A stretch of 51,035 bases of DNA from Bacteroidaceae bacterium (GTDB taxonomy: Bacteria; Bacteroidota; Bacteroidia; Bacteroidales; Bacteroidaceae): positions 1-51,035 of the forward strand of contig JAGBFX010000058.1 in assembly GCA_017936265.1 (NCBI GenBank), given 5' to 3'. Below, in pieces: positions 1 through 51,035 of the stretch. The position numbers were made by a program, and so were the translations under genes. The first letter of the stretch is position 1, and each line of letters opens with the position of its first letter. The notes under the pieces are model-generated. The model was not told the origin of the DNA. It ran no database searches and saw only the letters and a list, made by a program, of their open reading frames with translations.

Positions 1-444
1 CAGATTGCACTGCTGGAAAAGCAGATAGAGGAACTGATTGCAGAGGATGACGAAACTGTGGTTGAGCATATCAGTTCTGTTCCGGGAGTAGGAAAGAAAA
101 CGGCCATTGCTCTGCTTACTGCAACAAAAGGCATGCACGGCTTTGACGACTATCGGCAGGTAAGCTCTTATTTTGGACTATGCCCCAGAATATACGATTC
201 TGGCAAGTCTGTGCATGGCAAGGCACACATTTGCAAGATGGGGATGGGGTGGATAAGGAAATTGCTGTATATGTGCGCCATTTCAGCCGCACGACACAAT
301 AGGGCGTGCGCCTCTCTCTACGAACGCTTGCGCCAAAAAGGGAAAGCTGTAAAGGTTGCTTTAATTGCTGTTGCAAATAAACTTTTGAAGCAGATTTTCG
401 CCATTGTGAAGAATAATTGCGCGTATAGCGAATTTTATGCTTGA
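1..444 (+). CDS. IS110-family transposase, C-terminal part (cut by window start)
   Basis: The reading frame is open from base 1 and ends at a TGA at 442-444, so the 5' part lies outside the window. The visible part starts with a coiled-coil-like stretch and continues into SVPGVGKKTAIALL (helix-hairpin-helix-like), then a YFGLCPR motif and a Gly/Lys-rich segment ending GKAHICKMG. This is the C-terminal Transposase_20 domain of IS110/IS1111 transposases, which cut and rejoin DNA with an N-terminal DEDD RuvC-like domain and a C-terminal catalytic serine. The DEDD half cannot be seen, so it is unknown whether the gene is complete. IS110 elements lack clear terminal inverted repeats and encode a bridge RNA in a non-coding end, so the element boundary is not set here. 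The family call is confident. Confidence 0.85.
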   Translation, partial: QIALLEKQIEELIAEDDETVVEHISSVPGVGKKTAIALLTATKGMHGFDDYRQVSSYFGLCPRIYDSGKSVHGKAHICKMGMGWIRKLLYMCAISAARHNRACASLYERLRQKGKAVKVALIAVANKLLKQIFAIVKNNCAYSEFYA

Positions 445-520
445 TTTATTTGTATTTTAACACAGTTCATTCCGAACCTCGTGTGAGGAATCTCTTCTTT
501 CGTATTTCTTGAAATCCCTT

Positions 521-740
521 GTCGCTTTTTGGGCGGACACGTCGCTACCGCCCCTACAGTTTGGATGGCAATTTTGCGGTTTTTTAGATGCTTGACTTTA
601 GCCCCTTCGGGCATCGACCGTTGGTTCACTTCGTTCCAGCATGACAGGTTCTGTTGTTTTGTTATCTCGCGTCGCTTTTTGGGCGGGCCGACCCCGCCCC
701 TACAGTTAGGATGACAGTTTCGTAATTTTTGAGATGCTTC
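521..740. repeat. Pair of GC-rich intergenic repeats, 150 bp apart
   Basis: Two related copies begin at 521 and 671. Each reads GTCGCTTTTTGGGCGG, then a GC-rich core, then CCGCCCCTACAGTT-GGATG, followed by a similar AGATGCTT tail. The core of the second copy (681-700) is nearly palindromic. Related cores occur at 35289-35308 and, inverted, at 39971-39992. The stretch 445-1052 contains no convincing gene; it holds these repeats, the 85-bp tandem duplication and the hlyIII promoter. Short open frames here are repeat translations. These resemble REP-type elements dispersed between Bacteroidales genes; their function is unknown. Confidence 0.7.
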
Positions 741-850
741 GCTACGCTCCAGCATGACAAACGACCTGATTTCTATAAAGAAAATATTTTTCAGAAATTC
801 ATACAGCTTTTGAAATTAATCTCTCTCAATATAAAGATATTTGACATCTT

Positions 851-1020
851 TGCGGTAAACCGCGAAGATTTTCTGCACTTGCTGTGAAAAATATTGAAAC
901 AAGTTTCATATTTCTTGCTCGTTTGTGACAATCATTGCGGTAAACCGCGAAGATTTTCTGCACTCGCTGTGAAAAATATTGAAACAAGTTTCATATTTTT
1001 TGCTCGTTTGTGACAATCAT
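851..1020. repeat. 85-bp tandem duplication with two inverted repeats per unit
   Basis: Two head-to-tail units, 851-935 and 936-1020, differ at about two positions. Each contains GCGGTAAACCGC (arms GCGGT/ACCGC) and GAAACAAGTTTC (arms GAAAC/GTTTC). The second unit abuts the promoter of the downstream hemolysin III-like gene and supplies its -33 region. The arrangement looks like a duplicated upstream control region; a regulator-binding role is inference. Confidence 0.85.
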
Positions 1021-1032
1021 TTTTTAATTTTG
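999..1032 (+). promoter_or_regulatory. Bacteroidota-type promoter for the hemolysin III-like gene
   Basis: A -7 element TAATTTTG lies at 1025-1032 and a TTTG at 999-1002, spaced 22 bases instead of the usual 19-21. Predicted transcription starts near 1039, which rules out the in-frame GTG at 1032 and supports the ATG at 1053. Confidence 0.55.
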
Positions 1033-1052
1033 TGCCAAACAAGTTGTGTGTT

Positions 1053-1712
1053 ATGAGCGACAAAGACAAAATCTATTCTCCCGAGGAGGAGAGACTGAAT
1101 ATAATTTCGCATGCCATAGGTATTGCCGGTGCTGTGGCTGTGGGTGTCTATTTCATGTACATGGTCATTGCAAAAGGTGGCGATGCCTGGGATATAACAA
1201 GTATAGTGCTCTATCTTGTGGGTATGTTGGGCTCGTTCATCTGTTCAACCTCATACCACTCATCAAAGCCGGGAACAAAGGCACGTGGTATTCTGCGCAA
1301 GTTCGACCATGCTGCAATCTACTGGTACATCGCAGGAAGCTACTCCCCGATAACGCTCATCGCCATGCGTGATGTGGGCTACTGGGGATGGGGTATCTTC
1401 ATCTTCTGCTGGCTCTTTGCCATTATTGGAACCTTCATAAGTGTGAACACGATGAAGAAACATAACCGCATAGAGACTCTGTGCTATGTGCTCATGGGAC
1501 TGACTGTGGTTGTGGCGATGAAGCAGTTCTATGAGGCTGTTCCGCTTTTTGTCTTTCTGTTCGTTGTGGGCGAGGGTGTGGCATACATCATCGGTGCTGT
1601 GCTCTACAGTCTCCACAAGGTAAAGTATATCCATGCGATATTCCATCTTTTTGTGCTCATCGGTACGGTGTGCCACATGATGGCTGTATGGAAAATTCTT
1701 GAGATGATATAA
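1053..1712 (+). CDS. Hemolysin III / TrhA family membrane protein
   Basis: A 219-residue protein with about seven hydrophobic helices. It belongs to the HlyIII family (PAQR-like; E. coli TrhA/YqfA), inner-membrane proteins linked to membrane-energy homeostasis; the haemolysin name is historical. Family signatures are seen: the early SPEEERLNIISHAIG segment, STSYHSS after the second helix, RKFDHAAIYWYIAGSYSP, and a final HxxFH/H region (KYIHAIFHLFVLIGTVCHMMAV) whose histidines are expected to bind a metal. The ATG at 1053 is chosen because the promoter lies just upstream; an in-frame GTG at 1032 would overlap the -7 element. It appears to be a single-gene unit followed by an imperfect hairpin. 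Confidence 0.9.
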   Translation: MSDKDKIYSPEEERLNIISHAIGIAGAVAVGVYFMYMVIAKGGDAWDITSIVLYLVGMLGSFICSTSYHSSKPGTKARGILRKFDHAAIYWYIAGSYSPITLIAMRDVGYWGWGIFIFCWLFAIIGTFISVNTMKKHNRIETLCYVLMGLTVVVAMKQFYEAVPLFVFLFVVGEGVAYIIGAVLYSLHKVKYIHAIFHLFVLIGTVCHMMAVWKILEMI

Positions 1713-1719
1713 TATCCTT

Positions 1720-1778
1720 GCGGGAATGCGATATTTACTTACTCCGGTCGGGAGTATGCATAAATATCGGATTCTCGC
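1720..1778 (+). other. Imperfect stem-loop between hemolysin III and murB
   Basis: Arms 1720-1737 and 1761-1778 pair at 16 of 18 positions, and an inner hairpin ACTCC/GGAGT occupies 1741-1755. There is no strong T-tract after it (only TTTAAATTTTAA), so it may be a weak terminator or an mRNA stabiliser ahead of murB. Confidence 0.5.
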
Positions 1779-1793
1779 GCGCTTTAAATTTTA

Positions 1794-2807
1794 ATGATGA
1801 TAAACGAATACAATACATATCAGCTGCTGAAGCATAACACTTTCGGTATCGAGGCTACTGCAAGCCGTTTCGTGGAGTTCTCATGCGAGGAGGATATAAT
1901 TGCTTTCATCGGCAATGGATTCAACGGTAAGAGCCTTGTCATTGGCGGTGGCAGCAATCTGCTCTTTGTCAATGATTTTGACGGGACGGTCTTCCACTCA
2001 AGAATCATGGGTGTAGAGGTGGTTGAGGAGAATGATGATGATGTGCTTATCCGCGTTGGCAGTGGCATGAACTGGGATGAACTGGTTGCATATTGCGTGG
2101 AGCATGGTTGGCATGGCCTTGAGAACCTGTCGCTTATCCCTGGCGAGGTGGGTGCGAGTGCTTTGCAGAACGTCGGTGCTTATGGTGTCGAGGCCGGTGA
2201 CCTTATCGAGAGGGTAGAGGCTATTGCTCTGGAGAATGCGGGGAAACGCATTTTCTTTCATGATGATTGCTGTTTCGCATACCGTTACAGCATTTTCAAG
2301 GCCGAGGAGAAAGGACGTAACATCATCACTTATGTTACATATCGACTGAAGAAGAGCGCCGCTTTTAAACTCAACTACGGCAATCTGTGCGAGCGTGTCG
2401 AGGCTCTTGGCGGTGCTACGCTCGGTAATGTGCGTCGTGCCGTGTGTGAGATACGTCGTGCGAAGCTTCCCGACCCTGCGGAGATTGGTAGCGCAGGCAG
2501 CTTCTTCATAAATCCTGTTGTTCCTGCTGCCGTGGCAGCAAAGCTCAAAGAGGAGTATCCCACAATGCCGCAATATCCATTGTCGGACGGAAATGTGAAA
2601 CTGTCGGCAGGCTGGATGATTGAGCAGTGCGGATGGAAGGATAATCCGCATGCCAACGTCGGCGTGTACAGGCATCAGGCGCTTGTTGTAGTGAACCTCG
2701 GTTCGGCAACCGGTCGCGATGTGCTTGAGTTCGCTTCGGCTGTAGTGGAGTCTGTAAAAGAGAAATTCGGTGTACGGCTCAATATGGAGGTCAACGTAAT
2801 AAGTTAG
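1794..2807 (+). CDS. murB: UDP-N-acetylmuramate dehydrogenase MurB
   Basis: MurB reduces UDP-N-acetylenolpyruvoylglucosamine to UDP-N-acetylmuramate with NADPH, the second committed step of cytoplasmic peptidoglycan precursor synthesis. At 337 residues it is the E. coli-type (type I) length. The FAD-binding loop GGGSNLLF is at about residues 51-58. The catalytic serine lies in GSAGSFFINP (Ser about 236). NMEVNVI at the C-terminus carries the glutamate expected to act as proton donor. Two adjacent ATGs (1794, 1797) are possible starts. The next gene follows after 4 bases, so the two are probably co-transcribed. Confidence 0.96.
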   Translation: MMINEYNTYQLLKHNTFGIEATASRFVEFSCEEDIIAFIGNGFNGKSLVIGGGSNLLFVNDFDGTVFHSRIMGVEVVEENDDDVLIRVGSGMNWDELVAYCVEHGWHGLENLSLIPGEVGASALQNVGAYGVEAGDLIERVEAIALENAGKRIFFHDDCCFAYRYSIFKAEEKGRNIITYVTYRLKKSAAFKLNYGNLCERVEALGGATLGNVRRAVCEIRRAKLPDPAEIGSAGSFFINPVVPAAVAAKLKEEYPTMPQYPLSDGNVKLSAGWMIEQCGWKDNPHANVGVYRHQALVVVNLGSATGRDVLEFASAVVESVKEKFGVRLNMEVNVIS

Positions 2808-2811
2808 AGCA

Positions 2812-3576
2812 ATGAAGATAACTTTCTTAGGAACGGGAACCTCGACAGGTGTGCCCGAGATTGGGTGCAAGTGTGAGGTATGTACATCGGCTGACCCGCG
2901 CGACAGGCGCCTGCGTTGTTCGGCGCTGGTAGAGGAGGGGGATACCACAATTCTCATTGATTGCGGTCCTGACTTCAGAGAGCAGATGCTGCGGGCTGAT
3001 GTAAAGAAGATTGACGCTCTGCTGATGACTCACAAGCATTATGACCACATTGTAGGCATCGATGACTTGCGCCCGTTTACCAGGGATAAAGAGCTGCCGA
3101 TATATGCAGACAGGGAGACCGAGATGCAGATTCGCTCTTTCTTCCCTTACTGCTTCGGTCGTGTCAAATACCCCGGTGTCGCAAACATAGCGATACGTTC
3201 GGTCGACCACAAGATGCCTTTCAAGGTCGGTTGTGTAGAGGTTGTTCCGTTGCGGGTCTTCCATGGTATGTATCCTATTACGGCCTACCGCTTCGGCTCT
3301 CTTGCGTATATTACCGATATGAGTTACATTGAACCTACCGAGCTTGAAAAGCTGAAGGGTGTAGAGGTGCTTGTCATCAATGCACTGCGTTTTTCAAAGC
3401 CTCACAAGACTCATCAGACGGTGCTTGAGGCATTGGCTATAATCGACTACTTAAAACCGAGTAAAGCCTATTTCACCCACATGATGCACCACATAGGGCT
3501 GCATGCGAAGATTGAGAAATGTCTGCCCGAAGGGGTACACCTGGCATATGACGGGTTGGTGGTTGAATGTGACTGA
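2812..3576 (+). CDS. PhnP-like metallo-beta-lactamase-fold hydrolase
   Basis: A 254-residue MBL-fold protein that begins GTGTSTGVPEIGCKCEVC, the PhnP-type opening with cysteines that bind a structural zinc. The active-site metal motif is THKHYDHIVG (HxHxDH, about residues 73-82); further histidines near the end (FTHMMHHIG) complete the binuclear site. PhnP hydrolyses phosphoribosyl cyclic phosphate, but Bacteroidota homologues occur without phn genes, so the substrate here is unknown; a phosphodiesterase role is inferred. It lies 4 bases after murB and ends at a long perfect inverted repeat shared with the convergent terminase operon. Confidence 0.85.
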   Translation: MKITFLGTGTSTGVPEIGCKCEVCTSADPRDRRLRCSALVEEGDTTILIDCGPDFREQMLRADVKKIDALLMTHKHYDHIVGIDDLRPFTRDKELPIYADRETEMQIRSFFPYCFGRVKYPGVANIAIRSVDHKMPFKVGCVEVVPLRVFHGMYPITAYRFGSLAYITDMSYIEPTELEKLKGVEVLVINALRFSKPHKTHQTVLEALAIIDYLKPSKAYFTHMMHHIGLHAKIEKCLPEGVHLAYDGLVVECD

Positions 3577-3577
3577 T

Positions 3578-3620
3578 ATATAATAATGATGGCGGCCATT
3601 GGCCGCCATCATTATTATAT
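3578..3620. terminator. Perfect 21-bp inverted repeat between hydrolase and terminase genes
   Basis: Arms 3578-3598 and 3600-3620 are exact inverted copies around a single central base. The core is GGCGGCCA/TGGCCGCC with AT-rich outer arms that give U-rich tails in both directions, so it should terminate both converging operons. The terminase stop codon (3615-3617) lies inside the right arm. Confidence 0.85.
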
Positions 3621-5615
3621 GCTTGCCTCGCTTATTATGCGGTGGCGTCTGTTGCCAGTGTGGGCTGTCGGCTTTGTCGGCAGCGAGTGGTTGTAACAGG
3701 TCCATACAAGTATGGCTGTTGCCATGACGCGGTCATCGTGGTTGCCCTCAATGGCACCCATCTCCTTGCCGTTCTCCTTGAACTCATACAGATCGAGCTC
3801 GTATGTTGTCTGTAAACATCTTTCGATGTAAAGGCCATCGCGCAGCGCTTTGATAAGGAAGTTTATTACCATGGGCTTCGTTGAACTGTTGGTGTGGAAA
3901 CCCCAGCGCCTCGGCCGCCCCTGTTTTATCTCAAGTTGAGATGTGCGGCAGTAGAGATTGCTGTATCGGCCGGCAATTTCGTTAAGTATATACTCGAAAT
4001 TGTTCCCCTCGGTGCCTTCGGTCTCCAAAGTGTTCGACTCAATGACAAGCAAGGCATTGCCATAGGCGCGTGCAATTTCTACAGCTTTCCATGCGAGCTT
4101 GTCATGCTCTATGTGCCCATGCCAGCATGCGGCAATCTCCGGGACTCCTCCGTCGAGCATGGCAATCCTGTCGGCAACTACAATGCATGAATAGTCCGCC
4201 TTGTTGCCTGTGCCGCCTACATCTACTGTTACTATGTATCTGTCACGCAATATGTTATCCTTGTCGGGCATAAGCCATACACAGAGGCTGTTCTCCTCCT
4301 TTTCCCCTGCTGCCGCGGCAACAAATTCGCATTTGCCTTTTCCTCCGTTCTCTCCCTCTCTGTAGACAATGTCGCCGATGAACGGTGGCGGCACGCAGTT
4401 CTTGCGCATGCTGTTCACGTATGATATCTTGAATACCCTTCGCCCTGTGCTCTGGAACGCCTCTTCGGGTGTAGAGGGGAACTCGCTGAACAAGCGCCAT
4501 TCATCGGGCATCTCGCGTCGCTTGTCGCGGTACCATGCAATGGCCTCCAGTGTCGCTCCCAACGAGAAGAGGTGCTGTTCATACTCATTCATGCTCTCTA
4601 TTATTGAGCCGTAATCGGCTTGGTTGAGTGGCTTGCTGTAGAGGTCTATCGTAAACCATGGAATGAATACCGGTGTAAAATTATTTCGCAACTCTACGGC
4701 GTCAATCCATGTCCTGTGAAAGAAATTGCCGACACCTTTTGCTGTCGATTCAATTACCTTCATCGTGTATGGCCCGCTTGCAATTGAACCGAAAATTGAC
4801 TGCACCAGGTCCTCGGGCTTGCGTCCTTGTGTAGCTTTCCATAACCCGACCTCGGTAAGGTGAGCCATACTGATATCTTCGCTTCTCAATGAGTCGGGTT
4901 TCTGTGCCGAACCGAGCGAGTAACGGCTGTTGCTCCAGTTTATCACTCTTGTCTTCTGTGCGCCCTGATAGGGTGATGTGAGGAGGCGTCTGCCGCCTGT
5001 CGCCCATGTGGGGTAGCGCGTGATGACTTTGGCGAGCATTCCGGCCACAATGGATGACTGTTTCTCGATGTCACCGCAGATGACGCTGTTCCAGTTGCGT
5101 TTGTGTACCAGTTGAATCCATAGCATGTAGAGTTGTGTGAGTGTACTGCCTCCCCATTGGCGTGCTTTCAGCAGTATTATGTCGATAGGTTTCCCCTCTG
5201 TGCGAAGCTGCTCCATAGCCTTCAGGTATATGCGCTGCGGACGGTTGAGAGTGAATGCCGTATCGCGTCCCTTGCCCTTGTCGGCAATGGTTGTCATCGT
5301 GCGTGCCCAGTATTCGAAATCGTGGCGTATGCGCTTGAGGCAGAACTCGAGCCACAGCCTTATGATGTTACGGTCATTTGCCTCGGTATGCATGACGTCG
5401 GTAAGGTACCGTTCTGCACCCATCGATGAGAGTTGCTGTATCTGTTCATCGGATAGCATCGTTGCGGGCAGGTTTATTCTCTCGACAGGAAACCCTTCGA
5501 ATGTTGTCCACTGCCGCACGACGGATGTCGAGCCCTCTCCTGTGACAGGATTGTAAACGGCTGAGATTTCTCCCAGCCGTCGTATATTCTCCTTGATGAT
5601 ATCTTCTTTCTCCAT
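3615..5615 (-). CDS. Phage terminase large subunit (TerL)
   Basis: The ATPase-nuclease motor that packages DNA into proheads. At 666 residues it is full length. The ATPase domain has a Walker A-like segment KARQWGGST (150-158), in which the usual lysine before Ser/Thr is glycine, a Walker B/catalytic pair TE in MAHLTEVG (E255), and a coupling motif ESTAKG (289-294). The RNase H-like nuclease has acidic residues in TVDVGGTGNKADYS (D465), VIESNTLE (E526) and GNHDDRVMA (D627/D628). The frame is intact and all catalytic acids are present, which suggests selection. It is the last gene of a minus-strand operon with two small genes 11 and 33 bases apart. The matching portal is about 27.5 kb away, across the ATP synthase operon. 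Confidence 0.9.
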   Translation of the reverse strand: MEKEDIIKENIRRLGEISAVYNPVTGEGSTSVVRQWTTFEGFPVERINLPATMLSDEQIQQLSSMGAERYLTDVMHTEANDRNIIRLWLEFCLKRIRHDFEYWARTMTTIADKGKGRDTAFTLNRPQRIYLKAMEQLRTEGKPIDIILLKARQWGGSTLTQLYMLWIQLVHKRNWNSVICGDIEKQSSIVAGMLAKVITRYPTWATGGRRLLTSPYQGAQKTRVINWSNSRYSLGSAQKPDSLRSEDISMAHLTEVGLWKATQGRKPEDLVQSIFGSIASGPYTMKVIESTAKGVGNFFHRTWIDAVELRNNFTPVFIPWFTIDLYSKPLNQADYGSIIESMNEYEQHLFSLGATLEAIAWYRDKRREMPDEWRLFSEFPSTPEEAFQSTGRRVFKISYVNSMRKNCVPPPFIGDIVYREGENGGKGKCEFVAAAAGEKEENSLCVWLMPDKDNILRDRYIVTVDVGGTGNKADYSCIVVADRIAMLDGGVPEIAACWHGHIEHDKLAWKAVEIARAYGNALLVIESNTLETEGTEGNNFEYILNEIAGRYSNLYCRTSQLEIKQGRPRRWGFHTNSSTKPMVINFLIKALRDGLYIERCLQTTYELDLYEFKENGKEMGAIEGNHDDRVMATAILVWTCYNHSLPTKPTAHTGNRRHRIISEASI

Positions 5616-5626
5616 TGTTGTACTTC

Positions 5627-6103
5627 TTATATTCCTGCAAGGTCTGTTGGGCGGCGCCGTACCTTCCTGCTGTTATAGAATTTTGCGAACAGCTGCTGCA
5701 CGTTGCTGTAGAGTGCGTTCCTCAATGAAAGGTTGGCCTGTGCCATTTGTGGCTGGCGCAACAGCAGCCAATGCATGGTAATCTCGTTCACAAGATAGTC
5801 GGTTATCGCCTGACGCAGCATGGGCAGCAGATGGCTGCGGCTGCTACAGCTCTCCTCAAAGATGAATGATATATACTCATCTTCAATCTCGCATGAAATA
5901 TAAGGGAAACGAAGAGCAACAGCAGTAACCAGCCCGTTAGCAGCCTGTGCGGCAAACATAAGGAGCAGTTCTTTCTCATCCTTGCTGCTTTGTATGGTGT
6001 CGGCGTCGATATCCTTACGCTTGGCCGACTCTCCCATGTAATAGTTCCTTAAATCAATCTGCTGTTGCAGTTCGTTCCACCTTATCAGTATAGTGTTTTT
6101 CAT
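5627..6103 (-). CDS. Unknown phage-locus protein, paralogue of the gene upstream
   Basis: A 158-residue protein of unknown function, middle gene of the terminase operon. It is mostly helical in appearance with a central beta-like stretch (SCEIEDEYISFIFEE). It aligns by eye with the 168-residue protein encoded just upstream: both have a D-x2-x-L-x3-F start to a helix with an alanine-asparagine pair, then a beta segment, then a long helix, then HWLLL-x2-P / HWMLT-x2-P and an LS-x3-A-x4 helical end. This looks like an ancient duplication. A position before TerL would suit a small-terminase or prohead component, but no helix-turn-helix is evident, so no role is assigned. Confidence 0.7.
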   Translation of the reverse strand: MKNTILIRWNELQQQIDLRNYYMGESAKRKDIDADTIQSSKDEKELLLMFAAQAANGLVTAVALRFPYISCEIEDEYISFIFEESCSSRSHLLPMLRQAITDYLVNEITMHWLLLRQPQMAQANLSLRNALYSNVQQLFAKFYNSRKVRRRPTDLAGI

Positions 6104-6125
6104 AGTAAGTCGAATTTGTTGCTCT

Positions 6126-6632
6126 TTATAGCTCTATAATGTTTTCATCTTCAGCGGTTCCCATTACAGGGCACGTGCGCAAAGAGAGCAGTTCACGGAT
6201 GCGTGCAATGTCGTTCTGCGCCTTTGACAGATGAATGTTCGCCTCATCGGGTTTCACCGTCAGCATCCAGTGCTGAAGGCTTCGTGCTGCCGCGAAGCTT
6301 GTAATGCTCTCCTTTAACGATGTAGCTAAACTGCCGGGGCAGTTGTGCGGCATGGCAAACCGTATGTATATCGTTCCTCCAGTGTTCTCTTCTGTCTGCA
6401 TGTATGTGGCTGAACATGGTGACATGTAACGGCTTATTATACCCGCAACTTCGTTTGCACTCTCAATGATGAATCTCTCAATCAGGTTGCGGTCATCCTC
6501 TGTTGCCTGGACTATGTCTGTAAAGTGCTCCGGTAAGCCGCTCTTTGCACGTGCAAGGGCTGCATAGGCGCTCTCCGAAAATATGCGGTCGGCAATGTCG
6601 CCCCCGTTGATAGTGATTATAACCTCTTTCAT
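6126..6632 (-). CDS. Unknown phage-locus protein, first gene of terminase operon
   Basis: A 168-residue protein of unknown function. It opens MKEVIITINGGD and shows the same order of helix, beta strand (GGTIYIRFAMP), helix and HWMLT-x2-P signature as the 158-residue gene that follows, so the two are paralogues. The start at 6632 is supported by a shared-box promoter whose -7 element TATCTTTGC ends 13 bases upstream, which implies a very short 5' leader. It could be the terminase small subunit or a virion protein; neither can be shown from motifs. Confidence 0.7.
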   Translation of the reverse strand: MKEVIITINGGDIADRIFSESAYAALARAKSGLPEHFTDIVQATEDDRNLIERFIIESANEVAGIISRYMSPCSATYMQTEENTGGTIYIRFAMPHNCPGSLATSLKESITSFAAARSLQHWMLTVKPDEANIHLSKAQNDIARIRELLSLRTCPVMGTAEDENIIEL

Positions 6633-6644
6633 TCTCTTTTTTCA

Positions 6645-6689
6645 GCAAAGATAGATGCATGATTATGCCATGAGGTTGCTGAATTGACA
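6645..6689 (-). promoter_or_regulatory. Shared-box promoter P1 (terminase operon)
   Basis: On the minus strand the box TGTCAATTCAGCAACCTC starts at 6689, and TTTG of the -7 element TATCTTTGC starts at 6649, exactly 40 bases downstream. The usual -33 TTTG is absent and the box covers that position. Three other copies with identical 40-base spacing occur at 7515, 26419 (minus) and 26443. Confidence 0.8.
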
Positions 6690-6710
6690 TTTACCGGATA
6701 ATGATTGTGT

Positions 6711-6754
6711 AAAAAGAGAACCACAGCACCCGCTGTGTGGCAGAAGCTGTGGTT
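6711..6754 (-). terminator. Rho-independent terminator on the minus strand
   Basis: Arms AACCACAGC/GCTGTGGTT (6719-6727 and 6746-6754) are followed on the minus strand by CTCTTTTT. An alternative stem uses GCTGTG at 6733-6738 with the same 6722-6727 arm. It would end the transcript of the gene at 6845-7285 before the P1 promoter. Confidence 0.7.
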
Positions 6755-6844
6755 GATAATCCCGCATCGGCAGCCTGCTTTTGTGGCGCCCTTCGGTGGC
6801 GCGGGTTTCTGCCGGTGCGGGTGAAGTCCCGCAACTGTGGCACT
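6755..6844 (-). ncRNA. Highly structured untranslated segment, possible small RNA
   Basis: Inside this gene-free stretch, 6761-6773 and 6809-6821 pair at 12 of 13 positions and enclose a small GCGCC/GGCGC hairpin with a CTTCGG-type loop (about 6786-6800). A competing stem pairs GCGGG at 6817-6821 with CCCGC at 6828-6832. Together with the terminator at 6711-6754 this makes a compact, roughly 130-nt 3' RNA on the minus strand. It may be only a 3' UTR; a stable RNA such as a packaging RNA is speculation. The strand is chosen because the terminator T-tract is on the minus strand. Confidence 0.4.
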
Positions 6845-7285
6845 TTATGCCATTGCCCTGTGCGTATCGGCCTTGTTGCCGTTGCTGCGCAAGGCCCTGT
6901 AGACAATTCCTCTGAAAGTCTCCTCATCGATGTAGAAAGAAGGTGCCGGCTCCTCAATGATATCTTCAAGGATGAGGTATTTGTGGCGTGAGTCGCACTC
7001 CTGCGCCTGTTTGCGGTAGCGCCGGTATATCTCCTTGTACATCTCGACCTTGTTCTTGTTTGTGATAGGGAGCTCTTTCTTGCGCATAAGAAGCGATACG
7101 AAGCGCCTTGCATTTTCGAAAGTCACATAGAATCTCGGTGCACTGCTTTTTGATGCATGTTCGATTACTTCACTCTGTGAGACAAAAGGTCTTGTTTTTC
7201 TCAACTCTTTCAGTGAACCAAAAAAGCTGTTGACAACGTCCTGTCTGCGGATGTCGCGGACAGAATTCTTGATAGTGTTTTCCAT
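6845..7285 (-). CDS. Unknown conserved-looking protein in phage locus 1
   Basis: A 146-residue protein, no family recognised. It is basic in the N-terminal two thirds (SVRDIRRQDVVNSFFGSL, LMRKKELPITNKNK, YRRYRKQAQ) and acidic near the end (EDIIEEPAPSFYIDEETF). The ATG at 7285 (MENTIKNSV) is preferred: an upstream in-frame start at 7351 would precede the predicted -7 element at 7308-7317. A basic protein transcribed alone from a variant of the shared-box promoter could be a DNA-binding regulator or activator; that is inference from position and charge only. Confidence 0.7.
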   Translation of the reverse strand: MENTIKNSVRDIRRQDVVNSFFGSLKELRKTRPFVSQSEVIEHASKSSAPRFYVTFENARRFVSLLMRKKELPITNKNKVEMYKEIYRRYRKQAQECDSRHKYLILEDIIEEPAPSFYIDEETFRGIVYRALRSNGNKADTHRAMA

Positions 7286-7307
7286 AATGTTCCTGCTTTT
7301 ATGGCTA

Positions 7308-7350
7308 CAAAAATATAGCCAAAAAAAGCTGAAAGTTTGCTGTTTTAACA
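7308..7350 (-). promoter_or_regulatory. Degenerate shared-box promoter P5
   Basis: On the minus strand, TGTTAAAACAGCAAACTT starts at 7350 and matches the shared 18-bp box at about 13 positions. A consensus -7 element TATTTTTG follows with its TTTG starting at 7311, 39 bases from the box start. The gene it would serve begins at 7285. Confidence 0.5.
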
Positions 7351-7514
7351 TTAAATTATCAACAACACCTTTTATTCCTGTTTCTTTTCCTTATTTCTTG
7401 TCGTGAATGATGCATGCCACGCATGATAGGGTGTCGTTTCGCGTGCATATAGCGCGTACCTTCAAGACGTTATTGTGGCAATTACGCCGGTTCACTCTGT
7501 TTCTTCTCTCTAAA

Positions 7515-7559
7515 TGTCATTTCAGCAACCTTGTCGGGCAAATTCGGTTGTTCCTTTGC
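7515..7559 (+). promoter_or_regulatory. Shared-box promoter P2 (capsid operon)
   Basis: The box TGTCATTTCAGCAACCTT starts at 7515 and TTTGC at 7555 (element TTCCTTTGC), 40 bases apart. The 18 bases are identical to the copy at 26443 in the second locus. The first capsid-operon ATG is at 7580, so the leader would be short. The rest of the gap 7286-7579 contains P5 and small palindromes such as CATGC-CAC-GCATG near 7414. Confidence 0.8.
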
Positions 7560-7579
7560 TGGCGTAAAACAGATTAATT

Positions 7580-8365
7580 ATGGAACAGAATTTAATGAAC
7601 TTGAAAAATGAGGCTGCACCTTATGAAGGTGCGCCCGTGAATGAAGGGATGCCTGTTGCCGGTCAGCAGGATGTGGCTGAATCTCCTTACGCTTATCTGA
7701 GCATGGGGCTGAAGAAAATCTTCGGGGATGACTTCTCCATTGATGACCGCATGTCGCAGGATATGCTTTTGCACTATCTCTTCCAGACTAAAAAGCAGAA
7801 CGAACTTCTTACCGAGGTCCTCGACAGTGACCCGCGTCTTGCCCAGATGCTGCTTGACATGATTAACGGAAAGAGAAATGCAAGCAGCGCGGTGGCGCGT
7901 TACTTCGGACGCTCATTGGTTGAGCTCGATGAGGACTCCCCAGAGTATCAGGATATGCTGCGTGCCGATGAGGAACTGCAGCTTGAGAATGCCCGTATGT
8001 CGAATGACCGCGAGGAGTATGAGGCTAATCTACGCGAAAGCCAGCCTGTCATTGAGGCTTTCTGCCGCGAACGCGGGTATGAGCCGTCGGAATTCATGGA
8101 CAATGTGTGGGAGAGAATCATCTTTCCGATAATGGCTGGAAAGTACACAGGTGATGTTTGCACTGCGCTTGACCATGCGCTTACCTATGAGAAAGACGTG
8201 GAGGATGCTTTTGCCGCAGGTGACATCAAGGGACGCAACACCAATATCATGCGCATGAAGGAGGAGTTCGGCGATGGTCTGCCAAAGGGCATGGCGAGCG
8301 TGGCTCCTGTAGCTGCACCTAAACGCAGACGCAACTCTCTCATCGACAAGGCGTTGAACGCATAA
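7580..8365 (+). CDS. Probable capsid scaffolding protein
   Basis: A 261-residue, strongly acidic, helical protein directly upstream of the major capsid candidate. It has a Pro/Gly-rich N-terminus, acidic helices in the middle (ELDEDSPEYQDMLRADEELQLE) and a short basic tail (PKRRRNSLIDKALNA). An acidic coiled body with a basic C-terminal helix, encoded just before the capsid gene, is the usual design of tailed-phage scaffolding proteins, whose tail binds the capsid protein during prohead assembly. No protease motif is seen. The assignment rests on composition and order, not on a family match. It is the first gene after promoter P2. Confidence 0.65.
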   Translation: MEQNLMNLKNEAAPYEGAPVNEGMPVAGQQDVAESPYAYLSMGLKKIFGDDFSIDDRMSQDMLLHYLFQTKKQNELLTEVLDSDPRLAQMLLDMINGKRNASSAVARYFGRSLVELDEDSPEYQDMLRADEELQLENARMSNDREEYEANLRESQPVIEAFCRERGYEPSEFMDNVWERIIFPIMAGKYTGDVCTALDHALTYEKDVEDAFAAGDIKGRNTNIMRMKEEFGDGLPKGMASVAPVAAPKRRRNSLIDKALNA

Positions 8366-8403
8366 GGACGTTTTTTACTTTATTAATCTATAATCTATTT
8401 ACT

Positions 8404-10023
8404 ATGAGAAAAATCATTTCTTTTATGAGGGAGAACCCTCTGTTCGTGATTGTTTCGCTGGCAGCTCTGGCGTTCTATTTCTTCTGTGACCAGGTTGCAG
8501 GTATGATGCTTGCTGCTGTCAATGTGGTACCGGGCGGCACTCCTAAGGCTTCCAAGGGTATCGGCGGTCTTGCCACACAGGGAGCAGGCGAGGCTACGAC
8601 CGTATCCAATGCACGTGAGCTCGGCAGTGATTTGATTGATGCCGATGTCGATGACCAGATAATTGGAATCGCAAGCGATGAGAGCATCATCGATACCATC
8701 AAACGCAAGATACGCCGTCAGGTGCGTGTAAGCTCTTTCGAGGTCGACCATTATCTCATTGATGACAAGCGCTCGAAGGCCTATACCAATGAGACCTACA
8801 CCGGCATCAGTGCTACACGTGCCGAGATTCCTTTCTCTACAACGGGAGAAAGAAAAATCTTCCAGGAGTATTACACTGCAATCTGTAAGGGTGTAAACGG
8901 TTATGACGCCTCGGGGCAGGTTGAGCTGCCGGGCGTTGACCTCATGCTCTTCTTCGTTGGCAAGAACAGTACTACCGAGGCTCCTATCGCAATGGCAGTC
9001 AATGGTCCGAAGGTTAACTCCAGCGATGACTATTGCGTGGTGCCTACAATCCCCGCAGGTACCGAGATTATCCTTCTCTCTTCGGCCGCATACGAGACAC
9101 AGAAGTTCATCGCACCCTCTACAATTGTGCCTGTGCCCGAGCGTATGTACCTGCAGAAGCAGCTCTGCAACAGCATCGTGAGCGACTATTTCGCGGCACA
9201 GAAGAAACGTATACCGTTCAGTGAGTCGCAGATTGCCGAGGCTGTGCTTCGCCAGTTCCGTCTCGAGAGTTGCCGCACGGCGTGGGTCGGTCAGCCTGGC
9301 AAGTTCAAGGTTCAGACTATGGACAACGCTATGGGATATCAGTGGGATTACTTCTCAAAGGGTATCCGTTGGCAGTTCAAACGTCAGTATGACCTCTCAT
9401 CGAAGATTACTTTTGCTGACTTGATTAACCTCTCGATGGTGAAGTTCACCGGGTTCAATTGCACCAAGAGGGCTATCTGGCTGTTGGGTAAGAACCTGCT
9501 TAATGATATCCAGAAGATTGATCTTACCCTGCACAAGAACATCAGCATGACCGGCGATAAGGTCTTCGGCATCGAGTGTACGAAGATTCACACTGTCTTC
9601 GGAGATATCGACCTCATTCACGACCCGACTCTCGATGCTCTCGGCTATGCTCATTGCGGCGGTCTCATTGACGAGAACGGCCTTGTGCGTTACTACATGA
9701 AGAACGAGGACGCAAAGACCGAGAATGTAGACGGCGAGGAGGCAAAGCGCGAGGTTGTCATGACAATCGACTGTCTCTGTCTCAAGGGCTACTCGCACAT
9801 CTGGGTAAACGGTTCGGCAGCCGAGAGTGACATCCCTGGTGCTTCGCATGTGACAAGCGCTGCTGTATTGCCTGCATCACCTGGCATCAACGACGTGGTA
9901 GTGCTTACAGCCGATGTCAATCACACTGTCAACGGCGAGCAGAAACTCTGGTTTGCTGCGGGCAGCGTGGTTACATTCAACGGCAGTACATGGGTTGAAT
10001 ATACAGGCGAGATTCTTATCTGA
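8404..10023 (+). CDS. Major capsid protein candidate with N-terminal hydrophobic helix
   Basis: A 539-residue protein following the scaffold-like gene and preceding head-tail genes, which is the expected place and size of a major capsid protein. No sequence signature proves the HK97 fold. Features include regular beta-rich segments, several YF/RW aromatic clusters (MGYQWDYFSKGIRWQFKRQYD) and a C-terminal small beta domain (VVVLTADVNHTVNGEQ to end) that could be a surface domain. Unusually, residues 13-28 (LFVIVSLAALAFYFF and following) form a membrane-type helix after a basic start, MRKIISFMRENP. A later in-frame start at residues 34-35 would remove it, but the ATG at 8404 has the more typical A/T-rich leader. 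Confidence 0.7.
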   Translation: MRKIISFMRENPLFVIVSLAALAFYFFCDQVAGMMLAAVNVVPGGTPKASKGIGGLATQGAGEATTVSNARELGSDLIDADVDDQIIGIASDESIIDTIKRKIRRQVRVSSFEVDHYLIDDKRSKAYTNETYTGISATRAEIPFSTTGERKIFQEYYTAICKGVNGYDASGQVELPGVDLMLFFVGKNSTTEAPIAMAVNGPKVNSSDDYCVVPTIPAGTEIILLSSAAYETQKFIAPSTIVPVPERMYLQKQLCNSIVSDYFAAQKKRIPFSESQIAEAVLRQFRLESCRTAWVGQPGKFKVQTMDNAMGYQWDYFSKGIRWQFKRQYDLSSKITFADLINLSMVKFTGFNCTKRAIWLLGKNLLNDIQKIDLTLHKNISMTGDKVFGIECTKIHTVFGDIDLIHDPTLDALGYAHCGGLIDENGLVRYYMKNEDAKTENVDGEEAKREVVMTIDCLCLKGYSHIWVNGSAAESDIPGASHVTSAAVLPASPGINDVVVLTADVNHTVNGEQKLWFAAGSVVTFNGSTWVEYTGEILI

Positions 10024-10066
10024 TTTGCCTGACAGGCGTGCGGGGGAGTGAGCACCTCTCGCCACG

Positions 10067-10112
10067 GGGCTGCACCTATGGTCCGAACAATGCTCACGGA
10101 CAGGTGCAGCCC
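10067..10112 (+). terminator. Stem-loop after the capsid gene
   Basis: Arms GGGCTGCACCT (10067-10077) and AGGTGCAGCCC (10102-10112) are perfect, with an inner stem GTCCG/CGGAC (10081-10085, 10097-10101) and a short TTTC after. It sits between the capsid gene and the less abundant head-tail genes, so it is likely a partial terminator or an mRNA 3'-end stabiliser that raises capsid dosage. Confidence 0.6.
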
Positions 10113-10141
10113 TTTCAGTATTTATCTAAATAACTAACGGT

Positions 10142-10570
10142 ATGAAAAAAAGAATTACTTACGAGATACATGGACAGATAGAGCGTAACAGTTACTTCAG
10201 GATAGGGAAGGCGCTCATGAGAATAGAATTCACAGGCGGTGCGATAAACTCCACAGGGGTATATCCTGCGCAGTATACGACCGACAACCCTCTTTTCCAG
10301 CGTGCTATCGAGAACAGCGAGGCTTTCCGCAACGGCGAGATAAAGCGCGGTAGGGTAGATATAATAGGTGACAGTGAGCCTGAAGTCAAAGATAAGAACG
10401 GTGGCGGCAATGATGCCGTATCTGTCGTGAGTGAGGTTACCAATATGCAACAGGCGCGCGCCTGTCTTATGGCTGCACCCTATAACTGCGCCCTTTCTGA
10501 ACTGCAGAACAAGAATGCTGTAAAGAGCATGGCTCAGAGCAAGGGCGTCTCTTTCCCTAACTGGCTATGA
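10142..10570 (+). CDS. Small virion-locus protein with SAP/LEM-like C-terminus
   Basis: A 142-residue protein, not firmly recognised. The N-terminal two thirds is basic and beta-rich (KKRITYEIHGQIERNSYFRIG). After a Gly-rich linker (NGGGND), the end (MQQARACLMAAPYNCALSEL then NKNAVKSMAQSKGVSFPNWL) resembles the short HeH/LEM/SAP helix pair found in phage head-associated proteins. The stop overlaps the next start (ATGA at 10567), so translation is coupled to the adaptor gene. A head decoration or head-completion role is possible. Confidence 0.65.
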   Translation: MKKRITYEIHGQIERNSYFRIGKALMRIEFTGGAINSTGVYPAQYTTDNPLFQRAIENSEAFRNGEIKRGRVDIIGDSEPEVKDKNGGGNDAVSVVSEVTNMQQARACLMAAPYNCALSELQNKNAVKSMAQSKGVSFPNWL

Positions 10571-11226
10571 TTTCGACCGATGAACTTGTCAAGCGGGTAA
10601 GGCGTCTGCTGAATGAGGCCGAGGAGGATGCCCGTCTCTCGTTGCTTTACGAAGAGACTCGCTCAATAAACGGACACATCCTGAGGCTGCTGCCACAGGC
10701 TGTCGCTCTGGTGCAGAAGAACAAGGCTCCTGATTGCGGGAACGTCAACCCTCGTGCTCTTGATGTGGGTACAGCTGAAATTGTGGAGCGCGATGACGGA
10801 AAGGCGATGATTGTATTGCCTGATGACTTTGCCGCTCTTGTATCGCTGCAGCTGAAGGGGTGGAAACGTCCATGCCGTCAGCTGCTTGTCGAGGGATGTT
10901 GCGAGTCAATAGCTCAGAACAGTGGTTATGTGCGTGCCGGGGTATGCCGTCCGCTGTGTGTGGAGAGTGTAGCCGATGATGGCTCAAGGGTGGTGCTCCT
11001 CTCTCCGCTTCCCGGCGGCAAGGCTCCGCAGCTTGACCATTTTGTATATGAGGCCACGTTCGATACGGCTCATGGCCTGGAGGGGTGCAACTCTCTCCTC
11101 GCAGATGCCGTGGCATATTACTGTGCCGCGCTCTTGTACAGTGTCTTTGAACGTCGTGAGCAGGCAAATGCCTTGCTCTCGCTTGCCACGTTGTTGTGTA
11201 ATGGAAAAAATGTTGAAAGGAGATGA
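10567..11226 (+). CDS. Probable head-tail adaptor (gp4/gp11-like)
   Basis: A 219-residue protein. Its helical N-terminus (STDELVKRVRRLLNEAEED), LPDDFAALVSLQL strand and late helical pair (LLADAVAYYCAALLYSVFERREQANALL) resemble tailed-phage adaptor proteins that bind under the portal (P22 gp4, T7 gp11 types). Position between the capsid gene and the nozzle-like gene agrees. No diagnostic motif is available, so the call is by architecture and context. It overlaps the previous gene by 4 bases; the next start is 5 bases downstream. Confidence 0.6.
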   Translation: MISTDELVKRVRRLLNEAEEDARLSLLYEETRSINGHILRLLPQAVALVQKNKAPDCGNVNPRALDVGTAEIVERDDGKAMIVLPDDFAALVSLQLKGWKRPCRQLLVEGCCESIAQNSGYVRAGVCRPLCVESVADDGSRVVLLSPLPGGKAPQLDHFVYEATFDTAHGLEGCNSLLADAVAYYCAALLYSVFERREQANALLSLATLLCNGKNVERR

Positions 11227-11230
11227 CATT

Positions 11231-11512
11231 ATGGGTGTGAAGATTATTGATTTTGCAAAGAACGGCGACTTATGGGAGAGCGCTTCCGTCGTGTGTGGCG
11301 GTGGCGACATGAGACTCCGTGTCCACAAACGGGGACCTTACCCTGTGGATGTGCTTGTGAGCCTTGACGGAGTGGAGGAGTATATCAAGTACGATGATTT
11401 CGGCCTTGATGAACTCAAGTGTGAGGTAACCATTGAAGGAGCAATACGCGGGCAGCATATAAGGCTTGCCTCGCGCAGTGAATTCACGCTCCTGAAATGT
11501 CTTGAAATGTAG
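11231..11512 (+). CDS. Small beta-rich virion-locus protein, unknown
   Basis: A 93-residue protein with no family recognised. It appears to be all beta (repeated short strands such as DMRLRVHKRGPYPVDVLVSLDGVEEYIKY), with no membrane segment. The ATG at 11231 is preferred; it has AAGGAG about 9 bases upstream. An alternative start at 11210 would overlap the adaptor gene. Location between adaptor and holin suggests a minor structural protein. Confidence 0.6.
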   Translation: MGVKIIDFAKNGDLWESASVVCGGGDMRLRVHKRGPYPVDVLVSLDGVEEYIKYDDFGLDELKCEVTIEGAIRGQHIRLASRSEFTLLKCLEM

Positions 11513-11516
11513 TACT

Positions 11517-11984
11517 ATGGATAGCATCAGATTGACGGTCGCCACGTTGCTTGCCAACGTGGCAGGACTGCTCTTCCCTATAAGGGATGACATATACGGC
11601 CTTGTACTGCTTTTCACAGTCAACTTCATCATGGGTATGCTTGCCGATGTGTGTAACCGCCGCGAGTGGAGTTTCAAGAAGGCATTCCGCTTCTTCAGGG
11701 ATGCTGCAATATACTTCGTGATGGTCTCCTCGATATATCTTCTCGGACATTTCAAAGGGGAAGAAGAGGCTGCAATGCATTGTGTGTCGTTCATGATATA
11801 TGTGGCAATATATTTCTACGGGACAAATATCCTGCGCAATGCGCGCATGCTTACCAACGAACGCAGCACACTGTTTGCAGTCCTCAATTTCCTCTACTAT
11901 CTCCTGAGTCTAAGGGTACTTGAGAAGAGCGAATCTCTAAAAGGTTATTTCGAACATGAAAGGGAAAGGAAAAATATGGTTTAG
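11517..11984 (+). CDS. Phage holin family membrane protein
   Basis: A 155-residue protein with about four hydrophobic helices (starting near VATLLANVAGLLFPI, IYGLVLLFTVNFIMGML, FRDAAIYFVMVSSIYLLG and MHCVSFMIYVAIYFY). It ends in a charged tail (SLKGYFEHERERKNMV). Size and topology match the Bacteroidota phage holin family, which permeabilises the inner membrane at lysis. The start at 11517 (MDSIRL) is chosen over 11502, which overlaps the previous stop. The next gene overlaps its end by 29 bases and encodes a spanin-like lipoprotein, which supports a lysis role. No endolysin gene was recognised in the window. Confidence 0.75.
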   Translation: MDSIRLTVATLLANVAGLLFPIRDDIYGLVLLFTVNFIMGMLADVCNRREWSFKKAFRFFRDAAIYFVMVSSIYLLGHFKGEEEAAMHCVSFMIYVAIYFYGTNILRNARMLTNERSTLFAVLNFLYYLLSLRVLEKSESLKGYFEHERERKNMV

Positions 11985-12345
11985 TGTGCTGCTGGTGCTG
12001 CTGTGCGCGTGCCGTACTCCAAAAGAGGAGTGTAATATGTCCGATACACATACCAGGACAAACAGTGCCTGGCATGTTGTACGTGACAGCATCTTCATAC
12101 ATGACAGCATCTATGTACATGAGAAGAGTGATACGGTCTTCCTGACAAAGTACCGCACACTTTATAAAGAGAATCTTGTAAGGGATACGTTGTTTGTGTG
12201 CGATACTCTCTACAAGGAACGCGTAATTACAGAATATGTAAGCAGTGAACGCGGGCGCTTGCGTTGGTGGTGGCTGTTACTGCTGCTGCCGCTTCTTTTC
12301 CCTGGTTTATTGAAACGGTTGCTAAAATTATTTTGGAATGCATAA
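11956..12345 (+). CDS. Lipoprotein with C-terminal membrane helix: unimolecular spanin candidate
   Basis: A 129-residue protein. The N-terminus is a lipoprotein signal (KGKGKIWFSVLLVLLCACR) with cysteine at about residue 19, followed by a soluble middle of alternating beta-type repeats built on RDS/HDS/SDT and DTL steps. It ends with a transmembrane helix (LRWWWLLLLLPLLFPGLLKRLL). Outer-membrane lipid anchor plus inner-membrane helix in one chain is the topology of u-spanins such as phage T1 gp11, which fuse inner and outer membranes in the last lysis step. Overlap with the holin gene supports this. It is unrelated in sequence to any spanin I can name. Confidence 0.75.
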   Translation: MKGKGKIWFSVLLVLLCACRTPKEECNMSDTHTRTNSAWHVVRDSIFIHDSIYVHEKSDTVFLTKYRTLYKENLVRDTLFVCDTLYKERVITEYVSSERGRLRWWWLLLLLPLLFPGLLKRLLKLFWNA

Positions 12346-15190
12346 GATTTTTTCATTTAAAGGCGTAACGAGAAAGAGTGACAATCTTCTTGCAGGCGAA
12401 GGGGAGTGCATAGCCGCGGTCAATGTGCGGGTAAAGGATGGCGTTATGGTTCCGTTACCCACATTGTCCGATGAGGTTACACTTGAGCATCGCTACTCCG
12501 CAATCTATCGGCATGAGATGACCGGTCACTATCTGTGTGTGACCGATGATGCCGATGCTCTCCTGCATCTTTATGACAGCACCTGGAACAGGGTGCCCGA
12601 CGATGACGGCAGCCCACTTCTATTTGAGGGGTTGGGTGGCGTGCGTAAAGTGGAGTTTATGGGGTATGTGGCCTGTTGCATGAGTGACAAAGGTATAATT
12701 TATCTCCTTTACAGCGATGGCCGCTACCGTCTTCTCGGCGAGCGTCCTCCTATGCCTGAACTTGATATAACGGTTGCATCGAAATTGTCGAGAACAATCA
12801 CTGAAGCAGCGTTTACTGAGGGTTCGACAGAGGATATTGAAGGATCGTGGAGCTACAACTCCAAAGGTTATTTCGATGAGGCGATTTCAATCCTGAACGA
12901 GTCGGGACATTATATCGACAGGGCGCTGTTCAAATTCGCTCTGCGTGCTTTTGACGGGTCTTACATCGCAATCTCTCCTGCAATGTATGTGTCAGATGAA
13001 GGGCGCATAAACGGGGTGAGCAGGGATATCTATAATATGATAGCCACAAGGGCTGACAGTAATTCTTCTTCTAAATATGATGTCAGTGTGCTTGGTTTTA
13101 AACCGCAATTCAGTTTCTCGGGAATCGAACTTGCCGATTGGAAAAACATAGTGGTGGGGATAGATATCTTTACGACAGGTTCGATAATGGGCAAGAAAGT
13201 AAAGAAACAACGGTGGCGCAGCAGGACCTCATCCTCGGGCAGTGAATACAAAGAGTATGAGGTGTACGTGGATAAGGAGCTCGAGGAACTGTGTGCTGAC
13301 ATTGCTGATGCCGCCCACTATTACAGAATCGCCGAGTATGATATCGAAGGGAATCTGATAGAGGCTCTCGAGAATGTTTCGCAGACCAACCTTGTTCTGC
13401 AACAGTCGCTTGAGAATGATGATTGTTCCTATACTTCTGTAGTGCCCGCTTGCAGTTATATGTTCAATAACAGACTGCATATCGGGGCATTGAAGGAGTA
13501 TTTCTGCAAGGGTTATGACCCGCTCTTCCTCAAAGGGCCTCATGGTAAAAAGGTCACCATGAGGGAGATATACGTGAAGACCGGAATCCGCACGTTGAAG
13601 GGAACATCTTTTGTGGTGCGCAAATATAGTGATGTGGAGCTGATGTTCGGGAACGGACGTTACGAACTGCCTCCATTGCTCTCTTATCCCGATGTAAGGG
13701 CGTATGAGATGTGTGTCTATCTTGAAAATGACAGAAGTTGGTTCTGTAAGGTGTTCCCTTTGGTTCCGCATCGTTATCTCAATCAGGCGCAGTACCTAAA
13801 CAGGTGGTCTCTCGGTTACAAATACTCCTGTTCGGCCAATCTCTCGGGTTCGGCAAGCATGTCAGTGCTGCGCGACAAGGATGTCGTGGAGATGTTTTCC
13901 TGTCAGGCGGGAACTCATGAACTGGTATACTCCAAGAGCGAGGCGACGTGGATGTATAAAGGAGAGCCTTTCCCCAGTGAAGAGTTCTCTCATATAAGGC
14001 TTGTGAAGAACTGGACTTCTCTTGCCGATGGCGATACGATTGTGTTTACGATAACAGCATGCGATGATGATACGTGTTTCAGGGATATCTGCAATATACC
14101 GTTGGATGAATCCTGGACATTGGTTACCGGGGCATTGGAAGTGAACGAAAAAGAACCTTATGAAGAGCGTGGAAATGTACTCAAGGTCTCGGCTGTCGAC
14201 AATCTTTTCTCATTTCCGGCCAAATGTACCTATACGCCTTCGCAGGGGAACATCGTGGCGCTTGCGAGCAATGCAGTCGCTCTCTCGCAGGGGCAGTTCG
14301 GACAGCATCCCCTATATGTTTTCTGCAGTGACGGTATTTGGGCCATGTCGGTCGATACATCAGGTGCTTCTGCATATGTCGCGTCATATCCTCTGTCGCG
14401 TCAGATATGCGTGAACAGGAATTCAGTATGTGGAATTGACGGTGGAGTGGTTTTTATAGCTCAGCAAGGAGCTATGCTTCTTAATGGCGGAAAAATGAAA
14501 AGAATTTCAACATCCATGGAGGGAGAAGCAGGGCTTTTTGCACGTATTGCAGGCGATAGCGTAATCCAAAGGATTGAGGTTATGATGCATCTTCCCGATG
14601 TTGTTGGAAATGAAGATTTCTCCTATTTTATGGAAAAGGCCAGTGTGGCCTATCTTCCGGCACACGATGAGGTAATATTTGCCAATGATGAGTTCGCTTA
14701 CTGCTATCTCTATTCATTGCGTTATGATGCCTGGACCCATGTGACTGCTACGATAAAAGGATTTGTGCCTGGATATTCTTTATCACGAATGTTCTTTGTG
14801 GATGGGGAAAAGAGCCATGTAGTGCATTGGAGCAATGATTATGCAGGGGAGAACAGGGTGTTTCTCGTTACGCGCCCGCAATTATGGGGCACGAAATTGC
14901 CAAAACGTGTCATACAACTCATGTTGCATGCCTATTCAGAACCCGTAGAGGAGAGAAGTGATTATACGCCTTCACTTGCGTGCTACATGTTCGGAAGTAA
15001 TGATGGTGTGAACTTCTGCCTGCTGGCGGGCCGGGAGGTTGAAAAGGAGATAAAGGACCTTAAATTCCCATATTTCCCAACCCAGTCGTACCGCTACTAT
15101 CTGTTTGTCGTGTGTGGCGAAATGTCGGCCGACAGCTGGATAACAGGGCTTGAGATTGAGGCTGAACCTGCATGGAATAACAGGATATGA
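12338..15190 (+). CDS. Large tail nozzle / stabilisation-type protein
   Basis: A 950-residue protein, last gene of the capsid operon. It opens MHKIFSFKGVTRKSDNLL, then shows repeated beta hairpins typical of a propeller-like protein (HYLCVTDDADALLHLYDST and GYVACCMSDKGIIYLLYSDG). Later segments (YVFCSDGIWAMSVDTSG, GVVFIAQQGAMLLNGGKMKRIS, VIFANDEFAYCYLYSLRYDAWT) repeat the same readout-and-report pattern. This agrees with podovirus nozzle proteins (T7 gp12, P22 gp10 and the crAss-like stabilisation proteins), which attach below the adaptor. The frame is intact. It overlaps the spanin gene by 8 bases. The GC is slightly lower toward the 3' end (from about 14.4 kb). Confidence 0.65.
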   Translation: MHKIFSFKGVTRKSDNLLAGEGECIAAVNVRVKDGVMVPLPTLSDEVTLEHRYSAIYRHEMTGHYLCVTDDADALLHLYDSTWNRVPDDDGSPLLFEGLGGVRKVEFMGYVACCMSDKGIIYLLYSDGRYRLLGERPPMPELDITVASKLSRTITEAAFTEGSTEDIEGSWSYNSKGYFDEAISILNESGHYIDRALFKFALRAFDGSYIAISPAMYVSDEGRINGVSRDIYNMIATRADSNSSSKYDVSVLGFKPQFSFSGIELADWKNIVVGIDIFTTGSIMGKKVKKQRWRSRTSSSGSEYKEYEVYVDKELEELCADIADAAHYYRIAEYDIEGNLIEALENVSQTNLVLQQSLENDDCSYTSVVPACSYMFNNRLHIGALKEYFCKGYDPLFLKGPHGKKVTMREIYVKTGIRTLKGTSFVVRKYSDVELMFGNGRYELPPLLSYPDVRAYEMCVYLENDRSWFCKVFPLVPHRYLNQAQYLNRWSLGYKYSCSANLSGSASMSVLRDKDVVEMFSCQAGTHELVYSKSEATWMYKGEPFPSEEFSHIRLVKNWTSLADGDTIVFTITACDDDTCFRDICNIPLDESWTLVTGALEVNEKEPYEERGNVLKVSAVDNLFSFPAKCTYTPSQGNIVALASNAVALSQGQFGQHPLYVFCSDGIWAMSVDTSGASAYVASYPLSRQICVNRNSVCGIDGGVVFIAQQGAMLLNGGKMKRISTSMEGEAGLFARIAGDSVIQRIEVMMHLPDVVGNEDFSYFMEKASVAYLPAHDEVIFANDEFAYCYLYSLRYDAWTHVTATIKGFVPGYSLSRMFFVDGEKSHVVHWSNDYAGENRVFLVTRPQLWGTKLPKRVIQLMLHAYSEPVEERSDYTPSLACYMFGSNDGVNFCLLAGREVEKEIKDLKFPYFPTQSYRYYLFVVCGEMSADSWITGLEIEAEPAWNNRI

Positions 15191-15200
15191 TGATGTAATG

Positions 15201-15242
15201 CAATAAAACAGGCGTCGGAATTTTCCGACGCCTGTTTTATTG
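15201..15242. terminator. Perfect 20-bp inverted repeat, bidirectional terminator
   Basis: Arms 15201-15220 and 15223-15242 are exact inverted copies with a 2-base centre. The GC core GGCGTCGG is flanked by AAAACA/TGTTTT, giving U tracts on both strands. It separates the nozzle gene from convergent small genes, and the stop codon of the minus-strand gene (15237-15239) lies inside the right arm. Confidence 0.85.
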
Positions 15243-15428
15243 CTCTCTGTTATATTCTCTCAACAATCTCTTCTTGTTCTTTTCGATATATATGCTGCAT
15301 CTTGTGAATACAAGGAACGATGAGAAGAAAAGAACCGTTGCTATGATGCTCCTGAATGTCATGGCTGCCGTTCCTGCCATTATTATAAGGGCTGTCAATT
15401 GTAGTGATATAAGTGTTGTCGCTTTCAT
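15237..15428 (-). CDS. Small two-helix membrane protein, unknown
   Basis: A 63-residue protein with two hydrophobic segments (LISLQLTALIIMAGTAAM and IIATVLFFSSFLVFTRC) and a basic C-terminal tail (KNKKRLLREYNREQ). No family recognised. The ATG at 15428 is preferred over 15458, which lies inside the upstream gene. It is the last gene of a three-gene minus-strand set next to the repressor. Confidence 0.55.
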   Translation of the reverse strand: MKATTLISLQLTALIIMAGTAAMTFRSIIATVLFFSSFLVFTRCSIYIEKNKKRLLREYNREQ

Positions 15429-15439
15429 GGTATATGTTT

Positions 15440-15823
15440 TTATCTGTTGAAATTCCAATATATAAGTCTCTTGCCGTTTCCTGTTTCCTGTCCCGCTGTA
15501 AGTATTGCATGGTCGAGATGTCTGCCTCTACAATACAGCGTAACAGAGCCAATCTCCTCTTTCTTCTCCGATGAGTAACTGTCGAGTAACTTCATTCGGT
15601 AACCATTTTTATCAATGATTCTTTTCCTCTCTTCGAGAAACTCCTTGACATACTCCTTTCCTATGTATTCCTTTTTAATGGAATACTCCTCCAGTAGATT
15701 TCTCCCTTTCTTTAGATTGAGCTTGTGCGCGAAAGTGTACCAAAAGTATTCCACCCACTCGAGGCACTTTTCGCAGAATATCTCAATCAATCTTCCGATT
15801 TCCCATAATGCCTTGTTTTTCAT
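15440..15823 (-). CDS. Hypothetical protein, unknown
   Basis: A 127-residue, Lys/Glu-rich, helical protein (LLEEYSIKKEYIGKEYVKEFLEERKRIIDKNG) with a beta-like end (GSVTLYCRGRHLDHAIL). No family recognised. The DNA is more AT-rich than the capsid operon. It sits between small genes on the minus strand, divergent from the repressor, so it may be expressed in the repressed state or be cargo; no function can be assigned. Confidence 0.55.
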   Translation of the reverse strand: MKNKALWEIGRLIEIFCEKCLEWVEYFWYTFAHKLNLKKGRNLLEEYSIKKEYIGKEYVKEFLEERKRIIDKNGYRMKLLDSYSSEKKEEIGSVTLYCRGRHLDHAILTAGQETGNGKRLIYWNFNR

Positions 15824-15971
15824 AGTCGATGCTTTTTATCCTTTCTGTTTCTATATGTTTATTTATGGCTTTTTTGTCGCAATTGTCATGTATTTTATCA
15901 ATGTGTCTACAAAATTCTGTGAATACTTGCTCGTTTCGCCAGAATTTGCTATGTTTGCCAAGCACGGGCAC
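15783..15971 (-). CDS. Possible small protein, first in the set divergent from the repressor
   Basis: A 62-residue open frame, basic (KHIETERIKSIDYEKQG), overlapping the next gene by 41 bases. A -7-type element TATATTTG on the minus strand (16038-16045) lies about 65 bases upstream, which makes expression plausible. Nothing in the sequence identifies a function, and the overlap leaves doubt about whether it is translated. Confidence 0.35.
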   Translation of the reverse strand: MPVLGKHSKFWRNEQVFTEFCRHIDKIHDNCDKKAINKHIETERIKSIDYEKQGIMGNRKID

Positions 15972-16020
15972 ATTCTGTAAACGGTTGTGTATGTAGTGCC
16001 GGTTAAAACCGTGAAACTGT

Positions 16021-16100
16021 TTAGCTAATTGTTGCTACAAATATAAAACCATTTTTTCTAATTCGAGTGGTTGCTTTAGCAAAATTAAGCTATTTGGAAT
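16021..16100. promoter_or_regulatory. Putative operator/promoter region of the repressor
   Basis: The gap 15972-16150 separates a minus-strand gene set from the S24 repressor gene. It holds the inverted repeat TTGCTTTAGCAA (16071-16082), a related TTGTTGCTAC (16029-16038), and a minus-strand -7 element TATATTTG (16038-16045). Such a region is where an autoregulating CI/LexA-type repressor would be expected to bind. The palindrome is visible; the binding is inference. Confidence 0.45.
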
Positions 16101-16150
16101 ATTTCTAAATAATGCTGTTGTTGGACATGATGTGTATAAATATTTTAGAT

Positions 16151-16777
16151 ATGGAAAAGAATATAAAAAAAAGAGTGATAGAGGTTCTCAAGTATAAGGG
16201 GCTTAATGTGAACCGCGCGAGTAAAGTTCTTGATATGCCTCAGCGTACACTCAACCGTCAGGTAAATGAAGACGGTAATGTCAGTATGGACCTGGTATAT
16301 GCCATATTGAACAGTTTCCCCGAGATTTCTGCGGCTTGGCTTGTAGCTGGAGAGGGGTCAATGATTGAAGACAAGGAGGAGGTGGTCCTTGATGGTGCAC
16401 CGTTCTATTATGACCTTCCTGTGAGTGCCGGTTACCGTGACGCGTTCGACCCAGCAAGAGAGAGACCCTCGGCGTTCATATCACTCCCTGTCAAGATTGC
16501 AGATTTCTATTTCCCGGTATCGGGAAATTCCATGGAGCCTGAAATCAATGACGGTGATATCGTGGGTGTCAAAAGGGTAGAGCAGCACGAAGGCATTGTC
16601 CACGGCGATGTGTATATGGTGGTTACCAATGAAAACAGAATGATTAAGCGCTGCTATCATGACAACAACGACCCTGACCTCATTTGGTGCGTGTCGCCCA
16701 ATTATCCTTCGTTTCCCATACATAAGAATGACGTATGCGCCTTGTTTCGTGTCGTAAACAGAATAGAAACATTTTAA
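16151..16777 (+). CDS. S24-family (LexA/CI-like) self-cleaving repressor
   Basis: A 208-residue regulator. The N-terminal 60 residues form a helix-turn-helix (NVNRASKVLDMPQRTLNRQV). The C-terminal peptidase S24 domain has the cleavage site Ala93-Gly94 in LPVSAGY, catalytic Ser127 in SGNSMEPEINDGD and Lys166 in NRMIKR; their spacing matches LexA. Such repressors cut themselves on RecA filaments after DNA damage, so a damage-responsive switch is expected. The ATG at 16151 (MEKNIKK) is preferred over 16112, which adds a hydrophobic tail outside the domain. The following gene starts 11 bases later. A decayed second copy of the 3' end lies at 17595-17756. Confidence 0.85.
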   Translation: MEKNIKKRVIEVLKYKGLNVNRASKVLDMPQRTLNRQVNEDGNVSMDLVYAILNSFPEISAAWLVAGEGSMIEDKEEVVLDGAPFYYDLPVSAGYRDAFDPARERPSAFISLPVKIADFYFPVSGNSMEPEINDGDIVGVKRVEQHEGIVHGDVYMVVTNENRMIKRCYHDNNDPDLIWCVSPNYPSFPIHKNDVCALFRVVNRIETF

Positions 16778-16788
16778 ATTCTTAAGTT

Positions 16789-17580
16789 ATGAAAACAAAT
16801 AGATTCTTTATGCTTTTTGCAGGTGCTTTCATCTCCTTGATGGCGTTCTCTGTATTTAACTCAGAGGTTTCTGCACAAAGTAAAAATGAAAATATCCAGT
16901 ACATCGTCAATGCAGTAAAAGAAGAACTGGGCGTTGACGACGGTTGTAAGGTGCGTTCTGTCACTGTTGCAGACAACACTGTTGTCGTTGATGTCGTCTC
17001 AACAGATGTGCCTGCAGAAATTTTTTGCAATCTTCTGCATGCTGTCAAGAGTTATATGAATAATAATGATGTGCAGCTCTCCTATGAAGGTAAGGAATTT
17101 ATTGATGCTTTCAATGCTGCCGGTTGCAAGGGCGTTTTGATTAAAGTCTATGATGTCGGCAGCAACAAGAGCAACAATGTGAATCTTACAGCCAAGCAGT
17201 TTGCTACCTTCTCGTGTATGGGTGATATAAGCGATAATTCTCAGGTGATGATGGATGTAATGTCATATCTCCCGATTGAGGATTTTGTCAAGATTATGGA
17301 CTCAGGAGTTAAAGAAGAGGCTGGGGATGAAGCCGGTGTTGTGCTTGAAAATAAAGTGATATTTTTCATTATGCAGGTATCTTCCGATGAACTTGCCGAG
17401 ATTTGGCAGGTAGAGGAGGAGTATCCGGACGCAATGAAGGAGATGATGAAGATGCAGATGGCTGAAAATCCGGATCCTTCCGTTGCCATGATTATTGAAA
17501 TAGCCCGTAAGCATGGATGCAAATTCGGTTTCAAGTTTACAGCCCGTGGACAAAAAACATTGGCAGTAGTTCTTGACTGA
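16789..17580 (+). CDS. Exported protein, paralogue of the lipoprotein at 17784
   Basis: A 263-residue protein with a signal peptide (RFFMLFAGAFISLMAFSVFN, cleavage near VSA-Q). No family recognised. It shares with the next gene a DVG-x2-K/NS-x-VNL/V-x-AKQF/KEF segment (residues about 123-145), an initial N/D-x-V/I-x-ALxxEL/EF helix and several later positions, so the two are paralogues. It lies 11 bases after the repressor gene and is probably co-transcribed with it, so it would be made in the repressed state, like a lysogenic-conversion gene. Confidence 0.7.
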   Translation: MKTNRFFMLFAGAFISLMAFSVFNSEVSAQSKNENIQYIVNAVKEELGVDDGCKVRSVTVADNTVVVDVVSTDVPAEIFCNLLHAVKSYMNNNDVQLSYEGKEFIDAFNAAGCKGVLIKVYDVGSNKSNNVNLTAKQFATFSCMGDISDNSQVMMDVMSYLPIEDFVKIMDSGVKEEAGDEAGVVLENKVIFFIMQVSSDELAEIWQVEEEYPDAMKEMMKMQMAENPDPSVAMIIEIARKHGCKFGFKFTARGQKTLAVVLD

Positions 17581-17594
17581 ATTGACCGGTTTTA

Positions 17595-17756
17595 GTATAA
17601 TGGTGGTTACGAACGAGAACCGCATTATAAAGCGTTGTTGTCACGACAACGCCCAACCTCATTTGGTGCGTATAGCCCAATTATCCTTCGTTTTCCATAC
17701 ATAAGAATGACGTATGCGCCTTGTTCCGTGTCGTAAACAGAATAGAGACTTTCTGA
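17595..17756 (+). pseudogene. Remnant of a second S24 repressor gene (3' end)
   Basis: The segment closely matches the 3' end of the intact repressor gene (16614-16777), including MVVTNEN-x2-IKRC and the final stretch ending NRIET. A short deletion after the HDN codons shifts the frame and a stop follows, so no functional protein is made. Together with the paralogous exported genes on each side, it shows that a repressor plus exported-protein unit was duplicated in tandem and that the second repressor then decayed. Confidence 0.85.
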
Positions 17757-17783
17757 ACCCAAGGCCGAATGAATTAAAAGAGT

Positions 17784-18551
17784 ATGAAAAATATTTATCT
17801 ATGGGCCGTTTTGTCCTTTGCGTCCTTGTTGTTTGTTGCTTGTTCACGAAGTTATGATGATGCGTTAATCAATGACTTTCTTTCGGCTCTTAACAATGAG
17901 TTTACTGTGAATAAGGATATTATGACTGTAAAGTCCGTTATCCGTAATTCTGATGTAGTGACCATCGATGCATATGCCGTTGATGGTAAAGCTCCTGCAG
18001 AACTTCTCTACGAAGTTCTGGATGCAGCAAGAAGATGCATGGTTGATAATCCGACCAGGATTCCCGATGAGTATAAGGAAGTTCTGGATGAACTTGTTGC
18101 AGCTGATATCTCTTTCAACCTTTCAATAAATGATGTAGGCAACAGTAAAAAATATGTTGTCAAATATTCGGCGAAAGAGTTTATGGGGATGTATGTGCTT
18201 GATGATGCAGTGGGTAATCCTGAAATCATGCAGGAATTGTTCAAATATATTCCGTTCGAAAAACTTGTGCTGATTGTTAATGGGTCGGCGGGGGGCGAGG
18301 TCCCTCCTTTCCTGTGTGAGGATGGTTTCCTTTATATGGTACTGCCTATGCAGTCTGATGAATATCAGGAGTTCAAGGAAATGTATGATTTTGACTCCAA
18401 TCTATTCGCCAGTATGATTAAAAAGTCAATATTTGAGAATCTTGACGAATCATCGAGACGCTTCCTGGAACTGGCTCATGAAAATAATTACAAGCTTGCT
18501 CTTAAACTCGTTTCCCAAGGCTATGAGCCGCTGCTTGTCTCTATGGAATAA
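17784..18551 (+). CDS. Lipoprotein paralogous to the exported protein at 16789
   Basis: A 255-residue protein with a lipoprotein signal (KNIYLWAVLSFASLLFVACS; lipidated Cys at about residue 20). The mature part is acidic and has the DVGNSKKYVVKYSAKEF segment also found in the upstream paralogue. The two differ in anchoring: this one is lipidated and the other has a conventional signal peptide. Function unknown. It is followed by a strong terminator at 18689. Confidence 0.7.
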   Translation: MKNIYLWAVLSFASLLFVACSRSYDDALINDFLSALNNEFTVNKDIMTVKSVIRNSDVVTIDAYAVDGKAPAELLYEVLDAARRCMVDNPTRIPDEYKEVLDELVAADISFNLSINDVGNSKKYVVKYSAKEFMGMYVLDDAVGNPEIMQELFKYIPFEKLVLIVNGSAGGEVPPFLCEDGFLYMVLPMQSDEYQEFKEMYDFDSNLFASMIKKSIFENLDESSRRFLELAHENNYKLALKLVSQGYEPLLVSME

Positions 18552-18688
18552 TATGCTGCTGCGAAAAAGATAACAATCAGTTCTATTATGAAAATGAGTA
18601 TCTGATTTTTTTGCACTAATATTGCACCAGTTCTCGTAGGAAACTTTATAGTTCTGCATGAGAAGTGATTTATGGTGTTTGTTTGATT

Positions 18689-18721
18689 GTTGCGCCGGAG
18701 ATCTCCGGCGCAACTTTTTTT
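18689..18721 (+). terminator. Rho-independent terminator, 26-bp perfect palindrome
   Basis: GTTGCGCCGGAGATCTCCGGCGCAAC (18689-18714) is perfectly self-complementary and is followed by seven T. It ends the repressor/lipoprotein unit. The intergenic stretch 18552-18973 holds this terminator, the atp promoter and the operon leader; no gene is seen in it. Confidence 0.85.
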
Positions 18722-18801
18722 ATCCGTTGTTTTCAATATCAATCCTATATGAAACCTTTTTTCTTTATTTTGTTCTTTAACATACAATAAGTTGCTGCTT
18801 T

Positions 18802-18832
18802 TTTGGAAATGTGATTAATTATATTATCTTTG
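18802..18832 (+). promoter_or_regulatory. Promoter of the ATP synthase operon
   Basis: TTTG at 18802-18805 and TATCTTTG at 18825-18832 are separated by 19 bases, a perfect Bacteroidota sigma-ABfr promoter. The predicted leader is about 135 bases. This normal promoter is a useful contrast to the shared-box promoters of the phage-like loci, which lack the -33 TTTG. Confidence 0.85.
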
Positions 18833-18967
18833 CATTGGAACATGAGGAAAGTGTGTGCCTGAAGTCAAATATCTATTGTTTGGTTTCTTTATCGCATCTC
18901 CCTCCCGAACAATCGTGTGCGGAACATACAGCTCCATCTTGTGTTTTCCGCATTACATAATATATAA

Positions 18968-20497
<1,530 letters not shown>

Positions 20498-20503
20498 TGC
20501 TTT

Positions 20504-20758
20504 ATGGAGAATGGTGTTTTAATGCTGCATATACTTTCGCCCGAGAAAACCCTTTTCAGGGGCAAGGTCTCACAGGTACGTCTTCCCGGTACGAAGGCTC
20601 CTTTTACGGTGCTTTACAATCATGCTCCGTTGATTACTTCGCTCGAGGCCGGTGCTGTACGTTGGAGCTCGGCGGAAGGCAATGGCGAACTTACTGTTTC
20701 AGGCGGCTTTGCCGAGGTTAAGGATAATAATGTGACGCTTTGCGTAGAAACTCTATAA
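20504..20758 (+). CDS. atpC: F1Fo ATP synthase subunit epsilon
   Basis: 84 residues, the short form of epsilon found in Bacteroidota: only the N-terminal beta-sandwich is present (LHILSPEKTLFRGKVSQVRLPG, then GELTVSGGFAEVKDNNVTLCVE), and the C-terminal helical inhibitory hairpin is missing. It links the central stalk to the c ring. It starts 6 bases after atpD and is followed 10 bases later by a small membrane protein gene. Confidence 0.95.
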   Translation: MENGVLMLHILSPEKTLFRGKVSQVRLPGTKAPFTVLYNHAPLITSLEAGAVRWSSAEGNGELTVSGGFAEVKDNNVTLCVETL

Positions 20759-20768
20759 TACTGATTTC

Positions 20769-21146
20769 ATGGACAAGATAAAGGCTCTGTTGTGTCTGTC
20801 GGCGTTGATGCTTGCTCTTTTTCTGTTGAGTGAGTTATGTATAGCGTTTTTCTTCCCGCTCTACAGCTCTGCTGCACGTTATATTATACCGTTGTTCTAT
20901 TGGGGGCTCTATTCAGTGGCCATTATATTGGTGAAGTTCCCCTTTTCGGGTAAATCTGCTCCCAAATGCATTATGGCGTTCAAGGCCGCGAAGATATTCC
21001 TGTCACTTATGTTGCTGGCGATGCTTGCCTTTGTTTTCCGCAGCCAGGCAATGGCGGTCATAATAAACTTCCTCATCTTCTCGATGGCAACGCTCATGAT
21101 TGAGACTATTGCAATGCTTTATATGAAAAACCGACGTGTCAACTGA
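20769..21146 (+). CDS. Small membrane protein in the atp operon (AtpI-like position)
   Basis: A 125-residue protein with four hydrophobic helices (ALLCLSALMLALFLLSELC, YIIPLFYWGLYSVAIIL, IFLSLMLLAMLAFVF and MAVIINFLIFSMATLMI). No clear family. It lies between atpC and atpB, where Bacteroidota operons usually carry an unnamed membrane protein. By analogy with AtpI/UncI it may help assemble the c ring, but this is inference from position and topology. Confidence 0.7.
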   Translation: MDKIKALLCLSALMLALFLLSELCIAFFFPLYSSAARYIIPLFYWGLYSVAIILVKFPFSGKSAPKCIMAFKAAKIFLSLMLLAMLAFVFRSQAMAVIINFLIFSMATLMIETIAMLYMKNRRVN

Positions 21147-21156
21147 TTCCTGATTT

Positions 21157-22239
21157 ATGAAAAACTTGCTTCGACTGTTACTGCTCTCCGTATTGCTGTT
21201 CGCGCCTGTGCAATGGTGCGCTGCCGCGTCGCATGATGGTGGCAATGGCGAGGTCGATGTAAAGAGCGTAATCTTCGGACATGTGAAGGATTCGTATGAA
21301 TGGCATCTGACAACTGTCGGCGACAGGCATGTGGCGATAAGTCTGCCAGTGATAATCTATTCCCGACGTACAGGCCTTGAAATCTTCTCTTCGGCGGTCT
21401 TCCATGAACAGCAGGAGTACAAAGGGTTCAGGATAGCAGCCGAGGGTGTCAATGAGGGCAAGATTGTCGAGCATGATGAGTTCGGCAACGAGTCCCGCCC
21501 GATACTCGACCTCTCGATAACCAAGAATGCGTTTGCCCTTATGCTCAACTCTCTTCTGCTTGTTGTCATAGTGCTTCTTACTGCACGTTGGTATCGCAGA
21601 CACGACGCCCGTAAAGAGGTTCCCGGTGGTTTTGTCGGTATCATGGAGATGATGATTGAAATGATTATAGATGATGTGATAAAACCGAACATCGGTGCAA
21701 CTTATAGACGTTACACTCCCTATCTGTTGACGGTATTCTTCTTCATATTCCTGAGCAATCTGATGGGTCTTATACCGTTCTTCCCCGGTGGTGCCAACGT
21801 AACGGGAAATATTGCGGTTACATTGGCTCTGGCAATATGTACCTTCATTGCGGTAAACTTCTTCGGCAATAAAGAGTACTATAAGGAGCTCTTCTGGCCC
21901 GATGTGCCCACATGGCTCAAGATTCCGGTGCCCCTGATGCCTCTGATTGAGGTTTTCGGAGTGTTCGTGAAACCATTTGCACTTACAATACGTCTGTTTG
22001 CGAATATCTTTGTAGGACACACTGCGCTATTGGCGTTTGTATGCATCATATTCATAACAATGTCGGTAGACCGTTATATCGGCACTGGAATGACCGTTGT
22101 CTCTGTTGTGTTTACAATATTCATGAACTTTCTGGAGCTGCTTGTCGCCTTCATACAGGCTTTTGTCTTTACCATGCTCTCTTCGGTGTTCATCGGGTTG
22201 TCACAGCCGGAGCATCACAAGAATACAACAGATAAATAA
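21157..22239 (+). CDS. atpB: F1Fo ATP synthase subunit a
   Basis: 360 residues, longer than E. coli subunit a (271), because it has a signal-like N-terminus (LLRLLLLSVLLFAPVQWCAA) and about 100 extra periplasmic residues, a known Bacteroidota feature. The proton-path helix KPFALTIRLFANIFVGH contains the essential arginine. About six membrane helices follow the extension. It forms the stator channel against the c ring. The next gene starts 26 bases downstream. Confidence 0.96.
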   Translation: MKNLLRLLLLSVLLFAPVQWCAAASHDGGNGEVDVKSVIFGHVKDSYEWHLTTVGDRHVAISLPVIIYSRRTGLEIFSSAVFHEQQEYKGFRIAAEGVNEGKIVEHDEFGNESRPILDLSITKNAFALMLNSLLLVVIVLLTARWYRRHDARKEVPGGFVGIMEMMIEMIIDDVIKPNIGATYRRYTPYLLTVFFFIFLSNLMGLIPFFPGGANVTGNIAVTLALAICTFIAVNFFGNKEYYKELFWPDVPTWLKIPVPLMPLIEVFGVFVKPFALTIRLFANIFVGHTALLAFVCIIFITMSVDRYIGTGMTVVSVVFTIFMNFLELLVAFIQAFVFTMLSSVFIGLSQPEHHKNTTDK

Positions 22240-22265
22240 CTTTGATTAACCTAAATATTATAATT

Positions 22266-22520
22266 ATGTTTTTGACAATTTTTCTACAGGCCGTAGCAGG
22301 GGCCAGCCTTGCAAAAGTGGGAGCTGCAGTCGCAGCGAGTGTTGCAGTAATAGGTGCGTCGTTGGGTATCAGCCGCATAGGATGTTCAGCAGTAGAGTCC
22401 ATTGCGCGCCAGCCCGAGGCTGCCGGCGATATCCGCTCAAGTATGATTCTTGCCGGTGCGTTCATCGAGGGTGTTGCCTTGTTTGCGGTGGTGGTCTGCT
22501 TCCTTGTACTGTTCGTGTAA
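22266..22520 (+). CDS. atpE: F1Fo ATP synthase subunit c
   Basis: 84 residues forming a helical hairpin: helix 1 with the glycine-rich face (GAAVAASVAVIGASLGISRIG), the polar loop ARQPEA, and helix 2 with the ion-binding glutamate in AGAFIEGVALFAVVV. The residue after the glutamate is glycine, and the Gln/Ser/Tyr ligands of sodium-type rings are absent, so proton coupling is expected. The ATG at 22266 is preferred over 22242, which would add an unneeded leader. Confidence 0.95.
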   Translation: MFLTIFLQAVAGASLAKVGAAVAASVAVIGASLGISRIGCSAVESIARQPEAAGDIRSSMILAGAFIEGVALFAVVVCFLVLFV

Positions 22521-22535
22521 CCAAAACTTTGCAAG

Positions 22536-23045
22536 ATGTCGTTGCTTTTGCCAGATGCAGGATTGCTCTTCTGGATGATGCTCTCATTCGGAATAGTCTT
22601 TCTTGTGCTCTATAAGTATGGTTTTCCCGTCATAACCTCTATGCTCGAAGAACGCAAGAAGTTCATTGATGACTCGTTGCGCAATGCAGCCGAGGCGAAC
22701 GAAAGGCTTGCGCGCATAGAAGAGGAGAGCGAAACCATTCTCAAGAGCGCACGCGATGAGCAGATACGTCTGTTGCGTGAGGCTGCACAGACACGCGAGC
22801 AGCTGCTTGCCGATGCGCACAGAAAGGCGGCAACTGAACGCGAGAAGATGATAGAGGAGGCCAAGGTTGCTATCCGTCGCGAGAAGGATGAGGCCATCCG
22901 CGATGTGCAGGCTCAGGTCGCGGAACTCTCGCTATCAATAGCAGAAAAGGTAATCCGCAAGGAACTGTCGACCGACAAGAGCCGTCAGGCCTACACCATG
23001 GAACTTGTCGATGAGGCTCTTGCCGTGAAAGAGGATGAGCAATGA
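22536..23045 (+). CDS. atpF: F1Fo ATP synthase subunit b
   Basis: 169 residues. It has one N-terminal membrane helix (LLFWMMLSFGIVFLVLYKYGFP) and then a long charged helix (ERLARIEEESETILKSARDEQ and onward) that forms the peripheral stalk dimer. Length is close to the usual 156-170. The stop overlaps the next start by 4 bases, so translation with atpH is coupled. Confidence 0.96.
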   Translation: MSLLLPDAGLLFWMMLSFGIVFLVLYKYGFPVITSMLEERKKFIDDSLRNAAEANERLARIEEESETILKSARDEQIRLLREAAQTREQLLADAHRKAATEREKMIEEAKVAIRREKDEAIRDVQAQVAELSLSIAEKVIRKELSTDKSRQAYTMELVDEALAVKEDEQ

Positions 23046-23590
23046 ACACAGGAATAATCTCAGCACGATACGCCAGAGCCCTGCTCGCATATGCAATGGA
23101 ACAGGGTGCCGAGGATGCCGTCTATGACAGCATGAAGTCGCTTGTGCGCACTCTGCATGAGGTTAAGGAGTTCCCCGTGATTCTGCGCAATCCGGGACTC
23201 AGACCATCGGAGCGCGTGGACCTCATATGTTCTGTAATGGAGCCTTCGCCGGTTATAAGGCGTTTCGTACGGCTGGTAGTGAAGATGGAACGCGTTGAAA
23301 TGCTCATATTCATCGCCTATGAGTATATATCCCTCTATCGCGAGAGAAAAGGTGTGTACGCGGTCAGGCTCATTACAGCATCACCGCTTGATGACAGTGC
23401 CAGGAGTACGGTAGAGAGGCTTCTTGAACAGAAAGAAGCGAAACGCATAGAGGTGGAGTATGCGGTTGATGAGTCAATCATAGGAGGCTTCAGGATGGAG
23501 GCTTCATCGCGTCGTGTCGATGCAAGTGTCGAAGGGCAGCTGCGTCGCATAAGGAAAGAAATTTTAAAAACAAACAGGAAATTAGTCTGA
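23042..23590 (+). CDS. atpH: F1Fo ATP synthase subunit delta
   Basis: 182 residues. The helical N-terminal domain begins [20 protein letters not shown], and the C-terminal part has the typical [26 protein letters not shown], which binds the stalk to the top of F1. It overlaps atpF by 4 bases, and its stop shares a base with the atpA start. Confidence 0.95.
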
Positions 23591-25173
23591 TGAGTATAAA
23601 ACCAAGTGAAGTCTCCAGAATGTTGCTCGAACAGCTGCAGGAGATAAAAGGCAATATCGAGTATGAGGAGGTCGGTACTGTACTTCAGGTCAGTGACGGC
23701 GTGGTGCGCATATACGGTCTTGCCAACGCTGAGGCCGAGGAACTGCTCGAATTCGACAATGGCATAAGGGCCATAGTCATGAATCTCGAAGAGGATAATG
23801 TCGGTGCAATCCTTCTTGGTCCTACAGACAGGATAAAGGAGGGAATGACTGTAAGGCGAACAGGGCGAATAGCATCGATAGATGTAGGCGATGGCATGGT
23901 AGGACGTGTCATAACTCCTCTTGGCGAGCCTCTTGACGGCGCAGGCGACATCAAGGGCGAGAAGTTCGAGATGCCTCTTGACCGTAAGGCTCCGGGTGTA
24001 ATTTCCCGCCAGCCGGTAAGTGAGCCGTTACAGACAGGAATAAAGTCAATCGACTCAATGATACCTATCGGTCGTGGGCAGCGCGAACTTATCATCGGCG
24101 ACCGCCAGACAGGAAAGAGTGCCGTTGCCATTGATACAATCATCAACCAGCGTGCGGCATATGAGGCAGGCGAGCCTGTCTATTGCATCTATGTGGCGAT
24201 AGGCCAAAAAGGCTCCACTGTCGCCTCTACGGTAAACACCCTCAGACGGCATGGTGCCATGGACTATACTACAGTCGTAGTGGCGACGGCCGCCGATACG
24301 GCAGCTCTCCGCTATTATGCACCCATGAGCGGTGCTGCGATAGGCGAATATTTTCGCGATACGGGGCGTCATGCACTCGTTGTTTATGATGACCTCTCCA
24401 AGCAAGCCGTGGCCTATCGCGAGATCTCGCTCATCCTGCGCAGGCCATCGGGGCGCGAGGCTTATCCGGGTGATGTCTTCTATCTCCATTCACGTCTTCT
24501 TGAACGTGCGGCGAAAATCATCGTACAGCAAGAGGTTGCCGAGAAGATGAACGACCTGCCTCCAAGCCTTGCCGGTAGGGTAAAGGGCGGTGGTTCATTG
24601 ACCGCCCTGCCTATAATAGAGACTCTCGCCGGCGATGTGTCGGCATATATACCTACCAATGTCATATCAATTACCGATGGCCAGATATATCTTGAGAGTG
24701 ACCTCTTCAATCAGGGATTCCGTCCTGCTGTAAATGTAGGTATCTCTGTCTCCCGCGTCGGCGGCAAGGCTCAGATAAAGTCCATGAAGAAGGTTGCGGG
24801 AACGTTGAAGATTGACCAGGCTCAGTATCGCGAACTTGAGGCTTTTGCCAAGTTCGGAAGTGAAATGGACCCTGTCACAACAATGCTCATAGAACGCGGA
24901 CGTCGTACCAAAGCTCTGCTCGTTCAGCAGCAGTATACGCCCATGCCGGTAGGTGAACAGGTCGCAGTGCTCTATTGTGCCATGCATAATCTGCTTGCTG
25001 ACATCCCGCTTGACAAGGTGTCGGGTTTCGAGAGGCTCTTCCTTGATATCATGCGCACAAACTATAAGGAGGCCGTAATTGACCCTCTTGCGGCAGGCAA
25101 CATAACCGATGATATGACAGGGATAATCGAGAAGGTCGCAAAAGAGGTCTGTGACACACTTGTTCAGCCATGA
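23590..25173 (+). CDS. atpA: F1Fo ATP synthase subunit alpha
   Basis: 527 residues, normal length. The P-loop GDRQTGKSA is at about 170-178, and the later segment [18 protein letters not shown] carries the alpha arginine finger. It forms the non-catalytic half of the F1 hexamer. It starts directly at the atpH stop, and its stop overlaps the atpG start by 4 bases. Confidence 0.98.
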
Positions 25174-26039
25174 ATCTGAAAGAGGTAAAACATAGGATAC
25201 TCTCTGTGAAGAGTACGCAGAAGATAACTTCGGCTATGAAACTTGTCTCATCTGCCAAGTTGCGCCGCACACAATCGGCAGTGGAGAATCTGCGCCCTTA
25301 TCAGTACAAACTCGACGGTATGCTCAATACCCTCCTTTCTGGCGGTGTACAGGGTGCAGGGAATGAACTGACGGCCGTGCGTGAACCCAAGAGGGTGGTG
25401 CTTGTCGCTGTATCTTCGGATACGGGACTGTGCGGCGCGTTCAACTCCAATATCTCGCGTCTCATGGCCGCGGCGGTAAACGAGCACAGGTCGGCCGGTG
25501 CCGAGGTTGCAGTATATACTGTAGGCAAGAAGATGTACGATGCTGTTAAGCGTCTTGGCATAGAGCCTTGCACCGCGCTGATGCCACAGGCGGGCTCGCC
25601 GCGCTATAACGAGGTTGCATCGGTAGCTTATGAACTTGTGGAACAGTTCCGCAGCGGCAGCATCGACAAAGTGGAGCTTGTCTATACCCGCTTTGAATCC
25701 ATGTCAAGGCTGATACCTGTCAGGGAGCCGTTCCTCCCGCTTGTTCCGCGGTCTGCATCTTCTGCTGATGAGGCTCCATGTGACGGTGTCATTTTTGAGC
25801 CTGGACGCATAGGGCTGCTTGAGGCTTTGCTGCCAAAGACAATAGCCCTGCATCTCTTTACTTCGCTTCTGAATTCGGCTGTGTCTGAACATGCGTCACG
25901 TATGATAGCCATGCAGCTTGCGACGGATAATGCTGAGGAACTCATCTCGGAACTTACTCTTGAATACAATAAAGGACGTCAGCAGGCGATAACGGGCGAG
26001 ATACTAGATATTGTGGCAGGTAGCGCGCACGAAGGATAG
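25170..26039 (+). CDS. atpG: F1Fo ATP synthase subunit gamma
   Basis: 289 residues, the rotating central shaft. The N-terminal helix contains [20 protein letters not shown], followed by [13 protein letters not shown]. The C-terminal helix includes the signature in [18 protein letters not shown] and [13 protein letters not shown]-x-EI. It is the last gene of the operon, followed by a terminator. Confidence 0.97.
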
Positions 26040-26053
26040 ATGTCTGCCATGAT

Positions 26054-26102
26054 AAACGAAGAAAGCATTAACGGCATAACACCGTTAATGCTTTCTTCGT
26101 TT
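26054..26102. terminator. Terminator after the ATP synthase operon
   Basis: 21-bp perfect arms 26054-26074 and 26082-26102 with a 7-base loop. The outer AAACGAAG/CTTCGTTT pairs give modest U-rich tails on both sides. It separates atpG from the convergent small gene at 26119-26358 and so marks the edge of phage-like locus 2. Confidence 0.85.
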
Positions 26103-26118
26103 AATGGACGGTGTACTG

Positions 26119-26358
26119 CTATTCAATACCCCGCAAGGTCTGTTGCAGCAGTGCTCCAATCTCATCATCTCCGTTCTCCCTCTCTTTGTTCAGCTTTACG
26201 AGAAAGTCGGCCGTTGTCTTCAGAGCCTGGTTAATTGTCCCCGGGTCCTCGCAGTTGAGCGTCAGTTTCTCAAGCCGTTGGATAAGTCTGTGGAAGAGCG
26301 AGAGAGTTTCATTGTGGACATCATCGATAGTGACATCACTTTTTCTCTTTTTTACCAT
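26119..26358 (-). CDS. Small helical protein of phage-like locus 2
   Basis: 79 residues, unknown: a basic start (MVKKRKSD) followed by helices (NETLSLFHRLIQRLEKLTL and INQALKTTADFLVKLNKE). The start at 26358 is chosen because promoter P3 has its -7 element at 26375-26383; a GTG at 26388 would lie upstream of the transcription start. A small helical protein alone on the minus strand opposite the virion genes could be the terminase small subunit or a regulator. This is only positional inference. Confidence 0.6.
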   Translation of the reverse strand: MVKKRKSDVTIDDVHNETLSLFHRLIQRLEKLTLNCEDPGTINQALKTTADFLVKLNKERENGDDEIGALLQQTLRGIE

Positions 26359-26374
26359 ATCATCATCTTTATCG

Positions 26375-26419
26375 GCGAAGATAATCACCGTTTCTCTTCT
26401 TGAGGTTGTTGCATTGACA
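26375..26419 (-). promoter_or_regulatory. Shared-box promoter P3
   Basis: On the minus strand, TGTCAATGCAACAACCTC starts at 26419 and the -7 element TATCTTCGC has its TTCG starting at 26379, again 40 bases. It shares the A at position 6 and the final C with the other minus-strand copy, P1. Confidence 0.75.
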
Positions 26420-26442
26420 TAAATACCTGAAAGGATTCAAAT

Positions 26443-26487
26443 TGTCATTTCAGCAACCTTCTGCGGCATTTATGCACTTTCCTTTGC
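26443..26487 (+). promoter_or_regulatory. Shared-box promoter P4 (ejection/portal operon)
   Basis: TGTCATTTCAGCAACCTT starts at 26443, identical over 18 bases to P2; TTTGC starts at 26483 (TTCCTTTGC). The ATG of the first gene is at 26501. P3 and P4 are divergent, with 23 bases between their boxes. Confidence 0.8.
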
Positions 26488-26500
26488 AACAAAAAAAGTT

Positions 26501-27034
26501 ATGAGTGCATCAATGTTTTTGGCAGGACTTAACGGAGCGTTAGGTCTCTATTCGAGTGTGAAGGGAATATTTGATTCCGCAAAAGAGTCTTCAAGGCAGA
26601 AAAGACTGCGTAGATTGGCAAAGGCCGAGGAGGACGGGTGGTACAAGAGAAACTACTATGGCAACTATCTTGACAACTCCGCGTCGCGCGCTGCAATCAA
26701 GAGAGTGGAGAACAGCCTGCGCAGACAGAGTGAACAGAACCGCGCTTTCAGTGCAATACATGGCGCTACTCCCGAGAATGCCTTGGCACGCAACGAGCAG
26801 GGGTTACGTTCTGTCGAGAATCTCTATACAAATCTCGCTTCAAGAGCCGATGACCACAAGATGAGGGTCGATGCAATCCATAGGCAGAACAGGCAGGCTC
26901 TGCTCGCAAATGACATGTCTGCATCACAGAACAGTGAGAAGAGAGCAGCTGGCCTCGCGTCCAACGGACTCAATCTGCTCCAGAATGCACTACTTGGTGT
27001 TGAGTGGGGGAGGGAGAAACATGATGAGGATTAA
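26501..27034 (+). CDS. Internal virion / DNA-ejection-type protein
   Basis: A 177-residue protein: short amphipathic or hydrophobic N-terminus (ASMFLAGLNGALGLYSSVKG), then a basic and polar helical body rich in Arg, Asn and Ala (NSLRRQSEQNRAFSAIHGAT), with no cysteine seen. Such small helical proteins encoded beside the portal and a very large protein are typical of podovirus internal proteins that leave the capsid with DNA (T7 gp14 and P22 gp7/gp20 types). No direct family match is claimed. It is the first gene after promoter P4. Confidence 0.55.
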   Translation: MSASMFLAGLNGALGLYSSVKGIFDSAKESSRQKRLRRLAKAEEDGWYKRNYYGNYLDNSASRAAIKRVENSLRRQSEQNRAFSAIHGATPENALARNEQGLRSVENLYTNLASRADDHKMRVDAIHRQNRQALLANDMSASQNSEKRAAGLASNGLNLLQNALLGVEWGREKHDED

Positions 27035-27051
27035 CCCTAAGAGTGTGGCAT

Positions 27052-27492
27052 ATGGAGAATTTTGTGGATTATGATGACCTTATCGAGCGTATCAATAAGG
27101 CAAAGGATGCCGAGGAGAAACGCTTCAAGGAGGCAAAGAGGCAGCGTAATATTGCCGCAATAGTCGATTTTACAACGAACCTTCTCTCTCTGGCAGGCTA
27201 CAATAAGGGGGCGCGGTATTTGGCGGGAACATCACTCCTTGGCAAGCAGCAGCCACTTTATCTGCAGTCGAAGCAGAACTACCGCAAGGCTATGAATGAT
27301 TATAACGGCAGGATAGCCGAGATTGGCTTGCTTAAGAAAATTAAGGAGAACAAGTGCAGTACAGGTACGCGTCCAATCGGTTTCATCGGCAATGGTTCAA
27401 ACCGGAGCACAAGGCCGCTTTCCAACGGTATGTTCGAGAATGCCCTTAAAGATTACAGGAACAACTACAACAGAAAAAACTATAGACTATGA
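27052..27492 (+). CDS. Second small internal virion-type protein
   Basis: A 146-residue basic protein with coiled-coil-like start (DDLIERINKAKDAEEKRFKEAK), a central apolar stretch (AAIVDFTTNLLSLAGYNKGA) and a Gly/Ser/Asn-rich end (RPIGFIGNGSNRSTRPL). The ATG at 27052 is chosen over a GTG at 27043. The stop overlaps the start of the 1887-residue gene (ATGA). Its role is inferred from context: a likely partner of the large ejection protein. Confidence 0.55.
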   Translation: MENFVDYDDLIERINKAKDAEEKRFKEAKRQRNIAAIVDFTTNLLSLAGYNKGARYLAGTSLLGKQQPLYLQSKQNYRKAMNDYNGRIAEIGLLKKIKENKCSTGTRPIGFIGNGSNRSTRPLSNGMFENALKDYRNNYNRKNYRL

Positions 27493-30400
27493 ATTTGAAC
27501 AACAGAACAGACAGCGGGGAACTTCCCTATGGGACTTCATTGTATACTCCTGACAATGATGAGAAACAGAATTATCATGTGCAGAATGCTTTTGATGAGG
27601 AGAAACCGCAAAAACAAGGTGTCGGCTACCATGTAGGAACGGCAGGTGATGTCCAAGGTGTATACACCGGTTCCGCTCCGAAGCTGTCAGAAATAGATTA
27701 TGCCGACATCTCTGGTGGAAGGAGAATCCTCAGGAACATGTTCCCGAATGCAGGAAAACCGAACCAAGGTTTCACGGGTGTGGGTGCAGGCGTTATGGCT
27801 CCTGTGCCCATTCAAGAACCAGAGTCTCAGAATCAGTACAAGGACGTACTCGACAGGGCTCTTGGAGGCTCATTCGGCGAGAATTTGAAGCAGCGTTTTG
27901 CAGCTCGGCGTCAGGAGTCGAAGAAACGGAGTGAGAAAGCCTACAGGGACGCGGTCTCTGTCATGGGCGGTAACCCTGTGTTCGCATCCTACAGAGCCAT
28001 GGAGTCCGATGATGCCGTAAAGGATATCGAGGAAACCATTGCCGAGACAGATGTTGCAGAGCTTGCCAGGCGTGTAGCACCATTGGCGAAGTATAACGGG
28101 TACGGAGTGGATGAGTATCTCAAGGAACGTGTATTGCCCAAGATGTATGACACGCTTCTCGATGAGGTATTAGAGGATGAGAAACCCAAGAGCAGTGCCG
28201 AGTATATCCTCAGGTCATCACTGACAAACTCCCTTGTCGGTAAAGTGGCTCAGTTTGCAAGAGACAAAATGCTTGGCAACAGCAACCAGACAATGTTGCA
28301 GAGCGAGGGCCTTGGCCGTTACAATGCCAACCGTCTTGAGCAGTTTGCCGGAAATGTGGGCTCGTTGCTTGTCGATGCCCCGGTATTTTCACTCCTGGGC
28401 GGTGGTTCGGGTATTGCCATGGGTAAGGTGGCAAACAAGGTTACCTCCAAGCTCGCGGGTAGGATTCTTACACGTAAATTCGGCGAGGGGATGACACGAG
28501 AGGCTGCAAAGAACATGGCCGAAAGGGTGGTGACCAAGCGCTTGGGCTTCAAGATGCTGCAGAGCGCGGGTACACAGGGGCTGACACTGGGTAACTACGA
28601 TGCTTTGAACAGCATTGTAGATGACATGCTCTATCAGAATGATATCGACGCAGGCAAGGCTGCCGGCTCATTTGCCAAAGGTACTCTTACCGGTGCAGCA
28701 CTAGGTGTTGTGGGTACACCGTTGCGCGAGGCATCCAAAGGGCTGACCGGCGCGAAGAAACTGCTCGCCTCATCGGGTGTCCTCTCGGCAGAGTCGGCAG
28801 TCTTCACTGCCGGTACCGAGCTTGAAAAACTGAAGAACGATGTCGAGATTGCACCAATAGACCTTGTCAAGGATTTCGGCGAAAGCGCGGCGACACTACT
28901 TGTCATGAGGATGACACACTGGCGTCCCAAAGGCGCGTCGCTGAAACTTGGAGCCAATGGCAAGCTTAAGGAGAAGTTCGCGCTTTCAAGTTCCGAGCGG
29001 GCCGAACTCAAGGAACTTAATGTAAACCCAGAGCAGTTCATCGATGCCATCGAGAAAGAGCTCAAGCTCCCCTCATTCGGTGGCGAAAGGTCGCGTTATA
29101 TAAAGGATACCTACAGCAGTATCATGTCCAACGAAGCGCTGTCAGCTTCGGCAAGGGCCAAGCTGTTGTTCCTTGTCGAGAACAAGGTTACATCTACACC
29201 GCCTGTCCCATTCGACTTTACCGTGAGGCAAAGAGAGGACAGCAAGTGGGAGATAACGACTGTCGATGAGGTCGGAAGGACCGTGTCGCGCAACATCTTC
29301 GACCACGCAGGTAATGCCAAGAGCTATCTCATGGTCAAGGCAGCCGATTTCCGTCGTAACAGGATTGCTCTCTTCGAGATGGAACTGACCGATGGTCTGC
29401 GCTCGGCCAATTTCATCCGTCAGGCAGGTCTCTATGCCAAGAGCAGCGGAATGGACATAGAGGAGATATCAACTGCCGTGTACAAGAAAAGTGCGGGCCA
29501 TGAGATGAGTGCCGAAGAGAAGAAGATTGTCGATGATATTCTCGTGCGCTCAGCCTACGATGAGGCGGGTATGGTACAGATGCTTTATAACGTGCGCCGC
29601 AAAATTGAGAAACGTCATGGCCTTGAGAAAGGCACCATGCTCATCGATATCCATAAGCCGTTCTTTCACTTGACCAAGGCCCAGAACAACTCCCTCGATG
29701 AGTATGAGGCATTGTTGCGTGATGAGGTCGACCGTCTGAAGGGCGGTACCGACAAGCGCCGTTCGGTACGACTGCTCAAGCAGGGACTCGACAGCGACTA
29801 TTTCGGCATGTCCAACGATGAGGTCAAGGCCGATGAGATACAGAAGTACTATGATTGGGTGGCTGTGCGCGATGCCGACCGCGTCGGTCTGCACTCGGAG
29901 CCCTATGCCCCGGCTCCTCCACGTCCCATATATATACCGCCCGAAGACAATTCCGGCTATGTCTGGAGCTACGGTGAGGCAAAGAACACCCGCGAGGATA
30001 TTGAACGCTACAAGGAACGTGCCGAGGCGGTTGCCGCCAAGTTCGGTGTAAAGCCGCATTTTATCTTCGATGAGCGTGAGATTGAGCGTCCCGACCCTGA
30101 AGACTATGATGCTGTGGCGCGCTACAATGCGCAGGTCGTTTCAAGCGGCTGGGTAAATGTGGGCAGGGTGTTCATAAATCTTCCCAACGCCAAGAACATA
30201 GAGGATGTGGAAAGGACAGTGCTTCATGAAGTCGTGGGTCATAAGGGCTTGATGCATGTCTTTGGCGAGCATCTTAATGATTTCCTCGAGGATGTATACA
30301 GGAAGGCATCTCCCGAGGTCCTGCGCGGTATCAACAGGATAAAGTACCAGTACCGGGGCTTCGATAACTACACAGTGATGGAGGAGTATCTTGCCTATCT

Positions 30401-33152
30401 TGCCGAAGGTACTGGCCTTACAAGACAGGAGCGTTCGCTTTATGTAAGGATAAAGGACTATATAAGGAGCCTGCTCATAAGAATGAACATCTACACAGGA
30501 AGCAACCGTCAGATAAGTGAATCGGAACTGAGGGATATCATGCAGCGCCATTGTGAGTATCTGCAGACAAAGGAGTCTCCTGATGACTACAGGAAAGATG
30601 TGTTCGGCAGCTTCAATGCATCCTACCGCGACGCAAAGACCTACTATGACAATGCCCTGTACAGGAACGAACTGAAATCTCAGATAGATAAAGGAGAATT
30701 CCTTGTTTCAACGCCCAAGTTCTTCAGGAACGCAAAAGAACTTGCCCACTACGACCTCTTGCCGCCCGAGCAGCAGAAGAGAGTGCGTGAACGTAACGGC
30801 ATTGTAGAAGAGCCTGCGCAGAACCCTGTCGAGGAAAACATGTACAGGCGAGGGGAAAAAACAACCTCCGGCGAGAGGAGCGGTGTGATTCCAGGCAACT
30901 CATCATCCGGAGATCTACTTCAAGTAAGCAACGGACACCTAAGCCATTATGCGCTAACTTCCCAAGAAGATGTTGCAAATATAGCGAAAAATACCGATAA
31001 TTCCTACTTCTCTGCAAGAAGAAAAATTAATGAAGGAGGTTTTTATGATATCCCATACTACGATGATGGTAAATTGCATTATCGTTTGCCCGATGAAGAA
31101 AAAACAACCTCCGGCGAGAGGAGCGGTGTGATCCCAGGCAACTCATCATCCGGAGGTCTACTTCAAGGAAGCAGCGGACACCTAAGCCGTTATTCACTTG
31201 CTACACATGAAGATGTTGCAAAATTAATAAGCAATAATGAAATAACAAAGTCTTCGGTAAGAAAAAAATTAAATCAAGGTGGATTCGTGGATTTGAAAAC
31301 GATTGAAGATGCAGTTAGGAAAATTGGTGAAAGTTTAAAACTTGTGAAATCAAAGAGTTCTCAGTCTTATTACGGAGATTTATACGAAGGCGACTTTATG
31401 GTAGATGGGAAGAGCCTCCATTTGCGTATTTCCACTCATCCTGCAACATGGGATAGAATGGGTAACTATCCAGCCGATGACAAGATAAGCATTGTTGTCT
31501 ACAAGAACGGAGAGCATGTAAACAGAGGAGAGCATAATGGTTACATAGAGTATATATACGACCCGGTAAAAGTGTCTTTGAACGATGCTGCAAATTCTAT
31601 ACTCAATGGTGTTGTGAATCTGATTGAAAATGGAACGTTTGTTGATTATACAGGGAAAGCGGAAAAGAATCAATACCCATACTACAATGATGGTAAATTG
31701 CATTATCGTTTGCCCGATGAAGAAAAAACAACCTCCGGCGAGAGGAACGGTGCGGTTCCAGGCAGCCCATCATCCGGAGGTCTAATTTTGGGAGGCAGCG
31801 CGCACCTAAGCCGTTATCCACTTGCACAACCAAAACATGTTACAAATATACAACGCGAAGTGCCCGGCTCCAAATATAATGTGTTAAAACATTTCGATGA
31901 GAATGGCGAACCGTTTCCTGAATATTATCCAAGTAGCGATACGAAGTACCGTCTGCCCGATGACTTAACAGGGAAAGAAACTCGCTATCGTCTGCCCGAT
32001 GACATTTACAAGGGAAGTGGTGAGGAAGAGCGCCGCAGCCTGGAGCGCGATGCGCTTGAGCGTGGTACGGCCCATGACCCCGAAGCGAGAATACCATTGC
32101 TCGAAGACCCGTTCTACAGGTCGTTGAGAGCCAACTCCCCCACATATGCCTATGCCTATGAACATCTGCGTGGGCTGCCGTCCGAGAATTGGAAAGCCTA
32201 TGACCATGACTTGTGGAACACGCTTGTGGGAATGGCCGAGAGCGGCGTGGGACGGTTCGTGCTGAAGGATATTGTAACCGACAAGGATTTCCTTATGGAG
32301 CATCCCGAACTGGCGATGATGCCGGTTGATATTGAAAAAGACCTGTCCATACCAGTGATGTACGACAGGAAGAACAACAGAATACTCCTCGACAGGAGAG
32401 TCTATCTCTATCCTCAGTCAAGATTCTACATCGATGGTGCGCTGAGGAGTGTGGCGCGTGATTTTGAAGAACGGCGCAACTCGGTCAAACGTCAGCTGAA
32501 CGAATTCAATTCAAGCTTCAGGAAAAGTTACAACGATGCAGTTGCCTATGCCCGTAACCTTGCCAAAGTGCGCGAAGAGATTCCCGGTTTTGATGCTGAC
32601 AACAGAATTGCCGAGACATACCGCAACGAGTTTGGTTTCATGCCCGATGAGTTCCTGAGACGCTTCCCCAATATGGATGACTATCTGCTTTATAGGGTTG
32701 CCCGTAGCATGGGGCATTTCATAGGCGGACGTTATAATCCTGAGTACAGGAAGGAGGTTGATGAGGAAATTGACAGTAAAATCAAGAAGTATCGCAGATT
32801 CTTATGGGGACCGGTGGAGATAATCATTGATGCTGCTGGCGGTGGCGAGGCCGAGGGTCCGTTGCGCGTGGCGACAATGAAGGACTATGAGGAACGTGTG
32901 GCTCCGAAGAGCGCTCTTGACAAGGCCGATGAGAAAGCCTATTTCAGGTATGAGTTCCCGAAATTGCTTCACGACATCAGCCTGTTTGACCCGGCTATCC
33001 GACGTGACCCCACCGGGTGGGAAAAGTATAAACGCATCAGGGATGCCAAACTGAAGGCCGAAAAAGAGAAACTCGGTATAAAGGTTCCGAAGACCAAAGA
33101 GGAAAAGAAACGCGAGCTTGAACTTGAAAAGAAAAGGCTCAAGATGAACTAA
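27489..33152 (+). CDS. Giant ejection-type virion protein with zincin domain and repeated cassettes
   Basis: 1887 residues. The N-terminal 130 residues are polar. Residues about 270-480 contain Gly/Ala-rich apolar stretches (APVFSLLGGGSGIAMGKVA, AGSFAKGTLTGAALGVVG), suited to membrane interaction. At about 905-925 lies VLHEVVGHKGLMHVFG; His913 and Glu914 head an HExxGH zincin motif typical of polyvalent phage proteins, with a possible third ligand in MEEYLAYLAEG. Residues about 1120-1470 hold three copies of a linker (EKTTSGERSGVIPGNSSSGG type) that separate variable cassettes, and several YRLPDD/E repeats follow. The C-terminus is basic (KEEKKRELELEKKRLKMN). By size and position it is a T7 gp16-like ejection protein; this is inference. 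The frame is intact. Confidence 0.7.
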   Translation: MNLNNRTDSGELPYGTSLYTPDNDEKQNYHVQNAFDEEKPQKQGVGYHVGTAGDVQGVYTGSAPKLSEIDYADISGGRRILRNMFPNAGKPNQGFTGVGAGVMAPVPIQEPESQNQYKDVLDRALGGSFGENLKQRFAARRQESKKRSEKAYRDAVSVMGGNPVFASYRAMESDDAVKDIEETIAETDVAELARRVAPLAKYNGYGVDEYLKERVLPKMYDTLLDEVLEDEKPKSSAEYILRSSLTNSLVGKVAQFARDKMLGNSNQTMLQSEGLGRYNANRLEQFAGNVGSLLVDAPVFSLLGGGSGIAMGKVANKVTSKLAGRILTRKFGEGMTREAAKNMAERVVTKRLGFKMLQSAGTQGLTLGNYDALNSIVDDMLYQNDIDAGKAAGSFAKGTLTGAALGVVGTPLREASKGLTGAKKLLASSGVLSAESAVFTAGTELEKLKNDVEIAPIDLVKDFGESAATLLVMRMTHWRPKGASLKLGANGKLKEKFALSSSERAELKELNVNPEQFIDAIEKELKLPSFGGERSRYIKDTYSSIMSNEALSASARAKLLFLVENKVTSTPPVPFDFTVRQREDSKWEITTVDEVGRTVSRNIFDHAGNAKSYLMVKAADFRRNRIALFEMELTDGLRSANFIRQAGLYAKSSGMDIEEISTAVYKKSAGHEMSAEEKKIVDDILVRSAYDEAGMVQMLYNVRRKIEKRHGLEKGTMLIDIHKPFFHLTKAQNNSLDEYEALLRDEVDRLKGGTDKRRSVRLLKQGLDSDYFGMSNDEVKADEIQKYYDWVAVRDADRVGLHSEPYAPAPPRPIYIPPEDNSGYVWSYGEAKNTREDIERYKERAEAVAAKFGVKPHFIFDEREIERPDPEDYDAVARYNAQVVSSGWVNVGRVFINLPNAKNIEDVERTVLHEVVGHKGLMHVFGEHLNDFLEDVYRKASPEVLRGINRIKYQYRGFDNYTVMEEYLAYLAEGTGLTRQERSLYVRIKDYIRSLLIRMNIYTGSNRQISESELRDIMQRHCEYLQTKESPDDYRKDVFGSFNASYRDAKTYYDNALYRNELKSQIDKGEFLVSTPKFFRNAKELAHYDLLPPEQQKRVRERNGIVEEPAQNPVEENMYRRGEKTTSGERSGVIPGNSSSGDLLQVSNGHLSHYALTSQEDVANIAKNTDNSYFSARRKINEGGFYDIPYYDDGKLHYRLPDEEKTTSGERSGVIPGNSSSGGLLQGSSGHLSRYSLATHEDVAKLISNNEITKSSVRKKLNQGGFVDLKTIEDAVRKIGESLKLVKSKSSQSYYGDLYEGDFMVDGKSLHLRISTHPATWDRMGNYPADDKISIVVYKNGEHVNRGEHNGYIEYIYDPVKVSLNDAANSILNGVVNLIENGTFVDYTGKAEKNQYPYYNDGKLHYRLPDEEKTTSGERNGAVPGSPSSGGLILGGSAHLSRYPLAQPKHVTNIQREVPGSKYNVLKHFDENGEPFPEYYPSSDTKYRLPDDLTGKETRYRLPDDIYKGSGEEERRSLERDALERGTAHDPEARIPLLEDPFYRSLRANSPTYAYAYEHLRGLPSENWKAYDHDLWNTLVGMAESGVGRFVLKDIVTDKDFLMEHPELAMMPVDIEKDLSIPVMYDRKNNRILLDRRVYLYPQSRFYIDGALRSVARDFEERRNSVKRQLNEFNSSFRKSYNDAVAYARNLAKVREEIPGFDADNRIAETYRNEFGFMPDEFLRRFPNMDDYLLYRVARSMGHFIGGRYNPEYRKEVDEEIDSKIKKYRRFLWGPVEIIIDAAGGGEAEGPLRVATMKDYEERVAPKSALDKADEKAYFRYEFPKLLHDISLFDPAIRRDPTGWEKYKRIRDAKLKAEKEKLGIKVPKTKEEKKRELELEKKRLKMN
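30853..31822 (+). repeat. Three direct repeats flanking variable cassettes within the giant gene
   Basis: Nearly identical DNA segments of about 95 bp begin near 30855, 31096 and 31720 (encoding EKTTSGER-GVIPGNSSSGG and then HLSRY). Copies 2 and 3 are extended upstream by a shared stretch encoding DDGKLHYRLPDE/NDGKLHYRLPDE. Between them are a short cassette (about 30950-31055) and a longer AT-richer one (about 31193-31680). The pattern would allow exchange or loss of cassettes by homologous recombination. Confidence 0.85.
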
Positions 33153-33169
33153 CTAAATAAAATGTTACA

Positions 33170-35128
33170 ATGAACAAATTCTTAGATAAGAGGGTAAAGG
33201 CAAATAAGAAAAGTCGCAGAGACTCTCCCGACAGCACCACTGCCGCTGCGGTGGAGTTCCTGGCAGAGTGCGCTGCTTGCTGGAATGCTCTTGATGAGGC
33301 ACGGCGCAAACTGCGCCGTAGCCTCATGTACAGCTACGGCGACCAGTGGGGCGATTATGTTACAGACCCCGATACCCTTGCACAGATAACCGAGGGCGAA
33401 CTCATAAAGAAGAACGGTAAGGTTCCGCTCAAGAACAATATGATTGCACCTATTCTTGGAAACATCGACGGTCAGCTGCGTCAGAACCTCATGCGCCCAG
33501 TATGCGTGGCCCGCGACCAGAGCGAGAGCAAGTTGGGCGAGATGATGTCTGTTGCCATAGAGTATGTGCATGACATCAATGAGATGGAGGAACTCGATGC
33601 AGACTGCATGCGCATGCTGCTCAACGGCGGTATGACAGCGCAGAGGATTGAGTATGGCATCAACCCCTCCAAGGAGCGTCGCGATGTGTGGGTCTATTCT
33701 GTCAATCCGTCACGTCTTTTCTTCAATACCAACATCGAGGATGTGCGCATGTGGGACCTTACCTGCATTGGAGAACTGTTCGACTTGCCTCTTGAGGACC
33801 TCCTTGCCCACTTTGGTACAACCCCGCAGAAGAAGCAGCGCATAAAGGACATATACGGCAATGTGTCTCAGTCGGTCTTTGCCGGTAGCAGGGCCATGCA
33901 GGGCGAGGAGTCAAAGAACATGTCGTTCTATTCGCCCTCACACACCAATCTCTGCCGTGTAATCCTCGGTTGGAAACTCGAGTCGCGTGACTCCTATCGC
34001 TGGAATGACAGCAGTAACGGAACATGGGGTTATCTGCCCTATGATGATGAGAGCAAGGCGATGCTCGATGCCGAGAACCGCCGTCGCATTGATGAGGGTG
34101 CCGCGAAAGGAATGGAGGAAGATGAACTGCTGCTTGTGGAGTATGAGTTTGCCACCGAACGATACTGGTACTACCGATACATGACACCCTATGGCGATGT
34201 GCTCCAGGAGGGGCGCAGCCCCTATTGGCATGGCGAGCACAATTATGTGTTGCATCTCTTCCCGTTGATACAAGGACGTCTCGGTAACTTCGTGGAGCAG
34301 TTCATTGACCAGCAACGTGCCATAAACCGCACTGCAACGCTCATCGACTTCATTCGAGGCACCTCATCCAAAGGTGTGCTTGTCGTTGATGATGAGGCTT
34401 TCGAGAGCATGTCGCGCGAAGAGGTCATCGATGAGTATGTACGTTACAACGGTGTGCTCTTTGTCAAGCTCAAGCCGGGCCAGAGCATCGACGGGGTAGT
34501 GCGCCAGTACAACAGCGGTGCTGCCGTTGCCGGTGACTTTGAACTGCTCAACCTGCAGCTGAGGCTCATCAATGAAATCTCGGGCGTCAATTCAGCCATG
34601 CAGGGGCAGGCGCCAAAGGCGGGAACACCCGCCTCGCTCTATGCGCAGCAGATACAGAACTCATCGCTCAACCTCAAAGGGCTGTTCGACGGCTTCAGGA
34701 ACTTCCGTCGCCGCAGGGACGGCAAGGTAATGAAGACCATACAGCAGTTCTACGGCGAGAGACATTACATTGACATTGTGGGTACACATTACAGCGAAGA
34801 GGCCAAGTGGTACAACCCCGACAAGGTACAGAACAGCGAGTTCGACCTGACAATATCCGACGGTTACAACACTCCTGCCTATCAGCTTCTCGCAAATGAG
34901 TTCCTTATGGAACTTTTCCGCAGCAATGCCATTGATGTCAAGACAATGCTCGAAAACAGTTCCTATCCCTTCGCCACCAAGATTCTTGAGGCTATCAAGC
35001 GCAACGAGGAGCAGGCCTCGCAGGGGCAGGCAATGGAAGGCATTCCGCCCGAACTGCTTGCGCAACTTCAGCAGAAGGATATGCCGCAAGTCGAGGAGTT
35101 ACCCCAAACCCCGGAACAATCCATTTAG
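33170..35128 (+). CDS. Portal protein (P22-like)
   Basis: A 652-residue portal: the dodecameric ring at the capsid vertex that TerL docks on. It starts with a basic segment, then a helical wing (ARRKLRRSLMYSYGDQWGDY), PLKNNMIAPILGNIDGQLRQN, VWVYSVNPSRLFFNTN, and a helical crown-like end (EAIKRNEEQASQGQAMEG, then Gln/Pro-rich). The order and length fit the P22-like portal family. It is the last gene of locus 2 and lies 17 bases after the giant gene. Its physical distance from terL (about 27.5 kb) is abnormal, because portal and terminase genes are normally adjacent. Confidence 0.85.
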   Translation: MNKFLDKRVKANKKSRRDSPDSTTAAAVEFLAECAACWNALDEARRKLRRSLMYSYGDQWGDYVTDPDTLAQITEGELIKKNGKVPLKNNMIAPILGNIDGQLRQNLMRPVCVARDQSESKLGEMMSVAIEYVHDINEMEELDADCMRMLLNGGMTAQRIEYGINPSKERRDVWVYSVNPSRLFFNTNIEDVRMWDLTCIGELFDLPLEDLLAHFGTTPQKKQRIKDIYGNVSQSVFAGSRAMQGEESKNMSFYSPSHTNLCRVILGWKLESRDSYRWNDSSNGTWGYLPYDDESKAMLDAENRRRIDEGAAKGMEEDELLLVEYEFATERYWYYRYMTPYGDVLQEGRSPYWHGEHNYVLHLFPLIQGRLGNFVEQFIDQQRAINRTATLIDFIRGTSSKGVLVVDDEAFESMSREEVIDEYVRYNGVLFVKLKPGQSIDGVVRQYNSGAAVAGDFELLNLQLRLINEISGVNSAMQGQAPKAGTPASLYAQQIQNSSLNLKGLFDGFRNFRRRRDGKVMKTIQQFYGERHYIDIVGTHYSEEAKWYNPDKVQNSEFDLTISDGYNTPAYQLLANEFLMELFRSNAIDVKTMLENSSYPFATKILEAIKRNEEQASQGQAMEGIPPELLAQLQQKDMPQVEELPQTPEQSI

Positions 35129-35154
35129 GACTGGTTCGCCCCTATGCTTGCGTC

Positions 35155-35475
35155 ATTCGCTTTCATGTTCTCGGACGGGCTGCCTCTGCCCCTACGGAGC
35201 CTCTCCCGTAGAGAGGGAATCAAGATGTGTGGAAGAGATCCTTCGGCGCTGCGCTTTGTCGGGATGACAAGTACGCGATATGGCCCATGGGCGGGCTGAC
35301 CCCGCCCCTGTGGGTGTGTAATGTGTAGTGTGTAACGTTCAATGTTACAAGTAACAATAAACGTCAGTACCCCTCCGGCTTGTCAGCCACCTCCCCTGTC
35401 AGGGGAGGAAATTTAACGCAGCAAATAATTGCTCCCCTGTAGGGGAGCTCCGCGCAGCGGTGAGGGGTATGTGCC
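35155..35475. repeat. Intergenic GC-rich repeats and nested inverted repeats
   Basis: The stretch 35129-35634 shows no gene. It has a degenerate GC-rich repeat near 35170-35197, a clear copy GGGCGGGCTGACCCCGCCCC at 35289-35308, and a nested palindrome at about 35370-35470 built from ACCCCTCC, CTCCCCTGTCAGGGGAGG and GCTCCCCTGTAGGGGAGC, closing with GAGGGGTAT. These are REP-like elements; no promoter was sought further. Confidence 0.65.
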
Positions 35476-35592
35476 TGGAGTTATTTTTATCGGGCAACGG
35501 GTAGCAATACTAATTTCAATAATAGCCGGCACCGTTAAAAAGCACAATGGAGGCCCCATCTGTTGCAGGCCATTGTGCGAGGCATGTTTGAA

Positions 35593-35636
35593 GATTAGCG
35601 CGGGTATAAATTATTTTCAATATAGCCGCGCTAATC
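35593..35636 (-). terminator. Stem-loop at the end of a possible minus-strand gene
   Basis: Arms GATTAGCGCGG (35593-35603) and CCGCGCTAATC (35626-35636) are perfect, with a 22-base AT-rich loop. The stop codon of the possible gene upstream on the minus strand (35635-35637) overlaps the stem, as at 3615 and 15237. There is no strong T-tract, so its terminator role is likely but not certain. Confidence 0.5.
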
Positions 35637-35964
35637 AAGGGTCCGCAGCACCATGCAACAGACGGACAGGCTGTAATGACAAAGGCGGCTCGACCGAGGA
35701 ATGTCGCATGCGACTTGTAAGCAAAGAGCCGCCTGACTGCTTTTTCCGTGTGCCGGGGCTTTTTGTTGCTTTTTGACCGTCAAAAAGCAATGATAGAACG
35801 ACTACAAAAAGAATATAAGCCAATAGGTCAAGAGTAAGTAAATAACTGAATATAAGAGCTGCCACAAGGAAGAACACATTCACGACCCCGCCCTCTTTTT
35901 GCCGGTGACTGATGAGGCCCTCCTTACAAAGTGGGTGACCCATTTCACTTTTGGTCACCCACAT
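35635..35964 (-). CDS. Possible small membrane protein, unknown
   Basis: Up to 109 residues. A hydrophobic pair of helices (VNVFFLVAALIFSYLLTLDLLAYILFVVVLSLLF) is followed by a polar, basic tail (GQKATKSPGTRKKQSGGS). The first codons lie on a strong hairpin (GTGGGTGACC 35931-35940 with GGTCACCCAC 35953-35962), so the true start may be a downstream GTG near the membrane segment, and the hairpin may be regulatory. No family recognised; a spurious frame cannot be excluded. Confidence 0.4.
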   Translation of the reverse strand: MWVTKSEMGHPLCKEGLISHRQKEGGVVNVFFLVAALIFSYLLTLDLLAYILFVVVLSLLFDGQKATKSPGTRKKQSGGSLLTSRMRHSSVEPPLSLQPVRLLHGAADP

Positions 35965-36095
35965 CCAATGTGATGCCTATGATAGATTATGGCATATTTG
36001 AAACACTTAATTTTTATAAGAAATTGTAAACAGCTTTTGAAAATGCAACCATTTCTCGCGGGTAATTATTATCTTCGCGTTGAATTTTAAAGTGA

Positions 36096-38099
<2,004 letters not shown>

Positions 38100-38138
38100 T
38101 GTCCGGCATGTATTGTTTAATGTTTGGCTTCAAGTCAT

Positions 38139-38187
38139 ATATAGTCGGGGTCCACTCGTTGTGAAGTGGACCCCGACTATATTTTTT
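38139..38187 (+). terminator. Rho-independent terminator after ligA
   Basis: 18-bp perfect arms 38139-38156 and 38165-38182 with an 8-base loop, followed by TTTTT. The stem core is GTCGGGGTCCAC. Confidence 0.85.
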
Positions 38188-38267
38188 AGTATATTTTTAT
38201 AAAATATATATACCGAAATAGCGAAAATTGATGTAATTTTGCACTCCGAAATAAAAATATAGAAAAT

Positions 38268-39152
38268 ATGATGCGAAAGAAATTTTCAGGTATGGGTGTA
38301 GCTCTTGTTACACCATTCACAAGCACAGGCGAGGTTGATTATGCCACATTGGAGAAACTGGTGCAGATGCATATCGACTGCGGCACAGCATTCCTCTGTG
38401 TGCAGGGAACCACTGCCGAGACTCCGACATTGACGATAGAAGAGAAACGTGAAATACGAAAGCGCATCATAAAACAGGTTGACGGCCGCATGCCTATCAT
38501 GCTGGGTGTGGGCGGCAACTGCACCCGCGCCGTTGTCGAGGAACTCAAGACCGAGGACTTCACAGGTGTCGATGCAATCCTTTCTGTCGCTCCATACTAC
38601 AACAAACCCGTTCAGGAGGGTATCTATCAGCACTATAAGGCGATAGCAGAGGCTACAGAACTTCCAATCTACATGTACAATGTCCCGGGTCGTACGGGAG
38701 TGAACATACTTCCCTCTACAGTTGTGCGCCTTGCCAACGATTGCCCTAACATCGTAGGCTACAAGGCAGCTTCAGGCAACCTTGCCCAGGTAAAGGAGCT
38801 CGTTGCCAAGAAACCTGCTCACTTCGATGTCTTCTCGGGCGATGACGGCCTCACTGTCGATATCATGGAGGCCGGCGGTGTCGGTGTAATCTCGGTCTTC
38901 GGCAATGCGTTCCCCAAGCAGATGACAAAGCTTGTACAGGCAATGCAGGAGGGTCGTGTAGGCGATGCACGCAACATCCATGGCAGACTGAACGAGCTGT
39001 TCCAGCTTATATTCGTTGACGGCAACCCGAGCGGCATCAAGGCTCTTATGGAGATTCTTGGCATGTTGGAGAACAACCTCCGTCTGCCGTTGGTTCCTGC
39101 ATGCGATGATACATACAGTGACCTTCAGCAGGCCATAACATTCCTTGGCTGA
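38268..39152 (+). CDS. dapA: 4-hydroxy-tetrahydrodipicolinate synthase
   Basis: Condenses pyruvate with aspartate semialdehyde, the first step of the lysine/diaminopimelate branch. 294 residues, normal length. The Schiff-base lysine is K166 in NIVGYKAASG; the catalytic tyrosine is Y137 in YMYNVPGRTG; QGTTAETPTL near residue 46 forms the pyruvate site. A -7-type TAATTTTG lies at 38234-38241 without a clear -33 element. Two adjacent ATGs (38268, 38271) are possible. The next gene starts 4 bases after the stop. Confidence 0.97.
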   Translation: MMRKKFSGMGVALVTPFTSTGEVDYATLEKLVQMHIDCGTAFLCVQGTTAETPTLTIEEKREIRKRIIKQVDGRMPIMLGVGGNCTRAVVEELKTEDFTGVDAILSVAPYYNKPVQEGIYQHYKAIAEATELPIYMYNVPGRTGVNILPSTVVRLANDCPNIVGYKAASGNLAQVKELVAKKPAHFDVFSGDDGLTVDIMEAGGVGVISVFGNAFPKQMTKLVQAMQEGRVGDARNIHGRLNELFQLIFVDGNPSGIKALMEILGMLENNLRLPLVPACDDTYSDLQQAITFLG

Positions 39153-39156
39153 GGCT

Positions 39157-39933
39157 ATGGAGAGTCTGAAGGCGCTTCTTGATGAGAAGGCGACACAGTA
39201 TAACTGCCCTCAGTTCATAGTGGATGACCCCATAAGTTTCCCACGTTCATTCAGCCGAAAGGAGGATGTTGAGATTGTCGCATTGCTGGCATCTGTCATA
39301 GCGTGGGGCAACCGCAAGATGATTCTGCGTTCGGGCAACAGGATGTTCCACGAGATAATGCACTCACGTCCATACGAATATGTCATGAGTGGCGAGTGGG
39401 AGAGCCTTGATGACCGCATGAATATCCACCGCACATTCTTCGCCTCCGACTTCAAGTATATATGCAGGGGCTTGAGGAGCATCTACTCAAGGTTTGGCTC
39501 CATGGAACCGCTCTTTTCGGGCTGTTCAGTGTGGGACGGCATCGCTAACCTGCGTCAGGAACTTGCAGCGGCAAATGGCGGTGCATTCACACGTCACATC
39601 AGCAATCCAATCGCTTCGAAAGGCAAACCCGCATCGGCATGCAAACGTATGCACATGATGTTGCGTTGGCTATGCCGCAAGGACGGTATCGTGGACCTTG
39701 GAATATGGGATTGTGTGCCACAGTCTGAGCTTATGATTCCCATTGATGTACATGTAGCGCGTACGGCACGTCTTCTGGGGCTTGTCAGCCGCAAACAGAA
39801 CGATCGCCGCACGGTAGAGGAACTTACAGCCCGTCTGCGTGAGCTCTCGCCCGAAGACCCTGTGCGTTACGACTTTGCCCTATTCGGTGTGGGCGAGGCG
39901 GGCGAACAGTTCATCTGCACTCTTGTTGAATGA
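39157..39933 (+). CDS. TIGR02757 family protein (unknown function)
   Basis: 258 residues from the ATG at 39157 (MESLKALLDEKATQYN); an in-frame TTG at 39145 would overlap dapA. Recognised as the TIGR02757/DUF2400 family by DPISFPRSFSRKEDVEIVALLASVIAWGNRKMI, SNPIASKGKPASACKRMHMMLRWLCR, PIDVHVARTARLLGL and the end RYDFALFGVGE. The family resembles helix-hairpin-helix DNA glycosylases in its later half, but no activity is established. Probably translated with dapA. Confidence 0.85.
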   Translation: MESLKALLDEKATQYNCPQFIVDDPISFPRSFSRKEDVEIVALLASVIAWGNRKMILRSGNRMFHEIMHSRPYEYVMSGEWESLDDRMNIHRTFFASDFKYICRGLRSIYSRFGSMEPLFSGCSVWDGIANLRQELAAANGGAFTRHISNPIASKGKPASACKRMHMMLRWLCRKDGIVDLGIWDCVPQSELMIPIDVHVARTARLLGLVSRKQNDRRTVEELTARLRELSPEDPVRYDFALFGVGEAGEQFICTLVE

Positions 39934-39970
39934 TTCATGATTAAATTTGCTTGCAGCATCGACAATACGG

Positions 39971-39992
39971 TAGGGGCGGGGTCGGCCCGCCC
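39971..39992. repeat. GC-rich repeat, inverted copy
   Basis: TAGGGGCGGGGTCGGCCCGCCC is the inverted form of the core at 681-701. It lies between the TIGR02757 gene and maeB. Confidence 0.7.
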
Positions 39993-40075
39993 GATAATAT
40001 GTAACAATGATGTTTAAGGGGGTGGTATCCCCTAGTACCCTTTAGCTCCCTTAAATCCCTTAATTGATAATAAAA

Positions 40076-42355
40076 ATGGCAAAGATAACCAAAGAAGATG
40101 CGTTGAATTATCACGCAGGGAAACGTCCCGGTAAGATTGAGGTCGTTCCCACCAAACCATATTTCACACAAACAGACCTTTCATTGGCATACTCTCCGGG
40201 TGTAGCCGAGCCTTGTCTCGAGATTCAGAGCGACCCGCAGAATGCCTATAAATATACCGACAAGGGCAACCTTGTCGCAGTTATCTCCAACGGTACAGCC
40301 GTGCTCGGCCTGGGAAACATCGGTGCAGTGGCAGGTAAGCCTGTCATGGAGGGTAAAGGTCTCCTCTTCAAGATTTATGCGGGCATCGACGTGTTCGACA
40401 TAGAGGTTGACCAGGAGGACCCCGAGAAGTTCATCGAGGCAGTCAAGGCTATCGCCCCCACATTCGGCGGTATCAACCTTGAGGATATAAAGGCACCCGA
40501 GTGCTTCGAGATTGAGCGTCGTCTGAAGGCTGAACTCGATATCCCTGTGATGCACGACGACCAGCATGGTACGGCAATCATCTCGGCGGCGGGTCTTCTG
40601 AACGCCCTCGAGGTCAACGGCAAGAATATCGCCGATGTCAAAGTCGTCGTGAACGGAGCAGGTGCCGCGGCAATCTCATGTACCAAACTTTATATCTCCC
40701 TCGGTGTCAGGAAAGAGAATGTCGTTATGCTCGACAGCCGCGGTGTCATCAGTACAGAGCGCACCAACCTTACCCCCGAGAAGATGGAGTTCGCCACAAC
40801 ACGTACCGACATCCACACCCTCAAGGAGGCTATTGTCGATGCCGATGTGTTCCTCGGTCTCTCAAAGGGTAATGTCCTCACCAAGGATATGGTCCGCTCC
40901 ATGTCAAAGGACCCTATTGTCTTTGCCCTTGCCAATCCCGAGCCCGAGATTACATACGAGGATGCAATGGAGAGCCGTCCCGACGTCCTCATGAGCACAG
41001 GCCGAAGCGACTATCCCAACCAGATAAACAACGTCATCGGTTTCCCGTATATCTTCCGCGGAGCACTCGACGTGGCAGCTACTGCAATCAACGAAGAGAT
41101 GAAACTTGCTGCTGTGCATGCCATTGCCGACCTTGCAAAGCAACCTGTACCCGAGGTTGTCAACAAGGTATACAAGGTGGGCAACCTCTCGTTCGGGCGC
41201 GACTACTTCATACCGAAGCCTGTTGACCCGCGTCTGCTTGTTGAGGTCTCGACAGCTGTAGCCAAGGCTGCTATCGAGAGCGGTGTGGCACGCAAGACAA
41301 TTACCGATTGGGATGCCTACAAAGAGCAGTTGCTCGAGTTCATGGGACGTAGTTCAAAACTTACACAGCAGATATATGACATGGCACGTACCGAGCCCAA
41401 GAGAGTGGTCTTTGCCGAGGGTGCACACCCTTCAATGATGAAGGCTGCCATACAGGCCAAGGAAGAGGGCATATGTCATCCTGTACTTTTGGGTAACGAT
41501 GAGATTATCGCCAATGTAGCGGCCGAGAATGGCCTGAACCTTGAAGGCGTCGAGGTTGTCAACCTGCGTCATCCTGATGAGCGCGAGCGCCGCGAGCGTT
41601 ATGCACATATCCTTGCCGACAAGCGTCAGCGCGAGGGTTATACATTCGAGGAAGCCAATGACAAGATGTTCGAGCGCAACTACTTCGGCATGATGATGGT
41701 CGAGACAGGCGATGCCGACGCATTCGTGACAGGTCTTTATACAAAGTATTCCAATACCATCAAGGTAGCCAAGGAGGTTATCGGCATGCAGGAGGGTTAC
41801 AGCACCTTTGCAACAATGCACATCCTCAACTCGAAGAAGGGAACATACTTCGTTGCCGACACGCTCATCAACCGTGCTCCCGAGTTGGGAACACTCATTG
41901 ACATCGCCCGTCTTGCCGAGAAGTCGGTACGTTTCTTCAACCATGAACCGGTCATTGCCATGGCATCATACTCGAACTTCGGCAGCGACCAGGGCGGCAG
42001 CGCCGAGCGCGTGCGCAAGGCGATAGCCTATCTGCACGAGCAGTACCCCGACTGGGTCATCGACGGCGAGATACAGGTCAATGTAGCCATGAACAGCGAG
42101 CTTCGCGACAAGAAGTATCCGTTTACCAAGCTCAAGGGCAAGGAAGTCAACACACTGGTGTTCCCCAACCTCAACTCGGCAACATCATCCTACAAGATGC
42201 TGCAGGCCCTCAGTCCCGATGTCGAGATTATCGGCCCCATCCAGATGGGATTGAACAAACCAATCCACTTCATCGACTTCGAGAGCTCCGTGCAGGAGAT
42301 TCTCAATGTGACTGCCGTCGCAGTCATCGACGCAATGGTGAACAAGAGAAAGTAA
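40076..42355 (+). CDS. maeB: NADP-dependent malic enzyme with phosphotransacetylase-like domain
   Basis: 759 residues, the two-domain MaeB form. The first 430 residues are the malic enzyme, converting malate to pyruvate and CO2: [49 protein letters not shown] and the NADP-binding [13 protein letters not shown]. The rest is a phosphate acetyl/butyryltransferase-like domain ([19 protein letters not shown]-type hinge, GADAF-like [10 protein letters not shown]), which is regulatory in E. coli MaeB. The ATG at 40076 is chosen over a TTG at 40064. Ends at a terminator shared with convergent aspD. Confidence 0.95.
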
Positions 42356-42366
42356 ATTGTTGATTG

Positions 42367-42404
42367 AAAAACGGCTTCCTGCGACGCAGGAAGCCGTTTT
42401 TTTT
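42367..42404. terminator. Terminator between maeB and aspD
   Basis: Stem AAAACGGCTTCCTGCG / CGCAGGAAGCCGTTTT (42367-42382 and 42385-42400) followed by TTTT; the outer A/T runs serve both strands. The aspD stop codon (42403-42405) lies directly after it. Confidence 0.85.
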
Positions 42405-44067
42405 ATTCATTCTCCACAACCGGCAGACTCTTCTTCCAGCGCGCTGCATACGAATCCAGAATTGCGCGGACGCTCTTGCCGATGATGTCGTAATCCTTCT
42501 TCTTAAGGTTCGCCAGCGACACGCGTATGCTCCATTCAGGGCCGTCGAAACCGCCGCCGTTGAGCACCACGAGCGACGTTTCCCTAGCCAGACGGAACAC
42601 CACATCCAACGGGCTGTAGTTCAGCCTTAGCCACTCAATGAAATCCTTGCCGTAGAAACGCTGTGCCCAGACAAGAAGGTCAATCTCGGAGTAGTATCCC
42701 GCACGCAACGGGTCGGGCAGCAGAGTGAATCCCATGCTTGTCCACAGCGTCTTCAGCCTCTCCTGTATAATCTCGTGCATCTTCAGTCTGAAGCTGTCGC
42801 CTTCGCGCTTGTCAATGATAGAGTAGAGCGCAAACAAGGTCATCTGCATCTGCTGCGGCAACGACAGGCCTGCTGTGTGGTTCAGTGCCACCTGACGGCT
42901 GTCGGCCACCATGCGGTCAATGAAACGCATGTTCTCAACGTCGCTTCTTATGCTGCCGTAGCGTTGCTTCAGTTCGGTCTTGCGCTTGCGTGGCAGACGC
43001 TCGATGAGCTTGTCGAAGATGTTGTCACGATGCATGGCTATTACCGCCGAGCGCCACCCTGTAGCGCCGAAATACTTAGAGAACGAATATACGCAAATAG
43101 TGTTGTGCGGCAGTCTGGCCATAAGTGACTGGAATCCCGGAACATATGTCGCATATACATCATCGGTCACAATCATCAGGTTCGGGTTCCACTTGTTCAC
43201 AATGTCTACAAGCAGGTCGACCGTCTCCTCGGCCATGGCATAGCTCGGCGGGTTGCTCGGGTTGACAATGAACAGCGCCTTGTACTCAGGGTCGCGCAGC
43301 TTGCCAAGCTCCTTGCTGTCATATTGCCACAGATGCATGCCGTCCTCGCTCATCCTTCCCGCGGGAATCTCCGTTACCCTGTAATTGTAGCGGTAGAGCT
43401 TGGGAATCTCTATGTACGGAGTGAACACAGGCGTCATCAGTGCAATGGTGTCGCCGCGCTCCAGCAGACGGTTCTGTTGCAGGCTGTCGAATATGTAGCA
43501 CATGGCAGCGGTGCCGCCCTCGGTGGCGAACAGGTCAATCGTCCCTTGCGGAGGCCTGCCGTCGCACAGCTCCTGTGCGATGTAGTCTTGCACGGCTATC
43601 TCGGTGTGCTTGAGAATGCGGTCGGGCACAGGGTACTGGTCGCCTATGACACATTCTGCCCACTCATGCACCATGGCATCGCCGTCAACCGAGTGCTCAT
43701 CAATCATGTAGCGGAAACACTTCTCGAGGAACTGCGCTGCCGCATCGCTGTGCCGTTCCTTGAGGAACTCGCCCAGGCGTGCAGCAATGCCCTCCTTCTG
43801 TGGAATGCCCGCCAATCCCTCGGGGCACTCCCAATCCCTGCGGCACTCCATGAGAGCGAACTGCCCGAGCATGAAGAACGCCTCGCGTGGCAGGGTAGCC
43901 ACCCAGTTAGGGTTGCCGCGCCCCGCGTTAAGCATTGTGCGCATCATGCGGCGTATGCTCTCATCAGCCATTTCAATCAGTCTGTTCTTCAGCTCAAAAG
44001 GACTGATTCTCTCCATCTCCCTTTCAAAGGAGTTTACCTCACTGTGGTCGTTAAGTAATTGTTTCAT
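42403..44067 (-). CDS. aspD: Bifunctional aspartate aminotransferase / aspartate 4-decarboxylase
   Basis: A 554-residue PLP enzyme, longer than ordinary aminotransferases (about 400), which is typical of AspD. It removes the 4-carboxyl of L-aspartate to give L-alanine and CO2, and also transaminates. The PLP lysine is K331 in YSFSKYFGATGWR; substrate and cofactor segments include LFIVNPSNPPS and IVTDDVYATYVPG. The upstream gene encodes the matching aspartate:alanine exchanger, so the pair forms a proton-motive decarboxylation cycle. Confidence 0.93.
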   Translation of the reverse strand: MKQLLNDHSEVNSFEREMERISPFELKNRLIEMADESIRRMMRTMLNAGRGNPNWVATLPREAFFMLGQFALMECRRDWECPEGLAGIPQKEGIAARLGEFLKERHSDAAAQFLEKCFRYMIDEHSVDGDAMVHEWAECVIGDQYPVPDRILKHTEIAVQDYIAQELCDGRPPQGTIDLFATEGGTAAMCYIFDSLQQNRLLERGDTIALMTPVFTPYIEIPKLYRYNYRVTEIPAGRMSEDGMHLWQYDSKELGKLRDPEYKALFIVNPSNPPSYAMAEETVDLLVDIVNKWNPNLMIVTDDVYATYVPGFQSLMARLPHNTICVYSFSKYFGATGWRSAVIAMHRDNIFDKLIERLPRKRKTELKQRYGSIRSDVENMRFIDRMVADSRQVALNHTAGLSLPQQMQMTLFALYSIIDKREGDSFRLKMHEIIQERLKTLWTSMGFTLLPDPLRAGYYSEIDLLVWAQRFYGKDFIEWLRLNYSPLDVVFRLARETSLVVLNGGGFDGPEWSIRVSLANLKKKDYDIIGKSVRAILDSYAARWKKSLPVVENE

Positions 44068-44242
44068 ATAGTTTTTTGGTAAGTTGTTATTAGGTTATAT
44101 GTATATCCTTTGAACAGTTCTCTCATTCGTGGAGTTGTCATCTCGAGTGAGCATTGCGACGAGAGATCTCTCCTCATTTCAATCGTCGAGATGACAAATC
44201 ATTTCACTTTTCCGTTTTCCGCTTTCCGTTTTCCACTTTCAC

Positions 44243-44270
44243 CTTTCATCTTTCATCTTTCATCTTTCAT
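44243..44270. repeat. Heptanucleotide tandem repeat (CTTTCAT)4
   Basis: Four perfect CTTTCAT units, bordered by degenerate copies (44205-44277 is almost purely pyrimidine on the plus strand). It lies between aspT and aspD, upstream of aspD. Slippage could change its length. The gap 44068-44282 holds nothing else convincing. Confidence 0.8.
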
Positions 44271-44282
44271 CTTTCCGTTCGC

Positions 44283-45998
44283 CTACATCATCAGCACTAT
44301 GAACACACCCCACAGAATCAGCAACGTGTTGCCCACGGCGTATGTCACCGTGTAGCCGAGTGCCGGTGTCTCGCTGCCCAGGCTCTCCTGTATTGCACCT
44401 ATGGCAGCCGTTGTGGTACGCGCTCCCGCACAGCATCCCAAGGCTATGGCTGGGTGGAACTTGAACAGCTTAGTGGCAATGAACAGGCCGAAGAACAATG
44501 GCAACGACGTGGCTACTATTCCTGCAAGGAACAACGACAGCCCCGCCTCGCGGAAACCCTCGACAAAGCCCGGTCCCGCCGATATTCCCACAATGGCAAT
44601 GAATATGTTCAGCCCCATGTTGTTGAACACCCACAGAGCACCCTCGGGAATAGCACCCATGGTAGGATGGTGGGCACGCCACCAGCCGAAGACAAGGCCC
44701 GCAATAAGTGCGCCGCCGCTGCTGCTCAGGCTTATGGGTACATTGCCTATGTGCAGCGTCAGTGTGCCTATTATGGCACCTATGAGGATGCCCATCGACA
44801 GGAACACCACATCGCTCTCATTGGTAGCAGGGTCGGGGTAACCCACCTCTTTGGCCGCCAGCTGCACCTCTACTTTGCGTCCCACAAGCTCAATCACATC
44901 GCCTGTGTCAAGTATAGTTTTCGGTAATACAGGTATGCTCACACCCATGCGCCTGATGCGCTGTATAACAACGCCATGCATGAACGGCTGTGCACGCAGT
45001 TCGCTTACCCTCTTGCCGTTGAACGATTTCTCGCGTCGGAAACTCCTGCCCGCCACAGTGCTTTTTATCATCATCACAGGGAAAGCAAGCAGAGTCTCAT
45101 CCTCAACCTCCTCACCAATCCATTTCTCCTCTCCTATCGTGTACTCATGCCGTCCGCTCAGCACCACCTCATCGCCAAGGTGCAGAATCTCCTTAGGCGT
45201 CACATCATCGATAATCCGCTTGCCCTTGCGTATGCGCTCCACGAACAGACGCTTGCCCTGACGCTCGAAGAAGTGCTCCAGGTCGAACACCGAGCGTCCT
45301 TTCTTGAACCACTCGTTCTCGACGCAGTAGCAGCGGAACTCCACCTCGCGCCTTGCCTCCATTACGCCCGGCTTGTCGCTCTCGTCCTTGCCCATGCGCG
45401 TCTCCAGGTCACGACACGCACTCTTTACCTTCTCTATGCCGCCCAGCATCTTCGGTCCCAATCGTGCCAGAATCCATGCCGACCCTGCGGTACCGAAGAT
45501 ATACGTTACCGCGTATGCCACAGGCATTATGTCAAGCACCTTCTTCTGCTCATCTGCCGGAAGCCCCAGCCCGCGTATCGTATCATCGGCAACACCTATT
45601 ACCGCACTTATAGTTTGTGAACCCGACAGCAGCCCTGCCGCCTCGCCCACGTTGTAGCCCATTATGGCTGCTATGCCCCAGGTAGAGAACAGGATGAACA
45701 GGCACATCAATGCGGCAAAACCCACCTGCGGAAGCCCCTCTTTGCGCAGTCCTGCAAAGAACTGCGGCCCCACCTTGTAACCTATTGCAAACAGGAACAG
45801 CAGGAACGCCGTCTGTTTAAGCGCCCCCGTCATGGGAATATCCAGCTGCCCCACAACAACACCCACAAGCAACACGCTTGTGACAATACCCAGGCTGAAC
45901 CCCTTGATATGTATTCTCCCGACAAGAAAACCCACCCCAAGCACCAGATAAATCGCCAGCTCAGGATGCGAACGAAAAAGGTCAGTAATCCACTCCAT
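44283..45998 (-). CDS. aspT: Aspartate:alanine exchanger AspT family transporter
   Basis: 571 residues, inner-membrane antiporter of the AAE family. N-terminal membrane bundle ([42 protein letters not shown] with conserved GYKVGPQF, and [14 protein letters not shown]), then two cytosolic TrkA-C/RCK_C-like domains (about residues 205-375; [24 protein letters not shown]) and a second membrane bundle with [20 protein letters not shown] and [10 protein letters not shown]. Electrogenic aspartate/alanine exchange is inferred from the family and from adjacent aspD. Confidence 0.93.
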
Positions 45999-46708
45999 AA
46001 TGAAAAACTTTTATCTCTTGCAAGAAAACACATGTAAAGAGGTAAAAGTTTAAATGTGCAATGTGTAGTGTTTAATGTTTAACGTTTTGTGTGTAACGTG
46101 TATTAACAAAGTTAAAAGCACATAAGGCTATCACAATTATAGAGTGATTATGTCGCAGGCATCTATGCGACAGCTTATAGCCCAGGGCTGCAACAACTGA
46201 AAAACAAACTTTTTCATTGCTGCACCTCCGGACCATCAGGTACAGGAAATTGCGATTTCCATAGATATCACTCATAATTGAGATAGTAACAGGCACATCC
46301 TCATACGAAATCTGGAAGACAAAAATGTGTATAACAGCCCTGAGATTTTCTTTTGTTGACAGCGTTATCTTTTCGCAACCCAAACGGTATGACCTGTGGC
46401 CATACAACGTTTGACCTTTTGCTGATGTCGCTGTCGAGTCCTTGTGGACTTCTCTTGTACTTCTGTCTTTACTTTTTCGCATACCGTTGTTAAGTTTTGA
46501 ATTTGCGGGAAATCGGAGAATTGATGGTTTTAAATTTGCGGGGAATCGGGGAATCACTTCTTAATCAACGGTCACATCCTTGTAATACTTGTTGAAATAC
46601 CATTTTCAATGCCCCTATCATTCTTATTTCCTACCAATTGCGGTGTATAATCCAAAGAAATTGTTAAATTTGCGGATATAGTAGAATTGGAATTTAGCAT
46701 AGGTGGTT
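45999..46708. other. AT-richer intergenic stretch at the border of a defence-type region
   Basis: No convincing gene. A 161-codon minus-strand frame (46072-46557) has no recognisable domain and an irregular composition, so it is not called. Visible features are two similar short segments near 46500 and 46532 (AATTTGCGGGAAATCGGAGA and AATTTGCGGGGAATCGGGGA). Base composition shifts to AT-rich here and remains so to the window end, consistent with a horizontally acquired block. Confidence 0.5.
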
Positions 46709-49700
46709 ATGGACGGTCAATTTATAACAAATAAGGAACTAATATTATCTGACATTATCAATTCTATTTTACCTAAATGTGATAATGCATATTTTTTGGT
46801 CGGATACTTTTATTTCTCTGGATTTGCAGAATTGTGTGACAAACTCAAAGATGTAAATCTTAAGGTTCTTGTTGGACTTGAAGTTGAACGTAATATAGTC
46901 AACAGCATTAAAGAAGTTGAGAACTTTGCGACTACGAACAAAACCCGTGGTCAATTACGTGAAGACTTCTATAAAAGCCTTGTTGATATATTTAATAACA
47001 CTGATTTCTTTGATTCGGAAGAGCAAATAGAGAAGTTCAAGTTGTTCTTGGAAAAATTAGAGAATGGCACATTAGAAGTTCGTAAAACGCTTGATCCGAA
47101 CCATGCCAAACTATATCTATTCCAAAACAAAGAAGAGGAAAATATCTGTGGGACATTCCCTGGTACGATGATAACCGGCTCGAGCAACCTTTCTGTAACA
47201 GGACTTAAGAATCGCCTGGAATTAAATGTAATTCTTCGTGATAAGCCAAGTTACATTGAGGGCAAAGCTGTATTTGATGAATTGTGGGAAACATCTGTCG
47301 CTGTTGTAGATACTGAGCATATAACAGAATTTAAGGAGAAAGTCATCAAGCATATATGGTTTGAAAAACTATACTCGCCATACACTATGTTTGTTCGTGT
47401 TCTGCATGAATATTTTAATATTCCAACTGACGAGAATATTTTAACCCCAAGCGATATTACGGATGGTACATATTCCAATCTTAAATATCAAACGGATGCC
47501 GTACAATTAGCCCTAAACTCCATAAAAAACCATGAAGGAGTAATAATCTCTGATGTTGTGGGATTGGGTAAGAGTATTATAGCTTCTACTGTCGCTCGCA
47601 ACCTGCATCTACGCACCATTATAATTTGTCCGCCCCACTTGAAAACGCAATGGGATGAGTATAAGGATGAATTTGGCTTTACAGCATCGGTATTTAGTGC
47701 TGGTAAGATTGATGCAGCATTGGAGCATTACAGGCAAATAATGCGTACAGATGAAAAGTTTCTTATCATTGTAGACGAGGCTCATAAATACAAAAACGAG
47801 TTTATACAGGATTACAGCACCCTGCATGACTTATGTATGGGTAATAAGGTTATGTTGCTTACAGCAACTCCATTTAATAACCGTCCTGAGGATATTTACT
47901 CAATGTTGAAACTCTTCCAGATTCCAAGTAAGTCTACATTAAAGACTGTAGAAAATTTAGGTGCAGCATTTAAGGAGTTGATATCACGTTACAATGATTT
48001 GGCAGAAGGACAACGCAAGAACACACTGACCAAAGCTGAAATAAAGGAGGAAGCAGATGCTATTGCAAAAAGTATTCGTTCCATCATTTCGCCTTTAGTA
48101 GTACGTCGTTCACGTCTTGATTTGGAAGAGATTCCAGAATATAAGGAAGATTTGAAATGTCAGAAAATAAATCCGGTTATTCCTGAACCTCCTGTACAAT
48201 TGGGTTATTATTTGGGTGATATTAGAGACCTTTATCTTCGTACACTTAATCTCATCTCGCCTACAGACGAGGAGAAGGATAAAAATCCTGGCACTCACTA
48301 TTACGAGGGAGCCCGATACAAACCAACAAGATATATAGTTGATGATGAAAAACTGAAAAAAGAGCTCGACAAAGAACTTGAAGAAAAAATGGGTACTGAT
48401 TTAGGTATGTTGATTGGACGACAAGTCAATGTATCTCTCTTTATGCGTCGTATGCTAGTACGTCGTTATGAAAGTTCTGTCGCTGCGTTCCGTGATTCTC
48501 TCAACTCTATGATTGATTCTTCGGAGCATATTCTCAAATGGATTGAGAAACGAGATAAAGTTCCTGTATATAAAAAGGGCACATTGCCTGATGTAGAGGA
48601 GTTTTATGAAACAACAGATGATGATCTTAGCGAGGAAATTGCTGAAGCTTTTGAAAAATATCAAGAGCGAGGATTCTTTGAAATTGATATGAAATATATC
48701 AAGCGAGACGAATTCTTGTTAGCCATCCGAGCTGATTTACAATTGCTCAAAGATATACGTAGTGAATGGTTTGTAACAAAAGAAGAAAACATTAGAGGCA
48801 AGTCTGTTATAACTTACGGAATAAAGTTTGACTACAAACTTGATGCATTCCGTAAATTATTAAAAGAACAGCGTGCAAAAGATCCGTCTCGTAAGATAAT
48901 CGTCTTTACCGAGTATGCCGATACTGCAAATTATCTCGGAGAGGCATTGGCTGATGATGGATTGGGTATTTTCAAATATACTTCAAAAGAAGCATCTGCT
49001 GCTAACAAATCAACCATTCGTGCTAACTTTGATGCTGGTTTGAAACCTCAGTTCCAAAAAGACGACTATCAGATATTGATTGCGACTGACGCTATATCAG
49101 AGGGATATAATTTACATCGTGCAGGAACAATATTCAATTACGATATACCGTATAACCCGACAAGAGTTATTCAGCGAATCGGGCGTATCAATCGTATCAA
49201 CAAAAAGATGTTCGAAAAGCTCTATATCTACAATTATTTCCCTACAGACATAGGAGAGGCAGAAACACGCACTAAACAAATCTCAACCCTTAAGATGGCT
49301 ATGATTCATGCCATTATGGGTGAAGACACAAAAGCTCTTACCGATGAGGAACAACTGAATGCGTTTTTTAAGGAACGATATCAGGCTGAACTTGCAAAGA
49401 GTGAAGAGCGTTCTTGGGATACAAAATATCGCAACCTTTTGAATCAGTTAAAAGGTTCTGATATACATTCACTTGCTCTTCAGATTCCACATCGTGCAAG
49501 AACAGGTAGAGAAGTAGAAAAACCATGCAAAGGTGTGTTATTGTTTGGTAAAAAAGGTAATGACTTTGTATTTAAAATAGGAGACAACACCGAGAATGCC
49601 CCGATGATGCTTACATCAGAACAAGCGTTGAACCTATTCGAGGCTGTAGAAACCGAAGAAACTGTTGCTGTAGATAAGCAGTTCGATAAACTATACCAAC

Positions 49701-50014
49701 ATGTAAAGACGCATCTCTACCGCAGTATTGCTAAGGATGAGAATGAAAAATCTCGTCTTGAAGCTGTTGATAAACTAAAGTTATGGGGTAAGACTAAAGT
49801 TTTACCTAAGGATTACCTTACAGATCTACTTTTGATAATACAGAACGATGGCTTAACAGGAGAGGAGGTTCGCTTTATAAATAAGCAAACAAGCAAAACT
49901 GCCAACAAGGTGCTGGAAAAGATTACACAAGATTATCTTAACCGCATTGTAGAGAAAATGAATAAGGTAGAAGAGGGAGATGAAACTCTAATCCTTGCAG
50001 AACAAATTAAATAA
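46709..50014 (+). CDS. PLD-nuclease/helicase fusion, likely DNA-defence component
   Basis: 1101 residues. Residues 1-220 form a phospholipase D-like domain: H132-x-K134 in PNHAKLYLFQ and N160 in MITGSSNLSVTG, one HKD half-site. Then a superfamily 2 (SNF2-like) helicase: Walker A DVVGLGKSI (285-289), DEAH (356-359), motif III LTATPFNN, and motif VI QRIGRINRINK near residue 820. The helicase has a long insert with acidic coiled-coil segments. The ATG at 46709 is chosen over a GTG at 46703. Such proteins occur beside Eco57I-like methyltransferases in restriction-type loci, and the next gene fits. AT-rich relative to the rest of the window. Confidence 0.8.
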   Translation: MDGQFITNKELILSDIINSILPKCDNAYFLVGYFYFSGFAELCDKLKDVNLKVLVGLEVERNIVNSIKEVENFATTNKTRGQLREDFYKSLVDIFNNTDFFDSEEQIEKFKLFLEKLENGTLEVRKTLDPNHAKLYLFQNKEEENICGTFPGTMITGSSNLSVTGLKNRLELNVILRDKPSYIEGKAVFDELWETSVAVVDTEHITEFKEKVIKHIWFEKLYSPYTMFVRVLHEYFNIPTDENILTPSDITDGTYSNLKYQTDAVQLALNSIKNHEGVIISDVVGLGKSIIASTVARNLHLRTIIICPPHLKTQWDEYKDEFGFTASVFSAGKIDAALEHYRQIMRTDEKFLIIVDEAHKYKNEFIQDYSTLHDLCMGNKVMLLTATPFNNRPEDIYSMLKLFQIPSKSTLKTVENLGAAFKELISRYNDLAEGQRKNTLTKAEIKEEADAIAKSIRSIISPLVVRRSRLDLEEIPEYKEDLKCQKINPVIPEPPVQLGYYLGDIRDLYLRTLNLISPTDEEKDKNPGTHYYEGARYKPTRYIVDDEKLKKELDKELEEKMGTDLGMLIGRQVNVSLFMRRMLVRRYESSVAAFRDSLNSMIDSSEHILKWIEKRDKVPVYKKGTLPDVEEFYETTDDDLSEEIAEAFEKYQERGFFEIDMKYIKRDEFLLAIRADLQLLKDIRSEWFVTKEENIRGKSVITYGIKFDYKLDAFRKLLKEQRAKDPSRKIIVFTEYADTANYLGEALADDGLGIFKYTSKEASAANKSTIRANFDAGLKPQFQKDDYQILIATDAISEGYNLHRAGTIFNYDIPYNPTRVIQRIGRINRINKKMFEKLYIYNYFPTDIGEAETRTKQISTLKMAMIHAIMGEDTKALTDEEQLNAFFKERYQAELAKSEERSWDTKYRNLLNQLKGSDIHSLALQIPHRARTGREVEKPCKGVLLFGKKGNDFVFKIGDNTENAPMMLTSEQALNLFEAVETEETVAVDKQFDKLYQHVKTHLYRSIAKDENEKSRLEAVDKLKLWGKTKVLPKDYLTDLLLIIQNDGLTGEEVRFINKQTSKTANKVLEKITQDYLNRIVEKMNKVEEGDETLILAEQIK

Positions 50015-50022
50015 TTAAGAAT

Positions 50023-51035
50023 ATGGAATTTAATAAAAGATATAGCCGTTCAGAGTTTATTAACTTTTTGCAACATAAGTTCTTGCCTGAAGATTTTGTA
50101 GCAGAAACTACAGTCATAGATATAGAAAGACAAACAAAGTATATTCGCAGTGTAAATAAGTTAGGTTCAAGCGAATCATTGGATTTAGTTGTTTATGAGA
50201 TTCGTCATACTTCTACTCATGATGCTCGCGTTGGGTTATCGAAAGAGGCATTCCGCTTCCTTGCCGATGAGTGGGAGAGCAAGGCTTTGGTATTATTCGT
50301 TCCTGAAGGTAATGATACTAACTACAGATTTTCACTGATTACCATTGACTTGAACGAAACGGAAGAGGGCAAACAACAAAGGGTATATTCTAATCCTCGC
50401 CGTTATTCCTATTATCTGGGAGAAGGAATTGCCTATTATACTCCGAATAAGTATCTAAATGAACTTGGTCGAGTATCTGACACTCAGGATTTGCACAATC
50501 GTTTCTCTGTGGAGGTACTTACGAAGGCATTTTATCAGGAACTTTCAGACTGGCATGCTTGGGCTATTAAAGAAATACGCTTTCCCAATGATATAAACAA
50601 TGATAATGACGATGCAAAGTTTAATCATGAGGGTGCAATTAGATTGATTACCCGTCTTATCTTTGTTTGGTTTTTGAAGCAACGCCATCTGATACCAGAA
50701 GAGTTCTTTGATGAAAAATACATTTCGGATAATCTCATAGATGGATTTAATCCTCATGCGATGGCTGACCTATTCGGCAAATCAAAGGAGAGTAAGTACT
50801 ATAAAGCTATTCTGCAGAATCTTTTCTTTGCAATGCTTAATAGCCCTATAACACCTGAGGGCAAGGATACTCTTACTGAGCGTCATTTTAGGAAAGGTCG
50901 TGGTGACTTCGACAACAACAAGTTGATGCGCTATGAGAATATGTTTAAGAATCCTCAACTTTTTGTTGATCTTGCTAATCGCACAGTCCCATTCCTCAAC
51001 GGTGGTTTGTTTGACTGTCTGGATGAGAAAGATAA
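50023..51035 (+). CDS. Probable Eco57I-like DNA methyltransferase / restriction enzyme, N-terminal part
   Basis: The frame begins at the ATG at 50023, 8 bases after the helicase stop, and runs open to the window end (337 codons). The N-terminus (SLDLVVYEIRHTSTHDARVGLSK) resembles the nuclease-like start of type IIG/Eco57I-type proteins, and VWFLKQRHLIPEEFFD and PFLNGGLFDCLDEKD are typical of the segment just before their methyltransferase domain. The SAM-binding and NPPY motifs would lie beyond the window, so methylation itself is not shown. Probably one operon with the PLD-helicase. Confidence 0.7.
   Translation, partial: MEFNKRYSRSEFINFLQHKFLPEDFVAETTVIDIERQTKYIRSVNKLGSSESLDLVVYEIRHTSTHDARVGLSKEAFRFLADEWESKALVLFVPEGNDTNYRFSLITIDLNETEEGKQQRVYSNPRRYSYYLGEGIAYYTPNKYLNELGRVSDTQDLHNRFSVEVLTKAFYQELSDWHAWAIKEIRFPNDINNDNDDAKFNHEGAIRLITRLIFVWFLKQRHLIPEEFFDEKYISDNLIDGFNPHAMADLFGKSKESKYYKAILQNLFFAMLNSPITPEGKDTLTERHFRKGRGDFDNNKLMRYENMFKNPQLFVDLANRTVPFLNGGLFDCLDEKD

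Follow-up and report, generated by a model that had tools for sequence, protein, structure and literature searches.

The window, the whole 51,035-nucleotide stretch of Bacteroidaceae DNA analysed here, carries virion genes for which a gene transfer agent (GTA) is the most fitting reading: judged from the genes alone, a podovirus-type prophage was probably domesticated in the ancestor of the genus and now works as a GTA. A promoter box shared by both modules and by remote genes, together with an operator at the repressor gene and at that of a putative activator, points to one dispersed, co-regulated and host-fixed virion system. The preliminary description had proposed a virion gene set split by an ATP synthase operon into two halves of complementary content, and this layout was confirmed. 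Packaging, capsid and lysis genes span 3.6-15.2 kb, ejection and portal genes span 26.5-35.1 kb, and the F-type ATP synthase operon between them (18974-26039, plus strand) is real, with AtpD, AtpA and AtpB matching solved subunits beta, alpha and a. Its suggestion that the halves form one dispersed, domesticated particle system and a GTA candidate is supported by genus-wide presence, an rpoB-like tree, purifying selection, the shared box and the remote genes behind that box.

Gene names given earlier hold by family for terL, portal and holin; capsid and adaptor have weak Pfam matches, scaffold and spanin were named by position and by eye, and nozzle and ejection proteins fall in no named family. 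The large terminase subunit terL (3615-5615, minus) matches PHROG phrog_2 (1.3e-20), and its sole PDB match is T4 gp17 (E 0.028). It is the last gene of an operon that begins with g6126 (6126-6632, minus), a 168-aa protein of a family without function (phrog_19255, 2.7e-8), and continues with g5627 (5627-6103, minus), a conserved 158-aa protein with 30 genus copies of 157-158 aa and, among phage-like regions, a single weak match (29%) in the G009:C6 prophage. A promoter box (6645-6689, minus, 2 mismatches) precedes this operon. Next to it lies g6845 (6848-7285, minus), a 146-aa protein whose AlphaFold model is all-helical (pLDDT 88) and gave no match in structure comparison; its longer frame (6845-7351) belongs to phrog_27246 (4e-13), again without function. 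From promoter layout alone we infer that g6845 may be the activator of the box promoters.

The capsid operon, on the plus strand, starts behind a box without mismatches (7515-7559). Its first gene is a scaffold candidate (7580-8365), which precedes the capsid gene in phage relatives also; it was named by position and by-eye sequence features, and matched no named family, only phrog_22323 (1.1e-14), which has no function assigned. The major capsid protein (8404-10023) is SU10/DUF5309-like, by a Pfam SU10_MCP match below cut-off (0.016) and a phage homologue annotated as DUF5309; its profile found no match in the PDB. It is followed by a conserved 142-aa head-region protein (10142-10570; 32 genus and 7 phage-like copies), a head-tail adaptor candidate (10567-11226; weak Pfam SU10_adaptor, 0.0049) and a small conserved gene of about 93 aa (11231-11512). 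The latter is the conserved part of frame 10976-11512, which was rejected as a whole gene because it overlaps the adaptor gene and wide conservation is limited to its last part. The holin (11502-11984) exceeds the cut-off of Pfam Phage_holin_4_1 (5e-5), and the unimolecular spanin candidate (11956-12345; 27 genus copies), without significant named family in the family-library search, was recognized by position and by a lipobox and C-terminal membrane segment seen by eye. A tail nozzle or other virion protein candidate (12338-15190) ends the module, its best match being phrog_32516 (1.4e-46), a family without function.

In the other module a box without mismatches (26443-26487, plus) precedes the portal operon, which encodes, all on the plus strand, an internal virion protein candidate (26501-27034; 28 genus copies), a second, variable one (27043-27492; 18 copies found), a large ejection-protein candidate of 1887 aa (27489-33152) and the portal protein (33170-35128). 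The family-library search assigned no named family to the proteins between 26501 and 33152; part of the 1887-aa protein matches phrog_14770 (2.2e-14), a phage family without function. The portal is well supported (Pfam P22_portal, 1.6e-36; PHROG portal, 1.9e-58; solved portal 8jov, 1.7e-7). Two conserved genes had been missed in the preliminary description. One, g15440 (15440-15823, minus; 127 aa, 21 regions including the window), diverges from the S24 repressor gene, and frame 15615-15980, antisense to it, was rejected as a gene. The other, g26119 (26122-26358, minus; 79 aa, 28 loci including the window), is 59-92% identical to the window copy among 24 aligned, is predicted to form a helical hairpin (pLDDT 71) and has no homologue found in IMG/VR; frame 26104-26403 is antisense to it and was likewise rejected. 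As a small terminase g26119 is a weak candidate, a phage small terminase appearing only at rank 11 (E 6.8) in the PDB search, which is no evidence. No small terminase was identified when g26119 and g6845 were considered, and this counts against the GTA reading.

The box, with consensus TGTCATTWCAGCAACCTT-N22-TTTGC, stands upstream of operons in both modules and is the strongest new evidence, at the level of sequence, for a single co-regulated system. It occurs at three sites in the window and at none in 100 shuffles. In 12 genomes we found 53 sites (11 genomes with at least one), 22 of them remote from the modules, with no sites for the reversed pattern in either count. The remote boxes precede two endolysins, fibre-like genes and others, the fibre-like proteins (81-110 aa) being so called by eye and giving nothing significant in Pfam. 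Five of the 22 remote sites have no near frame, and one (G014:C84) lies 102 nt upstream of a long frame resembling host trigger factor. A profile built from capsid- and portal-operon boxes, its shuffle threshold set on one strand, gave 87 matches in 1.23 Mb, all upstream of system genes; those at the two source operons are partly by construction, and those at g6126 (15), g26119 (11), g6845 (4) and g15440 (1) are not. It matched nothing in eight phage-like regions. Counted against the GTA reading, no box within 3 mismatches was found in G080 and G017.

A second element is a palindromic operator, found at the gene of an S24/CI-type repressor (16112-16777, plus; Pfam Peptidase_S24, 2.3e-12; phrog_4, 2.1e-22) and, in relatives, at the gene of the putative activator g6845. 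The repressor retains, as seen by eye, an Ala-Gly site and Ser-Lys dyad in 20/20 aligned copies, a set that leaves out the G030 copy. The operator occurs in 19/27 copies of region A, 19/21 of region B and 0/27 of region C; operator and box consensus were picked after inspection of regions later counted, the controls comprising shuffles and the reversed pattern as well as other promoters and genomes. In the window itself the operator is weak, which counts against: region A has no copy within 2 mismatches, and the copy in region B carries 2.

The virion genes are mostly intact across the genus and under strong purifying selection. The dN/dS check proposed for terL, portal and capsid gave 0.03-0.08, 0.02-0.08 and 0.012-0.036, which ranks the three with the system's most tightly constrained genes, and in all 30 aligned genus copies of terL the Walker A, Walker B, coupling and third nuclease motifs are identical and the other two nuclease motifs retain their acidic residues. 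This conservation and constraint point to DNA packaging, and so argue against a virion domesticated for a role without DNA, such as protein delivery or killing of competitors. Such a role is unlikely, if the most durable of the alternatives: among the DUF5675 or DUF6973 proteins behind remote boxes, five of six share a MSNFFNNGQRMPNIFERARAY-like leader (diverged in G007) and could be cargo.

At least one system gene was found in all 44 genomes of the genus, a sample of unnamed or metagenome-assembled genomes from, by their record titles, the ruminant hindgut. GTA-type terL and GTA-type capsid each occur in 42/44 (both in 11/11 of the best genomes), and 34 of 37 searched genomes have the portal. 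An ordinary temperate phage lineage lysogenizing nearly every species of the genus might account for this, and fairly close phages are known: homologues in Bacteroides phages BS-TP4, BKO1-TP3 and BF1-TP2 share 35-36% (portal) and 22-26% (capsid), IMG/VR contigs are closer (59-61% in terL, 59-64% in terL or capsid), and the resident prophage G009:C6 reaches 72% in the capsid. In addition, a gene for a tyrosine integrase lies just beyond the portal end in G019, and we count this against the GTA reading. The trees speak otherwise. Copies from the genus group in a single clade (support 100) that contains none of the 11 phage-like sets in the tree, and the virion tree tracks the host tree, here the single marker rpoB (recovered in 32/44 genomes) in 26 genomes: 17/22 splits are held in common after G010 is dropped and 12/23 with it, against a label-shuffle maximum of 3. 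G010 shows a strong conflict, counted against, and two well-supported rpoB splits (99 and 95) are missing from the virion tree, where weak splits only contradict them. Host flanks are also shared, ligA adjoining the portal in 17 of the 26 genomes with at least 3.5 kb of sequence beyond it, the modules are more than 100 kb apart in G002, and box-preceded genes lie at remote sites. An integrase and replication module within the element, as expected of a temperate prophage, were not recognized among the family-scanned module genes of the window, several of which have no family match, or among further frames of the compact G030 cluster. The temperate-phage explanation is thus largely refuted and, to our judgement, very improbable. 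The empty site was not recovered, murB-mbl to ligA measuring about 3 kb in G065 and about 29 kb in G187; in the other sister genomes checked the two lie on separate contigs or more than 100 kb apart.

A decaying prophage remnant would explain the missing integration and replication genes and the few broken or split copies (terL with a stop in G018, the portal in two pieces in G011, the 'nozzle' in two in G029), but lengths hardly vary across the genus (32 capsid copies measure 535-543 aa) and dN/dS lies well under 1, making decay highly improbable. Equally hard to credit is a satellite or helper-dependent element with its own capsid: no replication gene was recognized and prophages of the same phage family reside in G009 and G016, yet the system encodes its own terL, portal and capsid, is mostly inherited vertically, and a capsid scan of genome contigs, reaching close relatives only, found 43 loci, none outside Bacteroidaceae or Bacteroidales records. 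Misassembly, which was raised earlier and for which the 62 contigs of the genome would speak, is refuted and has next to no chance of being right, because contigs from six further genomes (G004, G014, G003, G022, G035 and G029, the last without terL at a contig end) show the module-atp-module order as well.

The proposed synteny comparison upheld the order around atp in these genomes and not in G030 and G019, where the halves are contiguous. A strong F-type AtpD match was obtained in 31/44 genomes; it was not found in 13, these two included, so the system is not defined by the ATP synthase operon, a passenger that the element contains in some members of the genus.

The GTA reading may be compared with known systems, of which none published for Bacteroidota was found in open-licence PubMed Central texts. 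In Caulobacter crescentus CcGTA, the repressor RogA acts on the gene of the activator GafYZ, which drives its own expression, the main cluster and some 18 remote promoters (PMC11150451, in excerpt); control here is similar, with the operator at the repressor and g6845 genes and the box at both modules and remote genes, but phylum, P22-type portal, SU10-like capsid and S24-type repressor differ. Rhodobacter capsulatus RcGTA (Rhodogtaviriformidae) also has virion genes in several chromosomal loci, inherited vertically (PMC9662315, in excerpt), and an activator that works directly, raises its own expression and acts on the lysis promoter too (PMC6363796, in excerpt); loci and inheritance are alike, whereas here the host is a Bacteroidaceae member and the gene set podovirus-like. 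The GTA candidate FpGTA I of Faecalibacterium, a GTA-like packaging system from the human gut, belongs to Ruminococcaceae and is one 10.5-kb operon, unlike the present dispersed Bacteroidaceae system of the gut; for Bacteroides, the excerpted part of the same source reports lateral transduction and not a GTA (PMC12946183). Among ICTV criteria for viriforms, as excerpted from PMC9662315, proteins derived from caudoviricetes and forming caudovirion-like particles are indicated by the phage families that portal, terL, holin and other proteins resemble, a kind of evidence which this definition allows; full endogenization, often in several loci, is indicated at the sequence level by shared host flanks, separate modules in G002 and remote box-preceded genes; and mostly vertical inheritance by rpoB alone in 26 genomes, G010 excepted. 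Other GTA criteria in that excerpt are packaging of mostly random host DNA, a head too small for the element and delivery to cells; given its chromosomal dispersal, full packaging of the element is unlikely.

We think it likely that this is an independently evolved, genus-fixed Bacteroidota GTA with a scattered regulon, the box drifting with an unseen activator, and with remote endolysins, fibres and possibly delivered proteins. The ancestral prophage probably lay between murB-mbl and ligA-dapA. In a resting cell the S24 repressor would occupy the operators at g6845 and at its own gene; DNA damage would cause its self-cleavage and production of g6845, which as activator of box promoters would turn on terL, capsid, portal and, at remote sites, the genes for endolysins and fibre-like proteins. 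A headful terminase would then pack host DNA into capsids, holin, endolysin and spanin would lyse the producer, and the particles would inject their DNA into kin cells. Because GTAs resemble defective prophages, their number outside a few studied lineages is an open question (PMC11841831, in excerpt). If the reading is true, it extends GTAs to a further phylum and to a particle of podovirus type, and it adds a way in which ruminant gut bacteria exchange genes. Genus-wide virion genes that track the host tree, combined with a promoter box common to distant loci, could serve as a GTA finder, the box making the search for scattered GTA genes a direct one.

Gene order in phage relatives differs from that of the window, portal and terL being direct neighbours 52-113 bp apart on seven IMG/VR contigs. 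The element might be this order simply opened between portal and terL, although a 'nozzle' gene lies between the two in L108/L283 and G009:C6, of which L108 and G009:C6 are near relatives. The large ejection protein measures 1107-1887 aa in the genus, and the giant proteins of two phage relatives measure 5391 aa (BS-TP4) and 4176 aa (G009:C6).

The window is contig C20 of a 2.40-Mb genome in 62 contigs and holds two phage-type modules. The first (3.6-15.2 kb) occupies both strands, with terL, g5627, g6126 and g6845 (146-aa candidate activator) on the minus strand and genes for a scaffold candidate (g7580), capsid, adaptor, holin, spanin candidate and a 950-aa virion protein candidate (‘nozzle’, 12338-15190) on the plus strand. 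The second (26.1-35.1 kb) comprises a conserved 79-aa minus-strand gene (g26119, 26122-26358), two small internal-protein candidates, a 1887-aa ejection-protein candidate and portal. Between them lie a conserved minus-strand gene (g15440, 15440-15823), an S24-type repressor gene (16112-16777), two low-GC genes and an F-type ATP synthase operon, which is genuine, as the preliminary description had claimed. The virion roles proposed there fared unevenly: terL and portal are firmly backed by named families, holin fairly and capsid and adaptor weakly, and the spanin, scaffold, ‘nozzle’ and ejection proteins matched no named family, their roles being assigned from position. The two low-GC genes (16789-18551, ~40% GC, between the S24 gene and atpD) have signal-peptide-like starts and are each found in five genus genomes. 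A gene at 46703-50014, encoding a 1103-aa PLD-like and SNF2/helicase protein, lies in a stretch of about 37% GC, against near 50% over most of the window, and appears to be a defence gene acquired recently.

Promoters of the capsid and portal operons (first genes g7580 and g26501) both carry the box TGTCATTWCAGCAACCTT-N22-TTTGC. Three sites with at most three mismatches occur in the window, each ahead of a system operon, and 100 shuffles produced none; a looser form is present in 26/27 genus capsid-operon regions and 23/27 portal-operon regions. A profile scan of 58 genus regions (1.23 Mb; threshold set at the best of 20 shuffles) returned 87 matches, all 87 upstream of system genes: g7580 (30), g26501 (25), g6126 (15), g26119 (11), g6845 (4), g15440 (1) and one further match, labelled ‘big’, at the same promoter as g26501 in G001. 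No match preceded a host gene in these 58 regions, and none was found in eight phage-like regions. Box mismatches between the two modules were 2.52 in 17 within the same genome versus 4.25 between different genomes (21 genomes; 0/10,000 shuffles), the pattern expected of a single regulator drifting together with its sites.

Sites also occur elsewhere in the chromosome, and together with the box common to both modules they support the proposal of one dispersed system. Twelve genus genomes yielded 53 sites (at most three mismatches) in 11 of them and none for the reversed pattern; by our tally 31 are in modules and 22 elsewhere, four of the remote sites being in the window's own genome. Among 201 family genomes, 39 sites were found in 11/13 genus genomes (control 1) and 13 in 12/188 non-genus genomes (control 2). 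At 17 of the 22 remote sites (one doubtful) a frame of at least 60 aa starts 10-28 nt downstream; at the other five the frame is further off or there is none. Products of these frames include two GH108 endolysins (G035 and G025), six proteins with DUF5675 (two) or DUF6973 (four) domains, of which five have a common leader, and one DUF4417/nuclease-family protein. Six genomes have a fibre-like pair of 93 aa and 81 aa at such a site; protein search finds the 93-aa member in 9/44 genus genomes. The MSNFFNNGQRMPNIFERARAY-like leader is joined to DUF5675/DUF6973 domains under a box in L237, L240, L243, L253 and L255 (diverged in L255), and might serve to package or target cargo proteins. Seven further sites read in G024, G014 and G031 have a near frame at three; one on G014:C84 is 102 nt upstream of a host-like gene. 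Eight remote-site surroundings consist mainly of host-like genes, as judged by eye.

A putative operator, the palindrome TAGCCANNNNTGGCTA (at most 2 of 12 mismatches), is present in 19/27 g6845/capsid intergenic regions and 19/21 S24/g15440 regions (shuffle means 0.15 and 0.08), and in 0/27 portal-operon regions (0.02). It lies inside the box spacer at all four box-bearing g6845 promoters (G010, G014, G031 and G036). The Ala-Gly site and Ser-Lys dyad of S24 are kept in 20/20 aligned copies, as judged by eye. The simplest model is a cascade from repressor to activator to box promoters, in which S24 would bind the palindrome, g6845 would activate the box promoters and DNA damage would be the trigger. 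The same repressor-over-activator logic, here predicted from sequence, is described for CcGTA, with RogA, GafYZ and about 18 remote promoters (PMC11150451), and for RcGTA (PMC6363796).

All 44 genus genomes carry part of the system, as every genome without one marker has another. terL and capsid each have a match in 43/44 genomes; the copies in G016 are phage-type only (40-45%), so GTA-type terL and capsid are each present in 42/44. The two genomes without them, G006 and G016, have a GTA-type portal, which was found in 34 of the 37 genomes searched; the three in which the search did not return it (G012, G015 and G027) have terL and capsid. The most complete genomes have both in 11/11, and the comparison gene rpoB was recovered in 32/44. 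Ten terL matches came from the 188 family genomes outside the genus, one of them partial (29%) and the other nine at 36-43%. A capsid scan of genome_contigs (84,980 species), which detects close relatives only, found 43 loci. Their records all bear the title ‘Bacteroidaceae bacterium’ or ‘Bacteroidales bacterium’, and in 38/43 the title refers to samples from ruminant rectum, colon or cecum.

In a concatenated terL, capsid and portal tree (43 taxa; 32 genus and 11 phage-like), genus copies form one clade (support 100). This tree shares 12/23 splits with rpoB (26 genomes), with 14 strongly conflicting split pairs that all disappear on removal of G010, where the bin may be mixed or a genuine transfer may have taken place. 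Without G010, 17/22 splits are shared (shuffled labels at most 3); the virion tree still lacks two rpoB splits of good support (99 and 95), opposed by weak splits only. Distance correlations with rpoB are 0.80 for capsid, 0.48 for terL and 0.54 for portal, each exceeding all 999 permutations; those for g6126, for S24 and, on few taxa, for host ligA do not. The dN/dS estimates suggested in the preliminary description, with saturated-dS cells left out, gave 0.012-0.036 (capsid), 0.03-0.08 (terL) and 0.02-0.08 (portal) for close pairs; the spanin candidate reached 0.30, and host genes gave 0-0.14.

Module-atp-module order recurs on single contigs of relatives (G004, G014, G003, G022 and G035, as in G000; also G029, without terL). 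The proposal of a system fixed beside an essential operon does not hold across the genus: F-type AtpD is strongly matched in 31/44 genomes, a count that incomplete assemblies may lower, and in G030 and G019 the two halves are contiguous with no atp. Other genes, named by eye, occupy the element in relatives: G003 has a transporter and two-component set there, and G024 a type III restriction-modification-like set in the gap between g6845 and the capsid operon (L052, G024:C18; locus positions about 8.4-16.1 kb). ATP synthase thus travels inside the element as a passenger rather than belonging to the system. Modules are >100 kb apart in G002. Twelve of the 13 genomes without a strong AtpD match have a ~28% paralogue, probably of V/A type.

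Portal is followed in the window by genes we take to be ligA, dapA and maeB, with DUF2400 between the latter two by family match. ligA adjoins portal in 17/26 genomes with at least 3.5 kb beyond portal, and murB-mbl adjoins terL in 7/19 with at least 3.4 kb (G000, G004, G030, G034, G253, G024 and G017, spread across the tree), which points to a single ancestral element between mbl and ligA with portal and terL at its outer ends. On seven IMG/VR phage contigs portal and terL converge with nothing but 52-113 bp between them, and the two genes also lie close together in G016:C128, G123, G138, G140 and Bacteroides phage BS-TP4. The element thus likely arose by simple opening of the phage gene order between portal and terL; this is not certain, since a ‘nozzle’ gene lies between them in the nearest relatives in the tree (L108/L283 and the G009:C6 prophage) and capsid does so in G064. 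In G019 a tyrosine integrase gene (L038:3765-4961; PF13102, PF00589) is directly beside portal.

The ICTV criteria for GTAs (PMC9662315) that sequence can address correspond to what we found, i.e. virion proteins of phage origin, endogenisation at several loci and co-diversification with the host. A GTA would also have to package random host DNA, within a headful limit, and deliver it. The dispersed, domesticated particle system envisaged in the preliminary description is accordingly a strong candidate GTA of independent origin. Searches of open-licence PubMed Central texts showed no Bacteroidota GTA; PMC12946183 describes Ruminococcaceae and Oscillospiraceae with GTA-like packaging, and Bacteroides with lateral transduction. 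The giant protein of two phage relatives (5391 aa in BS-TP4, 4176 aa in G009:C6, the latter a polyvalent protein) has a genus counterpart of 1107-1887 aa (30 uncut copies), and the G009 prophage has antirepressor and fibre genes not seen in genus modules. Same-family prophages occur in genomes also carrying GTA-type genes (L046-L047 on G009:C6; L045 on G016:C128). The BS-TP4 ‘tail spike protein’ of GenBank (L205:20340-22436) matches the large terminase of the window.
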